A program made the translations under genes and the position numbers. The notes under the pieces were generated by a model. The model had not been told where the DNA came from and made no database searches. It saw only the letters and a list, made by a program, of their open reading frames with translations. A stretch of 64,000 nucleotides of DNA, taken from Ischnura elegans. Taxonomy: Eukaryota > Arthropoda > Insecta > Odonata > Coenagrionidae. Of this stretch, positions 1 through 64,000 are shown piece after piece; within the stretch, counting starts at the first letter, position 1, and each line of letters opens with the position of its first letter. Where the stretch lies: NCBI RefSeq assembly GCF_921293095.1, contig NC_060247.1, positions 110,937,111-111,001,110 of the forward strand. Direction: 5' to 3'.

Positions 1-377
1 GTCCATACCACCTTGTCCGGTATAGTCCACAAATTTCCAAAGGGGAGAATGACGCCTCGGTAGCTTAACTGGCTAAAGCATTCGGCCGGAAATTGAGGGA
101 TCCAGGTTTGAATCCCGGTCAAGGCGAATGATTTTTCCTCTGAGGATTTTTCGCACTATTTGTGCATTGCGGGTGACTCCGTAAAAGTTATCACCGTGGC
201 TAGTCCCTGTATACTTAAATATTGCTTAAAATTCAACTTTAAGCAGGTGCAGTTATTATAAGTCAAAACTAAATGATAGTTTTAAATGTTATTTTTTATC
301 TCCATGAGGCTTTGGGGGGATCTATCCCCTCATCTCTCACCCCCTCCCCCCCCCCCCCCCCGTAATTACGCCACTGG
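1..377 (+). repeat. tRNA-derived SINE-like composite repeat
   Basis: A pol III type head lies at about 51-120: an A-box-like TAGCTTAACTGG at 61-72 and a B-box-like GGTTTGAATCC at 105-115, inside a tRNA-like fold ending TCAAGGCG. The tail runs through a C-rich tract (about 343-361) to ATTACGCCACTGG at 365-377, which is the inverted end of the CAGTGGCGTA hAT-type ends common in this window. The same head and tail occur in inverse orientation at the far right edge. The left end lies outside the window. I read it as a SINE-like composite, not a working tRNA gene. Confidence 0.7.
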
Positions 378-499
378 CTGAAGCCATCCAAAACTTTTTG
401 CCTTTATGATAATTGTTGAGGAGACCGCTGGCACAGGGGCACCTATGGTTGTGATTTTTATTCCAACCAATGGTTGTAATTTTTATTCTGCCACCATAA

Positions 500-667
500 T
501 ATGTTGAGTGCCTATTTCAGTGCTCTTTTGTCTTTAGTGTTTATTCAATTTTTTCTCATGCTTCCAGTTTATTACTTCCTGAGTCTTCGTTGCAAATAAA
601 AAAGGTTTGTGAACCATGTGACTTCAGAATCTCTCTTAATATGGTATTTTAAAGAAACATCCCAACA
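500..667 (+). repeat. Copia LTR remnant (fossil)
   Basis: The stretch ends in AAACATCCCAACA, and the preceding 70 bases (CTCTCTTA..ATGG..TTAAA) resemble the 3' end of the copia LTR at 12471-13087. No internal region follows that I can recognise. It is probably an old solo or truncated LTR of a related copia family. The left border is a guess. Confidence 0.4.
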
Positions 668-984
668 CCTACGACCCTCGAGAGCATATCCTTTGCGGGG
701 CCCACCCTGGGACCCCCAAACTGTCCCGTCTAAGCCGTACTTTCTGGATCTTCAAGGATCTTGATTTGCCTATTTAGCATTTACGATCCCATAACAGCCT
801 CAAGATTTATGTAAATTCCTCAGATACTTCCTTCATGTCAAATTAGGGTCAATATCCGCACAAAACACCTGGGGAACTCACCTATTAATAAAATCTCATT
901 TCTCTTTATATATATATATATATAGTATAAGACTCGTAAGTGGATATTAGTTGCATACGGAAGCGAAGAAAGGCCCCCGTCCGA
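668..984. other. No gene seen
   Basis: About 300 bases with a GC-rich start, then AT-rich sequence ending in a short TA run (about 907-924). I see no convincing exon, RNA gene or full repeat here. Confidence 0.5.
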
Positions 985-1070
985 CCGGCAGAGCACGTCA
1001 ATTTACGCGCTCCGTATTGCGGCTTGGATGGGACCACGTCAATTGACGTTCTCCGTGCTGAATGTGTTAA
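985..1070 (+). repeat. piggyBac-like right end (fossil fragment)
   Basis: Two related sites, CGTCAATTTACG at 998-1009 and the perfect palindrome CGTCAATTGACG at 1037-1048, precede GTGCTGAATGTG and a TTAA at 1067-1070. A palindromic site close to a TTAA-bounded end is the same layout as in the two piggyBac elements at 32528 and 58459. No matching left end or transposase was found, so this is an isolated end at best. Confidence 0.35.
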
Positions 1071-1094
1071 ATATAAGGATACAGTCTGTGAAGC

Positions 1095-1365
1095 CAGTGG
1101 TGCAGCGAGGGGGGGTTTTGGGGGATAAAAAGTTCAATTCATTTCACTAAATTGGATTAATATTACTTAAAAAATAGAGCTAATATTAATGAAATATCCC
1201 TCAGAAGGCCGCTAAACTCACCACTTTGAACCATTTACATGAAAATTTTTCTAGGGGAGGGCCCCCGCACCTTCCGATTACCCTGGCGGGTATTCCACAC
1301 CCTCAGACACCCCAGTATTTTGTACCCAAAAACCCCCCTAGCCTTAATTTCTAGCTGCACCCCTT
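1095..1365. mobile_element. Small hAT-type non-autonomous element
   Basis: The ends are CAGTGGTGCAGCG and its near-inverse, with G-rich and C-rich borders. Flanking 8-bp duplications are TGTGAAGC (1087-1094) and TGTGAGGC (1366-1373), with one mismatch. It contains no ORF of note. The same family occurs at 16955-17210, 46233-46530 and, in part, 56185-57057. Confidence 0.75.
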
Positions 1366-1373
1366 TGTGAGGC

Positions 1374-1634
1374 AAACATAAACCATGTGTTGAGTGTGAA
1401 AAATTGTCCAAATTCAATATCTTCAATCAGCTATGGTCTCTTAACTAAGGGTTTTTAAAGGTCATAAAACTGATCAAGCAATGAAATTCTCATCCCCATT
1501 ACGTTTCATGACATTGGGCTCATTAGGTCTTTGGTTGAAATCTGAAACCACAAAGAGGTAGAATATACTGAAGGTTCTTCTTCCGGAGTCCCTGTAGAAT
1601 ATCTGAAAAAAATTATAGTAAAATCAGAAAGTCG
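1374..1634. other. No gene seen
   Basis: AT-rich spacer between the hAT-type element and the LINE array; nothing recognised. Confidence 0.4.
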
Positions 1635-1649
1635 TTATTATTATTATTT

Positions 1650-3269
1650 GAGTTTATGCACTTTCTCAGCTGATTAAAACCAGCTGGAAATATTCACCTA
1701 TCCCAAGGTCAATTTAGGATTAGGCTCGGATGCTAAGGAAGAGAATTCACCCTATCCTACACTGTCCGATCATGCCCGACCCAGGAATCTTCTCATGATC
1801 TGGCAGGTCTGTAGTAAAACAGCTTTTTGCCCGAGGTTAATCAGTTGTTTTTTTATTCCCATGTCTTCGACTTCTTTTTTGAATCTTTTAGACAAGACTC
1901 CCTCCGCAGAGATTATCAGTGGGTGTATACTGACGTCTTTCAACTTCCAAATATTTTTTATTTCACCGGCCAAATTCTGATATTTTTGTGTTTTCTCTCT
2001 TTCCGTAGACTCAACATTGTGATTTAGTGGCACTGCTACATCGACTATGTTTGCTCTTTGCTGTAATTTGTGGATCAATAACATATCAGGCCTATTGTAA
2101 TCTATGGTTTTATCTGTAAATATCGGTCTATCCCAGTATAAAATGTGTGTATATGTCTCTAGTACGGCGGGTGGATGGTATTTGTAATATGGTGGAGTAT
2201 TTGTTAAAAGTCCATAGGTAGTTGCTAGGTTTTGGTGGATAATTTTGGCCAACTGGTTGTGCCTATTGAGATAGTCATTACCAGCAAGAGCTGAGCACCC
2301 CGAAGTTATGAGTTCAATGGATTCACCCGTTTTCCCACATTTTCTACATTTATCTGCAATTTCAAGTTTTAATATGTTTTTTTCATAGTTGTGAGTTCGT
2401 ATAACTCTGTCTTGAATTGCCATCACATACCCTTCAGTCTCCGGGTATAAATAGCCATCTTGGAGCCATTTCAGAGATGCGTTTCTGTCAACCCAACCCT
2501 CCTGCATGACTGTTGGGAACTTTCCATGCAAGATTTTAGACTTCCATTCCTGCTTTTGTTGGTTTAGGTCTGGTATTTGGATCCGATCTTGGTTCTCTCC
2601 AAAATTCAATGGTGTGTATCCCACGTCAGCCTTTATTACCTCTTTCATTAATGCATCTTTTGGCGATTTTAAGGAGGATTTCATTGACTGTTCCTGAGAT
2701 CGGCATTGTCGGAGAATATTTATTAGGCCTCAACCTCCTTCCTTTCTTGGGATATATAACCTAATTACTGAAGCCTTATCATGTAAACATCGGAATTTAT
2801 TCAAAAGTCACCTAGTCAGTCGGTCCAGCTCATTTAGATCCGTGTCAGACCATTTTAAAATTCCAAAGGAGTAAGCCAGCACAGGCACTGCCCAGGTATT
2901 TATAGCCGTTATCATGTTCCTTCCAGATAGCTTTGTATTAAGGATCTTCATCACCCGACTTTTATATGCATTTGCTCGGGCTTTCTTTAATTCGGTATGG
3001 TCAATCTGATGATTTTGATAAAAGCCTAAGTATTTATATGACCCATCTACAGGAAGTATCTCTATATCGTCTATACATTCCAGTGGTGTCTGAGGTTTTC
3101 CCTTATTTAAGTGAACACTGGCACATTTATCCAGTCCAAATTCCATACATATATCCTCACTAAACGTTTTCGCAGTTCTGATGAGTACCTGAAGTTTTTC
3201 TTTGGATTCAGCGTACAGTTTCAGATCATCCATGAACATTAAATGATTGACTCTAGTATCATTGCTACG
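1650..3269 (-). pseudogene. R4/Dong-like LINE, copy A, 5'-truncated
   Basis: Read on the minus strand, the right part (2808-3239) starts at the reverse transcriptase catalytic loop (FMDDLK) and runs through the thumb. The left part (1770-2684, another frame) carries the C-terminal knuckle (CRKCG..SGC, with the usual His replaced) and a restriction-like endonuclease segment (RPDMLL..IVDVAVP). This order, with the endonuclease after the RT, marks the R2/R4 group and not apurinic-endonuclease LINEs. The two parts are frameshifted apart. About 120 bases of 3' UTR with a CAGCTG..CCAGCTGG hairpin follow. TAA-type microsatellites border both ends, as expected for Dong, which targets TAA repeats. Confidence 0.75.
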
Positions 3270-3291
3270 ATTATTTATTATTATTATTATG
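3270..3291. repeat. (TTA)n microsatellite at LINE junction
   Basis: A short TTA run separates LINE copies A and B. It probably represents the target sequence shared by both insertions. Confidence 0.8.
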
Positions 3292-4813
3292 TTCTCTAAT
3301 TTTATTCAGTTTTCACTGAGTAGCTTTAGTGTTAAGAGCACGGGTTCTCACCAAGATAACTCTTTACTATTGAATTGCGTTGAGAAATTTTCTCGTGATA
3401 TGACAGGTTGAAATTATTACAGCCTTTTGCAGTTTGATGTATGTATTTGGATGGAGGTTGAGTATTTTGAAACTATTTTGTATATGTTTTGGGATGATAC
3501 CGGTAGCTGAGATGACAATTGGAGCTACATAAACCTGTTCCATATTCCATATTCTTTTTATTTCTATCGCCAATTCTTGGTACTTGTTAATTTTTCCTGT
3601 AATTGTCTTTTCGATGTTATGCGACAGTGGCACGGCAATATCAACTATGTAGCAAGTTCTATATTTCTTGTCAATCAACACTATATCTGGTCTATTATTA
3701 ACTATAGTTTTATCTGTTTGTATTGGCAGATCGTAATAGATTTTAGATGCGCCGTTTTCAAGCACTGTTTCAGGGTGGTACACATAATATGGGGTCTTAG
3801 TATCTATTAACTTGTGTTGGTAGGCCAGTTTTTGGTGGATAATTTTTGCAACTTGATTATGTCTACTTAAATATTCTGTGTTAGCTAGCATCTTACAGCC
3901 AGATATAATGTGCTGGATTGTTTCAGGTACTTGAAAGCACCTTCTACATTTGTCATCTGTTATACTTTTATCACCAAGGATGTACTTTGCATAATTTTTA
4001 GTGCGGATAACCTGGTCTTGTATTGCAAGCATGAACCCTTCGGTTTCTCCATAAAGTTCACCCAACGACAACCATTTGTTTGATGAGATTTTATCAACAT
4101 ATGGTTGATTGAGGTCATTGATGTGTCGTCCATGTAATTCCTTCTGGGCCCATACTTCTACCTTTCTATTTAATAGAACAGCTCCTGTGTTGGTTACGTC
4201 ATCGGTCGTGCCATTTTTTAGATTTAATGGTGTTAATTTATTGTCAGCATAGACTATTGCTTTGTGAAGCATCGAACTGTTTGATTTATCATAGAAGAAA
4301 TGTTTTAGTCCATGAATTTGGTTTTTGAGGAGCTGTTGTATATCAATTAACCCCGTACCTCCCATATAGCGGGGTAGCGTTAGCCTCTCTATTGCAGCCT
4401 TTGGGTGATGTAAATTAAATTTTGTGAATGATGTACGTATTGATCTTTCTATGCCTGCTATTTCGGTTTTGGTCCAGTCAATCACTCCAAATGTATACGT
4501 CAACACAGGTACCGCAAACGTATTGATGGCTTTGATTACATTTCCTGCATTTAATTCTGTTTTAAGGATGGATGTTAGTCTTTTATGGAATTCAGTCGTT
4601 AATTCCTTCTTGATCTGTTTATGTTGTATTGATTTTGCTTGCAGGAATCCAAGGTATTTGTAGTTCTCATTTGCTTCCATAGATATTATTGACTCATCAT
4701 CCGTAACATTGAAGTTACCATGCTTGATTTTCCCTTTTTCTATGTGAAGCAATCTGCATTTATCCAATCCGAATCGCATGTTTATATCAGCGGAGAACCT
4801 ACTTGTGACATCC
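3292..4813 (-). pseudogene. R4/Dong-like LINE, copy B, 5'-truncated
   Basis: One open frame (stop near 3367, entering from the TAA run at 4814) covers the end of the RT and the whole C-terminal part. It begins just after the catalytic loop (FSADINMRFGLDKC, matching the segment after FYIDD in copy C). It then has the knuckle CRRCF..HIISGC and an endonuclease-like RPDIVL..YIVDIAVP. There are no internal stops over about 485 codons, so this copy looks younger than copy A. Its 3' UTR (3292-3366) resembles that of copy C. The apparent N-terminus encoded by the microsatellite is not a real start. Confidence 0.75.
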
Positions 4814-4844
4814 ATTATTATTATTATTATTATATATATATATA
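4814..4844. repeat. (ATT)n/(TA)n microsatellite at LINE junction
   Basis: Six or so ATT units followed by a TA run lie exactly at the 5' truncation point of copy B and the 3' end of copy C. Confidence 0.85.
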
Positions 4845-6510
4845 TTTTCACAGCATTTTTGCTGGTTTTAGGCGAGGTACGGGTATCACCAAGTACTCTC
4901 GTCTCTTTACTCAGCTTTCCATATTGACATTTTACTGTCTATAGTAACAGTGGTTTCACTAACTTGCATACTTTCATCAGATAGGTTTAACGGTGTTTAT
5001 TTATTGTCTGCGTCACAGATAGTTCTCAGGAGATCCGAGGTAGATTTCTTGCTGAAAAAATATTTCCGTAACTGAGAAAGTTGTGAGTTGTGCTGATTTT
5101 TGATGTCTACGATACCCCTTCCACCAAATTTTCTGGGCAACGTGTTCCTCTCTATATTCGAGATTTATGGAGCATATTTTTCTCTGTCATTTGGGATCGA
5201 ATTTTTCTTTGTAGGTCGTCTAGATCTGTTTGTGACCATTTGATTATACCAAAGGAGTATGTCAGGAGAGGGATAGCAAAGGTATTAATTGAATTAGTGA
5301 GGTTTTTGCTGTTCAATTCCGTGCGAACAAGTTTCTTGATTCTATTTTGGAATTCAGTCGAAAGTTTTTGCTTTATCGTAGTGTGGTCTAGTCGTCTTGC
5401 TTGTTGGAATCCTAGGTATTTATAGGTATCTCCCTCATCCATGGCCTCTATTATTTGCCCATCCTGTAGTGGAATATCATTCCTTTGCACTTTACCTCGG
5501 ATTATTGTGATAGTTTTACATTTATCTATTCCAAATTCCATGTTTATATCCTTAGAAAATATTTCAGTTAAACGGACTAATTGATTTAGATTATTATTAG
5601 ATCCTGCATACAGCTTGAGATCGTCTATGTAGAAAAGATGCGATAGAGTGTGGCATCTTGATTCTTTTCCTTTTATTTTGACTCCATATTGAGTATTATT
5701 CAGGAGGTTTGATAGAGGGTTTAGCGCAAGGCAGAACCATAACGCACTCAAAGAGTCACCTTGAAATATTCCCCGTTTGATTTTGATATTATTTGTCTGC
5801 AAAAGACCCTCGTCAGTTTTTATGTGCAAGGTGGTGCTCCATTTTTTCATCACAGTATGGAGACATTTAATAACTTCTGGGTGAATTTTATAGATGTTTA
5901 GTACTTCAATAAGCCAGGAATGGGGAACAGAGTCAAAAGCTTTTTTGTAATCTATGTAGCAACTGTGTAGGTTCCTATTCTTTTCTTGTATTTGTTTAAG
6001 AATAATTGAATCAATTATCAACTGTTCCTTGCAACCTTTGCTTCCTCTGCGACACCCCTTTTGCTCCTCTGTAAAAATGTGTTTCTCATCTATATGGTTG
6101 TTGATTACTTCTGTTATGCAAGAGGTGAAAAATTTATAAAATGTTTGTAGACAAGTTATCGGTCTATATTTTGATGGATCGTTACATGCGACTTCTTTCG
6201 GCAATAAATATGTTTTACCTTCCATTAAAAAATCTGGAATATTTTCTGGAAACTTCAAAAATTTGTTTATATATTTCAGTAGATGCTTATGGCAGCTGGT
6301 GAATTTTTTGTACCAAAAGTTGTGTATATTATCACTTCCTGGGCTTTTCCAGTTATGGGTTCGGCTAAGAATTTTTTCCAGAATTTCCATTGTAATAATG
6401 GGGGGAAGCATAGTTTCTATGTTTTCCGCTGCTGTTCTTTCATTTCTCATCCAGGTTGCATTTCCATTATGGGATGTATCATTCGACCATATATTTGACA
6501 TACATTATAT
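4845..6510 (-). pseudogene. R4/Dong-like LINE, copy C, RT domain
   Basis: The minus-strand ORF 5152-6501 carries a nearly complete reverse transcriptase: a YRPITCL motif, motif A YIDYKKAFDSVPH, motif B GIFQGDSLSALWF, the catalytic FYIDDLKLYA, and then the thumb with KYLGF. Coding similarity continues in other frames down to about 4915. The C-terminal knuckle and endonuclease are missing: the RT runs almost straight into a 3' UTR-like segment (4845-4930) resembling that of copy B. The copy is therefore internally deleted as well as 5' truncated. TAA/ATT-rich DNA (6511-6535) lies at its 5' end. Confidence 0.75.
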
Positions 6511-6535
6511 ATATTATCATTATTATTAAATAATT

Positions 6536-7036
6536 GGTTACAAGTCGACCATAAAGTCGGGTGGTAACATAAAGATTATTACACAATAATATACATTAAC
6601 CAAAATGCAAAACAAAATACTTAGTACCACAAAATTTTTAAAAAGCCCTCAAAAAAACCATTTTTACACAATACATGTCCCCGTATACATAGCACCAAAT
6701 CAGCAAAAATACAATACATATCTACATTTACATTGCCCTCAAAATCCATTTTTACACAATAATATACTAAGACCAAAGAAAAAAAGACAAGAAACACCAA
6801 CTTTAAAAAATATACAATTATAAAGCCCTCAAAATTCAATTTTATCTATCCTTTTGGTAAATATAGAGGCTTGAGTTGGAAATGGCTCAGAAAAAATTTC
6901 TTCTGGTAAGCCATTCCAATCCTCTATCCCCCAATGTAGGAAGGAAAATTTTAGTCTATCTGTCAGCTGCCTTGGGGCCTTAATCTTATAATTATGATCC
7001 ATCCTCCCTATATAACTTGGTCCTTTTAACCGCTTC
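6536..7036 (-). pseudogene. 3' tail of a second LINE (CR1/L2/Jockey-like)
   Basis: On the minus strand 6829-7035 stays open and reads SYIGRMDHNYKI..RLKFSF..WNGLPEEIF..FTKRIDKIEF-stop. This is the typical end of RT proteins in CR1-, L2- and Jockey-type LINEs (R..F..R....WN.LP). The 3' UTR (6536-6828) repeats the block GCCCTCAAAA..CATTTTTACACAATA two to three times. Everything upstream of the last 65 or so codons is missing, so it is a 5'-truncated copy. The exact clade cannot be told from this short piece. Confidence 0.65.
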
Positions 7037-8044
7037 GTTATGCATAAGCATAAAATTTAAGGATGAGTCAGTTATACATTTTGGTTTCATCAGATTCTGC
7101 TTCTGTTCTCAGTCCTTCTTCTAGCTTTTGCTCCCATATCAAGAGTTAAAATTTCAAAGCATAATTAAAAAAAAACTATTATTGGGGTAGTTGTCAAAAT
7201 TGGTTGACCATATTAAAAGTCTCACCGAATGGAGCAAAGTTTTTTTTAAACGTCTTGAATACAGTAGCATCCCAAGTAGCAAAAGAATATGGAAATATGA
7301 TTTTAAAATTATTGCAAATAATTTTAAAATCATTTTTTTTTCAAGATTTTAAAATAATGTATTAGGCGTTGCTCTTTTTAAGTCTTGTACCATTTGATCT
7401 CATTTTGTTGATAGTTTATACATGGATATGTAGGAGGTAATGGCTTATTTTTTGCATAAAATGTTCCTTTTTTAATTTCACAGAAAAATAATTATGAGAA
7501 CAATATTTTAAAACAATTTCAAAATTATTTTACCCACATTTTAAAATAATTTGATAATTATTTTCTAATCATTTTAACATAATGTTAAAATTATTTTAAC
7601 ATAATTTTGAAATCATTTTAACATAATTTTGAATTAATTAGGTAATTATTTTGAAATCGTTTTAAAACACTCATATAAATTCTCATTGGAACAGGCATAT
7701 ACCAATGTGATAAAATAAACCAGTATGAAAATTCTTATTCCTTTGAAGTGAATGTGAATAACTGACAAATAGCTTTACATAAAACAAGTAATACAGATAT
7801 GTTTGGAGACTATTACTACCAAAAATGAATCCCTTTTTAAAAAAGTGAGTTTGAATTATGCTGTTTTTAGGGCTTTTGAAATCCACAAAGTGGTATTTTT
7901 TCGCAGTTTTCCATAAGATTACTAAAATTTAAAATAATGAAGTTATGAGAAAAATCTCCCAAAATGAAGGCATATGATCGAAAAATGGACATTTAATGAT
8001 CCAAGAATGGAATCAAGCAACGCCTGAAAACATTCTCAATATGT
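7037..8044. repeat. AT-rich intergenic block with degenerate palindromes
   Basis: No gene is visible. Between about 7270 and 7680 the sequence is made of degenerate units around ATTTTAAAATAAT and AACATAATTTTGAAAT, many self-complementary, like a decayed AT satellite. 7690-8044 looks like ordinary AT-rich spacer and holds the target of the LTR element that follows. Confidence 0.5.
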
Positions 8045-8048
8045 GCTT

Positions 8049-8251
8049 TGTAACGCCACCTTTGCTAATATCACTCTTTTATTTCATATATCTTTTTAAC
8101 GCCACACAATCTCTTTTTACAGTCAACAACCACTACAACCAACATCCCCGTAGCAACCATTTTATCAATCACATCAAGTAAATAAACACAAATATAGCAA
8201 CAATTTTATCAATAACATCAAGTAAATAAACACAAATATGACGGCGTTACA
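8049..8251 (-). repeat. 3' LTR of the Gag-coiled coil element
   Basis: 203 bp, identical by eye to the partner at 12064-12266. The polypurine tract (minus strand AAGGGGGAAGAAGGC, about 8252-8267) directly adjoins it. Confidence 0.9.
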
Positions 8252-8301
8252 GCCTTCTTCCCCCTTAAGAACGAACTTATTTCAAATAAGTTCTGTTTAA
8301 T

Positions 8302-11300
8302 TTAATCTGAATGGCAAGTGCCCAAGCCCGACACCGTCTCTACCTCAGTGACGTTTCTCTGAATAGATTTACTTAAGCTATCAGTATTTTGATTTTCTAT
8401 AACATTGAAACACTGATGGCAATAGTTTGTTTGGAGAAAACTTGTGCTTTTCCAGTCACCTGCCATTTTACCAGCTCTTGTTTTCATTATATTTTTAATG
8501 CTGGTGATCGCCCCACATTCATCACACTTTCCATTATCTATTCTAGCGATTAGGCTTTCTTGATAGGGATGCATAAATTTGTTCATCAGGTCAATAGCAT
8601 TAAAATTTATTTCACTTTTCTCCTTCAAATTTTCTTGCAGATTGGATAACTGTCCTCGCATTCTCTTCACTTGTTGTTTTAAGGTGATTACTTGTTTCTT
8701 AAGCTGGCGCCTCCTTTTTATTTTAGATTTCATTTTACACGTGTCTTTTTCCATGCTTTTCACAGCTTTCACTAGGTGCTTTATTATTTGGGTATCATGA
8801 TCTTCATCCAGTTTCGCTGCATTAATTCCTTGTTCTGATTTTTTTGTGAGATCAAAGTTTTGGTGGTGCAATTTGTAGCTATGTACATTCTGGGTTGCTC
8901 CATCTAAAGATCTTTCTTCCATGCAGCTAACCTCATCAACTAGTGCAAGAATTCTGTTCTTAATATTCTTAACCATTTCACAGTGTTTCAACCTGTAATC
9001 TTGCCATGATGTATCTGATTCCCCAGTTCTTTCTGATATCTTCATGCATTCCCTTTTTTCTAGCTTAAGAGCCTCCCTCTCCTCTTCAAGTTCTGATTTT
9101 TTCCTACCTATAACAGATGTCATGGATAAGAGTTCTTTCTTTTGTTCCTCAACTTGACTGATTTCAGTGTTAATTTCACTTACTCTTGTTAGTACAGTTG
9201 TTTTCAACTCATCGAGATGGATCCTCTCACTCTGAAGGGAAATACGTTCATCGCTTATACATTTTCTTTCTTCTTCCAATCCTTTGAATTGAATGTCCAT
9301 TTCATATTCTTTTTCTTTTATTTTCTTCCATGCAGTTTCAAGCATCATCATCTTCTCATCATTAGTTGCCTTAATGATTCCCAGAGCCATTTTCTCCTTC
9401 TCTAACTGCATCCATTCATCCTGAACCTCATCTTTCTCCCTGGCAATGCACATTCTTTCCCACTCTAAAATAGCTCGATGTGCATCGCATATTTGCCTGG
9501 CTTTATACAAATCATGATGTTCAATCATCAACATTTCCTGCTTTTTCTCCAAGTTCCTTTGCTCTTCTATGATTCCTGAGGTGCGTTTTTCGTCTACCTT
9601 CTTCTGTATCTCCTCTCCAACTCTTATCTCTTCCTTGAATATTTCTCTTCTGTTTTCCAACTCTTTCCTTTGCATTTCAATACATTTTATCTTTTCTTTT
9701 AGCTTTTCTTTGTCCTTTTCCATTGAGGCTCTCTCAGTTTTAATTTTTTCTTTTTCAAGAGTTATATGTTTCCACTCCGCCTCAGCAGTGCGCTTCTCAT
9801 TTTCTATCTTTGTCAAATCTTCTTTATGAAGAATTTCTTTCTGCTCTAGTACCATCTTTGCTTTTGCTATGTTATTTTCGAGCTCATGTAGTTTACATTG
9901 GTGCATTTGGATTTTCTTATATGCTTCTTTAATTTCTATCCACTCTTTGCTTATGTTTTCTACTGCCATTTGACAAGATTCTCTAATTTGATGTCCTACC
10001 ATTTCTCGGTGTTCCATACGGTAATTCATTGATAATCTTTCATTATCTACTGTTTTTTTCCAACTTTCCATGAATTGTTCAAGCTGACTTAACTTTTCCA
10101 CCTGTACCAATATAATTTCATCAGCCTTTGCTTCTGCTAACTGTTGCAATTCCTCATCCAGTTTTTGTGATGGCAGATCATTTTCATCCATGCCTGTGAA
10201 TTTTTCATAGTTTTGTTTGTAGGATGATATGTCCTCCTTTTCTTCATGTCTTTTCATTGCTCTGGTCTGAACCGCACACACCCACTCTGGCTCTGGCATT
10301 CGCTTCCTTGCCTCTTCTACAAGCTTTGCCGTTTGGTTTCCCAGCAAATATATGCCGCGATCCAGCTCGCGTCTGACTACAGCTGCCTTCCCAAACACGC
10401 GTCCAAATTTACCTACTAGTTCGACTTCCGCCAGGGGAAGTGTAATAGGGTTCTGGGAAAAAGGAGTCATTACACATATTGTCTCGCCAGTCAGCATTTC
10501 CGGGGCTACAAAATCTTGAGATATTATGTCTATTGACGAGCCAGTATCTCGTAAAATCGGCATTTTGTATCCATTTACCAAACCTTCAGATATAAAATCT
10601 TTCATTAACTCATCACTTCCGAATGTCATTACGCATCCCACCACCTCTTTCGTTCTCTGCGTGGGGGGCCTTAGCTTAGGGCATTCAGCTTTTAGGTGAT
10701 CAGTCGACCGACAGATATAACACTTACGAAGAGCTCTTTGTTCAAAAGCATTTTCAATTTCTTTGGAGTATTCTTTGATATTCGGTGGGTTATCTTCTCT
10801 ATTCCAATTATCTTTCTGTCGGGGAAACCAGCGGTTCTCACTATACTTAAACTTTTCTTTCTGATCTTCTATAATTGTCTTCCTGCTGAATAATTCACGT
10901 ACGTTAGCATAATCATCCAGCTTCTTTGCCAAAATATCAGCGTCTTTAAACGAAGACCATTCATCAAGGAAATGGTCTCTCACTTCTGCTGGAACCTTCC
11001 TTTTTATTTGTTCCGTCACCATTAAATCACTAAGTTGCTCGAATGTCTTTATTCCCAAACCAGAAATCCAACCATTCCAATAATTCCTCAACTTATACGT
11101 AAATTCCTTCCACGTTGTTTCAGCTGTCTTCAAATTGTTGAAAAATAGTTGTCTAAATTTTTCTGAACTTAACTTGAACCTCTCCAGCAACAGTGTTTTT
11201 ACGTAAGCAAAATTGTTCGCTGCTTCTTCTGGTTCCCTGGCAATTAATTCCGCAATGTCACGCGGCATAAGCCCTATGAGATGCACAACCCAGTCCTCTA

Positions 11301-11700
11301 CGGGAACTTGCGCCCTTTTTGCCTGCCTTTCGAAAGTGACCAAATACAGACTAATGTCATTTTCCTTGGAGTCAAAGCATGGCATGACATCTGATAATTT
11401 AAACTTTGGTCTAACTGACATGTTTTGATCTGACACACCATCGCGTAGTCCATTATTTTGAATTTTTAGCCTTTCTAACTCAAACTGCGTCTCCTCCCTT
11501 CGTCTTCTTTCTTCAATTTCTTCTTTTCGCAATCTTTCTCGAAATTGAAGCCATTCTTTACAGAATTCTTCTTCATAATTGCAGCTATTAGTTATCAATT
11601 TTTTTATCGAAAAAATCTTTGCATCTTCGGGAACTGTTTCTCCCAACTCTTCCGCCAACAACAACAAATCTTTCTTTAAATATCGAGCTAAATAGCTCAT
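8302..11700 (-). CDS. Gag-protease-coiled coil protein, 1132 aa
   Basis: One uninterrupted frame. Residues about 1-90 are charged and helical. About 95-300 look like a retroelement Gag (FKLSSEKFRQLF..W..F, then DADILAKKLDDY). A CCHC knuckle CYICRSTDHLKAEC lies at about 327-340. An aspartic-protease-like motif DTGSS sits at about 385-389, followed by beta-rich sequence. From about 520 to 960 there is a long, almost uninterrupted Glu/Lys-rich coiled coil, and near 1010-1060 a second, basic coil. The C-terminus has a possible zinc site, CDEC..CHQC, at about 1078-1110. Known elements place the polymerase after the protease; here the coiled coil takes that place. Its function is unknown. It may be a captured host segment or a structural protein. 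Confidence 0.8.
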   Translation of the reverse strand: MSYLARYLKKDLLLLAEELGETVPEDAKIFSIKKLITNSCNYEEEFCKEWLQFRERLRKEEIEERRRREETQFELERLKIQNNGLRDGVSDQNMSVRPKFKLSDVMPCFDSKENDISLYLVTFERQAKRAQVPVEDWVVHLIGLMPRDIAELIAREPEEAANNFAYVKTLLLERFKLSSEKFRQLFFNNLKTAETTWKEFTYKLRNYWNGWISGLGIKTFEQLSDLMVTEQIKRKVPAEVRDHFLDEWSSFKDADILAKKLDDYANVRELFSRKTIIEDQKEKFKYSENRWFPRQKDNWNREDNPPNIKEYSKEIENAFEQRALRKCYICRSTDHLKAECPKLRPPTQRTKEVVGCVMTFGSDELMKDFISEGLVNGYKMPILRDTGSSIDIISQDFVAPEMLTGETICVMTPFSQNPITLPLAEVELVGKFGRVFGKAAVVRRELDRGIYLLGNQTAKLVEEARKRMPEPEWVCAVQTRAMKRHEEKEDISSYKQNYEKFTGMDENDLPSQKLDEELQQLAEAKADEIILVQVEKLSQLEQFMESWKKTVDNERLSMNYRMEHREMVGHQIRESCQMAVENISKEWIEIKEAYKKIQMHQCKLHELENNIAKAKMVLEQKEILHKEDLTKIENEKRTAEAEWKHITLEKEKIKTERASMEKDKEKLKEKIKCIEMQRKELENRREIFKEEIRVGEEIQKKVDEKRTSGIIEEQRNLEKKQEMLMIEHHDLYKARQICDAHRAILEWERMCIAREKDEVQDEWMQLEKEKMALGIIKATNDEKMMMLETAWKKIKEKEYEMDIQFKGLEEERKCISDERISLQSERIHLDELKTTVLTRVSEINTEISQVEEQKKELLSMTSVIGRKKSELEEEREALKLEKRECMKISERTGESDTSWQDYRLKHCEMVKNIKNRILALVDEVSCMEERSLDGATQNVHSYKLHHQNFDLTKKSEQGINAAKLDEDHDTQIIKHLVKAVKSMEKDTCKMKSKIKRRRQLKKQVITLKQQVKRMRGQLSNLQENLKEKSEINFNAIDLMNKFMHPYQESLIARIDNGKCDECGAITSIKNIMKTRAGKMAGDWKSTSFLQTNYCHQCFNVIENQNTDSLSKSIQRNVTEVETVSGLGTCHSD

Positions 11701-11849
11701 CGTAATATTTCAAGATCTGACTAGCACTACGCCCGAAAAAATTTTTTTTTCGTCACTGAGATAAAACACGCTGCCAACCCAGGCACTTACCTCTGAAATT
11801 CTGCGTGGTTACTTCAGTCTTGACTCTTCTTTTTTTATATTTTTTTTAA

Positions 11850-11992
11850 ATCCCTGCAGCCGAAGTACATCTCCTTCCACCGTTCCGGTTTTTCCTTCCC
11901 TGCAGCCGAAGTATATCTCCTTCCACCGTTCCGGTTTTCCTTCTCTGCAGCCGAAGTATATCTCCTTCCACCGTTCCGGTTTTTTCTTCAGA
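11850..11992 (-). repeat. Three ~46-bp tandem repeats in the element's leader
   Basis: The block CTGCAGCCGAAGT..ATCTCCTTCCACCGTTCCGG is repeated three times between the 5' LTR and the ORF start. Small leader repeats such as these often vary in number between copies. Confidence 0.8.
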
Positions 11993-12063
11993 AGACTTCT
12001 AATGCCGAGTCGCAGAAACACCAGTTACGTCGTATCCCACCGTTAAGCCACCAATTAAAAGTC

Positions 12064-12266
12064 TGTAACGCCACCTTTGCTAATATCACTCTTTTATTTC
12101 ATATATCTTTTTAACGCCACACAATCTCTTTTTACAGTCAACAACCACTACAACCAACATCCCCGTAGCAACCATTTTATCAATCACATCAAGTAAATAA
12201 ACACAAATATAGCAACAATTTTATCAATAACATCAAGTAAATAAACACAAATATGACGGCGTTACA
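12064..12266 (-). repeat. 5' LTR of the Gag-coiled coil element
   Basis: 203 bp, identical by eye to the partner at 8049-8251. It contains an internal direct repeat of about 50 bases built on ATCAAGTAAATAAACACAAA. Confidence 0.9.
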
Positions 12267-12270
12267 GCTT

Positions 12271-12470
12271 CATTGCATACTGAAAAGGGATAAGACCTGA
12301 GTTTGTCACGTCTATGATTACGTGTGTCTTATAATCCAAACACGGACATCGGATTGGAATGTCTTTAAAATGTCTCTGGTGATGGTGAAAGCAAGCAGAT
12401 AAGGAGATTCTTTAATTCCCATGATGCTTGTACTACTTCATGCGAAATATTCACGCATGCAAAACTATAA
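12271..12470. other. No gene seen
   Basis: Spacer between two LTR elements, continuing the sequence interrupted at 8048. Confidence 0.4.
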
Positions 12471-13087
12471 TGTTGGTAGCATAGTACATAGTACAGTTAC
12501 TCGAGAGATAGGTTCATGAGTTATATTACACACTTCCCATTCTACCTTATGTGTTATCAAGCTGAAAGAATAAATACAATACTAATTGTAAATTGGTTCA
12601 AATTATTTTCTTCTGTTGTATTTGATTATCTTGAAAATTTTGTTTATGCTCATTATTGTTAATTGGTTCAAATTATTACTATATTTGTAAAACTGATTGC
12701 TGAGCTATAAACTGTTTACATAAAAATGTTCCCTGGGATGTAAAAATCTGAGAACAATTATATATAGTTAGGTGGCAAAACATTTTTTTACAGTTTCTGG
12801 CACAGTTCATAATTTCAAACACGATTTCCCTCTAATCATGGTAAAAATCACTCTATAGCGCTCGCTTTCTGTAGTTATTGTTGTAGATTTAAATTGCCGC
12901 CAAGGTGTGTTTTATTTTATGTATGTTTTTTGCATCTCGTTTGTTTATGAGTGTCAATTTTTTTTTTTTTTTGTACTTCCGGTTCGATGCTAGTGTAATG
13001 GCTGTCGTATTAATAAACGTGTTGTGACGCATGATGCGGATCCAAGTTTATCTCTCTTATTATGGCATTAAATGAAACATCCCAACA
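12471..13087 (+). repeat. 5' LTR of the copia element
   Basis: 617 bp beginning TGTTGG and ending CCAACA, the inverted ends typical of copia LTRs. Confidence 0.75.
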
Positions 13088-13104
13088 GGTTATGGGCCCA
13101 GAAC
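13088..13104 (+). other. Primer binding site (copia)
   Basis: GGTTATGGGCCCAG directly after the LTR matches the inner fragment of initiator tRNA-Met used as primer by copia-type elements. Confidence 0.75.
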
Positions 13105-14801
13105 GTTTCGAAATGCCTGGATACATTGAAACGTAGAGAGATACGGTTAGAAATAATTATATTGTTTTGTCTCGTGGTGCAGTTTTTTTTTTAAATCGGT
13201 GCGAGTGTTTCGGTTTGACTATGGCGGCGACTAATAGTTCGCGTTTAGCCACTTTGGTGGAGAAACTGAAAGAAAAGGACGATTATATGAACTGGAAGTT
13301 CAGCATGCAGCTCATTTTAATGAGAGAGAAGCTGTGGACTTACGCCACGACTCCGCTAACTACGGATGCTGACGCAACGGTGAAGGAAAAGGACACTGAT
13401 GCTTGGTCCTTAATTTGCCTTCATGTGGATAAATCCCTCTATCCATACGTGCAAAATACCACAACGGCAAATGAAGCTTGGAAGTCTTTGGAAGATTTGT
13501 TCGAGGGAAAGACAAAGACGCGGTGGATGAACTTATGGGATGCTTTGCTGGATGCAAGGTTAACGAAGCATAACGGTAACGTTCAGGAGTACGTTACCTC
13601 CATCCTGGAGCTAACAAATAAGTTAGCAAGTATGGGGAAACCTGCAGATGACGGCTTGGTTGCACTAATCATGCTGAGGGGTTTACCGAAAGTGTGTTTG
13701 CCATACCGTATGGGGATTGAGGCGACAACGTCGGATAAGGATTTCACCACCAGCACCATCAAGGAGAAGCTCCTCAATGGCAGCCTGGATGAATATCTAA
13801 AGTTGGAGAATGCGGAGGAGGAGTCCGTGTTGTTCACCAGGAACCTGAAGGGCCAGCATTCATCCGGTAAGCCGCCGAAGGAAAGGGAATCGACGTCGAA
13901 GTCGTCGAATTACAAGAGGCCAGATAAAAAGAAGGTAAAGTGTTTTAAGTGCTGGCAGATGGGCCATTACAAGTCGGAATGTCCCATGAACGAGGCGAAA
14001 AAGGATTCGTCTTTACTATGTGCTCTAGGTGTGTCCTCATTCAGTAAAGATGACTGGATTATAGATTCAGGTGCATCAGCTCACATGACCCCACACAAGG
14101 TTTTAATGCGTGATTATAAGCAGGGAGTTGAAGGGCACAGTGTGCGATGTGCTGATGACTCCACCCTGGTGAGCACAGGGAAAGGAAATGTGCTAGTGAA
14201 ATTCTCTGACCAAGTAATCAAACCTATCAAAGATGTAACTTTAGTGCCTGGATTAGCCACCAACTTAATATCTGTTTCCCAGTTGGCGAAAAAGGGTTTT
14301 ACAGTGGTGTTTGGTCATGATGGCTGCAAAATATATGACCAAGGGAACTGTAAAATTAAGGGTAAAGCTGATTTTTCCGGTACTTTGTCAGAGGGTATAT
14401 TTAAGTTAGATGTCCAAGAGCCTGTACCAGTTGACATTGCATGTGCTGTTGGTGATATTTCAAAGGTTTTGTGGCACAGAAGGCTTGGGCATGTCCTCTC
14501 TGATTCAGCTCTGAATATTATTGTGAAGGAGCATGGTGTGGAATTAGAGTGTTGTGACTTAAAATTAAGTAATGATTGTATTCCTTGTTTGCTGGGTAAG
14601 CACCACAGATTCCCATTTCCTAAGGGTTCAGTCACTCGTGCTGATAATGTCTTAGATCTAGTGCACATGGATCTCTGTGGTCCAATGAGTGATATATCTG
14701 TGGGTGGGGCTAAGTACATGTTTGTTCTAAACGTGTTGTGACGCATGATGCGGATCCAAGTTTATCTCTCTTATTATGGCATTAAATGAAACATCCCAAC
14801 A

Positions 14802-15055
14802 GTTATTAAATAATAAATATATGTTCACTTATGCATGCATGTTTGTTTAAACACATAAATATAATGGTTTAAAAGACAGTATAGTGCCTTTCATTTCCAA
14901 AGGATATTAAAAAATGGTGCCTATCCTCTCTATAGTGAACCTCCATAGATCAAATTACCCAAATTTTGGTCCCCTCCATCACGATGTAAAGAGGTTTTAC
15001 TGTATCATCAAAAATCATGGAATTAGAGATAACCATGTCAAGAATGAATCGACGG
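14802..15055. other. No gene seen
   Basis: AT-rich spacer between the copia fossil and a small hAT-type element. Confidence 0.4.
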
Positions 15056-15063
15056 GTGCTCAC

Positions 15064-15568
15064 CAAGGGCAGATCCAGGATTCTTTTCTCTGGGGGGCGG
15101 GGGGGGATGTGTGGAGGGTGGGCACCACGGTTTGACAGTCCAACGGTCTTCTAATGTTTGGGATTAAAAACTACATGCAAAAATTACCATACGAAATATA
15201 CTCTTAATTATAATATAAAAGTTGAAATGAAAATACAACACCTTGGTAACTTTCACTGGAAAAATTATTTATTTGTACGACGTGTTTTGAATGATTTGAT
15301 TATGACGCCTCAGCGTCGAAACGTGCCGTACCAATAAATAATTTTTCCAGCGAAAAGTTACCAAGGTTATGTAATTTCATTCCAACATGGATTTTCACAA
15401 AGTAAAAGCTGAATCAATTGAATTCAATATAAAAGTTATTTGTAAGTAAATATTTATAACTTTTATATTAAAATATAAAATTTATTGATGCTCGAGTTAA
15501 AAATCTCGTCAAATTTTTTAGGTGTCTGGGGGGAGGGGGGCATGAACCCCTCCCTAAATCTGCCTATG
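15064..15568. mobile_element. hAT-type non-autonomous element with inner fold-back
   Basis: The ends CAAGGGCAGATCCAGG and CATAGGCAGATTTAGG (inverse) are flanked by the exact 8-bp duplication GTGCTCAC (15056-15063, 15569-15576). G-rich tracts lie inside each end. A separate inverted repeat (15241-15366) is nested inside it. Confidence 0.8.
15241..15366. repeat. Fold-back repeat
   Basis: CCTTGGTAACTTTCACTGG at the left pairs with its near-inverse ending TTACCAAGG, and the centre holds a GACGCCTCAGCGTC hairpin followed by GAAACG. The whole 126 bp can form one long imperfect hairpin. The GCGTCGAAACG core recalls the catalytic side of hammerhead motifs in retroelement tails, but the rest of the motif is not intact. 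Confidence 0.6.
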
Positions 15569-15923
15569 GTGCTCACCATGCAACAGTGGCGGAAACATAA
15601 GCAGATGCACTCCCCCCTTATGGGGCCGTCCATATTGCCGAACATTACAGAACCGCAATTGTACCTTTTTTGTATCACAAGATGTCACTGTCTTGTATAT
15701 GTGTTTAATTAAAAAAAAAACTTTCTTAAACTTTGCATATGACTTGATTACTTTTTTACTAGCATAAAAGTAAAGGTGACCCCCCTCGAGTTTCTTCTGT
15801 ATCCACCACTGCTATGCAATAATATAATGTTTATTCATCAATTTTGTGCAGTGAAATTTGCTGTCACCATGCCTATACCTACATATTAAAGCTGTATATG
15901 CATCTTCATATTTTCTCTGGCAG

Positions 15924-16075
15924 AAACGAAGATAACATAGTGAATTGTGTAAGGAAGTCCACGGAATCCCTCAAGAACCTTTCAGATACATCTGTAACTA
16001 TGGTTCCGTTCGGATCACAGCTGGTGGAGGACTTCATCTCCGCTCTTTGTGAAAAGGATGCCAAAATATTCCTCA
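15924..16075 (+). CDS. Host gene 1, internal exon (uncharacterised secreted-type protein)
   Basis: An exon bounded by TTTTCTCTGGCAG at the left and GTGAGT at 16076. It encodes NEDNIVNCVRKS..SLKNLSD..FGSQLVEDFISALCEKDAKIFL. The exon starts with one base of a split codon (previous exon phase 2) and ends with one base carried into the next exon. Upstream exons, including any signal peptide, are not visible before 15924. I do not recognise the family. The spaced cysteines and amphipathic helices fit a small secreted arthropod protein. A possible relative opens at 62800. Confidence 0.7.
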
Positions 16076-16203
16076 GTGAGTGATTTCTGCCAATCTAATC
16101 AAGCAACGCATTACGTTTCAAATTTTAAAATAAAATGCATTGAAAACCCTCATTAATTATCACTTGTTCTCTTTTTTTTATAACTACATATTTAATTCAT
16201 CAG

Positions 16204-16360
16204 CCCAAGCAGTGCAAGAAAATATAGACTGCTATCAAAGAATTGACAGAGAGTGTTCTGAGTCTCATCTCATGAACTTAAGGGATCCATATTTTGTCTT
16301 GAGCTGTGGCAGAGAAAATACTGCAGAAAATGATCCCCCCACAATAGAGATGGCTTGTCA
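16204..16360 (+). CDS. Host gene 1, penultimate exon
   Basis: The acceptor TTCATCAG precedes 16204 and the donor GTAAGT starts at 16361. Phase fits the preceding exon exactly. It encodes TQAVQENIDCYQRIDREC..LMNLRDPYFVLSCGREN..PPTIEMACQ, with four cysteines. The intron to the left is only 128 bases, while the one to the right is 6.3 kb because five mobile elements sit in it. A decayed copy of this exon lies downstream at 16929-17960. Confidence 0.75.
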
Positions 16361-16474
16361 GTAAGTATGCAAAAACTACTAGTACCCTTTTCCATTTTCG
16401 ATGCAATAACTGAATATTTAACTTGATTTTTTGGGTTAATATTATAAATATTCACTCCAAGGATTGGTCACAAT

Positions 16475-16745
16475 CAGTGGTGTTGTAAGGCGGGGTTCCA
16501 GAGGATCTGGATCCCCCCAAAATATAAAAACACACTCACATAGTTTGCTTCATAAAATAAAAACAATATGTTGAAACATCATGAACTTATAAAAGATTTC
16601 TTTTTTTAAGAAAAGATTTTTCCATGTTAAAAGGCATTAAAATTAGCTTAAAACCTTGTATTTACTAAATACCTTGTTTTCAAAAAATGCTCCCTCTGGT
16701 TTTGGACCTCCCCCCCACCCGATGAAACTCCTGGCTTCCCCACTG
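16475..16745. mobile_element. hAT-type non-autonomous element in the host intron
   Basis: Starts CAGTGGTG and ends with the inverse CCCCACTG. It is flanked by the exact 8-bp duplication GTCACAAT (16467-16474, 16746-16753). The interior is AT-rich and non-coding. Confidence 0.8.
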
Positions 16746-16954
16746 GTCACAATTTTTCTTACAATGGGAAATTATTATAGTTCACAAGTGACCATAGGCA
16801 TGTCTACGTTGGTGCCGTGTTTCCAAGGGCCAATCACTATTGGGTACAGGAGTTACCTTCAAAACCAAAACAATCTAATATAAACAGTCAATTGAATGGT
16901 AAAACCGATGATGAGGAATAGGTAAAAGCCTAAGTAATTTGAGATAATTCAGAC

Positions 16955-17210
16955 CAGGCGCCCAGCAAGGAATTAAGGTTAGGGGGTTTTAGGAGCAAAA
17001 ATACTGGGGGTATGGAATATGGGTGCCCTCCCCCCAGAAAATTTTTAGAGAAATGGTGAGTTTTACGGCTTTCTGAGGGATATTTTATTAATCCTTATGC
17101 TATTCTATAAGTAATAGTTATTCAATTAATTAAAATGGATTAAATTTTAAAATTTCTTCAACCTCTGGGGAGGGTTTTATCCCCCAAACCCCCCCTTCAC
17201 TGAGTCACTG
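16955..17210. mobile_element. hAT-type non-autonomous element in the decayed exon
   Basis: The inverse-orientation family member of 1095-1365. The exact 8-bp duplication ATTCAGAC flanks it (16947-16954, 17211-17218). Removing it joins the two halves of a decayed copy of the 16204 exon. Confidence 0.8.
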
Positions 17211-17270
17211 ATTCAGACTGCCATCAAAGAATTCGCTCACAGTGTTTAAAATATCATTATATGAACTTAA

Positions 17271-17894
17271 CCCCGGAGACGGCACATGACGTAATGTTGC
17301 GTTAGAAAGCACGTGGGTTGGCATCGACACCCAAAAAACTCGGTCTTTTTCTCTTTATTTGGAATGATACAGTTATGTTGTGCTCTTTCTTAAATATAGG
17401 TCCACCAAATTCGAATGATACTAACTATTTACTTTTACACTAAGACCAAAAAAATGATAATGGGGGTAATGTATTCAACCGAAATTTCCTATGCACATTA
17501 TTTGACATTTGGCAACATATTTGATGTAAACTTTACAACTTTGAGTTTCAAGGCATGAAAAATCTTATTAAACAAGCTGAATGTAATGCTCTATGTGCTA
17601 AAGGAGAAAAAAATAATTAGTTCTCATGAAAGGAAAAAGCTCAGGGGAAGACCTATGGCTCGGAAGAGGAGCATGGAAGGGCAGGTGGGGTGTAGGTGGA
17701 CACCCCAGGACACTTTAACTCATTCCGATCCCAAAGTGGAAGGAAATGTTTATGGGATACTGGCAGTATTTTGTTAAAATGCATGAGACTTGAAGGTGTA
17801 AGAACAAATAACACTGTAGATACCACGATTTATGTACAATGGGTCAAAGGAGAACCATGGGGTGTCATTAACACCCCACGTGCCCTTTCGAGGG
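17271..17894. mobile_element. piggyBac-type non-autonomous element (TTAA)
   Basis: Flanked by TTAA on both sides (17267-17270, 17895-17898). The ends CCCCGGAGACGGCACATG and the inverse of GTGCCCTTTCGAGGG are imperfect inverted repeats. Near the right end is the palindrome GGGGTGTCATTAACACCCC, the same kind of site as in the piggyBac elements at 32528 and 58459. No transposase is present. The target TTAA is the one conserved in the parent exon. Confidence 0.75.
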
Positions 17895-18117
17895 TTAAGG
17901 AATCCTTATTTTGCTGTGAAATAGCAGCTTGTAAACTCTTATGCCCTTTGTATGATTACTCAAAATTCACTGATTAGTATAATTGAAAGAGATGGATAAT
18001 CCATTCATTATCATTTTCTATGCAATTTTTACTTTGGTTTCTGTAGCATGATTTCTCAGCAACTTTTGCACCCATTCCCATTAATAACAAGTTCTGGGTG
18101 GTGGGAAAAGTAGGATA

Positions 18118-18279
18118 AAGAAAGTTCGAGAGGGAATTAATTGGCAATCTAATAATTCAATGAATGGTTTGTCTTATGATCAATTATCAACGCACTACTT
18201 TCATGATATTGAAAGAATCTCTAGTAATTTAGGTTTAAGTCTAATAAGAGCTGATACGTACACATTAAGTGAATCATAA
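18118..18279 (+). other. Unassigned open fragment
   Basis: About 50 codons read KKVREGINWQSNNSMNGLSY..HYFHDIERISSNLGLSLIRADTYTLSES-stop. Composition and codon pattern look coding, but I recognise no family and see no start or splice acceptor. It ends just before the gypsy insertion at 18283. It could be a remnant of another element or of a host gene. Confidence 0.3.
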
Positions 18280-18282
18280 GTA

Positions 18283-18575
18283 TGTCATCAACGGGCTGTT
18301 CGAAATGGTCCGGCAGGTGCTGCCCCTCTGGGAGACGCCGAGGAACTCGGACGGTAGAGCCAGTAAGGAGGGTGACGCGCAGTCAGTCGCGCGGAATGTG
18401 TGTAGAGAGACGGTGCGAGTTTTGTTAAGGGAGTATCCCTCGAGTGCTGTAATAATCCTTGCTACCTCTGTTAATAACAAGCTACCTCACAGTACGGTGC
18501 GAGTTTTGTTAATGGAGTATCACTCGAGTGCTGTAATAATCCTTGCTACCTCTGTTATTAAACCACTACCTCACA
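18283..18575 (+). repeat. 5' LTR of the gypsy element
   Basis: 293 bp. The second half is two imperfect copies of an ~85-base unit starting ACGGTGCGAGTTTTGTTAA and ending in CTACCTCACA. Confidence 0.9.
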
Positions 18576-18686
18576 GTTCAGAAGTGGGATTGACCAGCGA
18601 GCTGCGGTGGAGTTGTTCGTGCACATCCAGCCATCAATAGATAGAACATCAAAAACCCCAGTGCGGACTGAGTAAGGTGAGAGAGT

Positions 18687-21600
18687 GTGGTTCTAGGTGT
18701 AGCAATGACCAGTCCGACGAATGCGTCGTGGGATGGCGAGTGTCGCGTAGGTAGCTTCAACGGGGTCCATTCTGCGGAAGGAAGGGACGCGACTGAATTG
18801 GCGGGAACATGTCGAGAGCAGGAGAGCGAGGCCGGCGTGGCCAGGGAGCATAGTGAGATGCACCGAGAGGCTACCGCTAAGTGGGTTCTGCCTGCGTCGA
18901 CGCCGTTTGCCGCGAGAGACAAAGCTAAGGAGGATATACAGTCAAGAGGACCCGGTGAGCAACCGCGCGAGGCTACTGTCGTGTGGCCTACGAAGGGCAG
19001 AGAACCGTCGTTGGGAAATTGGCGGTATCCTGTCGGAGAGAGTAGCGTCCTTAGAAGCGCAGCGGAGAGGGAACAAGCGCTCTTGCAACACGAGAGAGAA
19101 TTGCTAGAGAGAGAAAGGAAACTTCTAGAACGTGAACGAGATCTTTTAAATGGGAAATCGTTAGTTCTTGATAAAAGTATGGTGGGTTATCGAGAAATAG
19201 CAGAGCAATTATTGCCGGAGTTTGAACCTTCGCTAACCCTGGGGTTCACGGCGGTACAGTGGGTCAGGCGAGTAGAGAGCATTGCATCAGCCTACGGATG
19301 GGACGAGTCGATGTTGTTAGCCCAATCCGTTAGTAAGTTACGCGGAGCGGCGAAACTATGGTTGAATAGCGTAGCCGAGGAAGTACACTCTTGGGAGGCG
19401 TTCAAAAAAGGACTATTATATTGTTTCCCATCAGTGGAGGACCAAGCCGACGTGCACTTGAGTCTTACAAAGAGAAGAATGCAGCGTGGCGAGACGCATG
19501 AGTCATATGTTTACGCGATGAAGACTATCGCTAGGCGTGGTGAAGTAAATGAAGCCTCCCTTATCAAGTACATTCTAAATGGCATGTGGGATAAGGAACT
19601 AGTGAAGCTGCTGACTATGTGTGACTTTGAAGATGTAGAAGGACTATTACGCAAGATAAGACGATACGAGAGTGTCACTGATAGGGCCAAATTGGGAGAT
19701 AGGGCAAACTTTCACAATCGACCTCCTGTGACCATTGACAAGAGGGCTGAGGTCAAGGAAGTGAGGGGCGAAAGGACGCATACCCAGGGCGTTTGTTTCA
19801 ATTGTGGAAAAGAGGGGCACCTCGCTAGGGAGTGCCGAGAAGCTGCCCGTGAGAGAATTTGTTACCGGTGCAAGCAGACGGGACATATGCAGAAAGATTG
19901 TTTGCAGGCAACACCGAGAACGACCCAGAATGAGAAAAAGTGGAACGTTAGGAAAATCACACGACCCAATTGCATCATAAAGGACGAGTACCACAAGTGG
20001 ATAGAGATAAACGACGACAGGGTGGTTGGCTTCGTTGATTTAGGAAGCGATGTTGTCACCCTGAGAAGAGACGTTGCACAAGAACTAGGAGTCGAATATG
20101 AGGCGAGCCAAAAGCGTTTAGTTGGGTTTGGATCAAGGGGTTGTGAAGCTATTGGCACGAAACGAATGATCTTGAAAGTAGACGATGTGAATGTGGAAGT
20201 AGAGGTTTTAATTGTCCCAGAAAATTCTCAGGAGGATGCTATCATTGTAGGGCGGAGTGCCTTAGACCAACCAGGAATTCGGGTCGAAAAGGAGTTTGGG
20301 AGACTCACCATTTCCAGAGAAAACGCCGACCTTAGTGAAAGAAAGAATTCTCAAGTGCGGAAGGTGGAAGAGGAGTCACGGATCCAGAAAGACGAGATAC
20401 ACATGAACGAGAACCTGACGACGCAAGACGAAGGGGCACCATGCGACCTCGTAAATAAATTCAGGGGATGTTTTGCTAAAAACTTAAGCGAGTTAGGCAA
20501 GGCGAACTTCACCAGCATCAGCATTGACTTGAATGACGACAAACCCGTGACGTCACGTCCGTATCGTCTGCCTTACGCAAAAAGAGAGAGCATGAGTCAC
20601 GTAGACGCCCTCAGCAGAAACCCGGTGGGAAAGGCGGTAGAACCTGAGATGGTGGACTCAAAAATATTCACCACCAGAATTCAGCAGGAGGATTGGCTGT
20701 TGACCATGCAGCTGCAAGATCCGAGTCTCCAGAAAATACATGCGACATTGAAAAAGCCAGCACAGACAAACGAGGATAAGCAAGTGCACACTGATTATGT
20801 AGTAAGAGACCATCGAATATGTCGAAGAGTGGAGGGGGGAAGTCGTTGGGTGGTCCCAAGAGATGCGATTTGGAGAATCATAAAGGGGAGCCATGATGAC
20901 ATGGGACATTACGGAGAAGAAAAGACTCTGGAACACCTGAGAAGATATTTCTGGTTCCCGAGGATGAGACAAAGGATAAAGAGATATATCGCAGCCTGTA
21001 TCGAATGCGCGTACCACAAGAGACCAGGCGGGAAAAGGGAAGGAATACTGTACCCAGCTAAGCGCGAGGGTACGCCTTTTCATACCGTTAACATAGATCA
21101 CCTAGGACCGTTCCCTCGTAGCAAAAGAGGCAGTGAATACGTCCTCGCGTACCAAGACAATTTTACGAAGTTCATAGTACTACGAGCTGTGAAAAACACG
21201 AGGTCAAAACCAGTCTGTGAGGCCTTGAGTGAGATAGTTAGCTTGTTTGGTTGTCCGGACCGTATCATCTCGGATAGAGGAACGGCATATACGTCGAGAG
21301 AATTTGAGGAATTTTGCGAGGGGCATCAGATAAAACACATCAAGAACGCCACTGCAACGCCTAGGGCAAATGGACAAGTAGAGAGATCAAACGCCATAAT
21401 TACTTGAGCTATCACTACGATGAATTCAACGGAGGATGGAAGTGATTGGGATGGGCGCTTGAAAGACATTCAATTTGCCATGAACTCGATGAAGAACAAG
21501 ACGGTGGGAGCCAGTCCACATGAACTGTTGTTCGCGTACCGCCCGCGGAATGCGTTAAGGAACCGAGTTGTAGTGACATTGCAGGAAGATGAACCTGAAG

Positions 21601-22403
21601 TGAGCAAAGAAGTGATAGAGGAGGTTAGGAAGGAAGCTTTAGGCAGGATGGTAACATGTCAGGAGAGGCAGAAGAAAAGGTTTGACGAAGCTCACAAGGA
21701 GCCAAGAAAATACGTGCGGGGAGAGTTAGTGTTAGTCGAGCGAGAAGCCCAGGCGACGGGAACGTCTCGAAAGCTAGCACCCAAATTTAAGGGACCATAC
21801 AGGGTGGAGAAGGTATTCCCCAGGGATAGATATTTGCTGACAGACATCCCAGGAGCAGCCAGAACCCAGAGGAGGTTTCATTCGGTCTTTTGTGCAGATC
21901 GAATGAAACCATGGTGCCAACCCCCACCAGACTACGACCCCGATGCTGTAGAAGAAGATGACAACCCACCCCCATGCAGCCCCGGAGACCAGGGAGCCCA
22001 CGAGCAGATCCAAGAGGACCCCGATGCTGTAGAAGAAGATGACAACCCACCCCCATGCAGCCTCGGAGACCAGGGAGCCAACGAGCCGATTCAAGAGGAA
22101 TCCGATGCTGTAGAAGAAGATGACAACCCACCCCCATGCAGCCCCGGAGACCAGGGAGCCCACGAGCAGATCCAAGAGGAATCCGATGCTGTAGAAGAAG
22201 AGGTCAGCCAACCGCAAGAGCGGGCCGAGGACGGCCCTGAAATCAGGAAAGGCCGACTGTCATCAACGGGCTGTTCGAAATGGTCCGGCAGGTGCTGCCC
22301 CTCTGGGAGACGCCGAGGAACTCGGACGGTAGAGCCAGTAAGGAGGGTGACGCGCAGTCAGTCGCGCGGAATGTGTGTAGAGAGACGGTGCGAGTTTTGT
22401 TAA
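18687..22403 (+). pseudogene. gag-pol region of the gypsy element (fossil)
   Basis: In order: a Gag with a short coil, a retrotransposon Gag fold ([14 protein letters not shown]), two CCHC knuckles ([14 protein letters not shown] and [14 protein letters not shown], about 19790-19910), a retropepsin-like segment ([10 protein letters not shown]), an integrase with an HHCC finger ([12 protein letters not shown]) and a DDE core ([30 protein letters not shown]), and a C-terminal chromo/GPY-type module (KFKGPYRVEKV). A repeated acidic, proline-rich tail follows. No RT or RNase H domain is present. Confidence 0.8.
21939..22200 (+). repeat. 81-bp tandem repeats encoding an acidic Pro-rich tail
   Basis: Three full units and part of a fourth, each encoding about 27 residues of the pattern DAVEEDDNPPPCS.GDQGA.E.IQE. 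The repeats keep the frame. Their near identity points to recent amplification. Confidence 0.9.
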
Positions 22404-22550
22404 GGGAGTATCCCTCGAGTGCTGTAATAATCCTTGCTACCTCTGTTAATAACAAGCTACCTCACAGTACGGTGCGAGTTTTGTTAATGGAGTATCACTC
22501 GAGTGCTGTAATAATCCTTGCTACCTCTGTTATTAAACCACTACCTCACA
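22258..22550 (+). repeat. 3' LTR of the gypsy element
   Basis: 293 bp, identical by eye to the 5' LTR including its internal duplication. A purine-rich GGAAAGG tract lies just upstream. Confidence 0.9.
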
Positions 22551-22656
22551 AGTATATATACATCTTATTTTAATTTAGCAGTAGATGGTATCAAATCAGT
22601 TCATATTTATGCCATTAAACATATGTCAAGTATTAACTATTTTTTTTTAATTTTAG

Positions 22657-22783
22657 ATCATTGAAGGATTACATGGCATGTGCAGGTGAGAAAGTAGTAG
22701 AATGCTCAACAGATATGAGAGATGCTGTTTCTGTAGTCACAGAAAAACTGAGGGACAATGAATATTGTAAAAATTTTATTTGA
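22657..22783 (+). CDS. Host gene 1, terminal exon with stop
   Basis: The acceptor TTTTTAATTTTAG precedes 22657. The first base completes the Gln codon begun in the previous exon. The exon reads SLKDYMACAGEKVVEC..MRDAVSVVTEKLRDNEYCKNFI and stops at 22781-22783. The C-x3-4-Y..C spacing gives three more cysteines. The frame is intact across all three exons, so the gene looks functional despite the inserted elements. Only a weak ATTAAA-like signal (about 22789) was seen downstream. Confidence 0.75.
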
Positions 22784-22858
22784 AGAATATTAAAACAAGC
22801 AAGTCATTTATGTACATTACTATCATTAATATCTAAAATTTGTAATGGACCACCTCAT

Positions 22859-23131
22859 GGGCGTACCCAGCGAGGGGCAGGGTGGGGCAGATTTTGCAGC
22901 TACCCCTCCCTAGAAGCCAAGATTGCAAAAGTTTTTAAGCAAAATCAGAACTGCGAAACGAAAGTATTCAACAAATTTTCTTTAAACCCACGAAAAATGA
23001 CAAATATTAGTATAAGATTTGTAACTAAAATAAAACTATTTTTTCAAGAAAATATTCCCATAAATCCCATGGCTTGCCCCCCTCCCAAGACCATGGTTTC
23101 CCCCCCTCTAGTTATGATCCTGGGTACGCCC
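22859..23131. mobile_element. Small inverted-repeat element, GGGCGTACCCAG ends
   Basis: Perfect 12-bp terminal inverted repeats GGGCGTACCCAG, G/C-rich borders and an AT-rich core. A TGGACCA string lies near both ends and may be a decayed duplication. A related copy starts at 58389 and is split there by a piggyBac. Confidence 0.7.
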
Positions 23132-25244
23132 TTGGACCAACTTTGTATGCTATTCAATAATAAATTCTTCTCATATTAAAAACATGCAGAAGAACAATGG
23201 CAGAACAATTTTTATTTACTGATTTTGTGCACATTTATTTCTATCCCCTCTTTTGGATTTTATTGCCGTTTGCTGGAATTGTATGCCATTCAAGCAAGGA
23301 TTTCATAATGAAGAGTTGATTAAAGTCACAGTCCCAACATCTCCTCAATCACATTAAGGAAGTGGTGAGCGAAGGGAAAGTTTCCATGCATAAGACTTTC
23401 CTACAATCAATGAGATGACTATCCATGGAGATACGTGAAAATCACACTTTCATTTTTATTTTATCGCACTTTCAATAACAGTTTATGTGTCGTATTTTGT
23501 AGCATCTATTTTTTATTTTCATAATGAGGTAGATGGCGATAAAATGTAGTGAAACACAGTTATATGACAATACACCGAATACTTTAAATAACTATGTTGT
23601 AGAACAATAATAAATTAAGGAATAAGACATTTAGTGGGGGACGTGTAGCTATCCCACGCCCACTTGTAGTTCGCGGCCACGTAGAGTCCCAGCCAACTAT
23701 CAGCTGGCCAGTCGCTTTCATGCTCTAAGCGGTGAGTGTCGGCGGAGCATTTAAACTGCGCTAGGCACAAAATGTACGAATTTTGCCGTCGAAATAGGCA
23801 AATTTGCATAAAAATATCATAAAGTCCAGTCATCGCATCTTTGTCGCATTCATGTGCACACATCGAATCTTTATTGCTTTTGTGATTTTCACGCATCTCT
23901 AACTATCGGTGTAAAAAATTCAGATTCTACAGGACATCTCTTGCGCTACACTTTTGGATCTGCTTGCTGTGTTTACAAACAACATTTACATTGCGTATTG
24001 ATGGCTGAGCCTTCATCATTATCCATCTTAAGCCAAATGATTGACCACACCTTAAAAAAAGGCTTAGCCCAGATATGACTTTCACCCACTTAGGGACCAG
24101 TTTCAGCAGGGTGGAGGCTTTGGCAGATTAGGGGGGAATGAGGGCTGGCAACTGCCCCCACATAATTTCTGGATAAATTCAAAAGATGATAATCTCAATT
24201 ATCGCTCTTCAATGTAAGCCTTTACCAGCTGAGCAAACAATAATTAATAATAATTAGTGCATATGTATCTCAAAGTCACTCATAAACACACACATGAGTC
24301 CTGTCCCCACTTTACACAAATTTGCTTAATGCATTTCCTCCCAGAAAAATTTCTGCTTGAGATTGCATACATTTTAACACTATGCTCCTATGGTTTTCTC
24401 TATTAAACCAGTGAAAAATTGCGATGATACTTTGACTTCTTTCTTCAGAATGACCTGATGGCATATAGGTACAGTGGATGGCAGCAACGTCAGAATGAAA
24501 AGTTGTTTTAATTTCTATGAGTGACCTCGATATGAAAGATGAATCTTCAGGGCAAGCTTAATTCTGGATGGAGAAAAGTTAAAAAAATCTATGCACTGGC
24601 GTTTCTTCTTTACTTTTATGATACCTGCACGCAATTTACAGGCCGTAGTCGTCCATACAGACAATAGGCATCCATATTGAATTTCTGTTTCTCACCCATC
24701 TCGTTCCTTCAGTGGTCTTATTTCTACTGGCTTCGAAAATAAATCAATAATTGGATTAAGTTATTACAAGCTTCATCGACATATTTATGACAGTTCAGCT
24801 TCAGAAAGTAGTACACGTTTTCTTCAAGATCCTCTTATGCCCAGAATGGTAGGATATAGCCATGTGGCTATGGTGGGTGGAAATGGGTTTAGAAGGGGTA
24901 TCTGATTTGAAAAATTGAGTTCAGCTGCTAATTGGACTGCATTGAAATTGCTGAAGATAGGAAAATCTGAATGCTAATTTAAGTTGGAAAAATGTTCGGG
25001 TAACTAGTACTGATTTTGAAATAGCAAAAACTGGTCTATGGTCTTGTTCCACCTTTTACAAGCATTCGGGACTTTTCCTATCTTTGGACCGTTTAAATGT
25101 TTCCCGACTTTGACTTTGTTGACTGAAATACAATTGCCTTGGATGTGGTTGGTTATGCAAATAATTGTGTTGATGTTAAGGGCAAATTAGTTGATTGAAA
25201 GTTTATCACTGCTTGAGATCTTTGTATCATTTATGTGATACCCT
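23132..25244. other. Intergenic DNA, no gene recognised
   Basis: AT-rich sequence downstream of host gene 1. A 93-codon minus-strand frame at 23615-23896, with the motif DWPADSWLGLYV and several cysteines, matches nothing I know. G-rich patches near 24140-24180 suggest another decayed hAT-type element. No other structure was found. Confidence 0.4.
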
Positions 25245-25424
25245 AACAACACATGGACATCCAACGGATGTCCGACGGATATCCAAGGCGGGCGGTGCGA
25301 ATGGGCCATGGATATCCGATGAAAATCCGGCGATATCCCTTGGACATCCGTCAGATATCCATATGTCCCAAAATCCGATATCCATAGGACGTCCCCTTCC
25401 GGATATTAATACCATTTTTTGCAT
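25245..25424. repeat. P1: cluster of GGATATCC/GGACATCC palindromes
   Basis: About 180 bp with a dozen variants of GGATATCC, GGACATCC, GGATGTCC and GGACGTCC, starting after CCCTAACAACACA. The design matches the iterated ends of P4 (27904-39102), whose ends carry GGACGTCC. No partner end was found, so it may be a solitary end of a related element. Confidence 0.55.
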
Positions 25425-25547
25425 ATTGTTGCAAGAATATACACCAAATAGATTCCTTCACATGATAGACAACCTTAACAAGGTGGAAGGATTCTTCATT
25501 CAAAAGTTTCATGGGTGTCTGCTTAGTAACCATTGATGAATGATTAC

Positions 25548-25930
25548 CCTGGCGAAAATGTGAGCGTTTTCAGATTGTTTAAGAACGCACCATGGAGGCG
25601 ATCATGAACAGCGAAGAACACTCAAAGAACACTATCCCAGTGCGTTCTCGAGCGGAAATGTGAACGCCTTGGAGTGTTCTCAAACACTCTACAGAGCGTT
25701 TCACCGAGCGTTTACCTATGTTTGCGACTGTTTGTCAATGTTTCCAAACGTTCATGAGCGCCCTGTGAGTTACCATCTTCATCGTTTTGGAGCATTTACG
25801 TACATTTGAGAACACCCTGTCTAGGCTATCGAGAGTGTTCATGAACGTAATGTAACATGCTAATGTGTTTTGCATAGTTCTTGAACGCTATGGGAACACT
25901 TGCCGGTGCGTTTATGAACTCTTGCATTGA
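25548..25930. repeat. P2: cluster of GAACGCTC/GAGCGTTC and GAACACTC units
   Basis: About 380 bp dense in GAGCGTTT, GAACGC, GAGTGTTC and GAACACTC in both orientations. It is non-coding. It looks like another iterated-end sequence, with a theme unlike its neighbours. Confidence 0.5.
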
Positions 25931-26073
25931 ATCAATTTAATAAAGAATAAATCAGTGAGATTCAGGTCTTACAGGGTCCACAAAGGAAATGAAAACCAGA
26001 TACAGTTTACTGTAATGATAAAACAATTATATTTAACTAAATATTACACACTTATTTACAACAACACCACACA

Positions 26074-26126
26074 ATCACATGAGTACTTTAGAAAATGAAT
26101 TCATCATGCATAACAAAGAGACCAGT
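26074..26126 (+). pseudogene. Possible LINE RT fragment, left flank of the U insertion
   Basis: The frame ending ..EFIMHNKETS at 26126 would join the RT piece GPGGIPPIVLKYG that resumes at 43487. This fits the Jockey-type RT pattern ..SGPDGIP. The flanks CCAGT/CCAGG next to the U ends are near-identical. The left part is too short to be sure. Confidence 0.35.
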
Positions 26127-26725
26127 GGCGGAATTCTGTACTCGGATACCGACGATCGTCGGTGTCGGTAGCTACCGACGATCGTCGGTAGCACCGATAG
26201 AAATGTGATTCACAAAACGCCGCTACCCACAGATTGTCGGTGCAACCGACAAATTCGTGACGTAATGCTTTTGTCGGTACGAAAGTGGCACCCGCACGCG
26301 AGGCTAGGCGCCTCGACCAATCATATTTCTCCTTTGTCTGCATTAAACAAATGAGGCTCCGAAAACGCCATCTGTTATTCGTCAGCCCGCGAAGAAGTTA
26401 AAAAGAGTTGATCACTGCTTTGTGAGATATTTACGATGTTTAATCACTCTGCGAACACAATTTCTTACTCCCGTTGGTGCGATGTGGCTTGTATTCCGAG
26501 ATTTTGCTGTATTTACCATCGGATTTTTTCTAGCCCAATTAAAAAATCCTTTATATTCAAGGATTCAACGGTCGTTGATAGAAGAACACCGGCAACATTT
26601 GGTGCTCAATGTATTGGAATTTTCAAGTCTAATTGTCTTGAAGAGGACTTTGTCTGCTAAATAATTGATCACCTACGCTTATTGTAATTGTATTTTTGGG
26701 ATTAGCAGTGACGAAATTATTTATA
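26127..26725 (+). repeat. Inverted copy of the U right arm
   Basis: Reverse complement of about 39361-39959, with only scattered differences. It makes copy 1 of U a long-inverted-repeat (fold-back) form. Copy 2 has the ordinary short left end instead. Confidence 0.75.
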
Positions 26726-28227
26726 TTACGTCGGTGTCGGTAAGCCGGTCCTACCGATAAGTCTCGGTACGAGCGATTGTCGGTGCGAGACACGTTTTAC
26801 CGACGATTGTCGTTATCCCACCGACAGTTGTCGGTAAACCCGTCGGTACATACCGACGATTTCAAAACGCTCGGTAGGACCTACCGACAAATTTTTAGCT
26901 ACATGGCGGACTTTTGTTTACACTTTTCGGCCTAAGCTGACGATTTTAAATCATAAACTACGACGCTAGATCCGTGGAAGCGCTCTAATTGTATGTTATT
27001 TATAATAAAAATGATTGATTAAACACTTGAAACGTAAAATTTACATAGTGGGAGCAGTATTTAACTTTACCAATGTTACACGTATATTACATTATGCGTT
27101 CCAATAGCGTAAGGTATCATACATTATAAATATTCCGTAATTTTAAGTATATAACGTTTTGCTTTGCTTTTAAATTACTCACAACAAGACACGATAGGTA
27201 TCTATTGTTGATTCGTAAAGTTTGGATCCGAAATTAATTTATATTTTCAATAAAAACGAATGCCTATTGATGCACTTCCAATGAAATATATACGTGGACA
27301 TTTCGTTCACTTTTATATTAACTTCAATTATACCCTATGTGAGCATCTGAGAATGGGGTTTATAATGAAAATAACTCTCCTACCTTCGTAAGTACTCTTG
27401 AGAGCATCAGACAGCAACGACGGAATAGAAAAAGCATATTGCTACTATATTTTAGAAGAATATAAATGGCATCACTTAACTCCTCTCACTGACGTCTTTA
27501 CCGGTGCACAAAACTTCCCGTAAAATTAATGCTGAATTTACTTCACCATACTAACCAAACACCGTACGGGACTTCAAGATAGATTTTCATTATTATATAC
27601 TATAAGAGCACTATATTACTATAAGAGCACTGAGTAGGTACGTACCGTGTATTCCATCGGTAGAAAGGGGCAAATAAAAAGAATGATTGCACGAAAAAAG
27701 GAAACATTTAATGAATTATTCATCATAAAACTACAAAAATTTCATTTCAACACGAGAAAACCTTCATACTTTCAACGGTATATCACAAATTAACACTGAT
27801 CCAGCATATTTAGTCAAAGTCATATCAACGCAAAGTTTGAAATAACACACAAATGGTATCAAAATGCAAAAGTTAACACTTCCAAATAGATAGCGTAAAG
27901 TATATACTGACACACAGCACACGGACACCTTTCGGACATCCGGTGATTGTCCGCCAAGTGGCCTATGGACGTCCTACGGACGTGCGAATTCATGCTAAAG
28001 GATGTCCGCTGCAAGTCCGCATGTCAGTAAAAAAGGTGGCCTACGGACGTCCTGAAAGTGTCCGCTCCGGACACCTTGAGGACACGTTTAGGTTAGGATT
28101 GCATTTTGTTCGATACAAATAAATAATAGGTCCAGACAAGAATTTAAATAAATAAGGCATCAATTCCATGCACAATATTTATTTGGCTTCTTAAAATAAT
28201 ACAATGCAAGAAACTACATACATATTA

Positions 28228-28331
28228 TTAAATTTTCTTCTTCCCCTGCAACCGCTCCTTGGCGTGCCTTAGCCAGTTTTGGATGGCAACCTCCACATCT
28301 TTTTCAGCGGTCATGCTCTCCTGCACTGCTC
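28228..28331 (-). CDS. P4 gene, candidate terminal exon
   Basis: The acceptor CATTATTACAG (minus strand) is followed by GAVQESMTAEKDVEVAIQNWLRHAKERLQGKKKI and a stop. The core VEVAIQNWLRHAKER closely matches VEVTVKSWLEHAKAR in the exon at 29672-29771. Such a repeated module would be unlikely by chance. The phase does not join directly to that exon, so an exon is missing between them or the copy has decayed. No known family was recognised. Confidence 0.45.
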
Positions 28332-29671
28332 CTGTAATAATGAAGTATATAAACATTTCATTGTAGCAAGAAATTGTATCTTGTACGTAACAAGCAGATT
28401 ACATAAGACAGGACGCTACAGTCTTATTAGTCACGTGTTTAACATTCTTAAGGTTTCAAAATTAGGAAACCTGTCCATTAGAGGCTGAATACATTTTACA
28501 AACTTTTCTTTGACTTTTTCTTGTTCTTAAATAAGAAAAGATTTTGAGTAAAAATATTAATATGTTAGTAATGTATATATTATGATTAAGAACATTTTTC
28601 ATAGAACATTTGTTGAACTAGATTTTAATCCCAAATATGAGAAGACTGTTTGCCTGTTAGACCCTGGTGCACCATCTAGAAAAAAATTCTTTGATCCATC
28701 CTTGCCAGACAGCTAAGTAGAGGTCTCGAAAAAGATAATGGAAAAAGCATTCAAATGGAGGATAATATTTCTGAACAATTGGTCTCTGCTTGAAGATTAT
28801 GACTACACTAGAGTGAATTGTGTTACATAAGCTGAAGCTAAGGAAGACTAATGCAGAGGAGCTGAATATGATATAGGAGTAAAGGAAACTAGAAAATTTA
28901 AAGGAGGAAGTTTAAGTGGACTAGATCTCTTGGGATTAGTGTGAAAACAGCCACACTGATTTGGCACACAAACCACTTAGCTGCATTGGCCGAGATGCAA
29001 CTTAAAAAAATAGAAACTTTGAAAAACTTGCTGCAGTTAAGGCCATTCCATGATTTAGATCTCCGAATTCTTCCAATCTTAATAATTAAAATAGATCTTC
29101 TAATGTAGTCTGGTATCGAGGCAAAAGTGAAAACCTAGCTCACTGGCAATATTCACATTTCGACAGAGACATAACAGGTGAATAGCAGCTAAAGCCTGCT
29201 GTGGGCTACTGAAATTTCTATAGCTCCTACAAGAACACCTAGTTCAAAACATCTTAGTTAGCTAGAGCTACTAGAAAATAGTAGCTTCTGTAGTACTGTG
29301 CAACTACCATCCCTGTTGAATAAGTTATCCCATTCTTAAGTTCTACAGGTGTTATACATCGAACTTTTATAGAGCATGAGATCCTTTTCAACCATGTTTT
29401 TGGTAATTATACCTCCCATATGCAGAACAAAAATTGTTTTCAAATGTTTGAATTACTTGGTAGTGGAATCTGCATCTGAAAATAATACATAACAATACTA
29501 TTTTCTCTACCTTTAGCATGAAAGGGTGAACCTTGTATTACAAGTTGTTCAATAATTATTTAAATTTACTTTATGTGAGCTCCCTTAACAGGAGCAACTT
29601 TCGAAAAAAGTATCCAGACCAAAATTATTCCTCCTTGCCCAAACCTATATAATAATCAAACGAATACTTAC
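28332..29671. other. P4 interior, no further exon recognised
   Basis: AT-rich. A patch near 28620-28700 (GACTGTTTGCCTG..AGAC) matches 46900-46960 and is probably a small dispersed repeat. Confidence 0.4.
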
Positions 29672-29771
29672 ACCTCTCTCTCATGCCTTGCTTTAGCATG
29701 TTCCAGCCAACTCTTCACTGTAACTTCCACACTAGAATTGGTGGCTGTATCGTCCTGGTTCAGAGCAACAT
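29672..29771 (-). CDS. P4 gene, candidate internal exon
   Basis: Bounded on the minus strand by TTCTTTACAG and GTAAGT. Encodes DVALNQDDTATNSSVEVTVKSWLEHAKARHERE, with a module V-x-V-x4-WL-x-HAK-x-R repeated in the exon at 28228. Acidic and polar, probably helical. Function unknown. Confidence 0.45.
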
Positions 29772-30478
29772 CTGTAAAGAATGAAGACAAATAAGTATAC
29801 AGACAATTATAAGAAGAGAGACATACAAACTTATAAATAGAGATAGGAACTAAATAAAAATACAGATAAGGTATTTTTATTCAACTCCACTACATGAAAG
29901 CTATAGTCAGTCAGTCAATTAATGCCTCCAGGTAAATATATCAGGTTCACGATACTCTACACCAAAATGTGTACCGATGGCTGTACGAAAAGATGCACAA
30001 GTTCTATTTTCTGGGTATAAGATTTCATGCAGCAGTTTGAGCAAATAAATGAACCATGTAACATAGCCGTAAGGTTTGTTTACACAATATATCACTTATA
30101 ATTAGACCTTGTTTAGATTCATCCCAAGTTTCTTACAGTCGTCCTATAGTTTCCACTAAATTAAATGCATGGATGACTAATAGCACAGTTACTTAGTTTG
30201 TAGTTAAATTAGTTTATAGTTTAGTAGGTTAGCAAAGTTGGGCAGAAAAAATATATTAAACGCTATAAAAGTTACGTCGGCATTGTAATTTTTTAATCCC
30301 TAAGCCTTATCTTTACTGACATAATAGATCATTTATTTATTTAGGACCTAATTTTTTTAATTATTAACCTAGTTCCATCAAACAGATAAAGAGTATAAAA
30401 ACTTTTTGTAAAAAGGCTAAACATTGGTGGTTATCCTATCATAACCTTAATCACCATATCCTATCATAACCCTTCGAC

Positions 30479-30516
30479 CTGAAGACGCTGGCAGGATAGC
30501 CAGCGAAACTGTTGTC
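30479..30516 (+). ncRNA. Hammerhead-like motif, copy 1
   Basis: CTGAAGA, then the stem CGCTGGC/GCCAGCG with loop AGGATA, then GAAAC and a GTC. This has the order of a hammerhead core with a very short third stem, as known in Penelope-like retroelements. I cannot form a convincing first stem with the flanks. A variant in reverse orientation lies at 32250-32287, and the sequence after both also looks alike, so it is at least a shared repeat tail. Confidence 0.3.
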
Positions 30517-32249
30517 AACCAACAATCTGACGCGGAAGAAAACCCTGGAGAAATGCAGAGATCAAACCATCGCCGCGGAAACCTACGCTCTAACATCCTA
30601 TCATAACATTAATGTTATTTTTCGATGCGTGCGTGAATATACATATCGAAAGAAATCACACGGTGTACTCCGATTTCAAAGAATTAATAATTTACGTGAA
30701 ACCTATTAATCATATATGCGTGTTGCAAAATCCCCCGGTTACACGTAAGTACAATTCCTAGTTATATATATATATTTTAATATCACGAGATGTGGGTCAA
30801 TTCCTAGTTATATTTATTGCCAAGAACCCTACTTGATTTGATTTAGGAACGGAACCAAACGGACCGTTCGGACAACAAATTCAGCCGTAGCCTACGTTAT
30901 CAAAACAACCCCAGATAACACAAAACATGTAATACACCTGTAATACAGCTGTATTACATGCATTATACATGGTGTATAGCAGATGTATACATCTGTAATA
31001 CAGCTGTATTACACGTGTAAAAGTAGCTCAAAAGTCCTGCCATACAGCTGTAATACACATGTATTACAGCTGTATTTTTCTGGAAAATACAGCTGTAATA
31101 CTCGTGTATTACAGCTGTATATGTACATGTACAGCAAATATACATGTGTATTACAGCTGTATATGTACATGTACAGCAAATATACATGTGTATTACAGCT
31201 GTATATGTACATATACACGTGTATTACAGCTGTACATGTACATATACACATGTATGTAGCTGTATATCCTATGTATGGATACATCTAAATTATGTTTCTT
31301 GCTCAATAGTATTCATTAGCTGACCTCATTATCTTAAACATGCTGATTCCTCTAATATTAGCTGCTCTGGGAATTAATAGAAGAATTTTCTCTGACATAA
31401 ATGCAATCAATGGAAAAATTACTTATCTGCCTAAACCTTACTTATGCTCTGTATTTCTAATTTCACTTGATCACACATCATCTTACCATAGCTACTCTAA
31501 GCAGCAGCTGCACTAGTTCAAATGCAGAAGCCCTTCATCTTCCTTGAGAAAACGTGATGGCCCTCATAACCTGAAGATCGAACATCATTGACAATATAAT
31601 ATGAACAGACAGAAACAATACATTTTACAGAGTAGTAAAAAAGGAGGACCATATACGATACCAGAGAGGAATAAAATGGATTGGACAAACCCTGAGTGCA
31701 TGAAGAGCAAGATTGAAGGGAAAATGGAACAGTTCTCGATGGAAAACATTTTATGAAGTTCACGGATAAAAGAAAGGGAAGTACGTAGGATGTGTTATCA
31801 AGCAGTGAGGACTAGCACAGGGAAGAGTGGAGGTTAGGACAATGAAGTAGTCAATCCTAGCAATTCCTGACCAATGACAAAGTGAATGTCATGCTGGGAA
31901 TCCTGAATTCCATGAGAAAGGAATGCATCCAATAACCATTTGTAATGCAAATTAAGAATATAGTGAAGACAAAAAATTCCTTCGTTTAAAAATTATCATT
32001 TAATGCACAATATGTACATCATTAAATATAACAGGAACTATACAAATTCTTTCATATAAAATTATCATTTAATGTAAAATGTATACATTATTAAATATTT
32101 ATCACACAAATCACATATATCACACAAATTGTGCATATTCTGTCATTCAAAAATTTTCAATTAATTTAAAGTTCATTATATACTGAAGTAGGTATATCAT
32201 AAGAGCCTTGGCTTCCGGGCATTCCTCCGCATTGAGTTGTCCATAGGTG

Positions 32250-32287
32250 TCGACAGTTTCTCCAGCCATCCTGCTGGCAGCTTCAGG
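32250..32287 (-). ncRNA. Hammerhead-like motif, copy 2
   Basis: Minus strand: CTGAAG, stem CTGCCAGC/GGCTGGAG with loop AGGAT, then AAACTGTCGAC. It is a variant of 30479-30516. It lies in P5 just left of the piggyBac. Confidence 0.3.
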
Positions 32288-33207
32288 TCAGAAGTAGTGA
32301 TGCATAAAATTGGGAATCTGTATGAACAGCAGCAACAACATGCAAGTGATCATGCAAATCAAATTTATTAATGTATACCAATGGTAAACATAACTAATCA
32401 CTAGAATATAGGATCAGTGCAAAATGAAATGGCAGAAATTCCCCCTAAAAGGAAGGATAAACACCAAATGGATTTAGGAGTACAATATCCAAGGTTTATC
32501 ACAACATGTCGCTAAGAAATGCCTTAACACTAGAATGCCGAAGGGTGTCATTTTGACACCCTACGCGTACATTTTTTACGGAGCTGGCCCTTAGAGAGTG
32601 TTGTAGAAAAAAATCTTTCGTGGCTTTTATTCATTTTTAGATCTTAACAAAACGACAGTAAAAGGGATACCCCCCCTAATTTTTTTCGTCTCAAAAATTC
32701 AAATTTACCTTGAATGCCGGAGGGTGTCATTTTGACACCCAGTATATTATATCATTTCTTTCTTTGGTTTAGGTGTCTCGTGGGATGTGGCTTGATAATT
32801 ATTTGTCAAATTAGTATAGTGTAGTACATTATCTTCATGTGTAGTACCTTTATGTATAGTATAGTATATTTTAGTATAGTATATTACCTTCATGAATGTT
32901 TGTTTTACATAATTTCAATGAGCATCGGCTGTACGTATACTACTTTTTCCAAAAGTTTAGCAGCTCGTTAGGTAAGTATATTCCGCTGCCTTTTGCAAAT
33001 GATTCGCCTTGAAACCAGCTAATTTTTTTTACCGAGGTGACACTTATATGCCCTGAAACATTGCAGTAAAGTGACGCGGCGACAATGCAGTTAGCTGCTG
33101 CCGAGCCTGTGTTCGGCTGCCTGGCTCGCGCGCGTGTTTGGCAGACTGGGTCGCTATGGTCGCGACCTGCTGCTTGACTTGCCTCGGCAGTTCTGTCTTG
33201 ATAATGG

Positions 33208-34224
33208 CACTGCATAGACGTGTTACGATGGAGCAATGTATTGAAATACTGAACGATATTTCTGGAGACGTGTCGGAGAAGGCGTCTGATGCAGATGTTG
33301 AGTCGGACAACGATTGGGTTGCGCAGGAGGTGCAATTTAGATCATCCAAAAATGATGAAAATAGTGAGCACGGTCAGTTTCAGTGTTTTGTATATTTCAG
33401 TTTAGTAATTTAATCACAAAAGATACACATATTTATTTTACAATACGCATATACACATAATTGAGATACTGGATCTGCACTGGTTATCGGGCAGAAAAGA
33501 AATTGTGCGTGGTCGTGACATGGTGTGCCGACGTGTAACGCTAGGTAGACGCTGGGTAGACTTCAAGGCGACGTCAACTCCTTGTTCAAGATCGTAAGAA
33601 GGAGATGGCCATGCTGAGGAATCATAACCTGGGCCAAACATAACCATTGACGAACAGCTGTTTCCAAGCAAAGCTAGATGTCCATTCAAGCAATTCATGG
33701 CACCAAATCCTGATAAGTATGGGCATAAATACTGGTTTGCAGTATATAAAGACAGTATGTATTTGGTAAACTGATTCCATTAAATTCCAGATTGACCAGA
33801 GGCGTCAAGGACGGCTCTCGTCAAGGTGGCGATCGCGTTTCAGATCATGTTGTAATGAAACGTATGCAACCCTACATGAGCAAGGGCAGGAATGTAACCA
33901 CTAGCATTTGTTTCGCATCACTTTTGCTAGCTCTACTCGAAACAAAAGGGTTCTTGCCTTTCAGGAACCGTAAATAAGGGAAGAATGGAAATACCTGGTG
34001 AAATAAAAGCTTCTCGGGAAGAGTTGTATTCAAATAAATTGAACAAAAATGGTGAATCTCGACTTACTGTTCATAAGGGCAAACAGAAAAAAATGTGTTC
34101 TTGTTCTATGATCTCTTCGCCCTCATATTGAAATTAGTAACAACTCTAACAAATCGCCCGAAACAGTAAGGTATTGTAATGAGATAAACTTTGAAGTAAA
34201 TATTATTGATCATATGGGGCGGAA
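33208..34224 (+). pseudogene. piggyBac transposase remnant
   Basis: A DDE-type cut-and-paste transposase that targets TTAA. Visible family landmarks are DEQLFP..R.PF..F (33650-33700), P.PDKYGHKYW (33700-33740), MQPYMSKGRNVTT (33860-33903) and the late PETV..N..IIDHMGRKY (about 34160-34224). The frame shifts between blocks. The C-terminal zinc-finger part beyond the inserted hAT-type element was not found. Confidence 0.75.
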
Positions 34225-34232
34225 ATACTAGG

Positions 34233-34495
34233 CATAGGCGCCGACTCCATGGGGCTTAAGGGGGCCCGAGCCCCCTCAAAAATCCGTAATGGGTGTGAGG
34301 AAAAAATGTGTCAGGCTTGTCGATTTTATACGGAGTGTCCAGATATCGAGAGATTCGAGTGATCAGGGTTCTAATGTTGATCATATGACTCTCCTAAAAT
34401 GCTTAAAAAACTTAAAACTCACTACTTAGAAAATTTCCCGGGGCATGGTCCCCGGTTTGGGCCCCCCCAATATTTTTTCTAAGTCGGCGTCCTTG
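34233..34495. mobile_element. hAT-type non-autonomous element in piggyBac 1
   Basis: Ends CATAGGCGCCGACT and CAAGGACGCCGACTT (inverse), G- and C-rich borders, exact 8-bp duplication ATACTAGG (34225-34232, 34496-34503). It is the innermost level of the 26-43 kb nest. Confidence 0.85.
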
Positions 34496-34503
34496 ATACT
34501 AGG

Positions 34504-35370
34504 TCAGAACTAGAATCAGGTGATTGCCTGTTTTTTTCTTTCCAGAATACTTTTGACTTGGTGACTATATATTCCTGAATACTATATATAAGGAAATAAC
34601 TTCACAAAAGATGTCCCGAATTATTTTTACAAAATTTATCGGAATAGCTTGCTTTCCGTTACATTGAGTCAACGAATATCTTGCAACTAAATCCAGAACT
34701 GACAAGGGATTGTTAAGTATAGATAAAATGCAACGAAAACAGAACTGTTGATTTTTGTAAGCTCAGTGAAAAGTCAGTAAACCTACGGCCAAAACAGACC
34801 AAAAGTGCCAGAATGTAGAGAATCTACTATTTTGATGAAGCTTTTCGTAAGTCTGTATGAAAAAGCATTCGATTTCTTTTTGGGTTCATACGAGGTTTTT
34901 GCATATTATTTTTAAAAATGTCGTAGTTTTGTGACCGCAATGGTTTTATTTTAATTTTCGTCTTTTGAAGCACACTTCTACAGTCTGTGACGAAAAATTA
35001 ATGAAAAAAGTTAACAATAATAATAAGAAGAAAAACAATGTCTTATTCATTTTATTCTATCTATTCATTCCTGTCATATTCATTTTATTTTTTTATGCAC
35101 ATAAAATTTAACCAATTGCAGTGAAATAAAAAAGTATTCAATGATTATATATAGGTATTATTACAACCTTCATGCGTCCTCCGACGTTTCAGCGCAATCT
35201 TTTCGATGGATGCCGCATTCCAGGAGAGTATTTTTTTGTAAATTTTTTTCTTCAGTGATACTCTATTAAAACATTAAGTTTTTTAATGTTAGGGCAAAAA
35301 ATCAGTATTAAACAAAAGTTGACACTATTTACTCCAAAATAAAACTAATCTGCAACGTAAAATGCATATT
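34504..35370. other. piggyBac 1, 3' part without readable coding
   Basis: AT-rich sequence between the small inserted element and the right end. No transposase block is recognisable. Confidence 0.4.
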
Positions 35371-37420
35371 AAAGCATGGGTGTCAAAATGACACCCTCCC
35401 GGCATTCTAGTGTTAAGAAGTTTTAATTGCACATGAAATCTCCAAAATATCATTAAAACCATAATACTTTCGCACAACAACACATCAGGTCTTGAATAAG
35501 TTATATCTAACCATTAACAATAAGCTTCCACTCTTCACAATCACTATTTACATGGCATTTATAAAAGCACACTTAAACACATAGGCTTAGTAAAAGGAAA
35601 TCTATAAGTAAAACAATAAGTCCTAGAAAAATGTATATGAATAATATACACTGACAATAACGTTTTGAAATTGAAATTATGTACGAAGAAATAATGAAAA
35701 ACTCCTAGTTTTCCAAAGCCATATTTTTTCAATGATTCTAAATTTTTAGGCATGAATGGCACCGTCCTCTTTGATAATCACTGAAACCATTAAAAAAAAC
35801 CTAATAAATTGTAAATTTTCAAATCTTACAATTTGCTACTAAGCTCGAATACGTACCACAAGTAATTATTCGGCCAAAGATGTTGAAATTTCAAGTACAC
35901 AGGAGCAGACAACAGCATCAGCCCTGGGCCACGACAAAATTTCGGTGTTGATGTATTTTTTCGTTTTAACCAGCCGAAGGAATGTAATCCTATTATTACA
36001 AAACTGGAATTAAAAAATTCGAAATGAATCAAGGAAAAGATTCGTCGCAAAAGCGACTCGTCGAGATTTTAATTGCATCTTAAAATTTAGCATTCATACT
36101 ACGAAATATCACAGTCAATCTTCTCATGAACAACACACAAATAAAGCAATGAAAAGCGAAGTTTCATCCATTATTATGTATCGGAATATGCAGATTCTAG
36201 TCAAAAAACGTAATTGTCTTTATTTGTTGTAAACGACCGTAAGATTACTTCATACCGGCATTGACACAAACAAATATTTTTATTGAATACAAAAGTAGCA
36301 TCATTAAAAAGTTATTGTTACACTTTCTGGTACTTAGTAAACACTACGACAATCATCTCAGTAACCCAGATTAAATATTGTATTTTAATCACAAAATTTC
36401 ACACATTCCATTGATGAATAGAAAACAAAGAAGCATTAAAACACTCGTCACGAACCTCGCCGGATTATCTGAACCGGAATAAATTTTTAAAAATTACTAC
36501 TTGTGCACAGTTCAAACCAAATGATTGAAATACGTGGATCAGCACTATTAAAAATTTAAGGTAATTGTATTCCAGGAACCATTATGTGTAGAAAAACTTA
36601 CCTCACGCAAGCGGGAAGACGTTGTCGGGTGCCACTTGTCCCTTCGGCATATTTGAAGCCATTTCGCTCTTCTCTCAGTATTTTGAGGGAAACTAAAATT
36701 TTTAAACACGTCCTTGGTGCTAATGGAGCAATTAGGAGCCGAGCTACAACATATTGTGCCGTATTTCTTCTACAATTAACGGAAAATCTTGCCGAGCAAC
36801 AGCTGGCCACATTAACTTTCACAACATAAACAACGAGTGCGGAGAAAAAAAAGAGGACTGTCTAATAATATGGCGATTGAGCGCAGGAGGCCATGGCGCA
36901 GCGTAGTACGTTAAGCATATTAATTAACAACAAAACATTACCATCAGCGTTCATATTTAAATATGGGTTCCAAAAAGGGTACCGGCATTATAAATACAAT
37001 TATAGATCGAAAATAAATCCTATTATGAAATGATTACTACCTGAATATTTGTTCAAGAATATTAGAGGCGATGATGCCTTCATACTCGTGTATTTCAGCT
37101 GTATTTGTACATATGTAAAAATACACATGTAATACCACTGTAATACAGCTGTATAAATACATATGTATAATTGGTGTATACGTACAGCTGTATTACATAC
37201 GCTTATTATTTCCACATGTAGAAATACACGAAAAATACAGGTGTAATACAGCTGTATAGATACATATGTATAACTGGTGTATTCTTACAGCTGTATTACA
37301 TGTGCATCATTTCCACATGTAAAAATACGCGAGTAATACATGTGTAATACAGCTGTATAGATACATATGTATAACTGGTGTATTCTTACAGCTGTATTAC
37401 AGAAGTGTGTGTTATCTGGG

Positions 37421-39102
37421 ACAGGTTCTATTTTATACGCTAGCACTTACATTATTTCCTATACGTTCTCGCGTACAGAGACTATAGTACAAGAACTTCC
37501 ACTTTAAATTATATCATGTAAACAAGGAACAAAAGCGAAAATTTCACCATGAACAACGGAAAAAGACGCTACCTTTAGTTGCCAAGTAACGGTTTTACCA
37601 AGACGGTCATGTTGTTCCAAGCAGAGCCATATTTTTCCTCGAGATGTTACAGGCTGAGTTATAAGAAATATAAGGAGCATGCGGAAACACTATACTGCCG
37701 CCAGTGAACGCCAAGAAAAAATTATTTAGATGTCACATCAAACTTACTTGGAATTCAGCAGCATCTTTGTAACCGCCAAACCGCCATGAAACCATGCTGT
37801 CTCCGGTGTTCCGTTTCGGTTCATCTGTTAGAAAGGAGGAACGGAGGAATGTGGAGAACCAAGGGAGAACACCTTCCTGTATCGCGGAGTAGCGGTAGAT
37901 TCAAAATTCGTTCGCCACCAAAAAAACTAGAATTTCAATATAAAGTAAAGGTACGGCAGTACTTACCTTCTATTGCCTATCCTTAAATTGGACAATTACA
38001 ATGTCTAATCTGGGAATGAGGCCATCGATGCCGTGATAATTTTAGGAGAATTCTTACAATTAAAAATTAAAATAAATTTAACGCGTTATGTTTCATTAAA
38101 ATACTTTCCAATCAATCGCCTCTGAGATTTTTAATCCCTTGAGAGTAAATATTAATTAATCAATAAGTTGAAAGAGTTCATTTAACCTGTAGGAATGGAA
38201 TGTCCCCGAGACGTCCGCAGGACATTGGTACATAATATAAAATTTCAGTAAAAATCGATAAATTCCATTATTCCTGTTGTTAATTTTTGTAAAAGTTGCT
38301 AAATTTAAGTAATTTTTATAATCATGAAAGAGTACGGGTTTATTGTTCATCCAACGCTTCTCAACCGTACAACATGCGGAAATTTTTAATTTTTTGAAAA
38401 TTGCTAAAATTGTTGCTAAATTTGTTTAAACTTTAAAAATTGTTATAAATAATGTAGAGAGTCATAAGTTCGTTCAATTGTTGTTGTTTAACCCGTAAGG
38501 CATGTAGAAATTTTTAACGCTCGTAAATGTTACTTAAATTGTTGCTAACTTTGTTTAAACTTAATTAATTGTTATAAACAATGTAAAACTTAAAAATAGC
38601 GTACATTTGTTGTTCTTAAACTATAGAAGTGGTAAAAATGTCAAATTTTTTTTTCGTTAAATAGTTTATAATTTCCTCCCAGAGTCCACACTCCAACAAG
38701 AGGATTACACTTGGTTACCTAAAATAATCCTCAAAATATCTCTTCCTCCACGAAAAATTTCCTCTTCCTCGATCGGGAGGAAGTATTCTGGCTTCAGAAA
38801 CGAGAGAGAGTTTTTTTTCTTTCTCCCTTCTCCTATACTCCCTACTCGGAGGAGGATCTCGAGACTTTCTCTCGGAGTTCCTCCTTGAGGAGGTGAGTGT
38901 TTTAAGAGGAAACCAAAACTCCGAAACCCAGCATAATGGGACACTAGCTGGACGTCCGCTGGACATCCAAGATAGGACAGTGTGCGGACGGATGGCCAGG
39001 ACAGCCGGCGGATGTCCTCTGGCTGTCCTGAAAATCCGCGGACACTGAGAGGACGCGACGGACGCGCAGCGGACGTCCTCTGGCAACGATGTGCTGTGTG
39101 GG
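37421..39102. other. Right arm of P4
   Basis: Holds the candidate first exon at 37748-37824 and AT-rich spacer. At 38750-38900 there is an inverted purine/pyrimidine block with repeated CCTCC and GGAGG strings, followed by the palindrome-rich end. Confidence 0.5.
37748..37824 (-). CDS. P4 gene, candidate first coding exon
   Basis: On the minus strand CTTTCTAACAG is followed at once by ATG and the frame MNRNGTPETAWFHGGLAVTK.. to a GTAAGT donor. About 140 bases upstream a further donor (GGCAATAGAAG then GTAAGTACT, near 37965) ends a probable 5' untranslated exon. The pair of matched donor and acceptor sites supports a real spliced transcript from the P4 right end. Confidence 0.4.
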
Positions 39103-39954
39103 TATGTCACTCAAGTTCACAATCACAACACTTGACGCGATGATACTGATGATACCTTCCGTGACATCCGCGGAATCTCGGTGTTTTTCTCAACGAATGT
39201 ATTTTAAATAGCCCAAAATGTGAATTCAAGCGACAAAAATGTTTTCTAATTATATAATTACCCTTGTGGAAGTATCGGACTTACGGCGAACAATGAGGCA
39301 AACGATGTAAACAAGCCGTGGCTCAAGATGAAGGTACACATTGTTACAATACTAATAAAAATAATTTCGTCACTGCTAATCCCAAGAATACAATTATAAT
39401 AAGCGTAGGTGAACAATTATGTAGCAGTCAAAGTCCTCTTCGAGACAATTATACTTGAAAATTCCAATATTGAGCACCAAATGTTGCCGGTGTTCTTCTA
39501 TCAACGACCGTTGAATCCTTGAATATAAAGGCTTTTTTACTTGGGCTAGAAAAAATCCGATGGTAAATACAGCAAAATCTCGGAATACAAGCCACATCGC
39601 ACCAACGGGAATAAGAAATTGTGTTCGCAGAGTGATTAAACATCGTAAATATCTCACAAAGCAGTGATCAACTCTTTTTAAACAACTTCTTCGCGGGCTG
39701 ACGAATAACAGATGGCGTTTTCGGAGCCTCATTTGTTTAATGCAAACAAAGGAGAAATATGATTGGTCGAGGCGCCTAGCCTCGCGTGCGGGTACCACTT
39801 TCGTACCGACAAAAGCATTACGTCACGAATTTGTCGGTTGCACCGACAATCTGTCGGTAGCGGCGTTTTGTGAATCACATTTCTATCGGTGCTACCGACG
39901 ATCGTCGGTAGCTACCGACATCGACGATCGTCGGTATCCGTGTACAGATTCAGA

Positions 39955-42900
39955 GGCGGAATTCTGTACACCGTACCGACGATTGTCGGTGTCGGTAAGC
40001 CGGTCCTACCGATAAGTCTCGGTAGGACCGGCTTATCGACGCGTCCTCAGAGTTAGGATGGGGGAGAGTGCGCTTTGGCTAATGCGCATGTAGTCAAGAT
40101 GGTGTCACGTGACGGTGGGAAGGAAGCTCAGAGGGATGGGGAGAGTGCGCTTTGGCTACTGCGCACGCAGTCAAGATGGTGTCACGTGACATTGAAACGT
40201 TGGATACCGTATCGCCGTAAGATAAACAAACATACGAATTTCCGACAAGGTGAGTAGTTTTTAAAGTAAAACCGTGATCTTAGAGTGAATGATAATTATT
40301 TCCTTTCTCGATGTATTTCATTTGTTATACTGAATATATCTGGGGCGTTTAGATTCTTTTCTCCCCTTAATTTCTAAAATACCGTAGCGTCAGCATGGCA
40401 ATGTTTTGCTATGCATTGAGTTGTAAACAATGTTTCGCGAAAGGAAGTGGAATTCATTTTCATTGATAATTTCTTTAGATTGATTCTTCATAGTGTCAGT
40501 GTTCATACAATTTCCGTACCCTTCTAGCCTCAACGGTATTCCTTTTATAATGGAATTTGTGTGTAGTGTGTTTGGAATGTTTGACACGCCTTGAAATGGG
40601 GATATTTTAACCTTTTGATTATTCCTTTAAAATATGGGCTTTTACTTAGATATTTCTTACGGCTGACTTGTATTAACTATAAAAAGGTTTCTCTCTCTTT
40701 AGGTTTCCTGCAAGTGAAGAAGAAGGAAATCATCGATGAGGAATGTAAAAGGAGCATATTTCGTGCCCAGCAAGTGCACCAAAATGTGTTTTATCAAAAA
40801 AGTTTATCATTAAAATATGCATTTATCTCCAAATAAAAGTGGAAAACATCAAGTGCATTGTTTAGTCCAGAAGGAATCCTATTAAACTTGAAAAATGTAT
40901 TATTTTAATGCTTTGGTGGATATGCAAATACTGTAGACTAGTAATAGTGGGAATAGTTTAAAACTATGCATTCTTTTACTTTCCATGGTGAAATAATTTT
41001 ACTATCATTATATAAATTACATGTTTAATATTATAAATACAGCCAAATCTTGGAACGTTTTATTCTTGACGCAATGTATGAGCTGCGAGTCGTAGAGTAA
41101 GCCCCTAGTGTAGAAAAAGGTATATTTTACTTAAGTAGTTGTTGGGGATCTTACGCAAAATTTGAATTTAGACTTTGCTATTTCTGATATTCTTTTGAAA
41201 AATTTAATTGTTGACCATTTTAGATGCTGAAAGCATACAAAAGGAAAACAAAGCTTTACGACATAAATTTCGTAGTTGAAAATTTAAATCATATGTGAGA
41301 GAAAAATGGAAATTAATTGTAGATATAATTCAATAATTACTTTTTCTAAGAGTCTTTGTTACTATTTTCGAGTTTTTCGAAGTAATTGAGCCCGATTGTA
41401 TTTATTTAGTCCTCATTGTATCACCGTAATACGGTAACTTCATGCCACCCGTGCTACGGTAGATTTAAATTTCCCGCACTTCTTCCCACCGTCACGTGGT
41501 AACCATGTTGACTACAAGGATCTGCTACTGCGCAGCCCGAAAGCGCCCTCTACCCCAATCTCTGAGGACGCGTCACACGTTTTACCGACGATTGTCGTTA
41601 TCCCACCGACAGTTGTCGGTAAACCCGTCGGTACATACCGACGATTTCAAAACGCTCGGTAGGACCTACCGACAAATTTTTAGCTACATGGCGGACTTTT
41701 GTTTACACTTTTCGGCCTAAGCTGACGATTTTAAATCATAAACTACGACGCTAGATCCGTGGAAGCGCTCTAATTGTATGTTATTTATAATAAAAATGAT
41801 TGATTAAACACTTGAAACGTAAAATTTACATAGTGGGAGCAGTATTTAACTTTACCAATGTTACACGTATATTACATTATGCGTTCCAATAGCGTAAGGT
41901 ATCATACATTATAAATATTCCGTAATTTTAAGTATATAACGTTTTGCTTTGCTTTTAAATTACTCACAACAAGACACGATAGGTATCTATTGTTGATTCG
42001 TAAAGTTTGGATCCGAAATTAATTTATATTTTCAATAAAAACGAATGCCTATTGATGCACTTCCAATGAAATATATACGTGGACATTTCGTTCACTTTTA
42101 TATTAACTTCAATACCCTATGTGAGCGTCTGAGAATGGGGTTTATAATGAAAATAACTCTCCTACCTTCGTAAGTACTCTTGAGAGCATCAGACAGCAAC
42201 GACGAAATAGAAAAAGCATATTGCTACTATATTTTAGAAGAATATAAATGGCATCACTTAACTCCTCTCACTCTATGACGTCGTTACCGGTGCACAAAAC
42301 TTCCCGTAAAATTAATGCTGAATTTACTTCACCATACTAACCAAACACCGTACGAGACTTCAAGATCGATTTTCATTATTACTATAAGAGCACTGAGTAG
42401 GTACGTACCGTGTATTCCATCGGTAGAATGGGGCAAATAAAAAGAATGATTGCACGAAACAAGGAAACATTATTGAATTATTCATCATAAAACTACAAAA
42501 ATTTAATTTCAACACGAGAAAACCTTCATACTTCCAACGGTATATCAAAAATTAACACTGATCAAGCATATTTAGTCAAAGTCATATCAACGCAAAGTTT
42601 GAAATAACACACAAATGGTATCAAAATGCAAAAGTTAACACTTCCAAATAGATAGCGTAAAGTATGTCACTCAAGTTCACAATCACAACACTTGACGCGA
42701 TGATACTGATGATACCTTCCGTGACATCCGCGGAATCTCGGTGTTTTTCTCAACGAATGTATTTTAAATAGCCCAAAATGTGAATTCAAGCGACAAAAAT
42801 GTTTTCTAATTATATAATTACCCTTGTGGAAGTATCGGACTTACGGCGAACAATGAGGCAAACGATGTAAACAAGCCGTGGCTCAAGATGAAGGTACACA

Positions 42901-43490
42901 TTGTTACAATACTAATAAAAATAATTTCGTCACTGCTAATCCCAAGAATACAATTATAATAAGCGTAGGTGAACAATTATGTAGCAGTCAAAGTCCTCTT
43001 CGAGACAATTATACTTGAAAATTCCAATATTGAGCACCAAATGTTGCCGGTGTTCTTCTATCAACGACCGTTGAATCCTTGAATATAAAGGCTTTTTTAC
43101 TTGGGCTAGAAAAAATCCGATGGTAAATACAGCAAAATCTCGGAATACAAGCCACATCGCACCAACGGGAATAAGAAATTGTGTTCGCAGAGTGATTAAA
43201 CATCGTAAATATCTCACAAAGCAGTGATCAACTCTTTTTAAACAACTTCTTCGCGGGCTGACGAATAACAGATGGCGTTTTCGGAGCCTCATTTGTTTAA
43301 TGCAAACAAAGGAGAAATATGATTGGTCGAGGCGCCTAGCCTCGCGTGCGGGTGCCACTTTCGTACCGACAAAAGCATTACGTCACGAATTTGTCGGTTG
43401 CACCGACAATCTGTCGGTAGCGGGGTTTTGTGAATCACATTTCTATCGGTGCGACCGACGATCGTCGGTATCCGTGTACAGAATTCCGCC
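39955..43490. mobile_element. Element U, copy 2 (carries V; empty P4 site)
   Basis: Ends GGCGGAATTCTGTAC (39955) and its exact inverse (43476-43490) with CGACGATCGTCGG palindromes inside. It follows copy 1 head to tail with only a few bases between. It is nearly identical to copy 1 and has the unoccupied P4 target at about 42659-42672. Element V (40046-41566) sits near its left end. The outer flanks of the tandem pair, CCAGT (26122-26126) and CCAGG (43491-43495), may be a 5-bp duplication. Confidence 0.75.
40046..41566 (+). mobile_element. Element V: 8-bp duplication, THAP remnant (P- or hAT-like)
   Basis: Inverted ends CTCAGAGTTAGGATGGGG and CTCAGAGATTGGGGTAG, flanked by the exact 8-bp duplication GACGCGTC (40038-40045, 41567-41574). 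The left end region (..GAGAGTGCGCTTTGGCT..CACGTGAC) is duplicated in tandem. Inside, 40395-40465 reads MAMFCYALSCKQCFAKGSGIHFH and, after an intron-like gap, RFPASEEEG at 40703. This matches the start of a THAP zinc finger (C-x4-C..H..FP). P-type transposases have a THAP domain and make 8-bp duplications, so P is a fair guess. The rest of the gene is gone. Confidence 0.65.
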
Positions 43491-43783
43491 CCAGGACCAG
43501 GTGGTATTCCACCTATTGTGCTTAAATATGGTCAAGAGATTTTAGCATATCCTCCCTCACTCAGTCTATCCATCCAACCTAAGAAGTAGTTATGTAGTCC
43601 CAACCCATAAATCAGGTGATAAGACTCACACCACTAATTACAGACCTATATAAATCCAGTCATTTGTTGTTAAGATCTTGAGAGAGAGTCTTGCACTTAA
43701 GCCTAATATCCTCTCCTACAAACATATAGCTATACCAGAGCACCATGGTTTTCATGAAGAAAGGTCTTCCATTACGAATCTCA
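43487..43783 (+). pseudogene. Jockey-like LINE RT fragment
   Basis: Translated with shifts it reads GPGGIPPIVLKYGQEILA.., VPTHKSGDKTHTTNYRPI, KILER.. and then IPEHHGFHEERSSITNL. These are the usual early RT motifs of Jockey/CR1-type LINEs (GPDGIP, P.hKSGd..NYRPI, HGF..rS..TNL). It is broken by stops and frameshifts. The left border is the U insertion. On the right it joins mariner sequence inside one open frame. Confidence 0.65.
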
Positions 43784-43979
43784 TGGTCATCAAGGGTGTG
43801 TTGCTGGTCGATTTTTTGACTTGCGGCGACACAATCAATTCAACAGCGTACTGTGCGACTTTACAAAAACTGCGCCGCGCTATTCAAAACAAAAGGCGTG
43901 GCATGCTGAGTGCAGGTGTCGTTTTGCTCCACGATAATACCCGTCCACACACAGCAAATCGAACACAAGACCTAATCTA

Positions 43980-45353
43980 TGCCCCGTTTACACCACGATC
44001 GTCGCGACGTTGATCGCGACTACTGCACGTTTACACGTCTAAAAGTTACCATCGTAACTCAGTGCTGCCCTCGTTGCGGAATTGTGTCAGATAACAACTG
44101 ACGACGACACTGCGTGAGAAAATTGAAAACTTGGAAATTAAGAAGCAAAAGAATATTAATGTTTTCATGTGCTAAAACTGAAGCTAGACCGAACTGTCGG
44201 TAAAACGTTAAAGAATGTAGGTTTCTTTATGGGAATCTGTCCAAAGTTTAGCAATATTCATGCGGTAAAGACAGTGGATATGTCTCCTTGCTACGTTCCA
44301 AATTGGAATATTTTGCTAACTGGTCACTTTATTATAATATCGACTCAATCCGGATTTAACGTGTCCAAAATAAATTTTTCAAATTAAATAATTGCGATTT
44401 ATTAATCTCTTTGTCTGATTACAACACTTCATATATTCTTTCCCTAGTTAATTTGAAAACTCTTGCACGACCAAGGATCCTCCAACAAAGGCATATTCCT
44501 CTACAAAATTATCAATTAATATTTAGATTGTTCCTATCTCCTTTATTAGTAACTTTTAATGGATCCCGTCATAGCTATATAAATCCTCACCTGCTTGTTT
44601 TTAATTACCATAGAGCAAATTATGCCTTCAACTCCCAGCTATGATGAGGTAAAACTAAAACTAGTCATAACAGTCCGTGAAGTCTTAAACTAGATTCTTC
44701 GAGAGAATATGTCAAAACATTCAAGAATATTCACGCATTAAAGACAGTACATATTGCTGTTATAATTTAACTAGAAAAGGCTTAGATTTCGGCTTGATTC
44801 GGCACAAGTATTGATATCTCCACGTCCTCATCTAAATGTTATGGTTATTTCTGGCGAATTTTATTGTGAAATCCTTAATACAATGATTTAATTGGTTAAA
44901 ATTTTGTGCATGTTTGTTATTTTCCATCATCTGTGAAGTATAATGTAAGGATACATGGGTATGGGTTAACCTGTAAATAAAGAAATACATAAAACTGGTA
45001 TAGTATAGAATATCCGATATCATTTGGTAAATAGAACATCAGAAAAAACTTTCCCATCACGTCCTTCCATTACCTGCTCAATAATGTCTTCATTCGTTGC
45101 CATATATCTTTGATATATTAGAGTTATTTATGAAATTTCAATTACTGTATCAAGATTGCAACGGCGCGAAAGAATCGTATATGCATCGATCTTCATTTCG
45201 ATCTCTTTTTTCTTGGCACACTAGCGCTAACCATCGTAAGTTCGGCAGTGTTAGGTACTAAGGCCTACGATGGTAACTCTGCGCGTCTACACGACGTTTT
45301 GAGGTTACGATCGTACGGATCAACGTCCCGACGATCGTTGTGTAAACGGGGCA
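43980..45353. mobile_element. Element X: Harbinger-like, 3-bp duplication
   Basis: Inverted ends TGCCCCGTTTACAC.ACGATCGTCG.GACGTTGATC and the 3-bp duplication CTA (43977-43979, 45354-45356). The first base of this CTA belongs to the duplicated mariner target of hAT Z and the last two to the first bases of Z. No transposase is visible in 1374 bp. 3-bp duplications and GTTTACAC-type ends fit PIF/Harbinger. Confidence 0.75.
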
Positions 45354-45945
45354 CTAGAGATGGGCAAAAATAATCGATCATACGTAATAATCGATTATTT
45401 GCTTTCGATTATTGCGATTATTGAATCGATTATGGACATCCGATTATTTTGCATGATCGATTATTTGAATATAATCGGCGGGAATATGAAGCGTGCCACG
45501 GCCGTCATTTAAAGACCGCCGTGAGCGTGCTCACTTGCGAGAAACGAGAGCGAGCATACTTTTCATGAGAATCTATACCTATATCGTAATTGGTAATTGG
45601 AAAATTTGAAAACAATCATTAGCAATAAAACGAATTCTAAATTTTTGATGGGAGAAAATATCTATTGTTGAAAGAAGAAATCATGAAAAATTAGCGAAAA
45701 CAATGGCCGCGTTGAGAAACTACATAACAATATGAAATATAGGGCCTAATTGGTCACCGACGAACAATTTTTTTTTCACCGCTAATAAGTAATGAAGCTA
45801 ATTGGGCAATTCATACCTAATAATCAGTCGTAAATAAATGTATAAGACCTCGTAAGTGGAAGAGCCCAGACACCTCATCTGAAGCCGATTCACCCATAAG
45901 TCACTATAATCCTTTGTTCGGTGTAAGCTCAGAAACGGAGGTGAT

Positions 45946-48900
45946 ATGGCACCAGTAAAGAGTCACTTGTGGAAGTATTTCCACAAAAATTTGAGCGACA
46001 AAACAGCATCCTGCCGCATTTGTTTTAAAACTATAAAAACATGTGGAAACACCACAAATTTAAAAAACCACATCTCTCACGTTCACTCGGAGTTCCTGAC
46101 AGCTGAGGTATGTACTGAAAATATGAGCTTTAAAATAATACAAGTGAAATAAAATTGACCGAGGGATGTAACTACTCGTTGAGAATTTCTTAAAGTGTGT
46201 TTATTAATAAGCTAAGTGTTACCAGGGAGAAGCAGTGGCGCAGCGAGGGGGGAGTTTTGGGGGATAAACTCCCTCCCTCCCCCAGAGCTCACAGAAATTT
46301 TTAAGTTAAATCTATTTTACTTAATTGGATTAACATTACTTATAGAATAGTGTGAGGATTAATAAAACTGTCCCTCAGAAGACCGTAAAAATCACCATTT
46401 TGAACCATTTATCTTAATTTTTTTTTGCGGAAGGCCTCAGCACCTCCCGCTAACCCTGGCGGGTATGCAATACCCCAGTATTAGTTGCACCTGATATCCC
46501 CCCTAGCCTTAATTCCTAGCTGCGCCCCTGGGGGAACAGGTGGGTTTGCTGGTAAGGGACCAAGGGAAGGGGTGTCATGTTTTTCCCCTTTGGTTTTGTG
46601 TAGCACTTAAAATCAGAGATGAGTTGCAAGTGATGAAAGCAAATACTTTTGCAAATCAGATATTTTTCATAAAAATTTACTTTGAGGGCTAACCATTTTA
46701 TTTAGATCCCTTCATAGTCAGATTTAGGGGGTATGCCCCCCAGATTCTTAAAAAATAGACAAAATTTTTAACATGGTCATCCTCGCGTTCATTTTGTTTT
46801 TTATATTACAGAGCCTCAATAATTTAATTTCATACTTGAATAATGACAATATTTCACTAAATAATTGCTGTATGTTGTTTTAAATCTCTAACATGAGAGG
46901 ACCGTTTGCCTGCCAGACCTTTGTGCCCTTCCCAGAAAAAATCTCAGATTCACCCTTGGATCTCTTCAATCCCTTATCCTCAGATAAATTTCCATTTCGA
47001 TTGCCTAGGTATATTATCTCCCTGAAACACTTACTTCATGTAGCTATAGCACCATTTTCTTACTACTTTCAAAAAAAGTTTTTTCTCCAGTTTTCCAAGA
47101 GCTTTCTCTTTAATATTCCTTTATCCTGAAGTCATGTGAATCAGCCTATTCTCCGGTATTTCCAAAACGTAAGGTGTTCATCTTCCTCATCTACTTGTAA
47201 CTCCATCAAGCTCCATACTTATTTTAAAGGGCTTTGAGAAGCTTCGAGTGGATAAAGGCAAGCCTACCACGCCAGCAGTTGGAAGAATGGTCACCAACCC
47301 CACACTAGATGACATAAATGAGCCTTCTCCATCAACTAGTTCAGCAAGTCATCAGGTAATGGTCATCATAACTTGTAATCAGCAGTTAAGGCAATTACTT
47401 TGTCAATTCAGTAGTGCTAACATAAAAAACATTTCATTTTTATGGTTTATTATAATACCCAACTCACTTATTTGCAGATAGAAACCCCCATAGTAGTCAG
47501 TTTATGTGATTCAGTTGATGTGATTATTCAGGATGAACCAGGGAACTCCATTCAGAGTAGCAGCAGCACATCTACTGTGTCTACTGCTAGAACCGCACAG
47601 CAATTACAAATTAAAGATGCATTCCGCAAGATTTCCTCATATTCTGGTATGCACATTAAAAGTTAAATGAGAATTAACTTCATCAGTAAATAAATCCATA
47701 CCTTGGATTTCTAAATATTTTTTATGCTATGATATTGTAACCACAATTGCTTGAATATTTTCAGAGGGTGGCAGTAGAAGTGCAAAAATCACCAACGCCA
47801 TCATGTACATGATTTGCAGGGACCTGTTACCGCTATCTCATGTTGAGGATCAAGGGTTTAGGTTCCTAATGAAAGTGACTGCGCCTCTGTACACAGTTCC
47901 CAGCAGAAGAAAAATAACATCCATGATTGACGAAAAATATGAGTTACTGGCTAATGTGTACAAAATCAAACTATTTACTACTGACAATGTCACTTTGACT
48001 GCAGATATATGGACCGAGTCTCTCAATACCAAGAGCTTCATGGGTGTGACCGTGCACTATCTACAAGAAACACATCTGGTTTCTGCCACCATTGGGGTAA
48101 TAGAATTAAAGGAAAGCCACTCGTCAGAGAATATTTCAAAGGTACTTTTAAGCACTTGCAATGAGTGGAATATTGAAGCACACAAAGTGACTGCAGTGGT
48201 GACAGATAATGCTGCCAATATGGTGAAGGGTATCCATTATGCATTTTCAAGGAAAAAGCACTTGCCTTGTTTTGCACATACTCTAAACTTGGTGCCAATC
48301 AAAGCCATTGAATTGACCAAAGGCTTACCGGAAATGATAAGTCAAATTAAATCTATTGTAACCTGGTTCAAACATAGTGTTCAGGGGGCAGACATGCTAA
48401 GGAAGGTTCAAATGGAAAGTGGGAGGAGTGAAGGGAATGTTTTGAAACTCAAACAAGATATCCCAACACGTTGGAATTCTTGTTTTTACATGCTAGACCA
48501 GTTTTTAAAATTAAAAGATTGTTTGACAGTGGTGCTCATTAAGTTTCCTCAAGCACCACCAATGCTCACAGCATTTCAGCTCGAGGAAGTGAAGGAAGTG
48601 ATTGAGCTCCTAAAGCCCATTGAATCTATTAGCAAGGAGTTATCTGGGTCTTCGTATGTGACATGCAGCAAAATAATTCCACTGGTCAATTGCCTAGAAG
48701 CTCATATAGAGGCTACAAAACCAACACTACAAATGTCGTGCAACCTAAAAAAAAATTTACAGGATGAGGTCCAAAAGAGGTTTGGAAAAACTGAGGGTGT
48801 ATCTTTGTTGGCCCAAGCAACTCTGCTTGATCCAAGATTTAAAAAAATTCACTTTCGAGACCCCCTGTGCTGCTCCCAAGCCATTAAAAGTGTGGCCTCA

Positions 48901-49326
48901 ACAATGCGGGAATATCAAAGTGAAGATGAGACTGCCATGGGTACTTCATTGGAAGCTATGGAGTCTGAGCAACAGGGAGACAAATTTGATTTGTGGCACC
49001 ACCATAAACAGCTGGTAGCCAAAAAAATGGGAACATCACAAACTGAAGGAGGTATTCCTATTGAGCTCTCACATTATCTTGCCTCAAATATTATTCCCTT
49101 AGAGAGTGATCCTATTGTGGAGTGGCACAAATATAAATCCAATTATCCGGTGCTATTCAAAATAGCGATGAAATACCTCCCGGTTGTGGCTACATCAGTA
49201 CCATCGGAATGCCTATTCTCTAAGGCAGGTAACATTATGACCCAAAAAAGGAATAGGATTACTGGAAAACGTCTATCAAAATTAATTTTTCTGAATTCAC
49301 TAGATGAGTCACACTGGGGGCTGTGA
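45946..49326 (+). CDS. hAT transposase, four exons, 669 aa
   Basis: Exons: 45946-46107, 47239-47355, 47478-47646, 47765-49326. All junctions have GT-AG signals and phases fit, giving 669 codons and a stop. Exon 1 is a BED zinc finger (SHLWKYFHK..CRICFKTI..NLKNHISHVH). The large exon has the RNase H-like core: ADIW with the first Asp, VVTDNAANM with the second, and CFAHTLNL, PTRWNS and LLDPRFK landmarks. The C-terminal dimerisation region is YLPVVATSVPSECLFSKAGNI..RNRI, with the late Glu. This layout is of the Ac/ZBED group of hAT. The protein cuts and rejoins DNA at the element's ends. The exon 2 acceptor is the least certain. Confidence 0.85.
46233..46530. mobile_element. hAT-type small element in the first intron of hAT Z
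   Basis: CAGTGGCGCAGCGAGG..GCTGCGCCCCTG ends. A good family match to 1095-1365 along its length. Flanks GGGAGAAG and GGGGAACA are a decayed duplication at best. Confidence 0.7.
46720..46970. repeat. Small dispersed repeat in the first intron of hAT Z
   Basis: Starts CAGATTTAGGGGG and ends near CAGATTCACCC, with a G/C-rich border pattern. Part of it (GAGAGGACCGTTTGCCTGCCAGAC) recurs in P4 at about 28640. It is probably a hAT-type non-autonomous element. Borders are approximate. Confidence 0.45.
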
Positions 49327-50400
49327 GATACAACTGTGTTTAGTTACATTTAGCCACTTCAATTATTGTATAATTTTGTTTCTGTGCTTCCATATTCACA
49401 TAATTCAAATTCAGTTATCATTATTTAATAAGCATATCACCAAAAAGAACCTGAATAATATTTCATAACATTCTTTAGCATGCAATTTCACTTTATAGAG
49501 ACAATTTATTCATTGGGATACTTCGTATTGTTCCTAATTTAAGCGTGATATTAATTTTTTAAATATTTTGAATGTAATTAGAGTTATTATGCACTAATAA
49601 TCTTGTATGAGATCACTTTTATTTTATTCCATCGCTATTTCCTTAAAAATTTTTAATCCTGTACACAATTGAATGTTTTAATTTGATTACTTCAAGACCT
49701 ATTGACAATTGATTTAACTACTTCTTTGTATTTCTGATGTGTTTCACCTTTTGAGTTTTGTTTACACTAATTATGTTCAATATGATGTAAACTTTGATAT
49801 GGGTAAACAATAATCGTGAATAAAATGAAATCAATTGTACTTCCAACTATTCTCACAGATTACTAAGTACGATAAGCTCAAATGAATTCATTTCACCATC
49901 TCTCTATCCTTATATGTAATTCCGCTATATTTTCCCTGCTTCTGTTACTTAAATTCATTTAGATGGGCTGAGAAAATTCATACTAATTAGACGTACTTTC
50001 CACGAAAACATTTGAATAAAATAAACGATGAAAGAGTAAAGAAAAACGATTTATCTCCTTGTCATGTACTAATAGCATGAAAAACCTATTGACGACATCA
50101 CTGTCATGAACAAGACAAAAACTTAGCTACTTTATTACTACCACTCATCATTCAGATCTAAGGTTATCAGGGATAAAACAACTTAATATTACAAGTTTAA
50201 AAACGAACTAAATTATTTGACAAGCATCATTTCTATTACCAAGCAGCAATTATTCTACCGCGCAAGACCAAGCAGCAATTATTCTACCACGCCACAAAAA
50301 GAACCGCTTCACTCAAATAATCGGTTGCACACGGTAGCGATTCAGGACAGAATCATAATATCCATAGCTTCACCCACAGAATCGCATTGTTATTGTTGAC
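49327..50400. other. 3' region of hAT Z
   Basis: AT-rich non-coding sequence after the transposase stop, with an AATAAA at about 49818. It passes into the CGATTATT-rich right end. Confidence 0.5.
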
Positions 50401-50712
50401 GATTATGGACAAAATAATCGGGAGCGCCTGACCTTCAGCACACGATTATTTTGCCCAAATAATCGCCCCATAATCGTATGATGATAATCGGTACATAATC
50501 GTCTCAAGAATCGTGCGCTGTCTAGTTTGATTAAAATATTCACCGATTATTCACCGATTCTCTGCGTAATCGATTATTTCGGCCCGATTTTTTTCCTGAA
50601 TCGATTATGCTTGAATTTTATCATGATACGATTAATCGATTACGGAAAGTTTTTACCCATCACTAACCTAATCACTTCTTTTGGCTAGGAACAATTGAAC
50701 CACCCTCCATAC

Positions 50713-52176
50713 CTCAGAGTAAGGATGGGGGAGAGTGCGCTTTGGCTATTGCGCATGTAGTCAAGATCCCGCATACACAGCATGTACATCCCACACTTCC
50801 CACAATTCTTCCCACAAGGGATTCCCGCACTACTTCCCACGATCACGTGGTAACCATGTTGACTACAAGAATCTGCTACTGCGCAGCCTGAAAGCGCCCT
50901 CTACCCCAATCCTTAAGCCGTGTCCCAACTCGTTAGCCATTAGGCATCATGTATTTAGCCAGCCAGATTCTGGGCAGCCAACCACAAGGGAGCATGAATT
51001 GGGACATCCTTACGCAGTTGCTGCCATCTACTGGGCGCTAGGCAAATGCAAAACAAGAGATAATCGGAATGATTTGAACAAATGATGAACAAAACCCACC
51101 CTAAATTGTTAAAATATGATGAATATGATGTTTCAAGTGATTTTGAGTATTAGATGTCGGAGAAGAGTAATTAATCATAATTTTAGTATCTTAGACAAAC
51201 TTTTTTAAATAGTAAAGTAGGGGTATACTTTCAAATTCGTATTTTTAGTTCCGTATGGTTTTGTTAAAGAGGTTTTAGCTAAGTTTGTGGCGAAATGTTA
51301 GCGTATATTCCTTTTAATTGGTTTGTAATATTTCAATCGTCTCTCAACCAAGTACTTTTTCGAATTCCTTATATTTTAGCAATTTAATTTTTAGTTTTGT
51401 ATTGTTAAGAACAGGTCTATTTCGTCTATTCAAACGGTTACCGTCTGACTTGGGAATTATTTTCAAAATTTAATTAAAGCATGGTTTACGTACATAAATC
51501 AGGTTTCGGTATCATATCTTATAATCACTATTGATTTTAAATGTTGTTACTTATTCCGATTCCAATTTCGGGACTTTGTCCAATAACATATAATAATAAT
51601 TGTTTATTCTTACGGGTGTTAACCTAATGTACAAAAAGTGTTAAATAAGAATTTAGACATAGTGTTATATAATTAAGCATTATTTAACACGTTAAAAAAG
51701 TAAACGGTAGCAAAAGATAACATGTGATCGGTATAAAAAGTTATAAAATAACATATACATGCATAAGAAGCATACAAACATTAATTAGCATTAAAATTAA
51801 CGCCGCCTTCTCATTAACTAATTTCTCCGTAATTCTTACACTTCCATTAACGCAATTTCATTATTATAAACAAAATAAAAATTAATAATTATTCGAACAA
51901 GTCTCAAAATATCAACTCTACTTGCAAACAAGTACAATCCCTTTTTGACAGCCATGATGCCCTTTCTCCTGAAGACGCTTTGCACGCTTTGAATCATGGG
52001 AAAAGTCGGGCGAAGGATGCACTCCTCGATGCCTAAATCTGGCTGCCGCGTTAGCTGCCTAAATTCCCTCCCTTATGCTGGCTAACGAGTTGGGACATCC
52101 TTCCAAGATGGCGTCATGGCTAAATCCTGGAATTGGCATAGCCAAATGGCCAATTGGGACACGGCTTTACTCTGAG
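50713..52176. mobile_element. Element V2: short relative of V, split by W
   Basis: Inverted ends CTCAGAGTAAGGATGGGGG and CTCAGAGTAAGGATTGGGG (inverse, read across W), exact 8-bp duplication CTCCATAC (50705-50712, 52177-52184). Without W it is about 210 bp. It matches the ends of V (GAGAGTGCGCTTTGGCT, CACGTGGTAACCATGTTGAC) and is a deletion derivative of that family. It sits in the mariner gene. Confidence 0.85.
50916..52166. mobile_element. Element W: 3-bp duplication, AGCCGTGTCCCAA ends
   Basis: Inverted ends AGCCGTGTCCCAACT/AATTGGGACACGGCT and TTA on each side (50913-50915, 52167-52169). Additional inverted blocks lie inside each end (CGAGTTGGGACA, GGCTAACGAG). The interior, 1.25 kb in all, is AT-rich and non-coding. 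Probably a Harbinger-type non-autonomous element. Confidence 0.75.
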
Positions 52177-53289
52177 CTCCATACAGTCCCGATCTAGCGC
52201 CGAGCGACTACCATTTGTTTATGCACTTGAACTTAGACCATATAAGAACTAGACCCGCCATTCCCCACCCCTACCCATGTCTCGCCGTGTGGCCAACATT
52301 CCCCTCCGCTCCCTTCCTTCCCCACCCACTTTTAAAGGGGCGTGACGTCACGGTTGGGACGCTCATCGTCGTAGCGCATGGCTACGAATGGGGATTCACT
52401 GTATCACTGGGGTGTTTTGACCATTTTCTTCGCGATTTTTCAATTAAAAGTACTAATATTTATTGCGTTATGTACGAGAAGTATTCTCTCAGCCATGGTT
52501 GGATTGAAGAACTTACAATTAATGAACAGTGGCCTTTTTCGGCATTGGCAGCGACGAAAAATTATTGTGGCAGTAAAATGAAGACAAAGCCCTTTGTAAA
52601 CTTCCGCAGATTTTTTTCTTGTCTCGTTAGCGATCTAGCATAATTCGGAACATCGTTATAAAAACATGAAATCTTGCACAAAAGTTGTAAACGGGGGGAA
52701 TTTTAGAGAGGAAAAGGGTCATGGTGTAAAGCCGGTCGTCCACGAAGTAACGCGGCAACGCCTTCGCATATAGTAATTTTTAAACGGTCAATTATGCGAA
52801 GCAAATTGAAATGCGCGCTAGCGCTACTAAAAAGGGATGTCAACAAATCAGCATTCATATTATTTAGGTAAGTAATTTAGTTATTTCATGAATGCATAAT
52901 TTTTTACTTAGCAGAAAGCTCTCGTGTTATTTATATTTTGCGATGGTGGAAAAAGGTCTAGCGCCGACTTTGCAAGTGACACCTACGATTTACGTACGCT
53001 ACGGAAAATCTGGGAATACATAATACTTATTAACATATTTATAATTAAAAAGAAAGAGAGGATTGGATTAAAATAATTTTAAATATAAATTTTCTTTATA
53101 ACAATCAAATATATTGAATAACTTCATTATCATTTTAGCTCTATAAATTAGCATAGCACTAATTAAATATTTTCATGTAATGTTGTACGTATGTACTTAC
53201 AGAGTTTTCAATTAATTTTTTTAAAACAATTTATGACATAATTTTAATTTTTATACTCTTGTCACAATACGTAAGAAAAGAGGATGCGG

Positions 53290-53625
53290 ATTCAACGATC
53301 ATCTAAGAAATGAATCTCATTTTATTAAAAAATCCAGAAGCGATTACTCTGTCAAATGTGTGAAATGTAACGGATAATTTTCTATTTTTCACAGCAGTAT
53401 AATATTTCGAAGCACTTGGAGACGCAGGAGCATAAAAGATATTTAAATACTGCTGCATCTTCCTCCAAAATACAGAAATTTTTAGTTAAAACAATTTATG
53501 AGAAAGAAAAGAAACTAACATTAGCAGAAGGATGTCTTTCAATGCTATTTTTCATAGTCATTCCTTCAGATCTAAGGCCTGTACATCACAAGTTATCAAA
53601 TCGGTTTTGCAGCGCACATGATACG
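53290..53625 (+). pseudogene. hAT-like transposase fragment, N-terminal
   Basis: Reads in pieces FNDHLRNESHFIKKS..YSVKCVKCNG, then ISKHLETQEHKRYLNTAASSSKIQKFLVK (shown in part), KKLTLAEGCLS, and HSHSFRSKACTSQVIKSVLQRT. A CC..H..H finger followed by an AE..HNHSFRS.DCTS segment is a common start of arthropod hAT-type proteins. Frameshifts separate the blocks and the catalytic part is absent. Confidence 0.55.
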
Positions 53626-53891
53626 TAACGCCTTTCAAACAGCTGCTGTTTTTTTGCCCGCAGATGTGAAAAATATTGTCATTAAAATATATTTCTATTT
53701 CTACATTACACTGTACGTCTTCAAATGCTGAAAGAATTTTGTGAAACTGTGGAAGTCGCATGTATAAGAAAATACTTGGTTACTGTAAAACGCGCTAGTT
53801 ACCTCTTTCGTCAGCTGCAGATAGAATTTTTCAATTATACCACACCATGAATTCCTACTTTCTATAACAGGCTTAATGTCCTAGAGTTGTA

Positions 53892-53965
53892 GAATAATAA
53901 TAATAATAATAATAATACGTCTTTATTGGGCGAGATTGGGACTAGAAAGTCCCATCTTCCATCTA
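53892..53965 (-). repeat. (AAT)n plus short LINE/SINE-like tail
   Basis: Eight or so AAT units followed by CGTCTTTATTGGGCGAGATT and the hairpin GGGACTAGAAAGTCCC. It looks like the 3' tip of a retroposon set in a TAA repeat, as for the R4/Dong-like copies at 1.6-6.5 kb, but it is too short to assign. Confidence 0.4.
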
Positions 53966-54240
53966 ACCCCTAAGAGAGTTTTGAAAAGAGTTTTGAAAAA
54001 GAGAGAGAGTAGAAGAGAGTTTTGAAAAAGAATCCTCAAATTTAGCTAGAGTTTTAAAACAATCGATCACATTTTTTTAAAATGCTATTGAAGTTATTGA
54101 GGGTGATAAAATTTTGGAAATCGAAGTAGCGAATGAAGTTTAAAATATCTGAATCAAATGCGGTCAGAAAGTCAAAGCGGTCGACTAAAATCTCTATGAC
54201 CTTTGACCCCCATTACGACTTTCGGAATTCAAAATAAATA

Positions 54241-54900
54241 GGGTGGTTTCCTATTATTTTTTTATTGCCTAAATCGAAAGATTATTACTCCTGGAGTACG
54301 TATTTCACGCTTTTAGATTTTTAAATGACGATATCTATTTTTCGCGATTACATGAAAAGTGAAAATGTTCAAGCGCGCGAAAACGCGACGCATAAGTAGG
54401 AATGATGGGAAATCTCTCCGTACGTCGTATTTCTGGTTCCCCCTCCGCCCGGTGAGGTGACCTTGAGGCGAGGCTTAGCGCTGATTTGTCGCAGGCTGCC
54501 AGCGGGTAGCCTAGTGCCCTGCTGGCTGGTAGCGCTTGGCTTAAATAAGGATTATTAATACCTTATCAAACGAGGAAAACTTTCCGACCTTAGCCAGTTT
54601 TAATAGGTGATTATTAAGACATGTTTCCCTGAGCTCTGTGCCTCATGCATGCATTGGTAACCTCAGACGATGTATAACTCCTATCCTCTCCTATAGAAAC
54701 TAGGTCCCTGTGACGTCACGTGGAGTGGAATCGCATGGGCGCCAATCTGGCCCTTTTCAAATGAGGATAAAAATGGACCATTGCCATTCGTCTAACCCGG
54801 TATTACTAAAACAAAATAATTTGTATATTATGAATACACTAATGGTGGGTAACAAATCGCAATCAATACGTTTCGTTTTCTTTGATGAAGGAAACCACCC
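54241..54900. mobile_element. Element R, copy 1: TA-flanked inverted-repeat element
   Basis: Ends GGGTGGTTTCCT/AGGAAACCACCC flanked by TA on both sides. 660 bp, non-coding, matching 56375-57033 along the full length. TA duplications suggest Tc1/mariner mobilisation. Confidence 0.75.
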
Positions 54901-54938
54901 TATTGTTGTACGGATGAATGAACTGCGTAACCGACTTT

Positions 54939-55290
54939 GGCACCCTTCAAAACCTATGGTTTGACACGTTGGTTGTCATGATGGCCAGACATTTAACTCT
55001 ATGACCTTTGAGACCTCGGTGGTCAAAAAAATCAACAATACGGATCTATTAACTGAAAAATCGACCTCGGCACCCTTCAAAACATATGGTTCGAAACCTG
55101 GGTGTCACGATGGCCGGACTTTTACCTCTATGGTCTTTGACCTCCGTATTAACCTTGGAGGTCGATTAGTGAATAATACGGGTATTTGGACAATACCAAT
55201 GACTTGGGTGCCCTATAAAATCCATGGATCGACACATTTGTTGGTATGCTATTCCTTTTGCCACCCTTATGACCTTGACGGTGGCCTTAC
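54939..55290. repeat. ~130-bp degenerate tandem repeats in Q
   Basis: Units starting GGCACCCTTCAAAAC.TATGGTT at 54939 and 55069, with a third, more diverged one (GTGCCCTATAAAATCCATGG) near 55208. Each contains CACGATGGCC and CTATG.CCTTTGACCT. Related CTCTATGACCTTTGACC occurs at 54192, left of element R, so R landed within this array. Confidence 0.65.
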
Positions 55291-56184
55291 TGGGTCAACG
55301 GTTGAATTTTCGTAAATAAAAGTGTTATTTTCGGGTTTTTCTGGTCCAAAAACCTAAGAATTGACATCTTGGTCAATGAAATTCAAACTTTTTCTATCTC
55401 GACTTTTTTAACATTTAAACCCCATAAGGCAAATTCAAGTTTGTGGTTTGGACCCACATTGTGAGGTCAAAAGGTCAAAATTGTAAAATATTGCTTACAC
55501 TAAAAAAAACTTAGCACCTTTCCCCATGAGTGTGCCAATTTTCATGAATATTGCTCCATGCAAATTTACTAAAATTACATTCTTAATAAATGTATTTAAT
55601 ACGATCGCTTCTCGCTTCATCTTGATTTATTTAGCTTTTTGCGCAGAGTCAAGGCCTTAAAATGCCTTAGTTCTTCGTAAAAACATGTTCATTAAGTGTA
55701 TAATCATTTTGCGTGCCCAATATCGTCACTTTCCAGCGACTTTGCAGCGTATGAGCGTTAAAATATCTCAAGCGCGCATACGGAATATCGTCTGCAGTCC
55801 CAACCGTGACGTCACGATCCCTCATCCCACTCACTTCCCCGCCGTGCGATGTTGGCCACAGCGTTCCGCCCGAACGGCAGGTCTACTTACTTAAATGGTC
55901 TAAGCACTTGAAGAAGCATCTGGCGGGGCAGCGTCATTCCGATGATGACGAAGCGAAAACGACCGTGAAGCAGTGGTTGTCTAATCAGGCGGCAAGCTTC
56001 TTTGACGATTGCATACAAAAGCTGGTCCCAAGATACGATAAATGTCTCAATAGTAATGGGAATTATGTAGAAAAGTAAAGTATGGCTTTTCAAGTGAATA
56101 AATTAATTTTGAAAAAAATTTACTTATTAATTTACAATTGTTTTTTTATGTCAAAACGGTACTTACTTTAAAAACAGCCTCGTA

Positions 56185-57057
56185 CTTTCAAAGCCCGAGA
56201 GAAACGTATCCGAAATATTTTCTGTAAAAAATCGAAAGCCGTAAAACACACCATTTTTAACCATTTATCTCAAAAAATTTCTGTGGGAGGGCCTATGCGC
56301 CTGGTGGGTATTCCATACCTCCCTTGCCCCGCCCCCACCAGTTTTAGTTGCGCCTAAACCTCCCCCTACGCTTAACAGGTTTCCTTTTATTTGTTTATTG
56401 CCTAAATAGAAAGATTATTACTCCTGGAGAACGTACTTCACGCACTTAGATTTTAAAATGACGATATCTATTTTTCGCGATTAAATGAAAAGTGATAATT
56501 TTTAAGCGCGCGAAAACGCGACGGCTAAGTATGAATACCGGGAAATCTCCGTGTGACGTCGTTCTGGTTAAAACTTTAATACTCAAAAGTGACCTTGGGG
56601 CGAGGCTCTGAGCGCTGATACGACGCAGGATGCTAGCAGGTAGCAAAGTATCATACTAGCTGGTAGCGCTTGGCTTAAATAAGGATTATTAATACCTTAT
56701 CAAACGAAGAAAACTTTGCGACCTTAGCCAATTTTAATAAGTATTATTAAGACATGTTTCCCTGAGCTCTGTGACTCATGCATGCATTGGTAATCTCAGA
56801 CGATGTAAAACTCCTATCTACTCGTATAGAAACTAGGTCCCTGTGACGTCACGTGGAGTGGAATCGCATGGGCGCCAATCTGGCCTTTTTCAAATGAGGA
56901 TAAAAATGGACCATTGCCATTTGTCTAGACCGGTATTTCTAAAACTAAATAATTTGTATACTATGAATACAGTAATGGTGGGTAACGAATCGCAATCAAT
57001 GCCTTTCGTTTTATTTGATGAAGGAAACTACCTTATTCTTAGCTGCTGTGTCCCTGC
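56185..57057. mobile_element. hAT-type small element (partial) split by element R copy 2
   Basis: 56213-56374 matches the right half of the 1095-1365 family (CACCATTTTTAACCATTTATCT.., GCGCCTGG.GGGTATTCCATAC). After R copy 2 the family end continues as TTCTTAGCTGCTGTGTCCCTG. The left half is missing. Confidence 0.65.
56375..57033. mobile_element. Element R, copy 2
   Basis: Full-length match to 54241-54900 with more divergence at the ends. TA at 56373-56374 and 57034-57035. It is inserted in the hAT-type element above. Confidence 0.75.
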
Positions 57058-58388
57058 TCCCCCGAACCAAATCCATAATGGGGTGCTCTCATAAAATTAA
57101 AAAGGTAATTTTTTTTACATGTCTAGATAATTAAATTAAATTTAATAACGTATGCGAAATATGACTTCTTTATTCTCAATATTCTTGTTACTAGAGAGCT
57201 TCAAAGTTCGCAAAAATTACTAAATTCTTTTGCGCTACAAGAACGCCCTGTGACGTCAGAATGCGAGTAAGCAGACTCACTCCATGGTAATAACAAAACA
57301 GTAACGACGATAACAAACATCTACGATGATACTGATTCATAACTTGAAGGGTGTGAGAAAACAGTTGTGAATAGTTAGTTTTACGGTGCGTGTATTGCGT
57401 AATGGTTGACTCCGACTTCGAAAAGACGCATTCTGGGAATTTTCTGAGGGTAGATAAATTTAGTAATTTTCTAACACTGTGGAAATCGCCGTAGATAAGG
57501 ATGATGAAAAAGTGACAAGCGCTATTTGTCAAGACTGTGCTGCATCTTCCTGCATGCATACATTCTTTAAACCTGTCAATTATTCAGGATAAATATTTCA
57601 CATGACTGATGATGGAATTAACATATAAAAAAATAAATTGTACAGAGAGATACAAAGGTTTTCCTAAAACTGGGACAAATAGTCTACTCTCTACTGGCAC
57701 CACGTAAACGTATTGTTTACTGGACTCTGACGTAACGATCAGCCAACATGACGATGGGTCGTTTGGAGCGCAGGATTCAAAGACAATTGTCAAATTGGAA
57801 TTTTACGAATAATACACAGGTTAGAGAAGAACTGCTTCCACTGTAATTTGCAGCACGAAGGATATTTTTTTATCGCATAATCATCCATTTTCAGTGGAAT
57901 TCCCCATTACTAGGGCCGTTTTGGTAAATCTTTCTCTGGTGCGAGCCTGCTCTGTATAATATTAGCGCGTTGTGTGCATTTGTGGGCGACTCCTTTAAGG
58001 CACAGCGAGAGCTAAATCTTGCTTGTTCGTTGAACGACGTTTTTTTTCTGATTCGATAACACGACCAATAGGCCAAACTTCTCATTTATTTTCGCGCGAA
58101 ACGATGTTCAACCTTTGAGCTTATACTCTCCGTGTATGAAGGTCAAATTCCCAAATCGCTGCGCATGAAGACCCACGCCTACATCGGATTAATTTTCATT
58201 GAGACACAAGTTGGATGTGCTTTGGGTTGGATAGGGCTGGATAGGTTGGAGACTTTTCACGTAAGACTACTGAGGAAGATTCTTTTCTGTCGGAATACTC
58301 ATTTGGATCTCATTCCGGGAAATATTCGCCCTACACTGTGAAGATGTCCTCGGCGACGCTGTTGATAATACTGGGTAAGTACTAGCAT
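57058..58388. other. Intergenic DNA; possible LINE tail near 58170-58340
   Basis: No firm gene. The + frame RLETFHVRLLRKILF..HLDLIPGNIR near 58225-58340 resembles the late region of RTE/Jockey-type RT proteins (LE.FH.R.LR.IL), but is short. A minus-strand frame of 122 codons (57191-57559) has no recognisable motif. Confidence 0.35.
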
Positions 58389-58458
58389 GGGCGTACCCAG
58401 CGGGGGGCAAGGAGGGGGCACCTGCACCCCCCAGAGTAAAAATAGCATACGTCTTTAA

Positions 58459-60920
58459 CACTAGAAGGACGGCAGGGGTCATTTGACCCATTTTCAGAAT
58501 TCAAATTTATTTTTCTCTTATTAAAATATTTTTTTAAATTTTGAAACTTTTTGACTTTGTTCATTTTGGTCTATATTTTGATAAATTAGTGAAAATTCAA
58601 CAATAATGTTTTGTTTTAAATTTTTATGACGTGTTATACCTAGAAGGACGGCTAGGGGTCATTTGACCCACAACTGGTTTTCGCGCTATTTTCATGCCCG
58701 TTGGCACTTTAGTGCCATGTATATCACATTATCAGCAAGAGGCTAGTGTGGTAGATGATTTGCTTCATTTTGAATCTGGAAGTACCCGGTTCAATGCCAG
58801 TTTCGTCCCAAGGGCTCCTATCTGTATTCGAAAACCTAGGCATAGCGACTTGTTGTGCACAATCTTTCGATATTTTTTGGGCAGCAAAGGGAAATAAAAC
58901 CTTTTCAATCCTTGATTTGCGTAAATTCGTTTTATTGCTCAATGATTATTGTATTACCCACACCGGAAAATCGTCACGTATCCCAAGAATTGTTTTCCGT
59001 CGTCCAAGATTCAGAGCTCTTATAGACATTATTTTCAATATCGACTCATCAGATTTATGAATAACTTACATTTTTCTGGCCTGACGACACTGTCACTTGA
59101 CCTAGCCCCTTTGCCGTGCGTCCAGCATTAGTGCCGCCTGACCCCGTCGGGGTTTGGGGCGGGTTGACGGCACGCTGCGTCCTGGGGAAAAATCCCGTCT
59201 CTTTTTGAGAGAGCGGAAGAATTGGGTGGACTGTAAAATTCTACTGTAAATCCTACCCTTGGAATCCGCACGTAGATCGGAGAAGAAGCATTACTGCAAG
59301 TTCCTGGAAGATACGAATCAGGATACGGTTGGCGGTTGAGTCCCTGCCTTTCGAACGGCAATTAGCGTTACTTCTGAAAATGTTGTCCTTTTGTATGAAT
59401 TGCTAATGCTCTCCAGCTCTCTATACCTCCAATGCAACTAGAGAAGATTCTACCATAATGCGCTTTCGTTTGTAGATTTTTTGCATGCATATCAGTAGCG
59501 AGTTGAGGAAGAAAGTAAGAAGTCGAGAAATATATCAAGATAAGAGAATCGTCGCGATTCAAATAGCTGAAGGTAATATTGAAGATCAGTCTGGAAGTGA
59601 ATCGTAAACATCAGTTCAAGGACATTCTGACCAATCCATCAACATCTGCATGTGATGGAAGAGACGAAGTCCAAGATAGCGAATCCGATGGCGACTTTGG
59701 CGTGATCGCAAATGCGCAGCTCTATCCAACAAAATGCAGCTGCCCTTTTATGAGGTAAATTCCAAATAAACCAGACAAATTGGAATCGAGTACTGGGTTT
59801 TGACAGATGTGAAATGAAAATTCAGCCTAAATGAATTTCCATATTGTGGCAAAGATGATGATTGACCATCAAATCACGCGTTGGGGAAATAAATATATTA
59901 TACTATAGTTACTAAAGTGACCGTAACATACAAGAATTCACGAATAAATGTATCTTGTAACAATTATTTTCCATCCATCCAGCTGGCAGGAAGTCATAAA
60001 AAATGGAAAACTTCTCTTGCATGGACGATCTGAAAAAAACAGGCGTGACGCACAAATATCCATGACCCCTAAAATAGCCATGTAATCCATTCAACGCGAG
60101 TGTTAAAAATACCTTACGTAGAATCAGGCAAACTAGAACAATAATGTACTTTCACTCAGCAGCATGATCTCAGACGACACTATTTCCGAAACTAATAAAA
60201 GAATCCCAGAGACTATCGTATTTCATTGTAAAAACAAAGCGGGAGTAGATATGATGGATACCATGTATCAATTTATTTACACGTCTCCAAATCCAACAGC
60301 CGTATCTCCACGAGCACAAAAAAGAAAAAGGTGCCAAATACCATCAAATTGAATCATTGCACCAATTTCCTTTCCATTTTCCAAATTCCTTTTCATGTGC
60401 AAATGGCTGGTGTCTTAACACCCCCTGCCACACGCTGTTAAGCGGCTTGCGGGTTAATGTGTAGATTTAGATATAGATGAATAAATCGTCCAATGAACGC
60501 ATTCAGCGCAAAAAAATATTTTGTGGAAACAGCGCTGAAAAAATACTGTCTGTCTGAGATTTACAACAAAGTAATAAGTTTTAAAAATTTTAATGCAAAT
60601 TTTGTAAACCCAGTACCCCTATTGTTTAAACATGTAACACAACTTTTGTATTGACTATATGTATTCTCATTATTTGATTTGCAATCGACTACTACATACG
60701 GTTTAATTCATGATTCTTTAAAATAATTGCTATTAACTTTTGACGATGGAAATAATATTTAATAATGTTAAATAGTGTTTTTAATGAACTGATTCAACAA
60801 TTAATACGATTAAACTGAATATTGGTTGAAAATTAGGCGCTTTATTCCAAAATACATTTTAGGGGTCAAATGACCCCTAGCCATCCTTCTAGGTAGCGCG
60901 AAACTCCCGTCCTCCTAGTG
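58459..60920 (+). mobile_element. piggyBac-like transposon 2 (degenerate)
   Basis: TTAA at 58455-58458 and 60921-60924. The left end is CACTAGAAGGACGG with AGGGGTCATTTGACCC and a repeat of this motif at 58641. The right end has the inner site at about 60861-60894 and CCCGTCCTCCTAGTG at the tip. An acidic stretch (DGRDEVQDSESDGDFG, near 59655-59700) and a late core segment (FHCKNKAGVDMMDTMYQ, 60219-60270) are all that remain clearly readable of the transposase. Confidence 0.8.
60164..60352 (+). pseudogene. piggyBac transposase remnant, late core
   Basis: Reads ..NKRIPETIVFHCKNKAGVDMMDTMYQ.., matching the family pattern P..V..YN.tKgGVD..DqM, where the Asp is part of the catalytic set. It ends early with RKRCQIPSN. 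The preceding two thirds of the protein are not readable here. Confidence 0.65.
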
Positions 60921-61363
60921 TTAAGGAAAATAGGGCTGGATTGAAACAAAAGTTTTCAAAAATTTACTTTAAAGCTACGATTAATATTAATTTAAGACAT
61001 ATAAGTAAAATAAAAATATATTTTCAAGCCAATAATTTTAAAACTAAAAAAGGGCTGTAATATTTTCTTTAAATGTTGCTTTCATTCACCTTTTCCAAGC
61101 TAAAATGTTTTAAACTTCAATGGGCGTACCCAGCGCACTAAGGATTCAACACTTGACTATTAATCTCTTGGCACAAACATTTTTGCTGGGGTATGCGTTC
61201 ACACGATCTTTTAGGTCTGCGCACATAGGGAGAGGAGCTGGGGGGGCTGCAGCCCAGCTTGGGTATTTGTTTTACACGATTCGATTCGATTCTAGGTAGG
61301 ACTGGTAATTTTGTTCGGGCCCCCACTACTGCTGTGAGGTTACCCCTCACTTGTAACCCCCTT

Positions 61364-61863
61364 CCCAGTGAGAAATGGGTGGTGGAATCCACGTGGAACC
61401 CACGTGGAATCCACGTTGAGTGGTGGATATTTGGTGGTGGTGGATATTGAGTGGTTGGACCCACGTGGAATCCACGTTGATTTCAAGTGGATTTGTGGCG
61501 ATTGTCATAAAATGTTAAACAGAATTTCTAATTTGTGGAACTTAAATCTCTGGTGACATTGCGTCATTTATCATCCTGAAACCACGCTAGTTATGTGAAA
61601 ATGTATCACACATTCTATTATTATATAATTCGTGGAAAGGCAGCCATGAGAGCACATGAAAAATCGTAGACACATATATAGAAGGTTTAGATATAGAGTG
61701 GTTGAGGTTTTAATGGTTTTAGGACAGCACCAACTGCTGTTTTAATTTTTCCACCAAATTTCCACGTGGGTTCCACGTTGATTCCACGACCAAAAACACG
61801 TGGTAATCACGTTAATTCTCCACGTGGGTTCCACGTCGATTCCACCACCCATTTCTCCCTGGG
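61364..61863. mobile_element. Element P6: 500-bp element with CCACGTGG-rich ends
   Basis: Inverted ends CCCAGTGAGAAATGGGTGG / CCCAGGGAGAAATGGGTGG (inverse), followed on each side by iterated CCACGTGGAA and TCCACGTTGA units. TT flanks both ends. The centre (about 61500-61740) is AT-rich. It is a short, non-autonomous example of the P-type design. Confidence 0.75.
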
Positions 61864-61865
61864 TT

Positions 61866-62799
61866 GTCACTATCTTGGATCTGCGGGGACATGTTGGTGA
61901 ACTTGAACACACATGATCACGTCATGGCAGCATTCCTGTAAGCATACTTATTCTTTGTGAGGATCTCTGTCACAGTTATCGAGAATTTGATATGGCAGTG
62001 TTGCTTGAGATTTTTCTCATCCTTGAATTGCGACTGCACTTCTAAACACATGTTCACAGAAATTGACATGCTTATTCTCGGCTTGTTTGCAGATGACTGG
62101 AAAAATATCAGACTCTTCAAAAGGCTCCCCAATAATACACCCAAGTGGTCCGATACCCCTTAAATAGCTCTATTCTCACTGTAAAAATACAGTCATGCTA
62201 CTTTTCAAACCTACCCTGTGATTTACACTAGCTTAAAAAACAAGATCCTAAACTAATAGATGAATATCTAAAAGCAACTTGTCTATGCACATCTGCTCTA
62301 AAAAACATTATTCCTGAGAGGTATTGCTTACCACACATCAAGAGACAGTGAAAATTTATGAATTTTGCCTTCCCTCTCCTCTATCCCACATACAACATCC
62401 TCATCTGCCCCTGCTGCTCGTGGCATGTTGAACTGCAAAAAAAGCTTGAAAAATATATTTTTATATTTTCTATAGGAGACTTATTATAAGGAACGATTCA
62501 ATGGTATGTGGGAGGGTCCCCATAAGTACCCTTTTATCCCACCAGAAAAAATACTTAACTCAGCCGTAGCACCTGGTGTCATACACTTGTAAAGGAACTG
62601 TTTGTATTCTAGGACATTCTAGGATTTCACCATAGAGATATACTCCTCAAGCAGATTTCTTCTCTCGCCAACAAAATATCACATGAGCTGGTAGTCTACG
62701 TCATGAAATTTGAAACTAATTACTAACCTATTTTTACTACTGTCACATGACTGTCAATGGTACTATGCCATTTAATTTCTCTTTATTTCTTACCTGCAG
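61866..62799. other. No gene seen upstream of host gene 2 exon
   Basis: AT-rich sequence, presumably intron or promoter region of the gene whose exon starts at 62800. I could not find the first coding exon. Confidence 0.4.
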
Positions 62800-62900
62800 G
62801 TACATGTGTGCCTCTATTTATTTTGGTGGCCTCTGATTCACTTTTAGCAACACCCCCACCAGAGAGTGACTACGAAGAATGTGCAAGAAAGGCTATGGAT
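62800..62900 (+). CDS. Host gene 2, exon with signal-peptide tail
   Basis: The acceptor TTCTTACCTGCAG precedes 62800 and the donor GTAAGT begins at 62901. Reads TCVPLFILVASDSLLATPPPESDYEECARKAMD (split here by class). The hydrophobic start CVPLFILVA followed by SDSLLA and TPPP looks like the second half of a signal peptide and its cleavage zone, so the initiator Met should be in an exon upstream. It ends in phase 0. Unrecognised family. Confidence 0.65.
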
Positions 62901-63358
62901 GTAAGTTTACCCCCTCCAATTTTCTGTCTGTTTCTGCAGACTGTGAATATATCATTGAGGGGCACAATTTTTTGGGGTAGAAGCAACATTTCTGTGATTT
63001 CTTTTTCCATTTTTTTCTAAGGTCAAAATGAAGGATTATTTATCACAATACATATCTGTGTTGCTTGTGCATAATGTGTTAAGTCCAAAAACCCCAAAAA
63101 TGGGACTATCTCACCTAATCATCAAATGAATCATATAGAATCGTTTGTGCATAGTATGGTGAATGAAAACACATGTTGTCATTAGGTTTGGACATACCAC
63201 ACTATGCACAAACACTGTTTCTTTTCAAATACTGTTTCTATTTATTGAGTCAAATACTCTTGTAGCAGAGATGTGACTTTTTTATCATGAATTAAAACCC
63301 ACATATTTATCATATTCTAATTACATGTATTTTTATGGTGCATTTAAACTTATTTCAG

Positions 63359-63474
63359 GTCAAGTACACTGTGTTCAATAAATGCATGGAAAAAATATTC
63401 ACGGATGAAGGCATGAAGGAAACAGAGGAAATATATAATGGCACCGAATGTGTCTATTGCAAGCATTTTTGCAG
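63359..63474 (+). CDS. Host gene 2, second visible exon
   Basis: The acceptor AACTTATTTCAG and donor GTGAGG frame a 116-base exon reading VKYTVFNKCMEKIF..KETEEIYNGTECVYCKHFC plus two bases. It has four cysteines and an NGT glycosylation site. It ends in phase 2, exactly the phase with which the host gene 1 exon at 15924 begins. This suggests both are members of one tandem family. The gene continues beyond the window. Confidence 0.65.
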
Positions 63475-63763
63475 GTGAGGAAATATTACATTCACCCTCA
63501 TTCATTTTGCAAGGAGGTCGTGCAGATAGATGAATAGTGTTACGGTCAACTTTTTTTTGTGAGACTCTCTCAGTATCCTCCTCAGGTTTTGGCTTCTTTG
63601 TCAAACTTATTTAGGATTAGCTTACTCATAACTAAATATGGTTACACATGTAAGGTCAAGACCTGAGACTATTCCGCCACGTGATGTAAAGTTAAACTTT
63701 AGCAAAAGTCATTTTGGCATTACTCAGGCATGTAGCCAGAGGGGGGAACTTTTAGGGATAAAG

Positions 63764-64000
63764 CCAGTGGCGTAACTAGGAATATGCTTTGGGGGGGATG
63801 AGGGTGCCTGGGGAGGGGACCCCAACCCCAGGCAATGGGGTAAATTTTTGAAAAATTACATGCCTGGAGATGCATTTGACATAATTTTGACACTTAAAAT
63901 TCAAATAGTGGGAAAAATCCACAGAGGAAAAATCATTCGCCTTGACCGGGATTCGAACCCGGATCCCCTGTGGAAATTTGTGGACTATACAGGACAAAGT
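63764..64000 (-). repeat. tRNA-derived SINE-like composite repeat, inverted
   Basis: On the minus strand: TTGTGGACTATACAGGAC (inverse) at the edge, the B-box GGTTCGAATCC, TCAAGGCGAATGATTTTTCCTC, and at the far end TAGTTACGCCACTGG. It matches 1-377 but lacks the A-box half of the head, and the tail is shorter. It is cut by the window end. Confidence 0.7.

What the first reader, a model, noticed from the sequence alone, without database searches (positions are those of the whole stretch)
25245..61863. A group of elements whose ends are arrays of one private palindrome each
U (CGACGATCGTCG), P4 (GGACGTCC), P5 (TACAGCTGTA) and P6 (CCACGTGG) each have 100-360 bp at both ends packed with one self-complementary word and its variants. 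P1 (GGATATCC) and P2 (GAACGCTC/GAGCGTTC) look like single ends of the same kind. P4, P5 and P6 also have similar tips (CCCAC.., CCCAGAT.., CCCAGTG..) and 2-3 bp duplications. EnSpm/CACTA elements have iterated subterminal sites, but not usually perfect palindromes in a different theme per family. The words may be dimer binding sites that co-change with each transposase.
Basis: partly seen in the sequence, partly recalled or inferred. Interest (0 to 1): 0.85.

Follow-up and report, generated by a model that had tools for sequence, protein, structure and literature searches.

The report
Animal CACTA transposons with palindrome-array ends
Several unrelated-looking jumping genes in this animal-like genome belong to one known kind (CACTA), and each family carries its own repeated palindrome at its ends, usually set at almost the same distance from the cutting point, which looks like a swappable address label on a fixed machine.

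Summary
The arrays are real for P4, P5 and P6, weak for P1, and absent as stated for P2. P4, P5 and P6 are closed mobile elements with CCC tips and 2-bp target duplications, the published signature of animal CACTA (TRC/EnSpm) transposons. P1 and P2 are one element (E1) with a CCC tip. U differs (GGCGG tips, 3-5 bp duplication). A scan blind to tips led to another closed member (P7, word TCAAGCTTGA). Sampling around a Transposase_21 gene on contig C6 revealed a 14.5-kb element (T) with CCC tips and arrays of TGTATACA at both ends, so one array family does carry a CACTA transposase; its target duplication is ambiguous. Best reading: phased binding sites for an element-encoded dimeric, TNPA-like protein that positions the transposase, with a family-specific word in a conserved frame. 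Membership is well supported; the binding protein and co-change with the transposase are not shown. A plant CACTA element with inverted-pair subterminal repeats is in print; I found none like this for animals in the papers I could search.

The parts
25241..26125 (+). E1 element, left part: tip CCCTAACAACACATGG, P1 array of GGAYRTCC (about 25255-25400) and the P2 region (25547-25930); continues beyond U at about 43492
   Evidence: copies start at query 39-44 and run to the query end; GGAYRTCC centres; empty site of U in two E1 copies
27909..39102 (.). P4 element (CCCACACAGCACA tips, word GGACGTCC and variants), interrupted by P5; window copy has a damaged left tip
   Evidence: copy edges; closed copies TT/TT on C16 and TA (or TATA) on C11
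27909..28095 (+). P4 left array
38941..39102 (-). P4 right array
30910..37420 (.). P5 element, tips CCCAGATAACAC/GTGTTATCTGGG, flanks AC/AC; carries a nested piggyBac-like element (32524-35416)
30910..31275 (+). P5 left array of TACANNTGTA (17 units)
37086..37420 (-). P5 right array of TACANNTGTA (13 units)
61364..61863 (.). P6, a 500-bp non-autonomous element, tips CCCAGTGAGAAATGGG, word CCACGTGG, flanks TT/TT
   Evidence: 40 near-full-length places scored of 816 candidates, others about 98% to the window copy; 26 of 30 loci with identical 2-bp flanks, 0 of 29 with identical 3 bp
26126..43491 (.). U element(s), tips (T/G)GGCGGAATTCTGTAC, flanks CAG/CAG (3-5 bp readings possible); not of the CCC kind; at least two copies or pieces, interrupted by P4

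Best explanation
P4, P5, P6, E1 (P1+P2) and two elements found elsewhere in this genome (P7 in locus L064, and the C6 transposase element T) are animal CACTA (TRC/EnSpm) cut-and-paste transposons. Shown: CCC tips; 2-bp duplications of no fixed sequence for P4, P5, P6 and P7; many near-identical copies; a family word built of two inverted half-sites at fixed spacing, repeated near the tips; a dyad centred 28.5-29.5 bp from the tip in 9 of 11 ends; frequent 11-bp steps between dyads; and, for T, a Transposase_21 gene between two arrays of one word. Inferred: an element-encoded DNA-binding protein (TNPA-like, perhaps a second gene of T) binds the dyads as a dimer, spreads along one face of the DNA because sites are often about one helical turn apart, pairs the two ends and brings the transposase to the CCC tip. 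The word is the family-specific address and changes between families; the distance from tip to dyad is kept because the catalytic machine is kept.
For: Tips and duplications: P6 26 of 30 loci, the window's included; P5 AC/AC in the window and AA/AA in L032/L033, which share flanks and count as one site; P4 TT/TT on C16, TA on C11; P7 AA/AA with the empty site in 4 of 4 other P4 copies that cover it. Same signature in print for animal TRC: CCC tips, 2-bp repeats in 7 of 14 S. mansoni copies, Aedes tip CCCAGTCAAC, Hydra tip CCCAGCCAACATTGAC. Transposase: PF02992 gives 26 matches from 44 candidates, all over the cut-off, none in 14 control genomes; one 60-aa piece gives 111 matches from 187 candidates (150 scored): 7 at 98-100%, the rest at 36-62% identity. 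T on C6: left tip and TGTATACA array, transposase match 47.5 bits in an 882-aa frame, right array and tip; its left end is multi-copy, 532 candidates, edge at query 4-6 in 38 of 39 other scored places. Fixed half-site spacing: 30 of 35 TACA..TGTA pairs at gaps 0-6 have gap 2 in P5; 24 of 24 TGTA..TACA pairs at gaps 0-6 have gap 0 in T. Register: 9 of 11 ends, 0 of 3000 circular shifts; one end per family 5 of 6, 0 of 3000. In copies: 54 of 56 P6 ends at 29.5, 18 of 19 P5 ends at 28.5-29.5 (5 distinct 80-mers), 5 of 5 P4 left ends. A dyad scan that ignores tips led to P7; of 40 places scored from 741 candidates, 14 others span it tip to tip, 24 stop inside at 481.
Against: No binding protein is shown; the second gene of T rests on open frames read by eye in 60-bp samples. 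Only one element with a transposase was read at both ends, and its tips conflict: 11 of 12 tip bases match if both tips have four C, but then the flanks are GT and TA; the GT/GT duplication needs four C on the left and three on the right. E1 and P4 share a half-site, so words are not fully private; E1's far end was not found. P4, E1 and P2 arrays are weak by strict palindrome counts. Of 574 pieces taken as controls, 20 held three or more equal dyads; those loci also contain P5 and P6 arrays, so this control is impure. The strict word gives T's left end a first dyad at 59.5 (a degenerate GTATAA lies at 28.5), and the window's P6 right end misses. Words were chosen after seeing the arrays, the ends of one element are not independent, and arrays start just inside the tip anyway. 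U, not of this kind, has dyads at 30.5 at both ends, and one of two ends of a hAT in the window falls at 28.5 once an 8-bp offset is removed, so the register may not be special to CACTA. An end 96% identical to T's left end lies 9.6 kb from a transposase only 53% identical to T's, which speaks against strict pairing if they are one element.
Confidence: 0.6

Rival explanations
1. They are ordinary animal CACTA elements whose subterminal repeats happen to be self-complementary because the arrays grew by local duplication of a short stretch; symmetry has no function.
For: Tandem growth is visible: 42-bp and 101-bp units in P5, repeated blocks in T's right end. Different subterminal motifs per family are known in plant CACTA (PMC2613891).
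Against: The two ends of one element share the word without sharing the same array (P5, T), half-site spacing is rigid and the register recurs in families with unrelated words. Within P5 the central dinucleotide is self-complementary in 21 of 30 units.
Confidence: 0.23
2. Families moved by other superfamilies (PIF/Harbinger, hAT, Chapaev and the like) that converged on palindromic ends; the CCC tip is a coincidence.
For: Palindromic subterminal words also occur in a hAT of this window (45355-50665) and in U.
Against: 2-bp duplications of varied sequence with CCC tips fit TRC; T carries Transposase_21 between such ends. But no transposase was found inside P4, P5, P6, P7 or E1.
Confidence: 0.08
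3. The arrays are hairpin or cruciform structures acting on single-stranded or extruded DNA, or piRNA or origin signals, rather than double-strand binding sites.
For: Perfect palindromes can extrude; stem-loops are drawn for the subterminal repeats of soybean Tgmt* (PMC2613891, figure legend). Nothing here excludes it.
Against: The dyads are short (8-10 bp) and mostly loopless, and often phased by about one helical turn, which suits protein binding to duplex DNA. This is inference.
Confidence: 0.07
4. Unrelated satellites.
For: T's left end carries a tandem repeat of about 166 bp behind the palindromes.
Against: Arrays sit in inverted pairs just inside tips with target duplications, and P7 has empty sites.
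Confidence: 0.02

Closest known systems
Animal CACTA / TRC elements (SmTRC1 and relatives; Hydra Spongebob = EnSpm-4N1_HM)
   Same: CCC tips and 2-bp duplications; Transposase_21 in SmTRC1 (PMC1636069 and PMC4298943, passages read)
   Different: The words subterminal and palindrom do not occur in the SmTRC1 paper; no palindrome arrays described in the passages read of either
Plant CACTA (En/Spm, Tam1, soybean Tgm)
   Same: Subterminal repeats that differ per family, thought to be bound by a variable element-encoded protein while the transposase stays conserved; in Tgmt* 4 and 24 repeats are drawn as 2 and 12 palindromes (stem-loops) (PMC2613891, passages; general anatomy PMC8978399, passages)
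   Different: CACTA tips and a 3-bp duplication in Tgmt*; there the palindromes are drawn as stem-loops made of paired inverted repeats, not as 8-10 bp loopless words; no fixed distance from the tip mentioned in the passages read
hAT elements with iterated subterminal motifs (Hermes)
   Same: Transposase contacts its end through multiple domains (search listing and start of abstract only, PMC10368747); the hAT in this window has TAATCGATTA-type repeats
   Different: 8-bp duplication and TAGNG tips; hAT dimerisation domain

Membership tests
Animal CACTA (TRC/EnSpm) | tip begins with CCC | tested here: met
   E1, P4 (copies), P5, P6, P7 and T; window P4 left tip is mutated
Animal CACTA (TRC/EnSpm) | 2-bp target duplication | tested here: met
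   P4, P5, P6, P7; T inconclusive (GT/GT only if the tips have unequal length); E1 not closed
Animal CACTA (TRC/EnSpm) | Transposase_21 transposase | tested here: inconclusive
   met for T (a 60-aa part alone scores 20.6 bits, under the cut-off of 28.6); none found inside P4, P5, P6, P7 or E1; one P4 right end on C9 has a transposase 7.2 kb inward, in the direction expected from two short P4 frames, element not closed
Animal CACTA (TRC/EnSpm) | subterminal repeats | tested here: met
   weak for E1 (p=0.083)
Animal CACTA applied to U | CCC tip and 2-bp duplication | tested here: not met
   GGCGG tip; CAG or CCAG duplication against E1 empty sites
PIF/Harbinger applied to U | 3-bp duplication of TWA or CWG type (recalled) | tested here: inconclusive
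   CAG/CAG is one possible reading
PIF/Harbinger applied to U | DDE_Tnp_4-type transposase and Myb-like partner (recalled) | not tested
   no search made
Kolobok / piggyBac | TTAA duplication (recalled) | tested here: not met
   P5-P7 flanks are 2 bp and varied; only the nested element 32524-35416 and another at 58455-60924 have TTAACACTAG ends in the window
Chapaev | 4-bp duplication (recalled) | tested here: not met
   0 of 29 P6 loci share even 3 bp; one P4 copy (C11) shares 4 bp, TATA, which is ambiguous

The most novel reading that the evidence does not exclude
Animal CACTA transposons use a modular end code: a conserved catalytic frame (CCC tip, a dyad centred about 29 bp inside, further dyads often in 11-bp steps) into which each family plugs its own palindromic word, read by a fast-changing dimeric protein. 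Families in one genome would thereby be kept from moving each other's copies, and short non-autonomous elements would advertise which transposase they follow.
Probability: 0.4. Interest if true: 0.77.

Novelty: new variant of a known kind. Interest (0 to 1): 0.57.

Why it matters
How a transposase tells its own copies from those of close relatives is, as far as I know, largely open for CACTA elements. A genome with many CACTA transposase lineages (111 matches), each possibly with its own readable palindrome at a fixed distance from the cut, would let word and protein be matched directly and allow orphan short elements to be assigned to their helper by sequence alone.

Tried and rejected
Whole-window palindrome density is too blunt: only P5 stands out. 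Exact-palindrome counts miss P2 and U and are marginal for E1 and P4. A tip scan for inverted pairs with equal 2-bp flanks over all 64 trinucleotides was swamped by the arrays themselves and by repeated copies, and CCC was not the commonest, so I draw nothing from its counts. Open frames inside P4 and P5 show no evident transposase; they were not searched against families. A pattern search for the T tip (17+6 against 6+7 for the reversed control; no second place near T on C6) shows that this 15-base tip is not shared by T's other end. The E1 copy beside the C6 transposase first looked like the element's end; reading its flank showed it to be inserted into T's right array. Positional association of transposases with 213 array ends: 7 inward and 3 outward pairs within 15 kb; one inward pair is by construction, one is that E1 insertion, and two outward pairs are one duplicated place; this is suggestive only. 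Predicted positions for other ends in C6 and C9 were wrong. No structure prediction was made. Literature: 9 searches answered; none listed a paper that, by its title or the start of its abstract, is about palindromic subterminal arrays in animal CACTA elements. Subscription journals and Repbase are mostly outside the library, so this is weak evidence of absence. On rereading for the report I found the soybean legend that draws palindromes; I lowered interest, confidence and the novel case slightly for it and for the conflict in T's tips.
Full report
What the window is. The window is part of contig C2 of a 1.72-Gb genome in 110 contigs, eukaryotic by its size and mobile elements; the species was not identified. 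The region from 24 to 62 kb is a nest of mobile elements: E1 is cut by U, U by P4, P4 by P5, and P5 by a piggyBac-like element with TTAA ends.

The observation. P5 is beyond doubt: its left and right ends hold 17 and 13 units of TACANNTGTA, against shuffle maxima of 4 and 3 for the best dyad in 1000 shuffles. P6 and P4 are real but smaller. P1 and P2 are one element: 36 of 40 scored genome places cover both, and 32 of them start at the CCC tip (query 39-44; tip at 25241) and reach the end of the query. The words given for P2 do not occur exactly. U has few exact words.

Tips and duplications. P6 is a 500-bp element; 40 near-full-length places were scored from 816 candidates, the others about 98% identical to the window copy. 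28 full-length copies other than the window's agree with each other at 99.6% on average, so the burst is recent. Of 30 loci, 26 have identical 2-bp flanks and none of 29 has identical 3-bp flanks; the four exceptions include two loci with the same flanks and one with a shortened tip. P5 has AC/AC in the window and AA/AA at another site; four full-length or nearly full-length copies, the window's included, are 99-100% identical and carry the nested element, and older ones of about 90-97% lack it. P4 places are 95-97% identical to the window's right part and 97-100% to its left end; closed copies have TT/TT on C16 and TA (or TATA) on C11. CCC tips with 2-bp duplications are what DeMarco et al. 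found for animal CACTA elements (PMC1636069, passages), and a Hydra element in PMC4298943 has the tip CCCAGCCAACATTGAC with 2-bp duplications (passages).

A transposase between arrays. PF02992 (Transposase_21) has 26 matches in this genome. Near one with an 882-aa frame, on C6, lay an E1 copy. I sampled the surroundings in 25-60 bp pieces and read the ends. The left end is CCCCTATGAAAAAATG at 12730194, followed by an array of TGTATACA palindromes. The right end is a longer array of the same palindrome, ending TTTTCATTGGGG at 12744679. With four C at both tips, 11 of the first 12 bases match, but the flanks are GT and TA; with three C on the right, the flanks are GT and GT. I leave this open. 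The E1 copy is inserted in the right array. The left end is a multi-copy family with a sharp edge at the tip. A 60-aa piece of the frame reads DITLQWNTDGVKIFKSSKVSLWPIQVAVNELPFKKRRENIMLCGLWYGPSKPNMNTYLQP; alone it scores 20.6 bits to Transposase_21, under the 28.6 cut-off, but the longer stretch scores 47.5. Samples on the other side of the transposase have open frames on the opposite strand (read by eye); they may be a second gene.

A blind check. Scanning all longer loci and the window for repeated dyads, without regard to tips, flagged 285 of 3351 pieces, most of them P5 and P6 copies. Among the rest was a 533-bp insertion in a P4 copy (locus L064, 739-1271): tips CCCAGATAGCA and CCCACATAGCA, flanks AA/AA, the empty site present in four of four other P4 copies that cover it, word TCAAGCTTGA. 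Of 40 places scored from 741 candidates, 14 others span it tip to tip (one more lacks the first bases) and 24 stop inside at 481. A second array in the same locus (word CTTATAAG) ends in GCTGCGCGGG but its other end was not found. The scan also flagged arrays that are not CACTA-like: the hAT, U, GC-rich hairpin repeats in L060, and AT-rich stretches.

Geometry. Half-sites have fixed spacing: TACA-2-TGTA in P5, TGTA-0-TACA in T, GGA-2-TCC in P4 and E1, GTGG-3-CCAC between neighbouring P6 words. In P5 the central two bases are self-complementary in 21 of 30 units, mostly GC. In P4 the variants (CG 4, CA 2, TG 2) would fit decay of CG. Measured from the tip, a dyad centre falls at 28.5 or 29.5 in 9 of 11 ends of six families; none of 3000 random rotations of the arrays reached this, nor did the version with one end per family (5 of 6). 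The two misses are explained in part: the window's P6 right end has a mutated word that other copies have intact, and T's left end has a degenerate word at that place. In E1 and T's right end another dyad lies still nearer the tip, at 18.5. The commonest gap between dyads is 11 bp (17 of 55 gaps). Among copies the register holds in 54 of 56 P6 ends, 18 of 19 P5 ends (5 distinct sequences) and 5 of 5 P4 left ends. Cautions: words were chosen by eye, arrays start just inside the tip in any case, and U (30.5 at both ends) and one of two hAT ends (28.5) come close as well.

Mechanism. For En/Spm (PMC2613891, passages): a transposase acts with a separate element protein, TNPA, that binds the subterminal repeats, and repeats and proteins differ between families. 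The simplest reading of the present arrays is the same division of labour with a dimer that needs two-fold symmetric sites. Sites about one helical turn apart lie on one face, which suits side-by-side binding; a constant distance from tip to a site suits a constant contact with the transposase. Binding, dimerisation and co-change are inferred, not shown.

What would change my mind. A transposase lineage tied to several unrelated words. One hint against strict pairing exists: an end 96% identical to T's left end lies 9.6 kb from a transposase with 53% identity to that of T; whether they are one element is unknown.

Novelty. The superfamily is known. Family-specific subterminal repeats are known from plants, and in soybean Tgmt* they are drawn as palindromes of paired repeats (PMC2613891, figure legend). 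Short loopless palindromic words with fixed half-site geometry and a shared register in animal CACTA elements did not appear in the titles and abstract starts listed by my nine answered searches, nor in the passages read. I therefore call it a new variant of a known kind.

Noticed in passing
window 45355-50665: A hAT element with TAGAGATGGGC and TAGTGATGGGT tips, 8-bp duplication ACCTAATC (after setting aside a small insertion), a hAT dimerisation domain in the frame 47755-49326 (6.4e-15) and TAATCGATTA-type palindromes at both ends: the same kind of end array in another superfamily.
   Followed up: partly
window 43980-45353: A 1.37-kb element TGCCCCGTTTACAC...GTGTAAACGGGGCA with CTA/CTA flanks, inserted at the left duplication of the hAT; ACGATCGT words near both ends.
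   Followed up: partly
window 58455-60924: A second element with TTAACACTAG...CTAGTGTTAA ends, piggyBac-like by its tips (CACTAGA tips are listed for the piggyBac family Kenshin in PMC4298943).
   Followed up: no
L107 and C6:12730400-12730650; one search places: Behind the palindromes of T's left end lies a tandem repeat of about 166 bp, with different copy numbers in different copies.
   Followed up: no
L060 3060-3620: GC-rich repeats of the type GGCGGCTTCGCCGCC inside a P5 copy; strong hairpins by eye, origin unknown.
   Followed up: no
L064 2110-2391: Another dyad array (CTTATAAG, GAATTC) ending GCTGCGCGGG; probable further CCC-tip family, other end not found; an imperfect dyad lies 28 from the tip.
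   Followed up: partly
window 43492-43700 and L134, L135: E1 copies continue into a stretch that by eye resembles a LINE reverse transcriptase; E1 may be chimeric or nested.
   Followed up: no
small contigs C13-C17: About 43 of the 111 transposase matches lie on C13-C17 (my count by eye); C16 is 11 Mb long and the hit positions on the others are under 20 Mb. May be sex or B chromosomes.
   Followed up: no
C9 near 104.84-104.91 Mb and 105.28-105.36 Mb: Matches from three searches recur with the same offset of 442,857 or 442,858 bp, a large recent duplication.
   Followed up: no
window 28220-28330 and 29690-29760: Two short similar frames on the minus strand of P4 (VEVAIQNWLRHAKERLQGKK and VEVTVKSWLEHAKARHE) that look like repeated exons of an unknown protein.
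   Followed up: no
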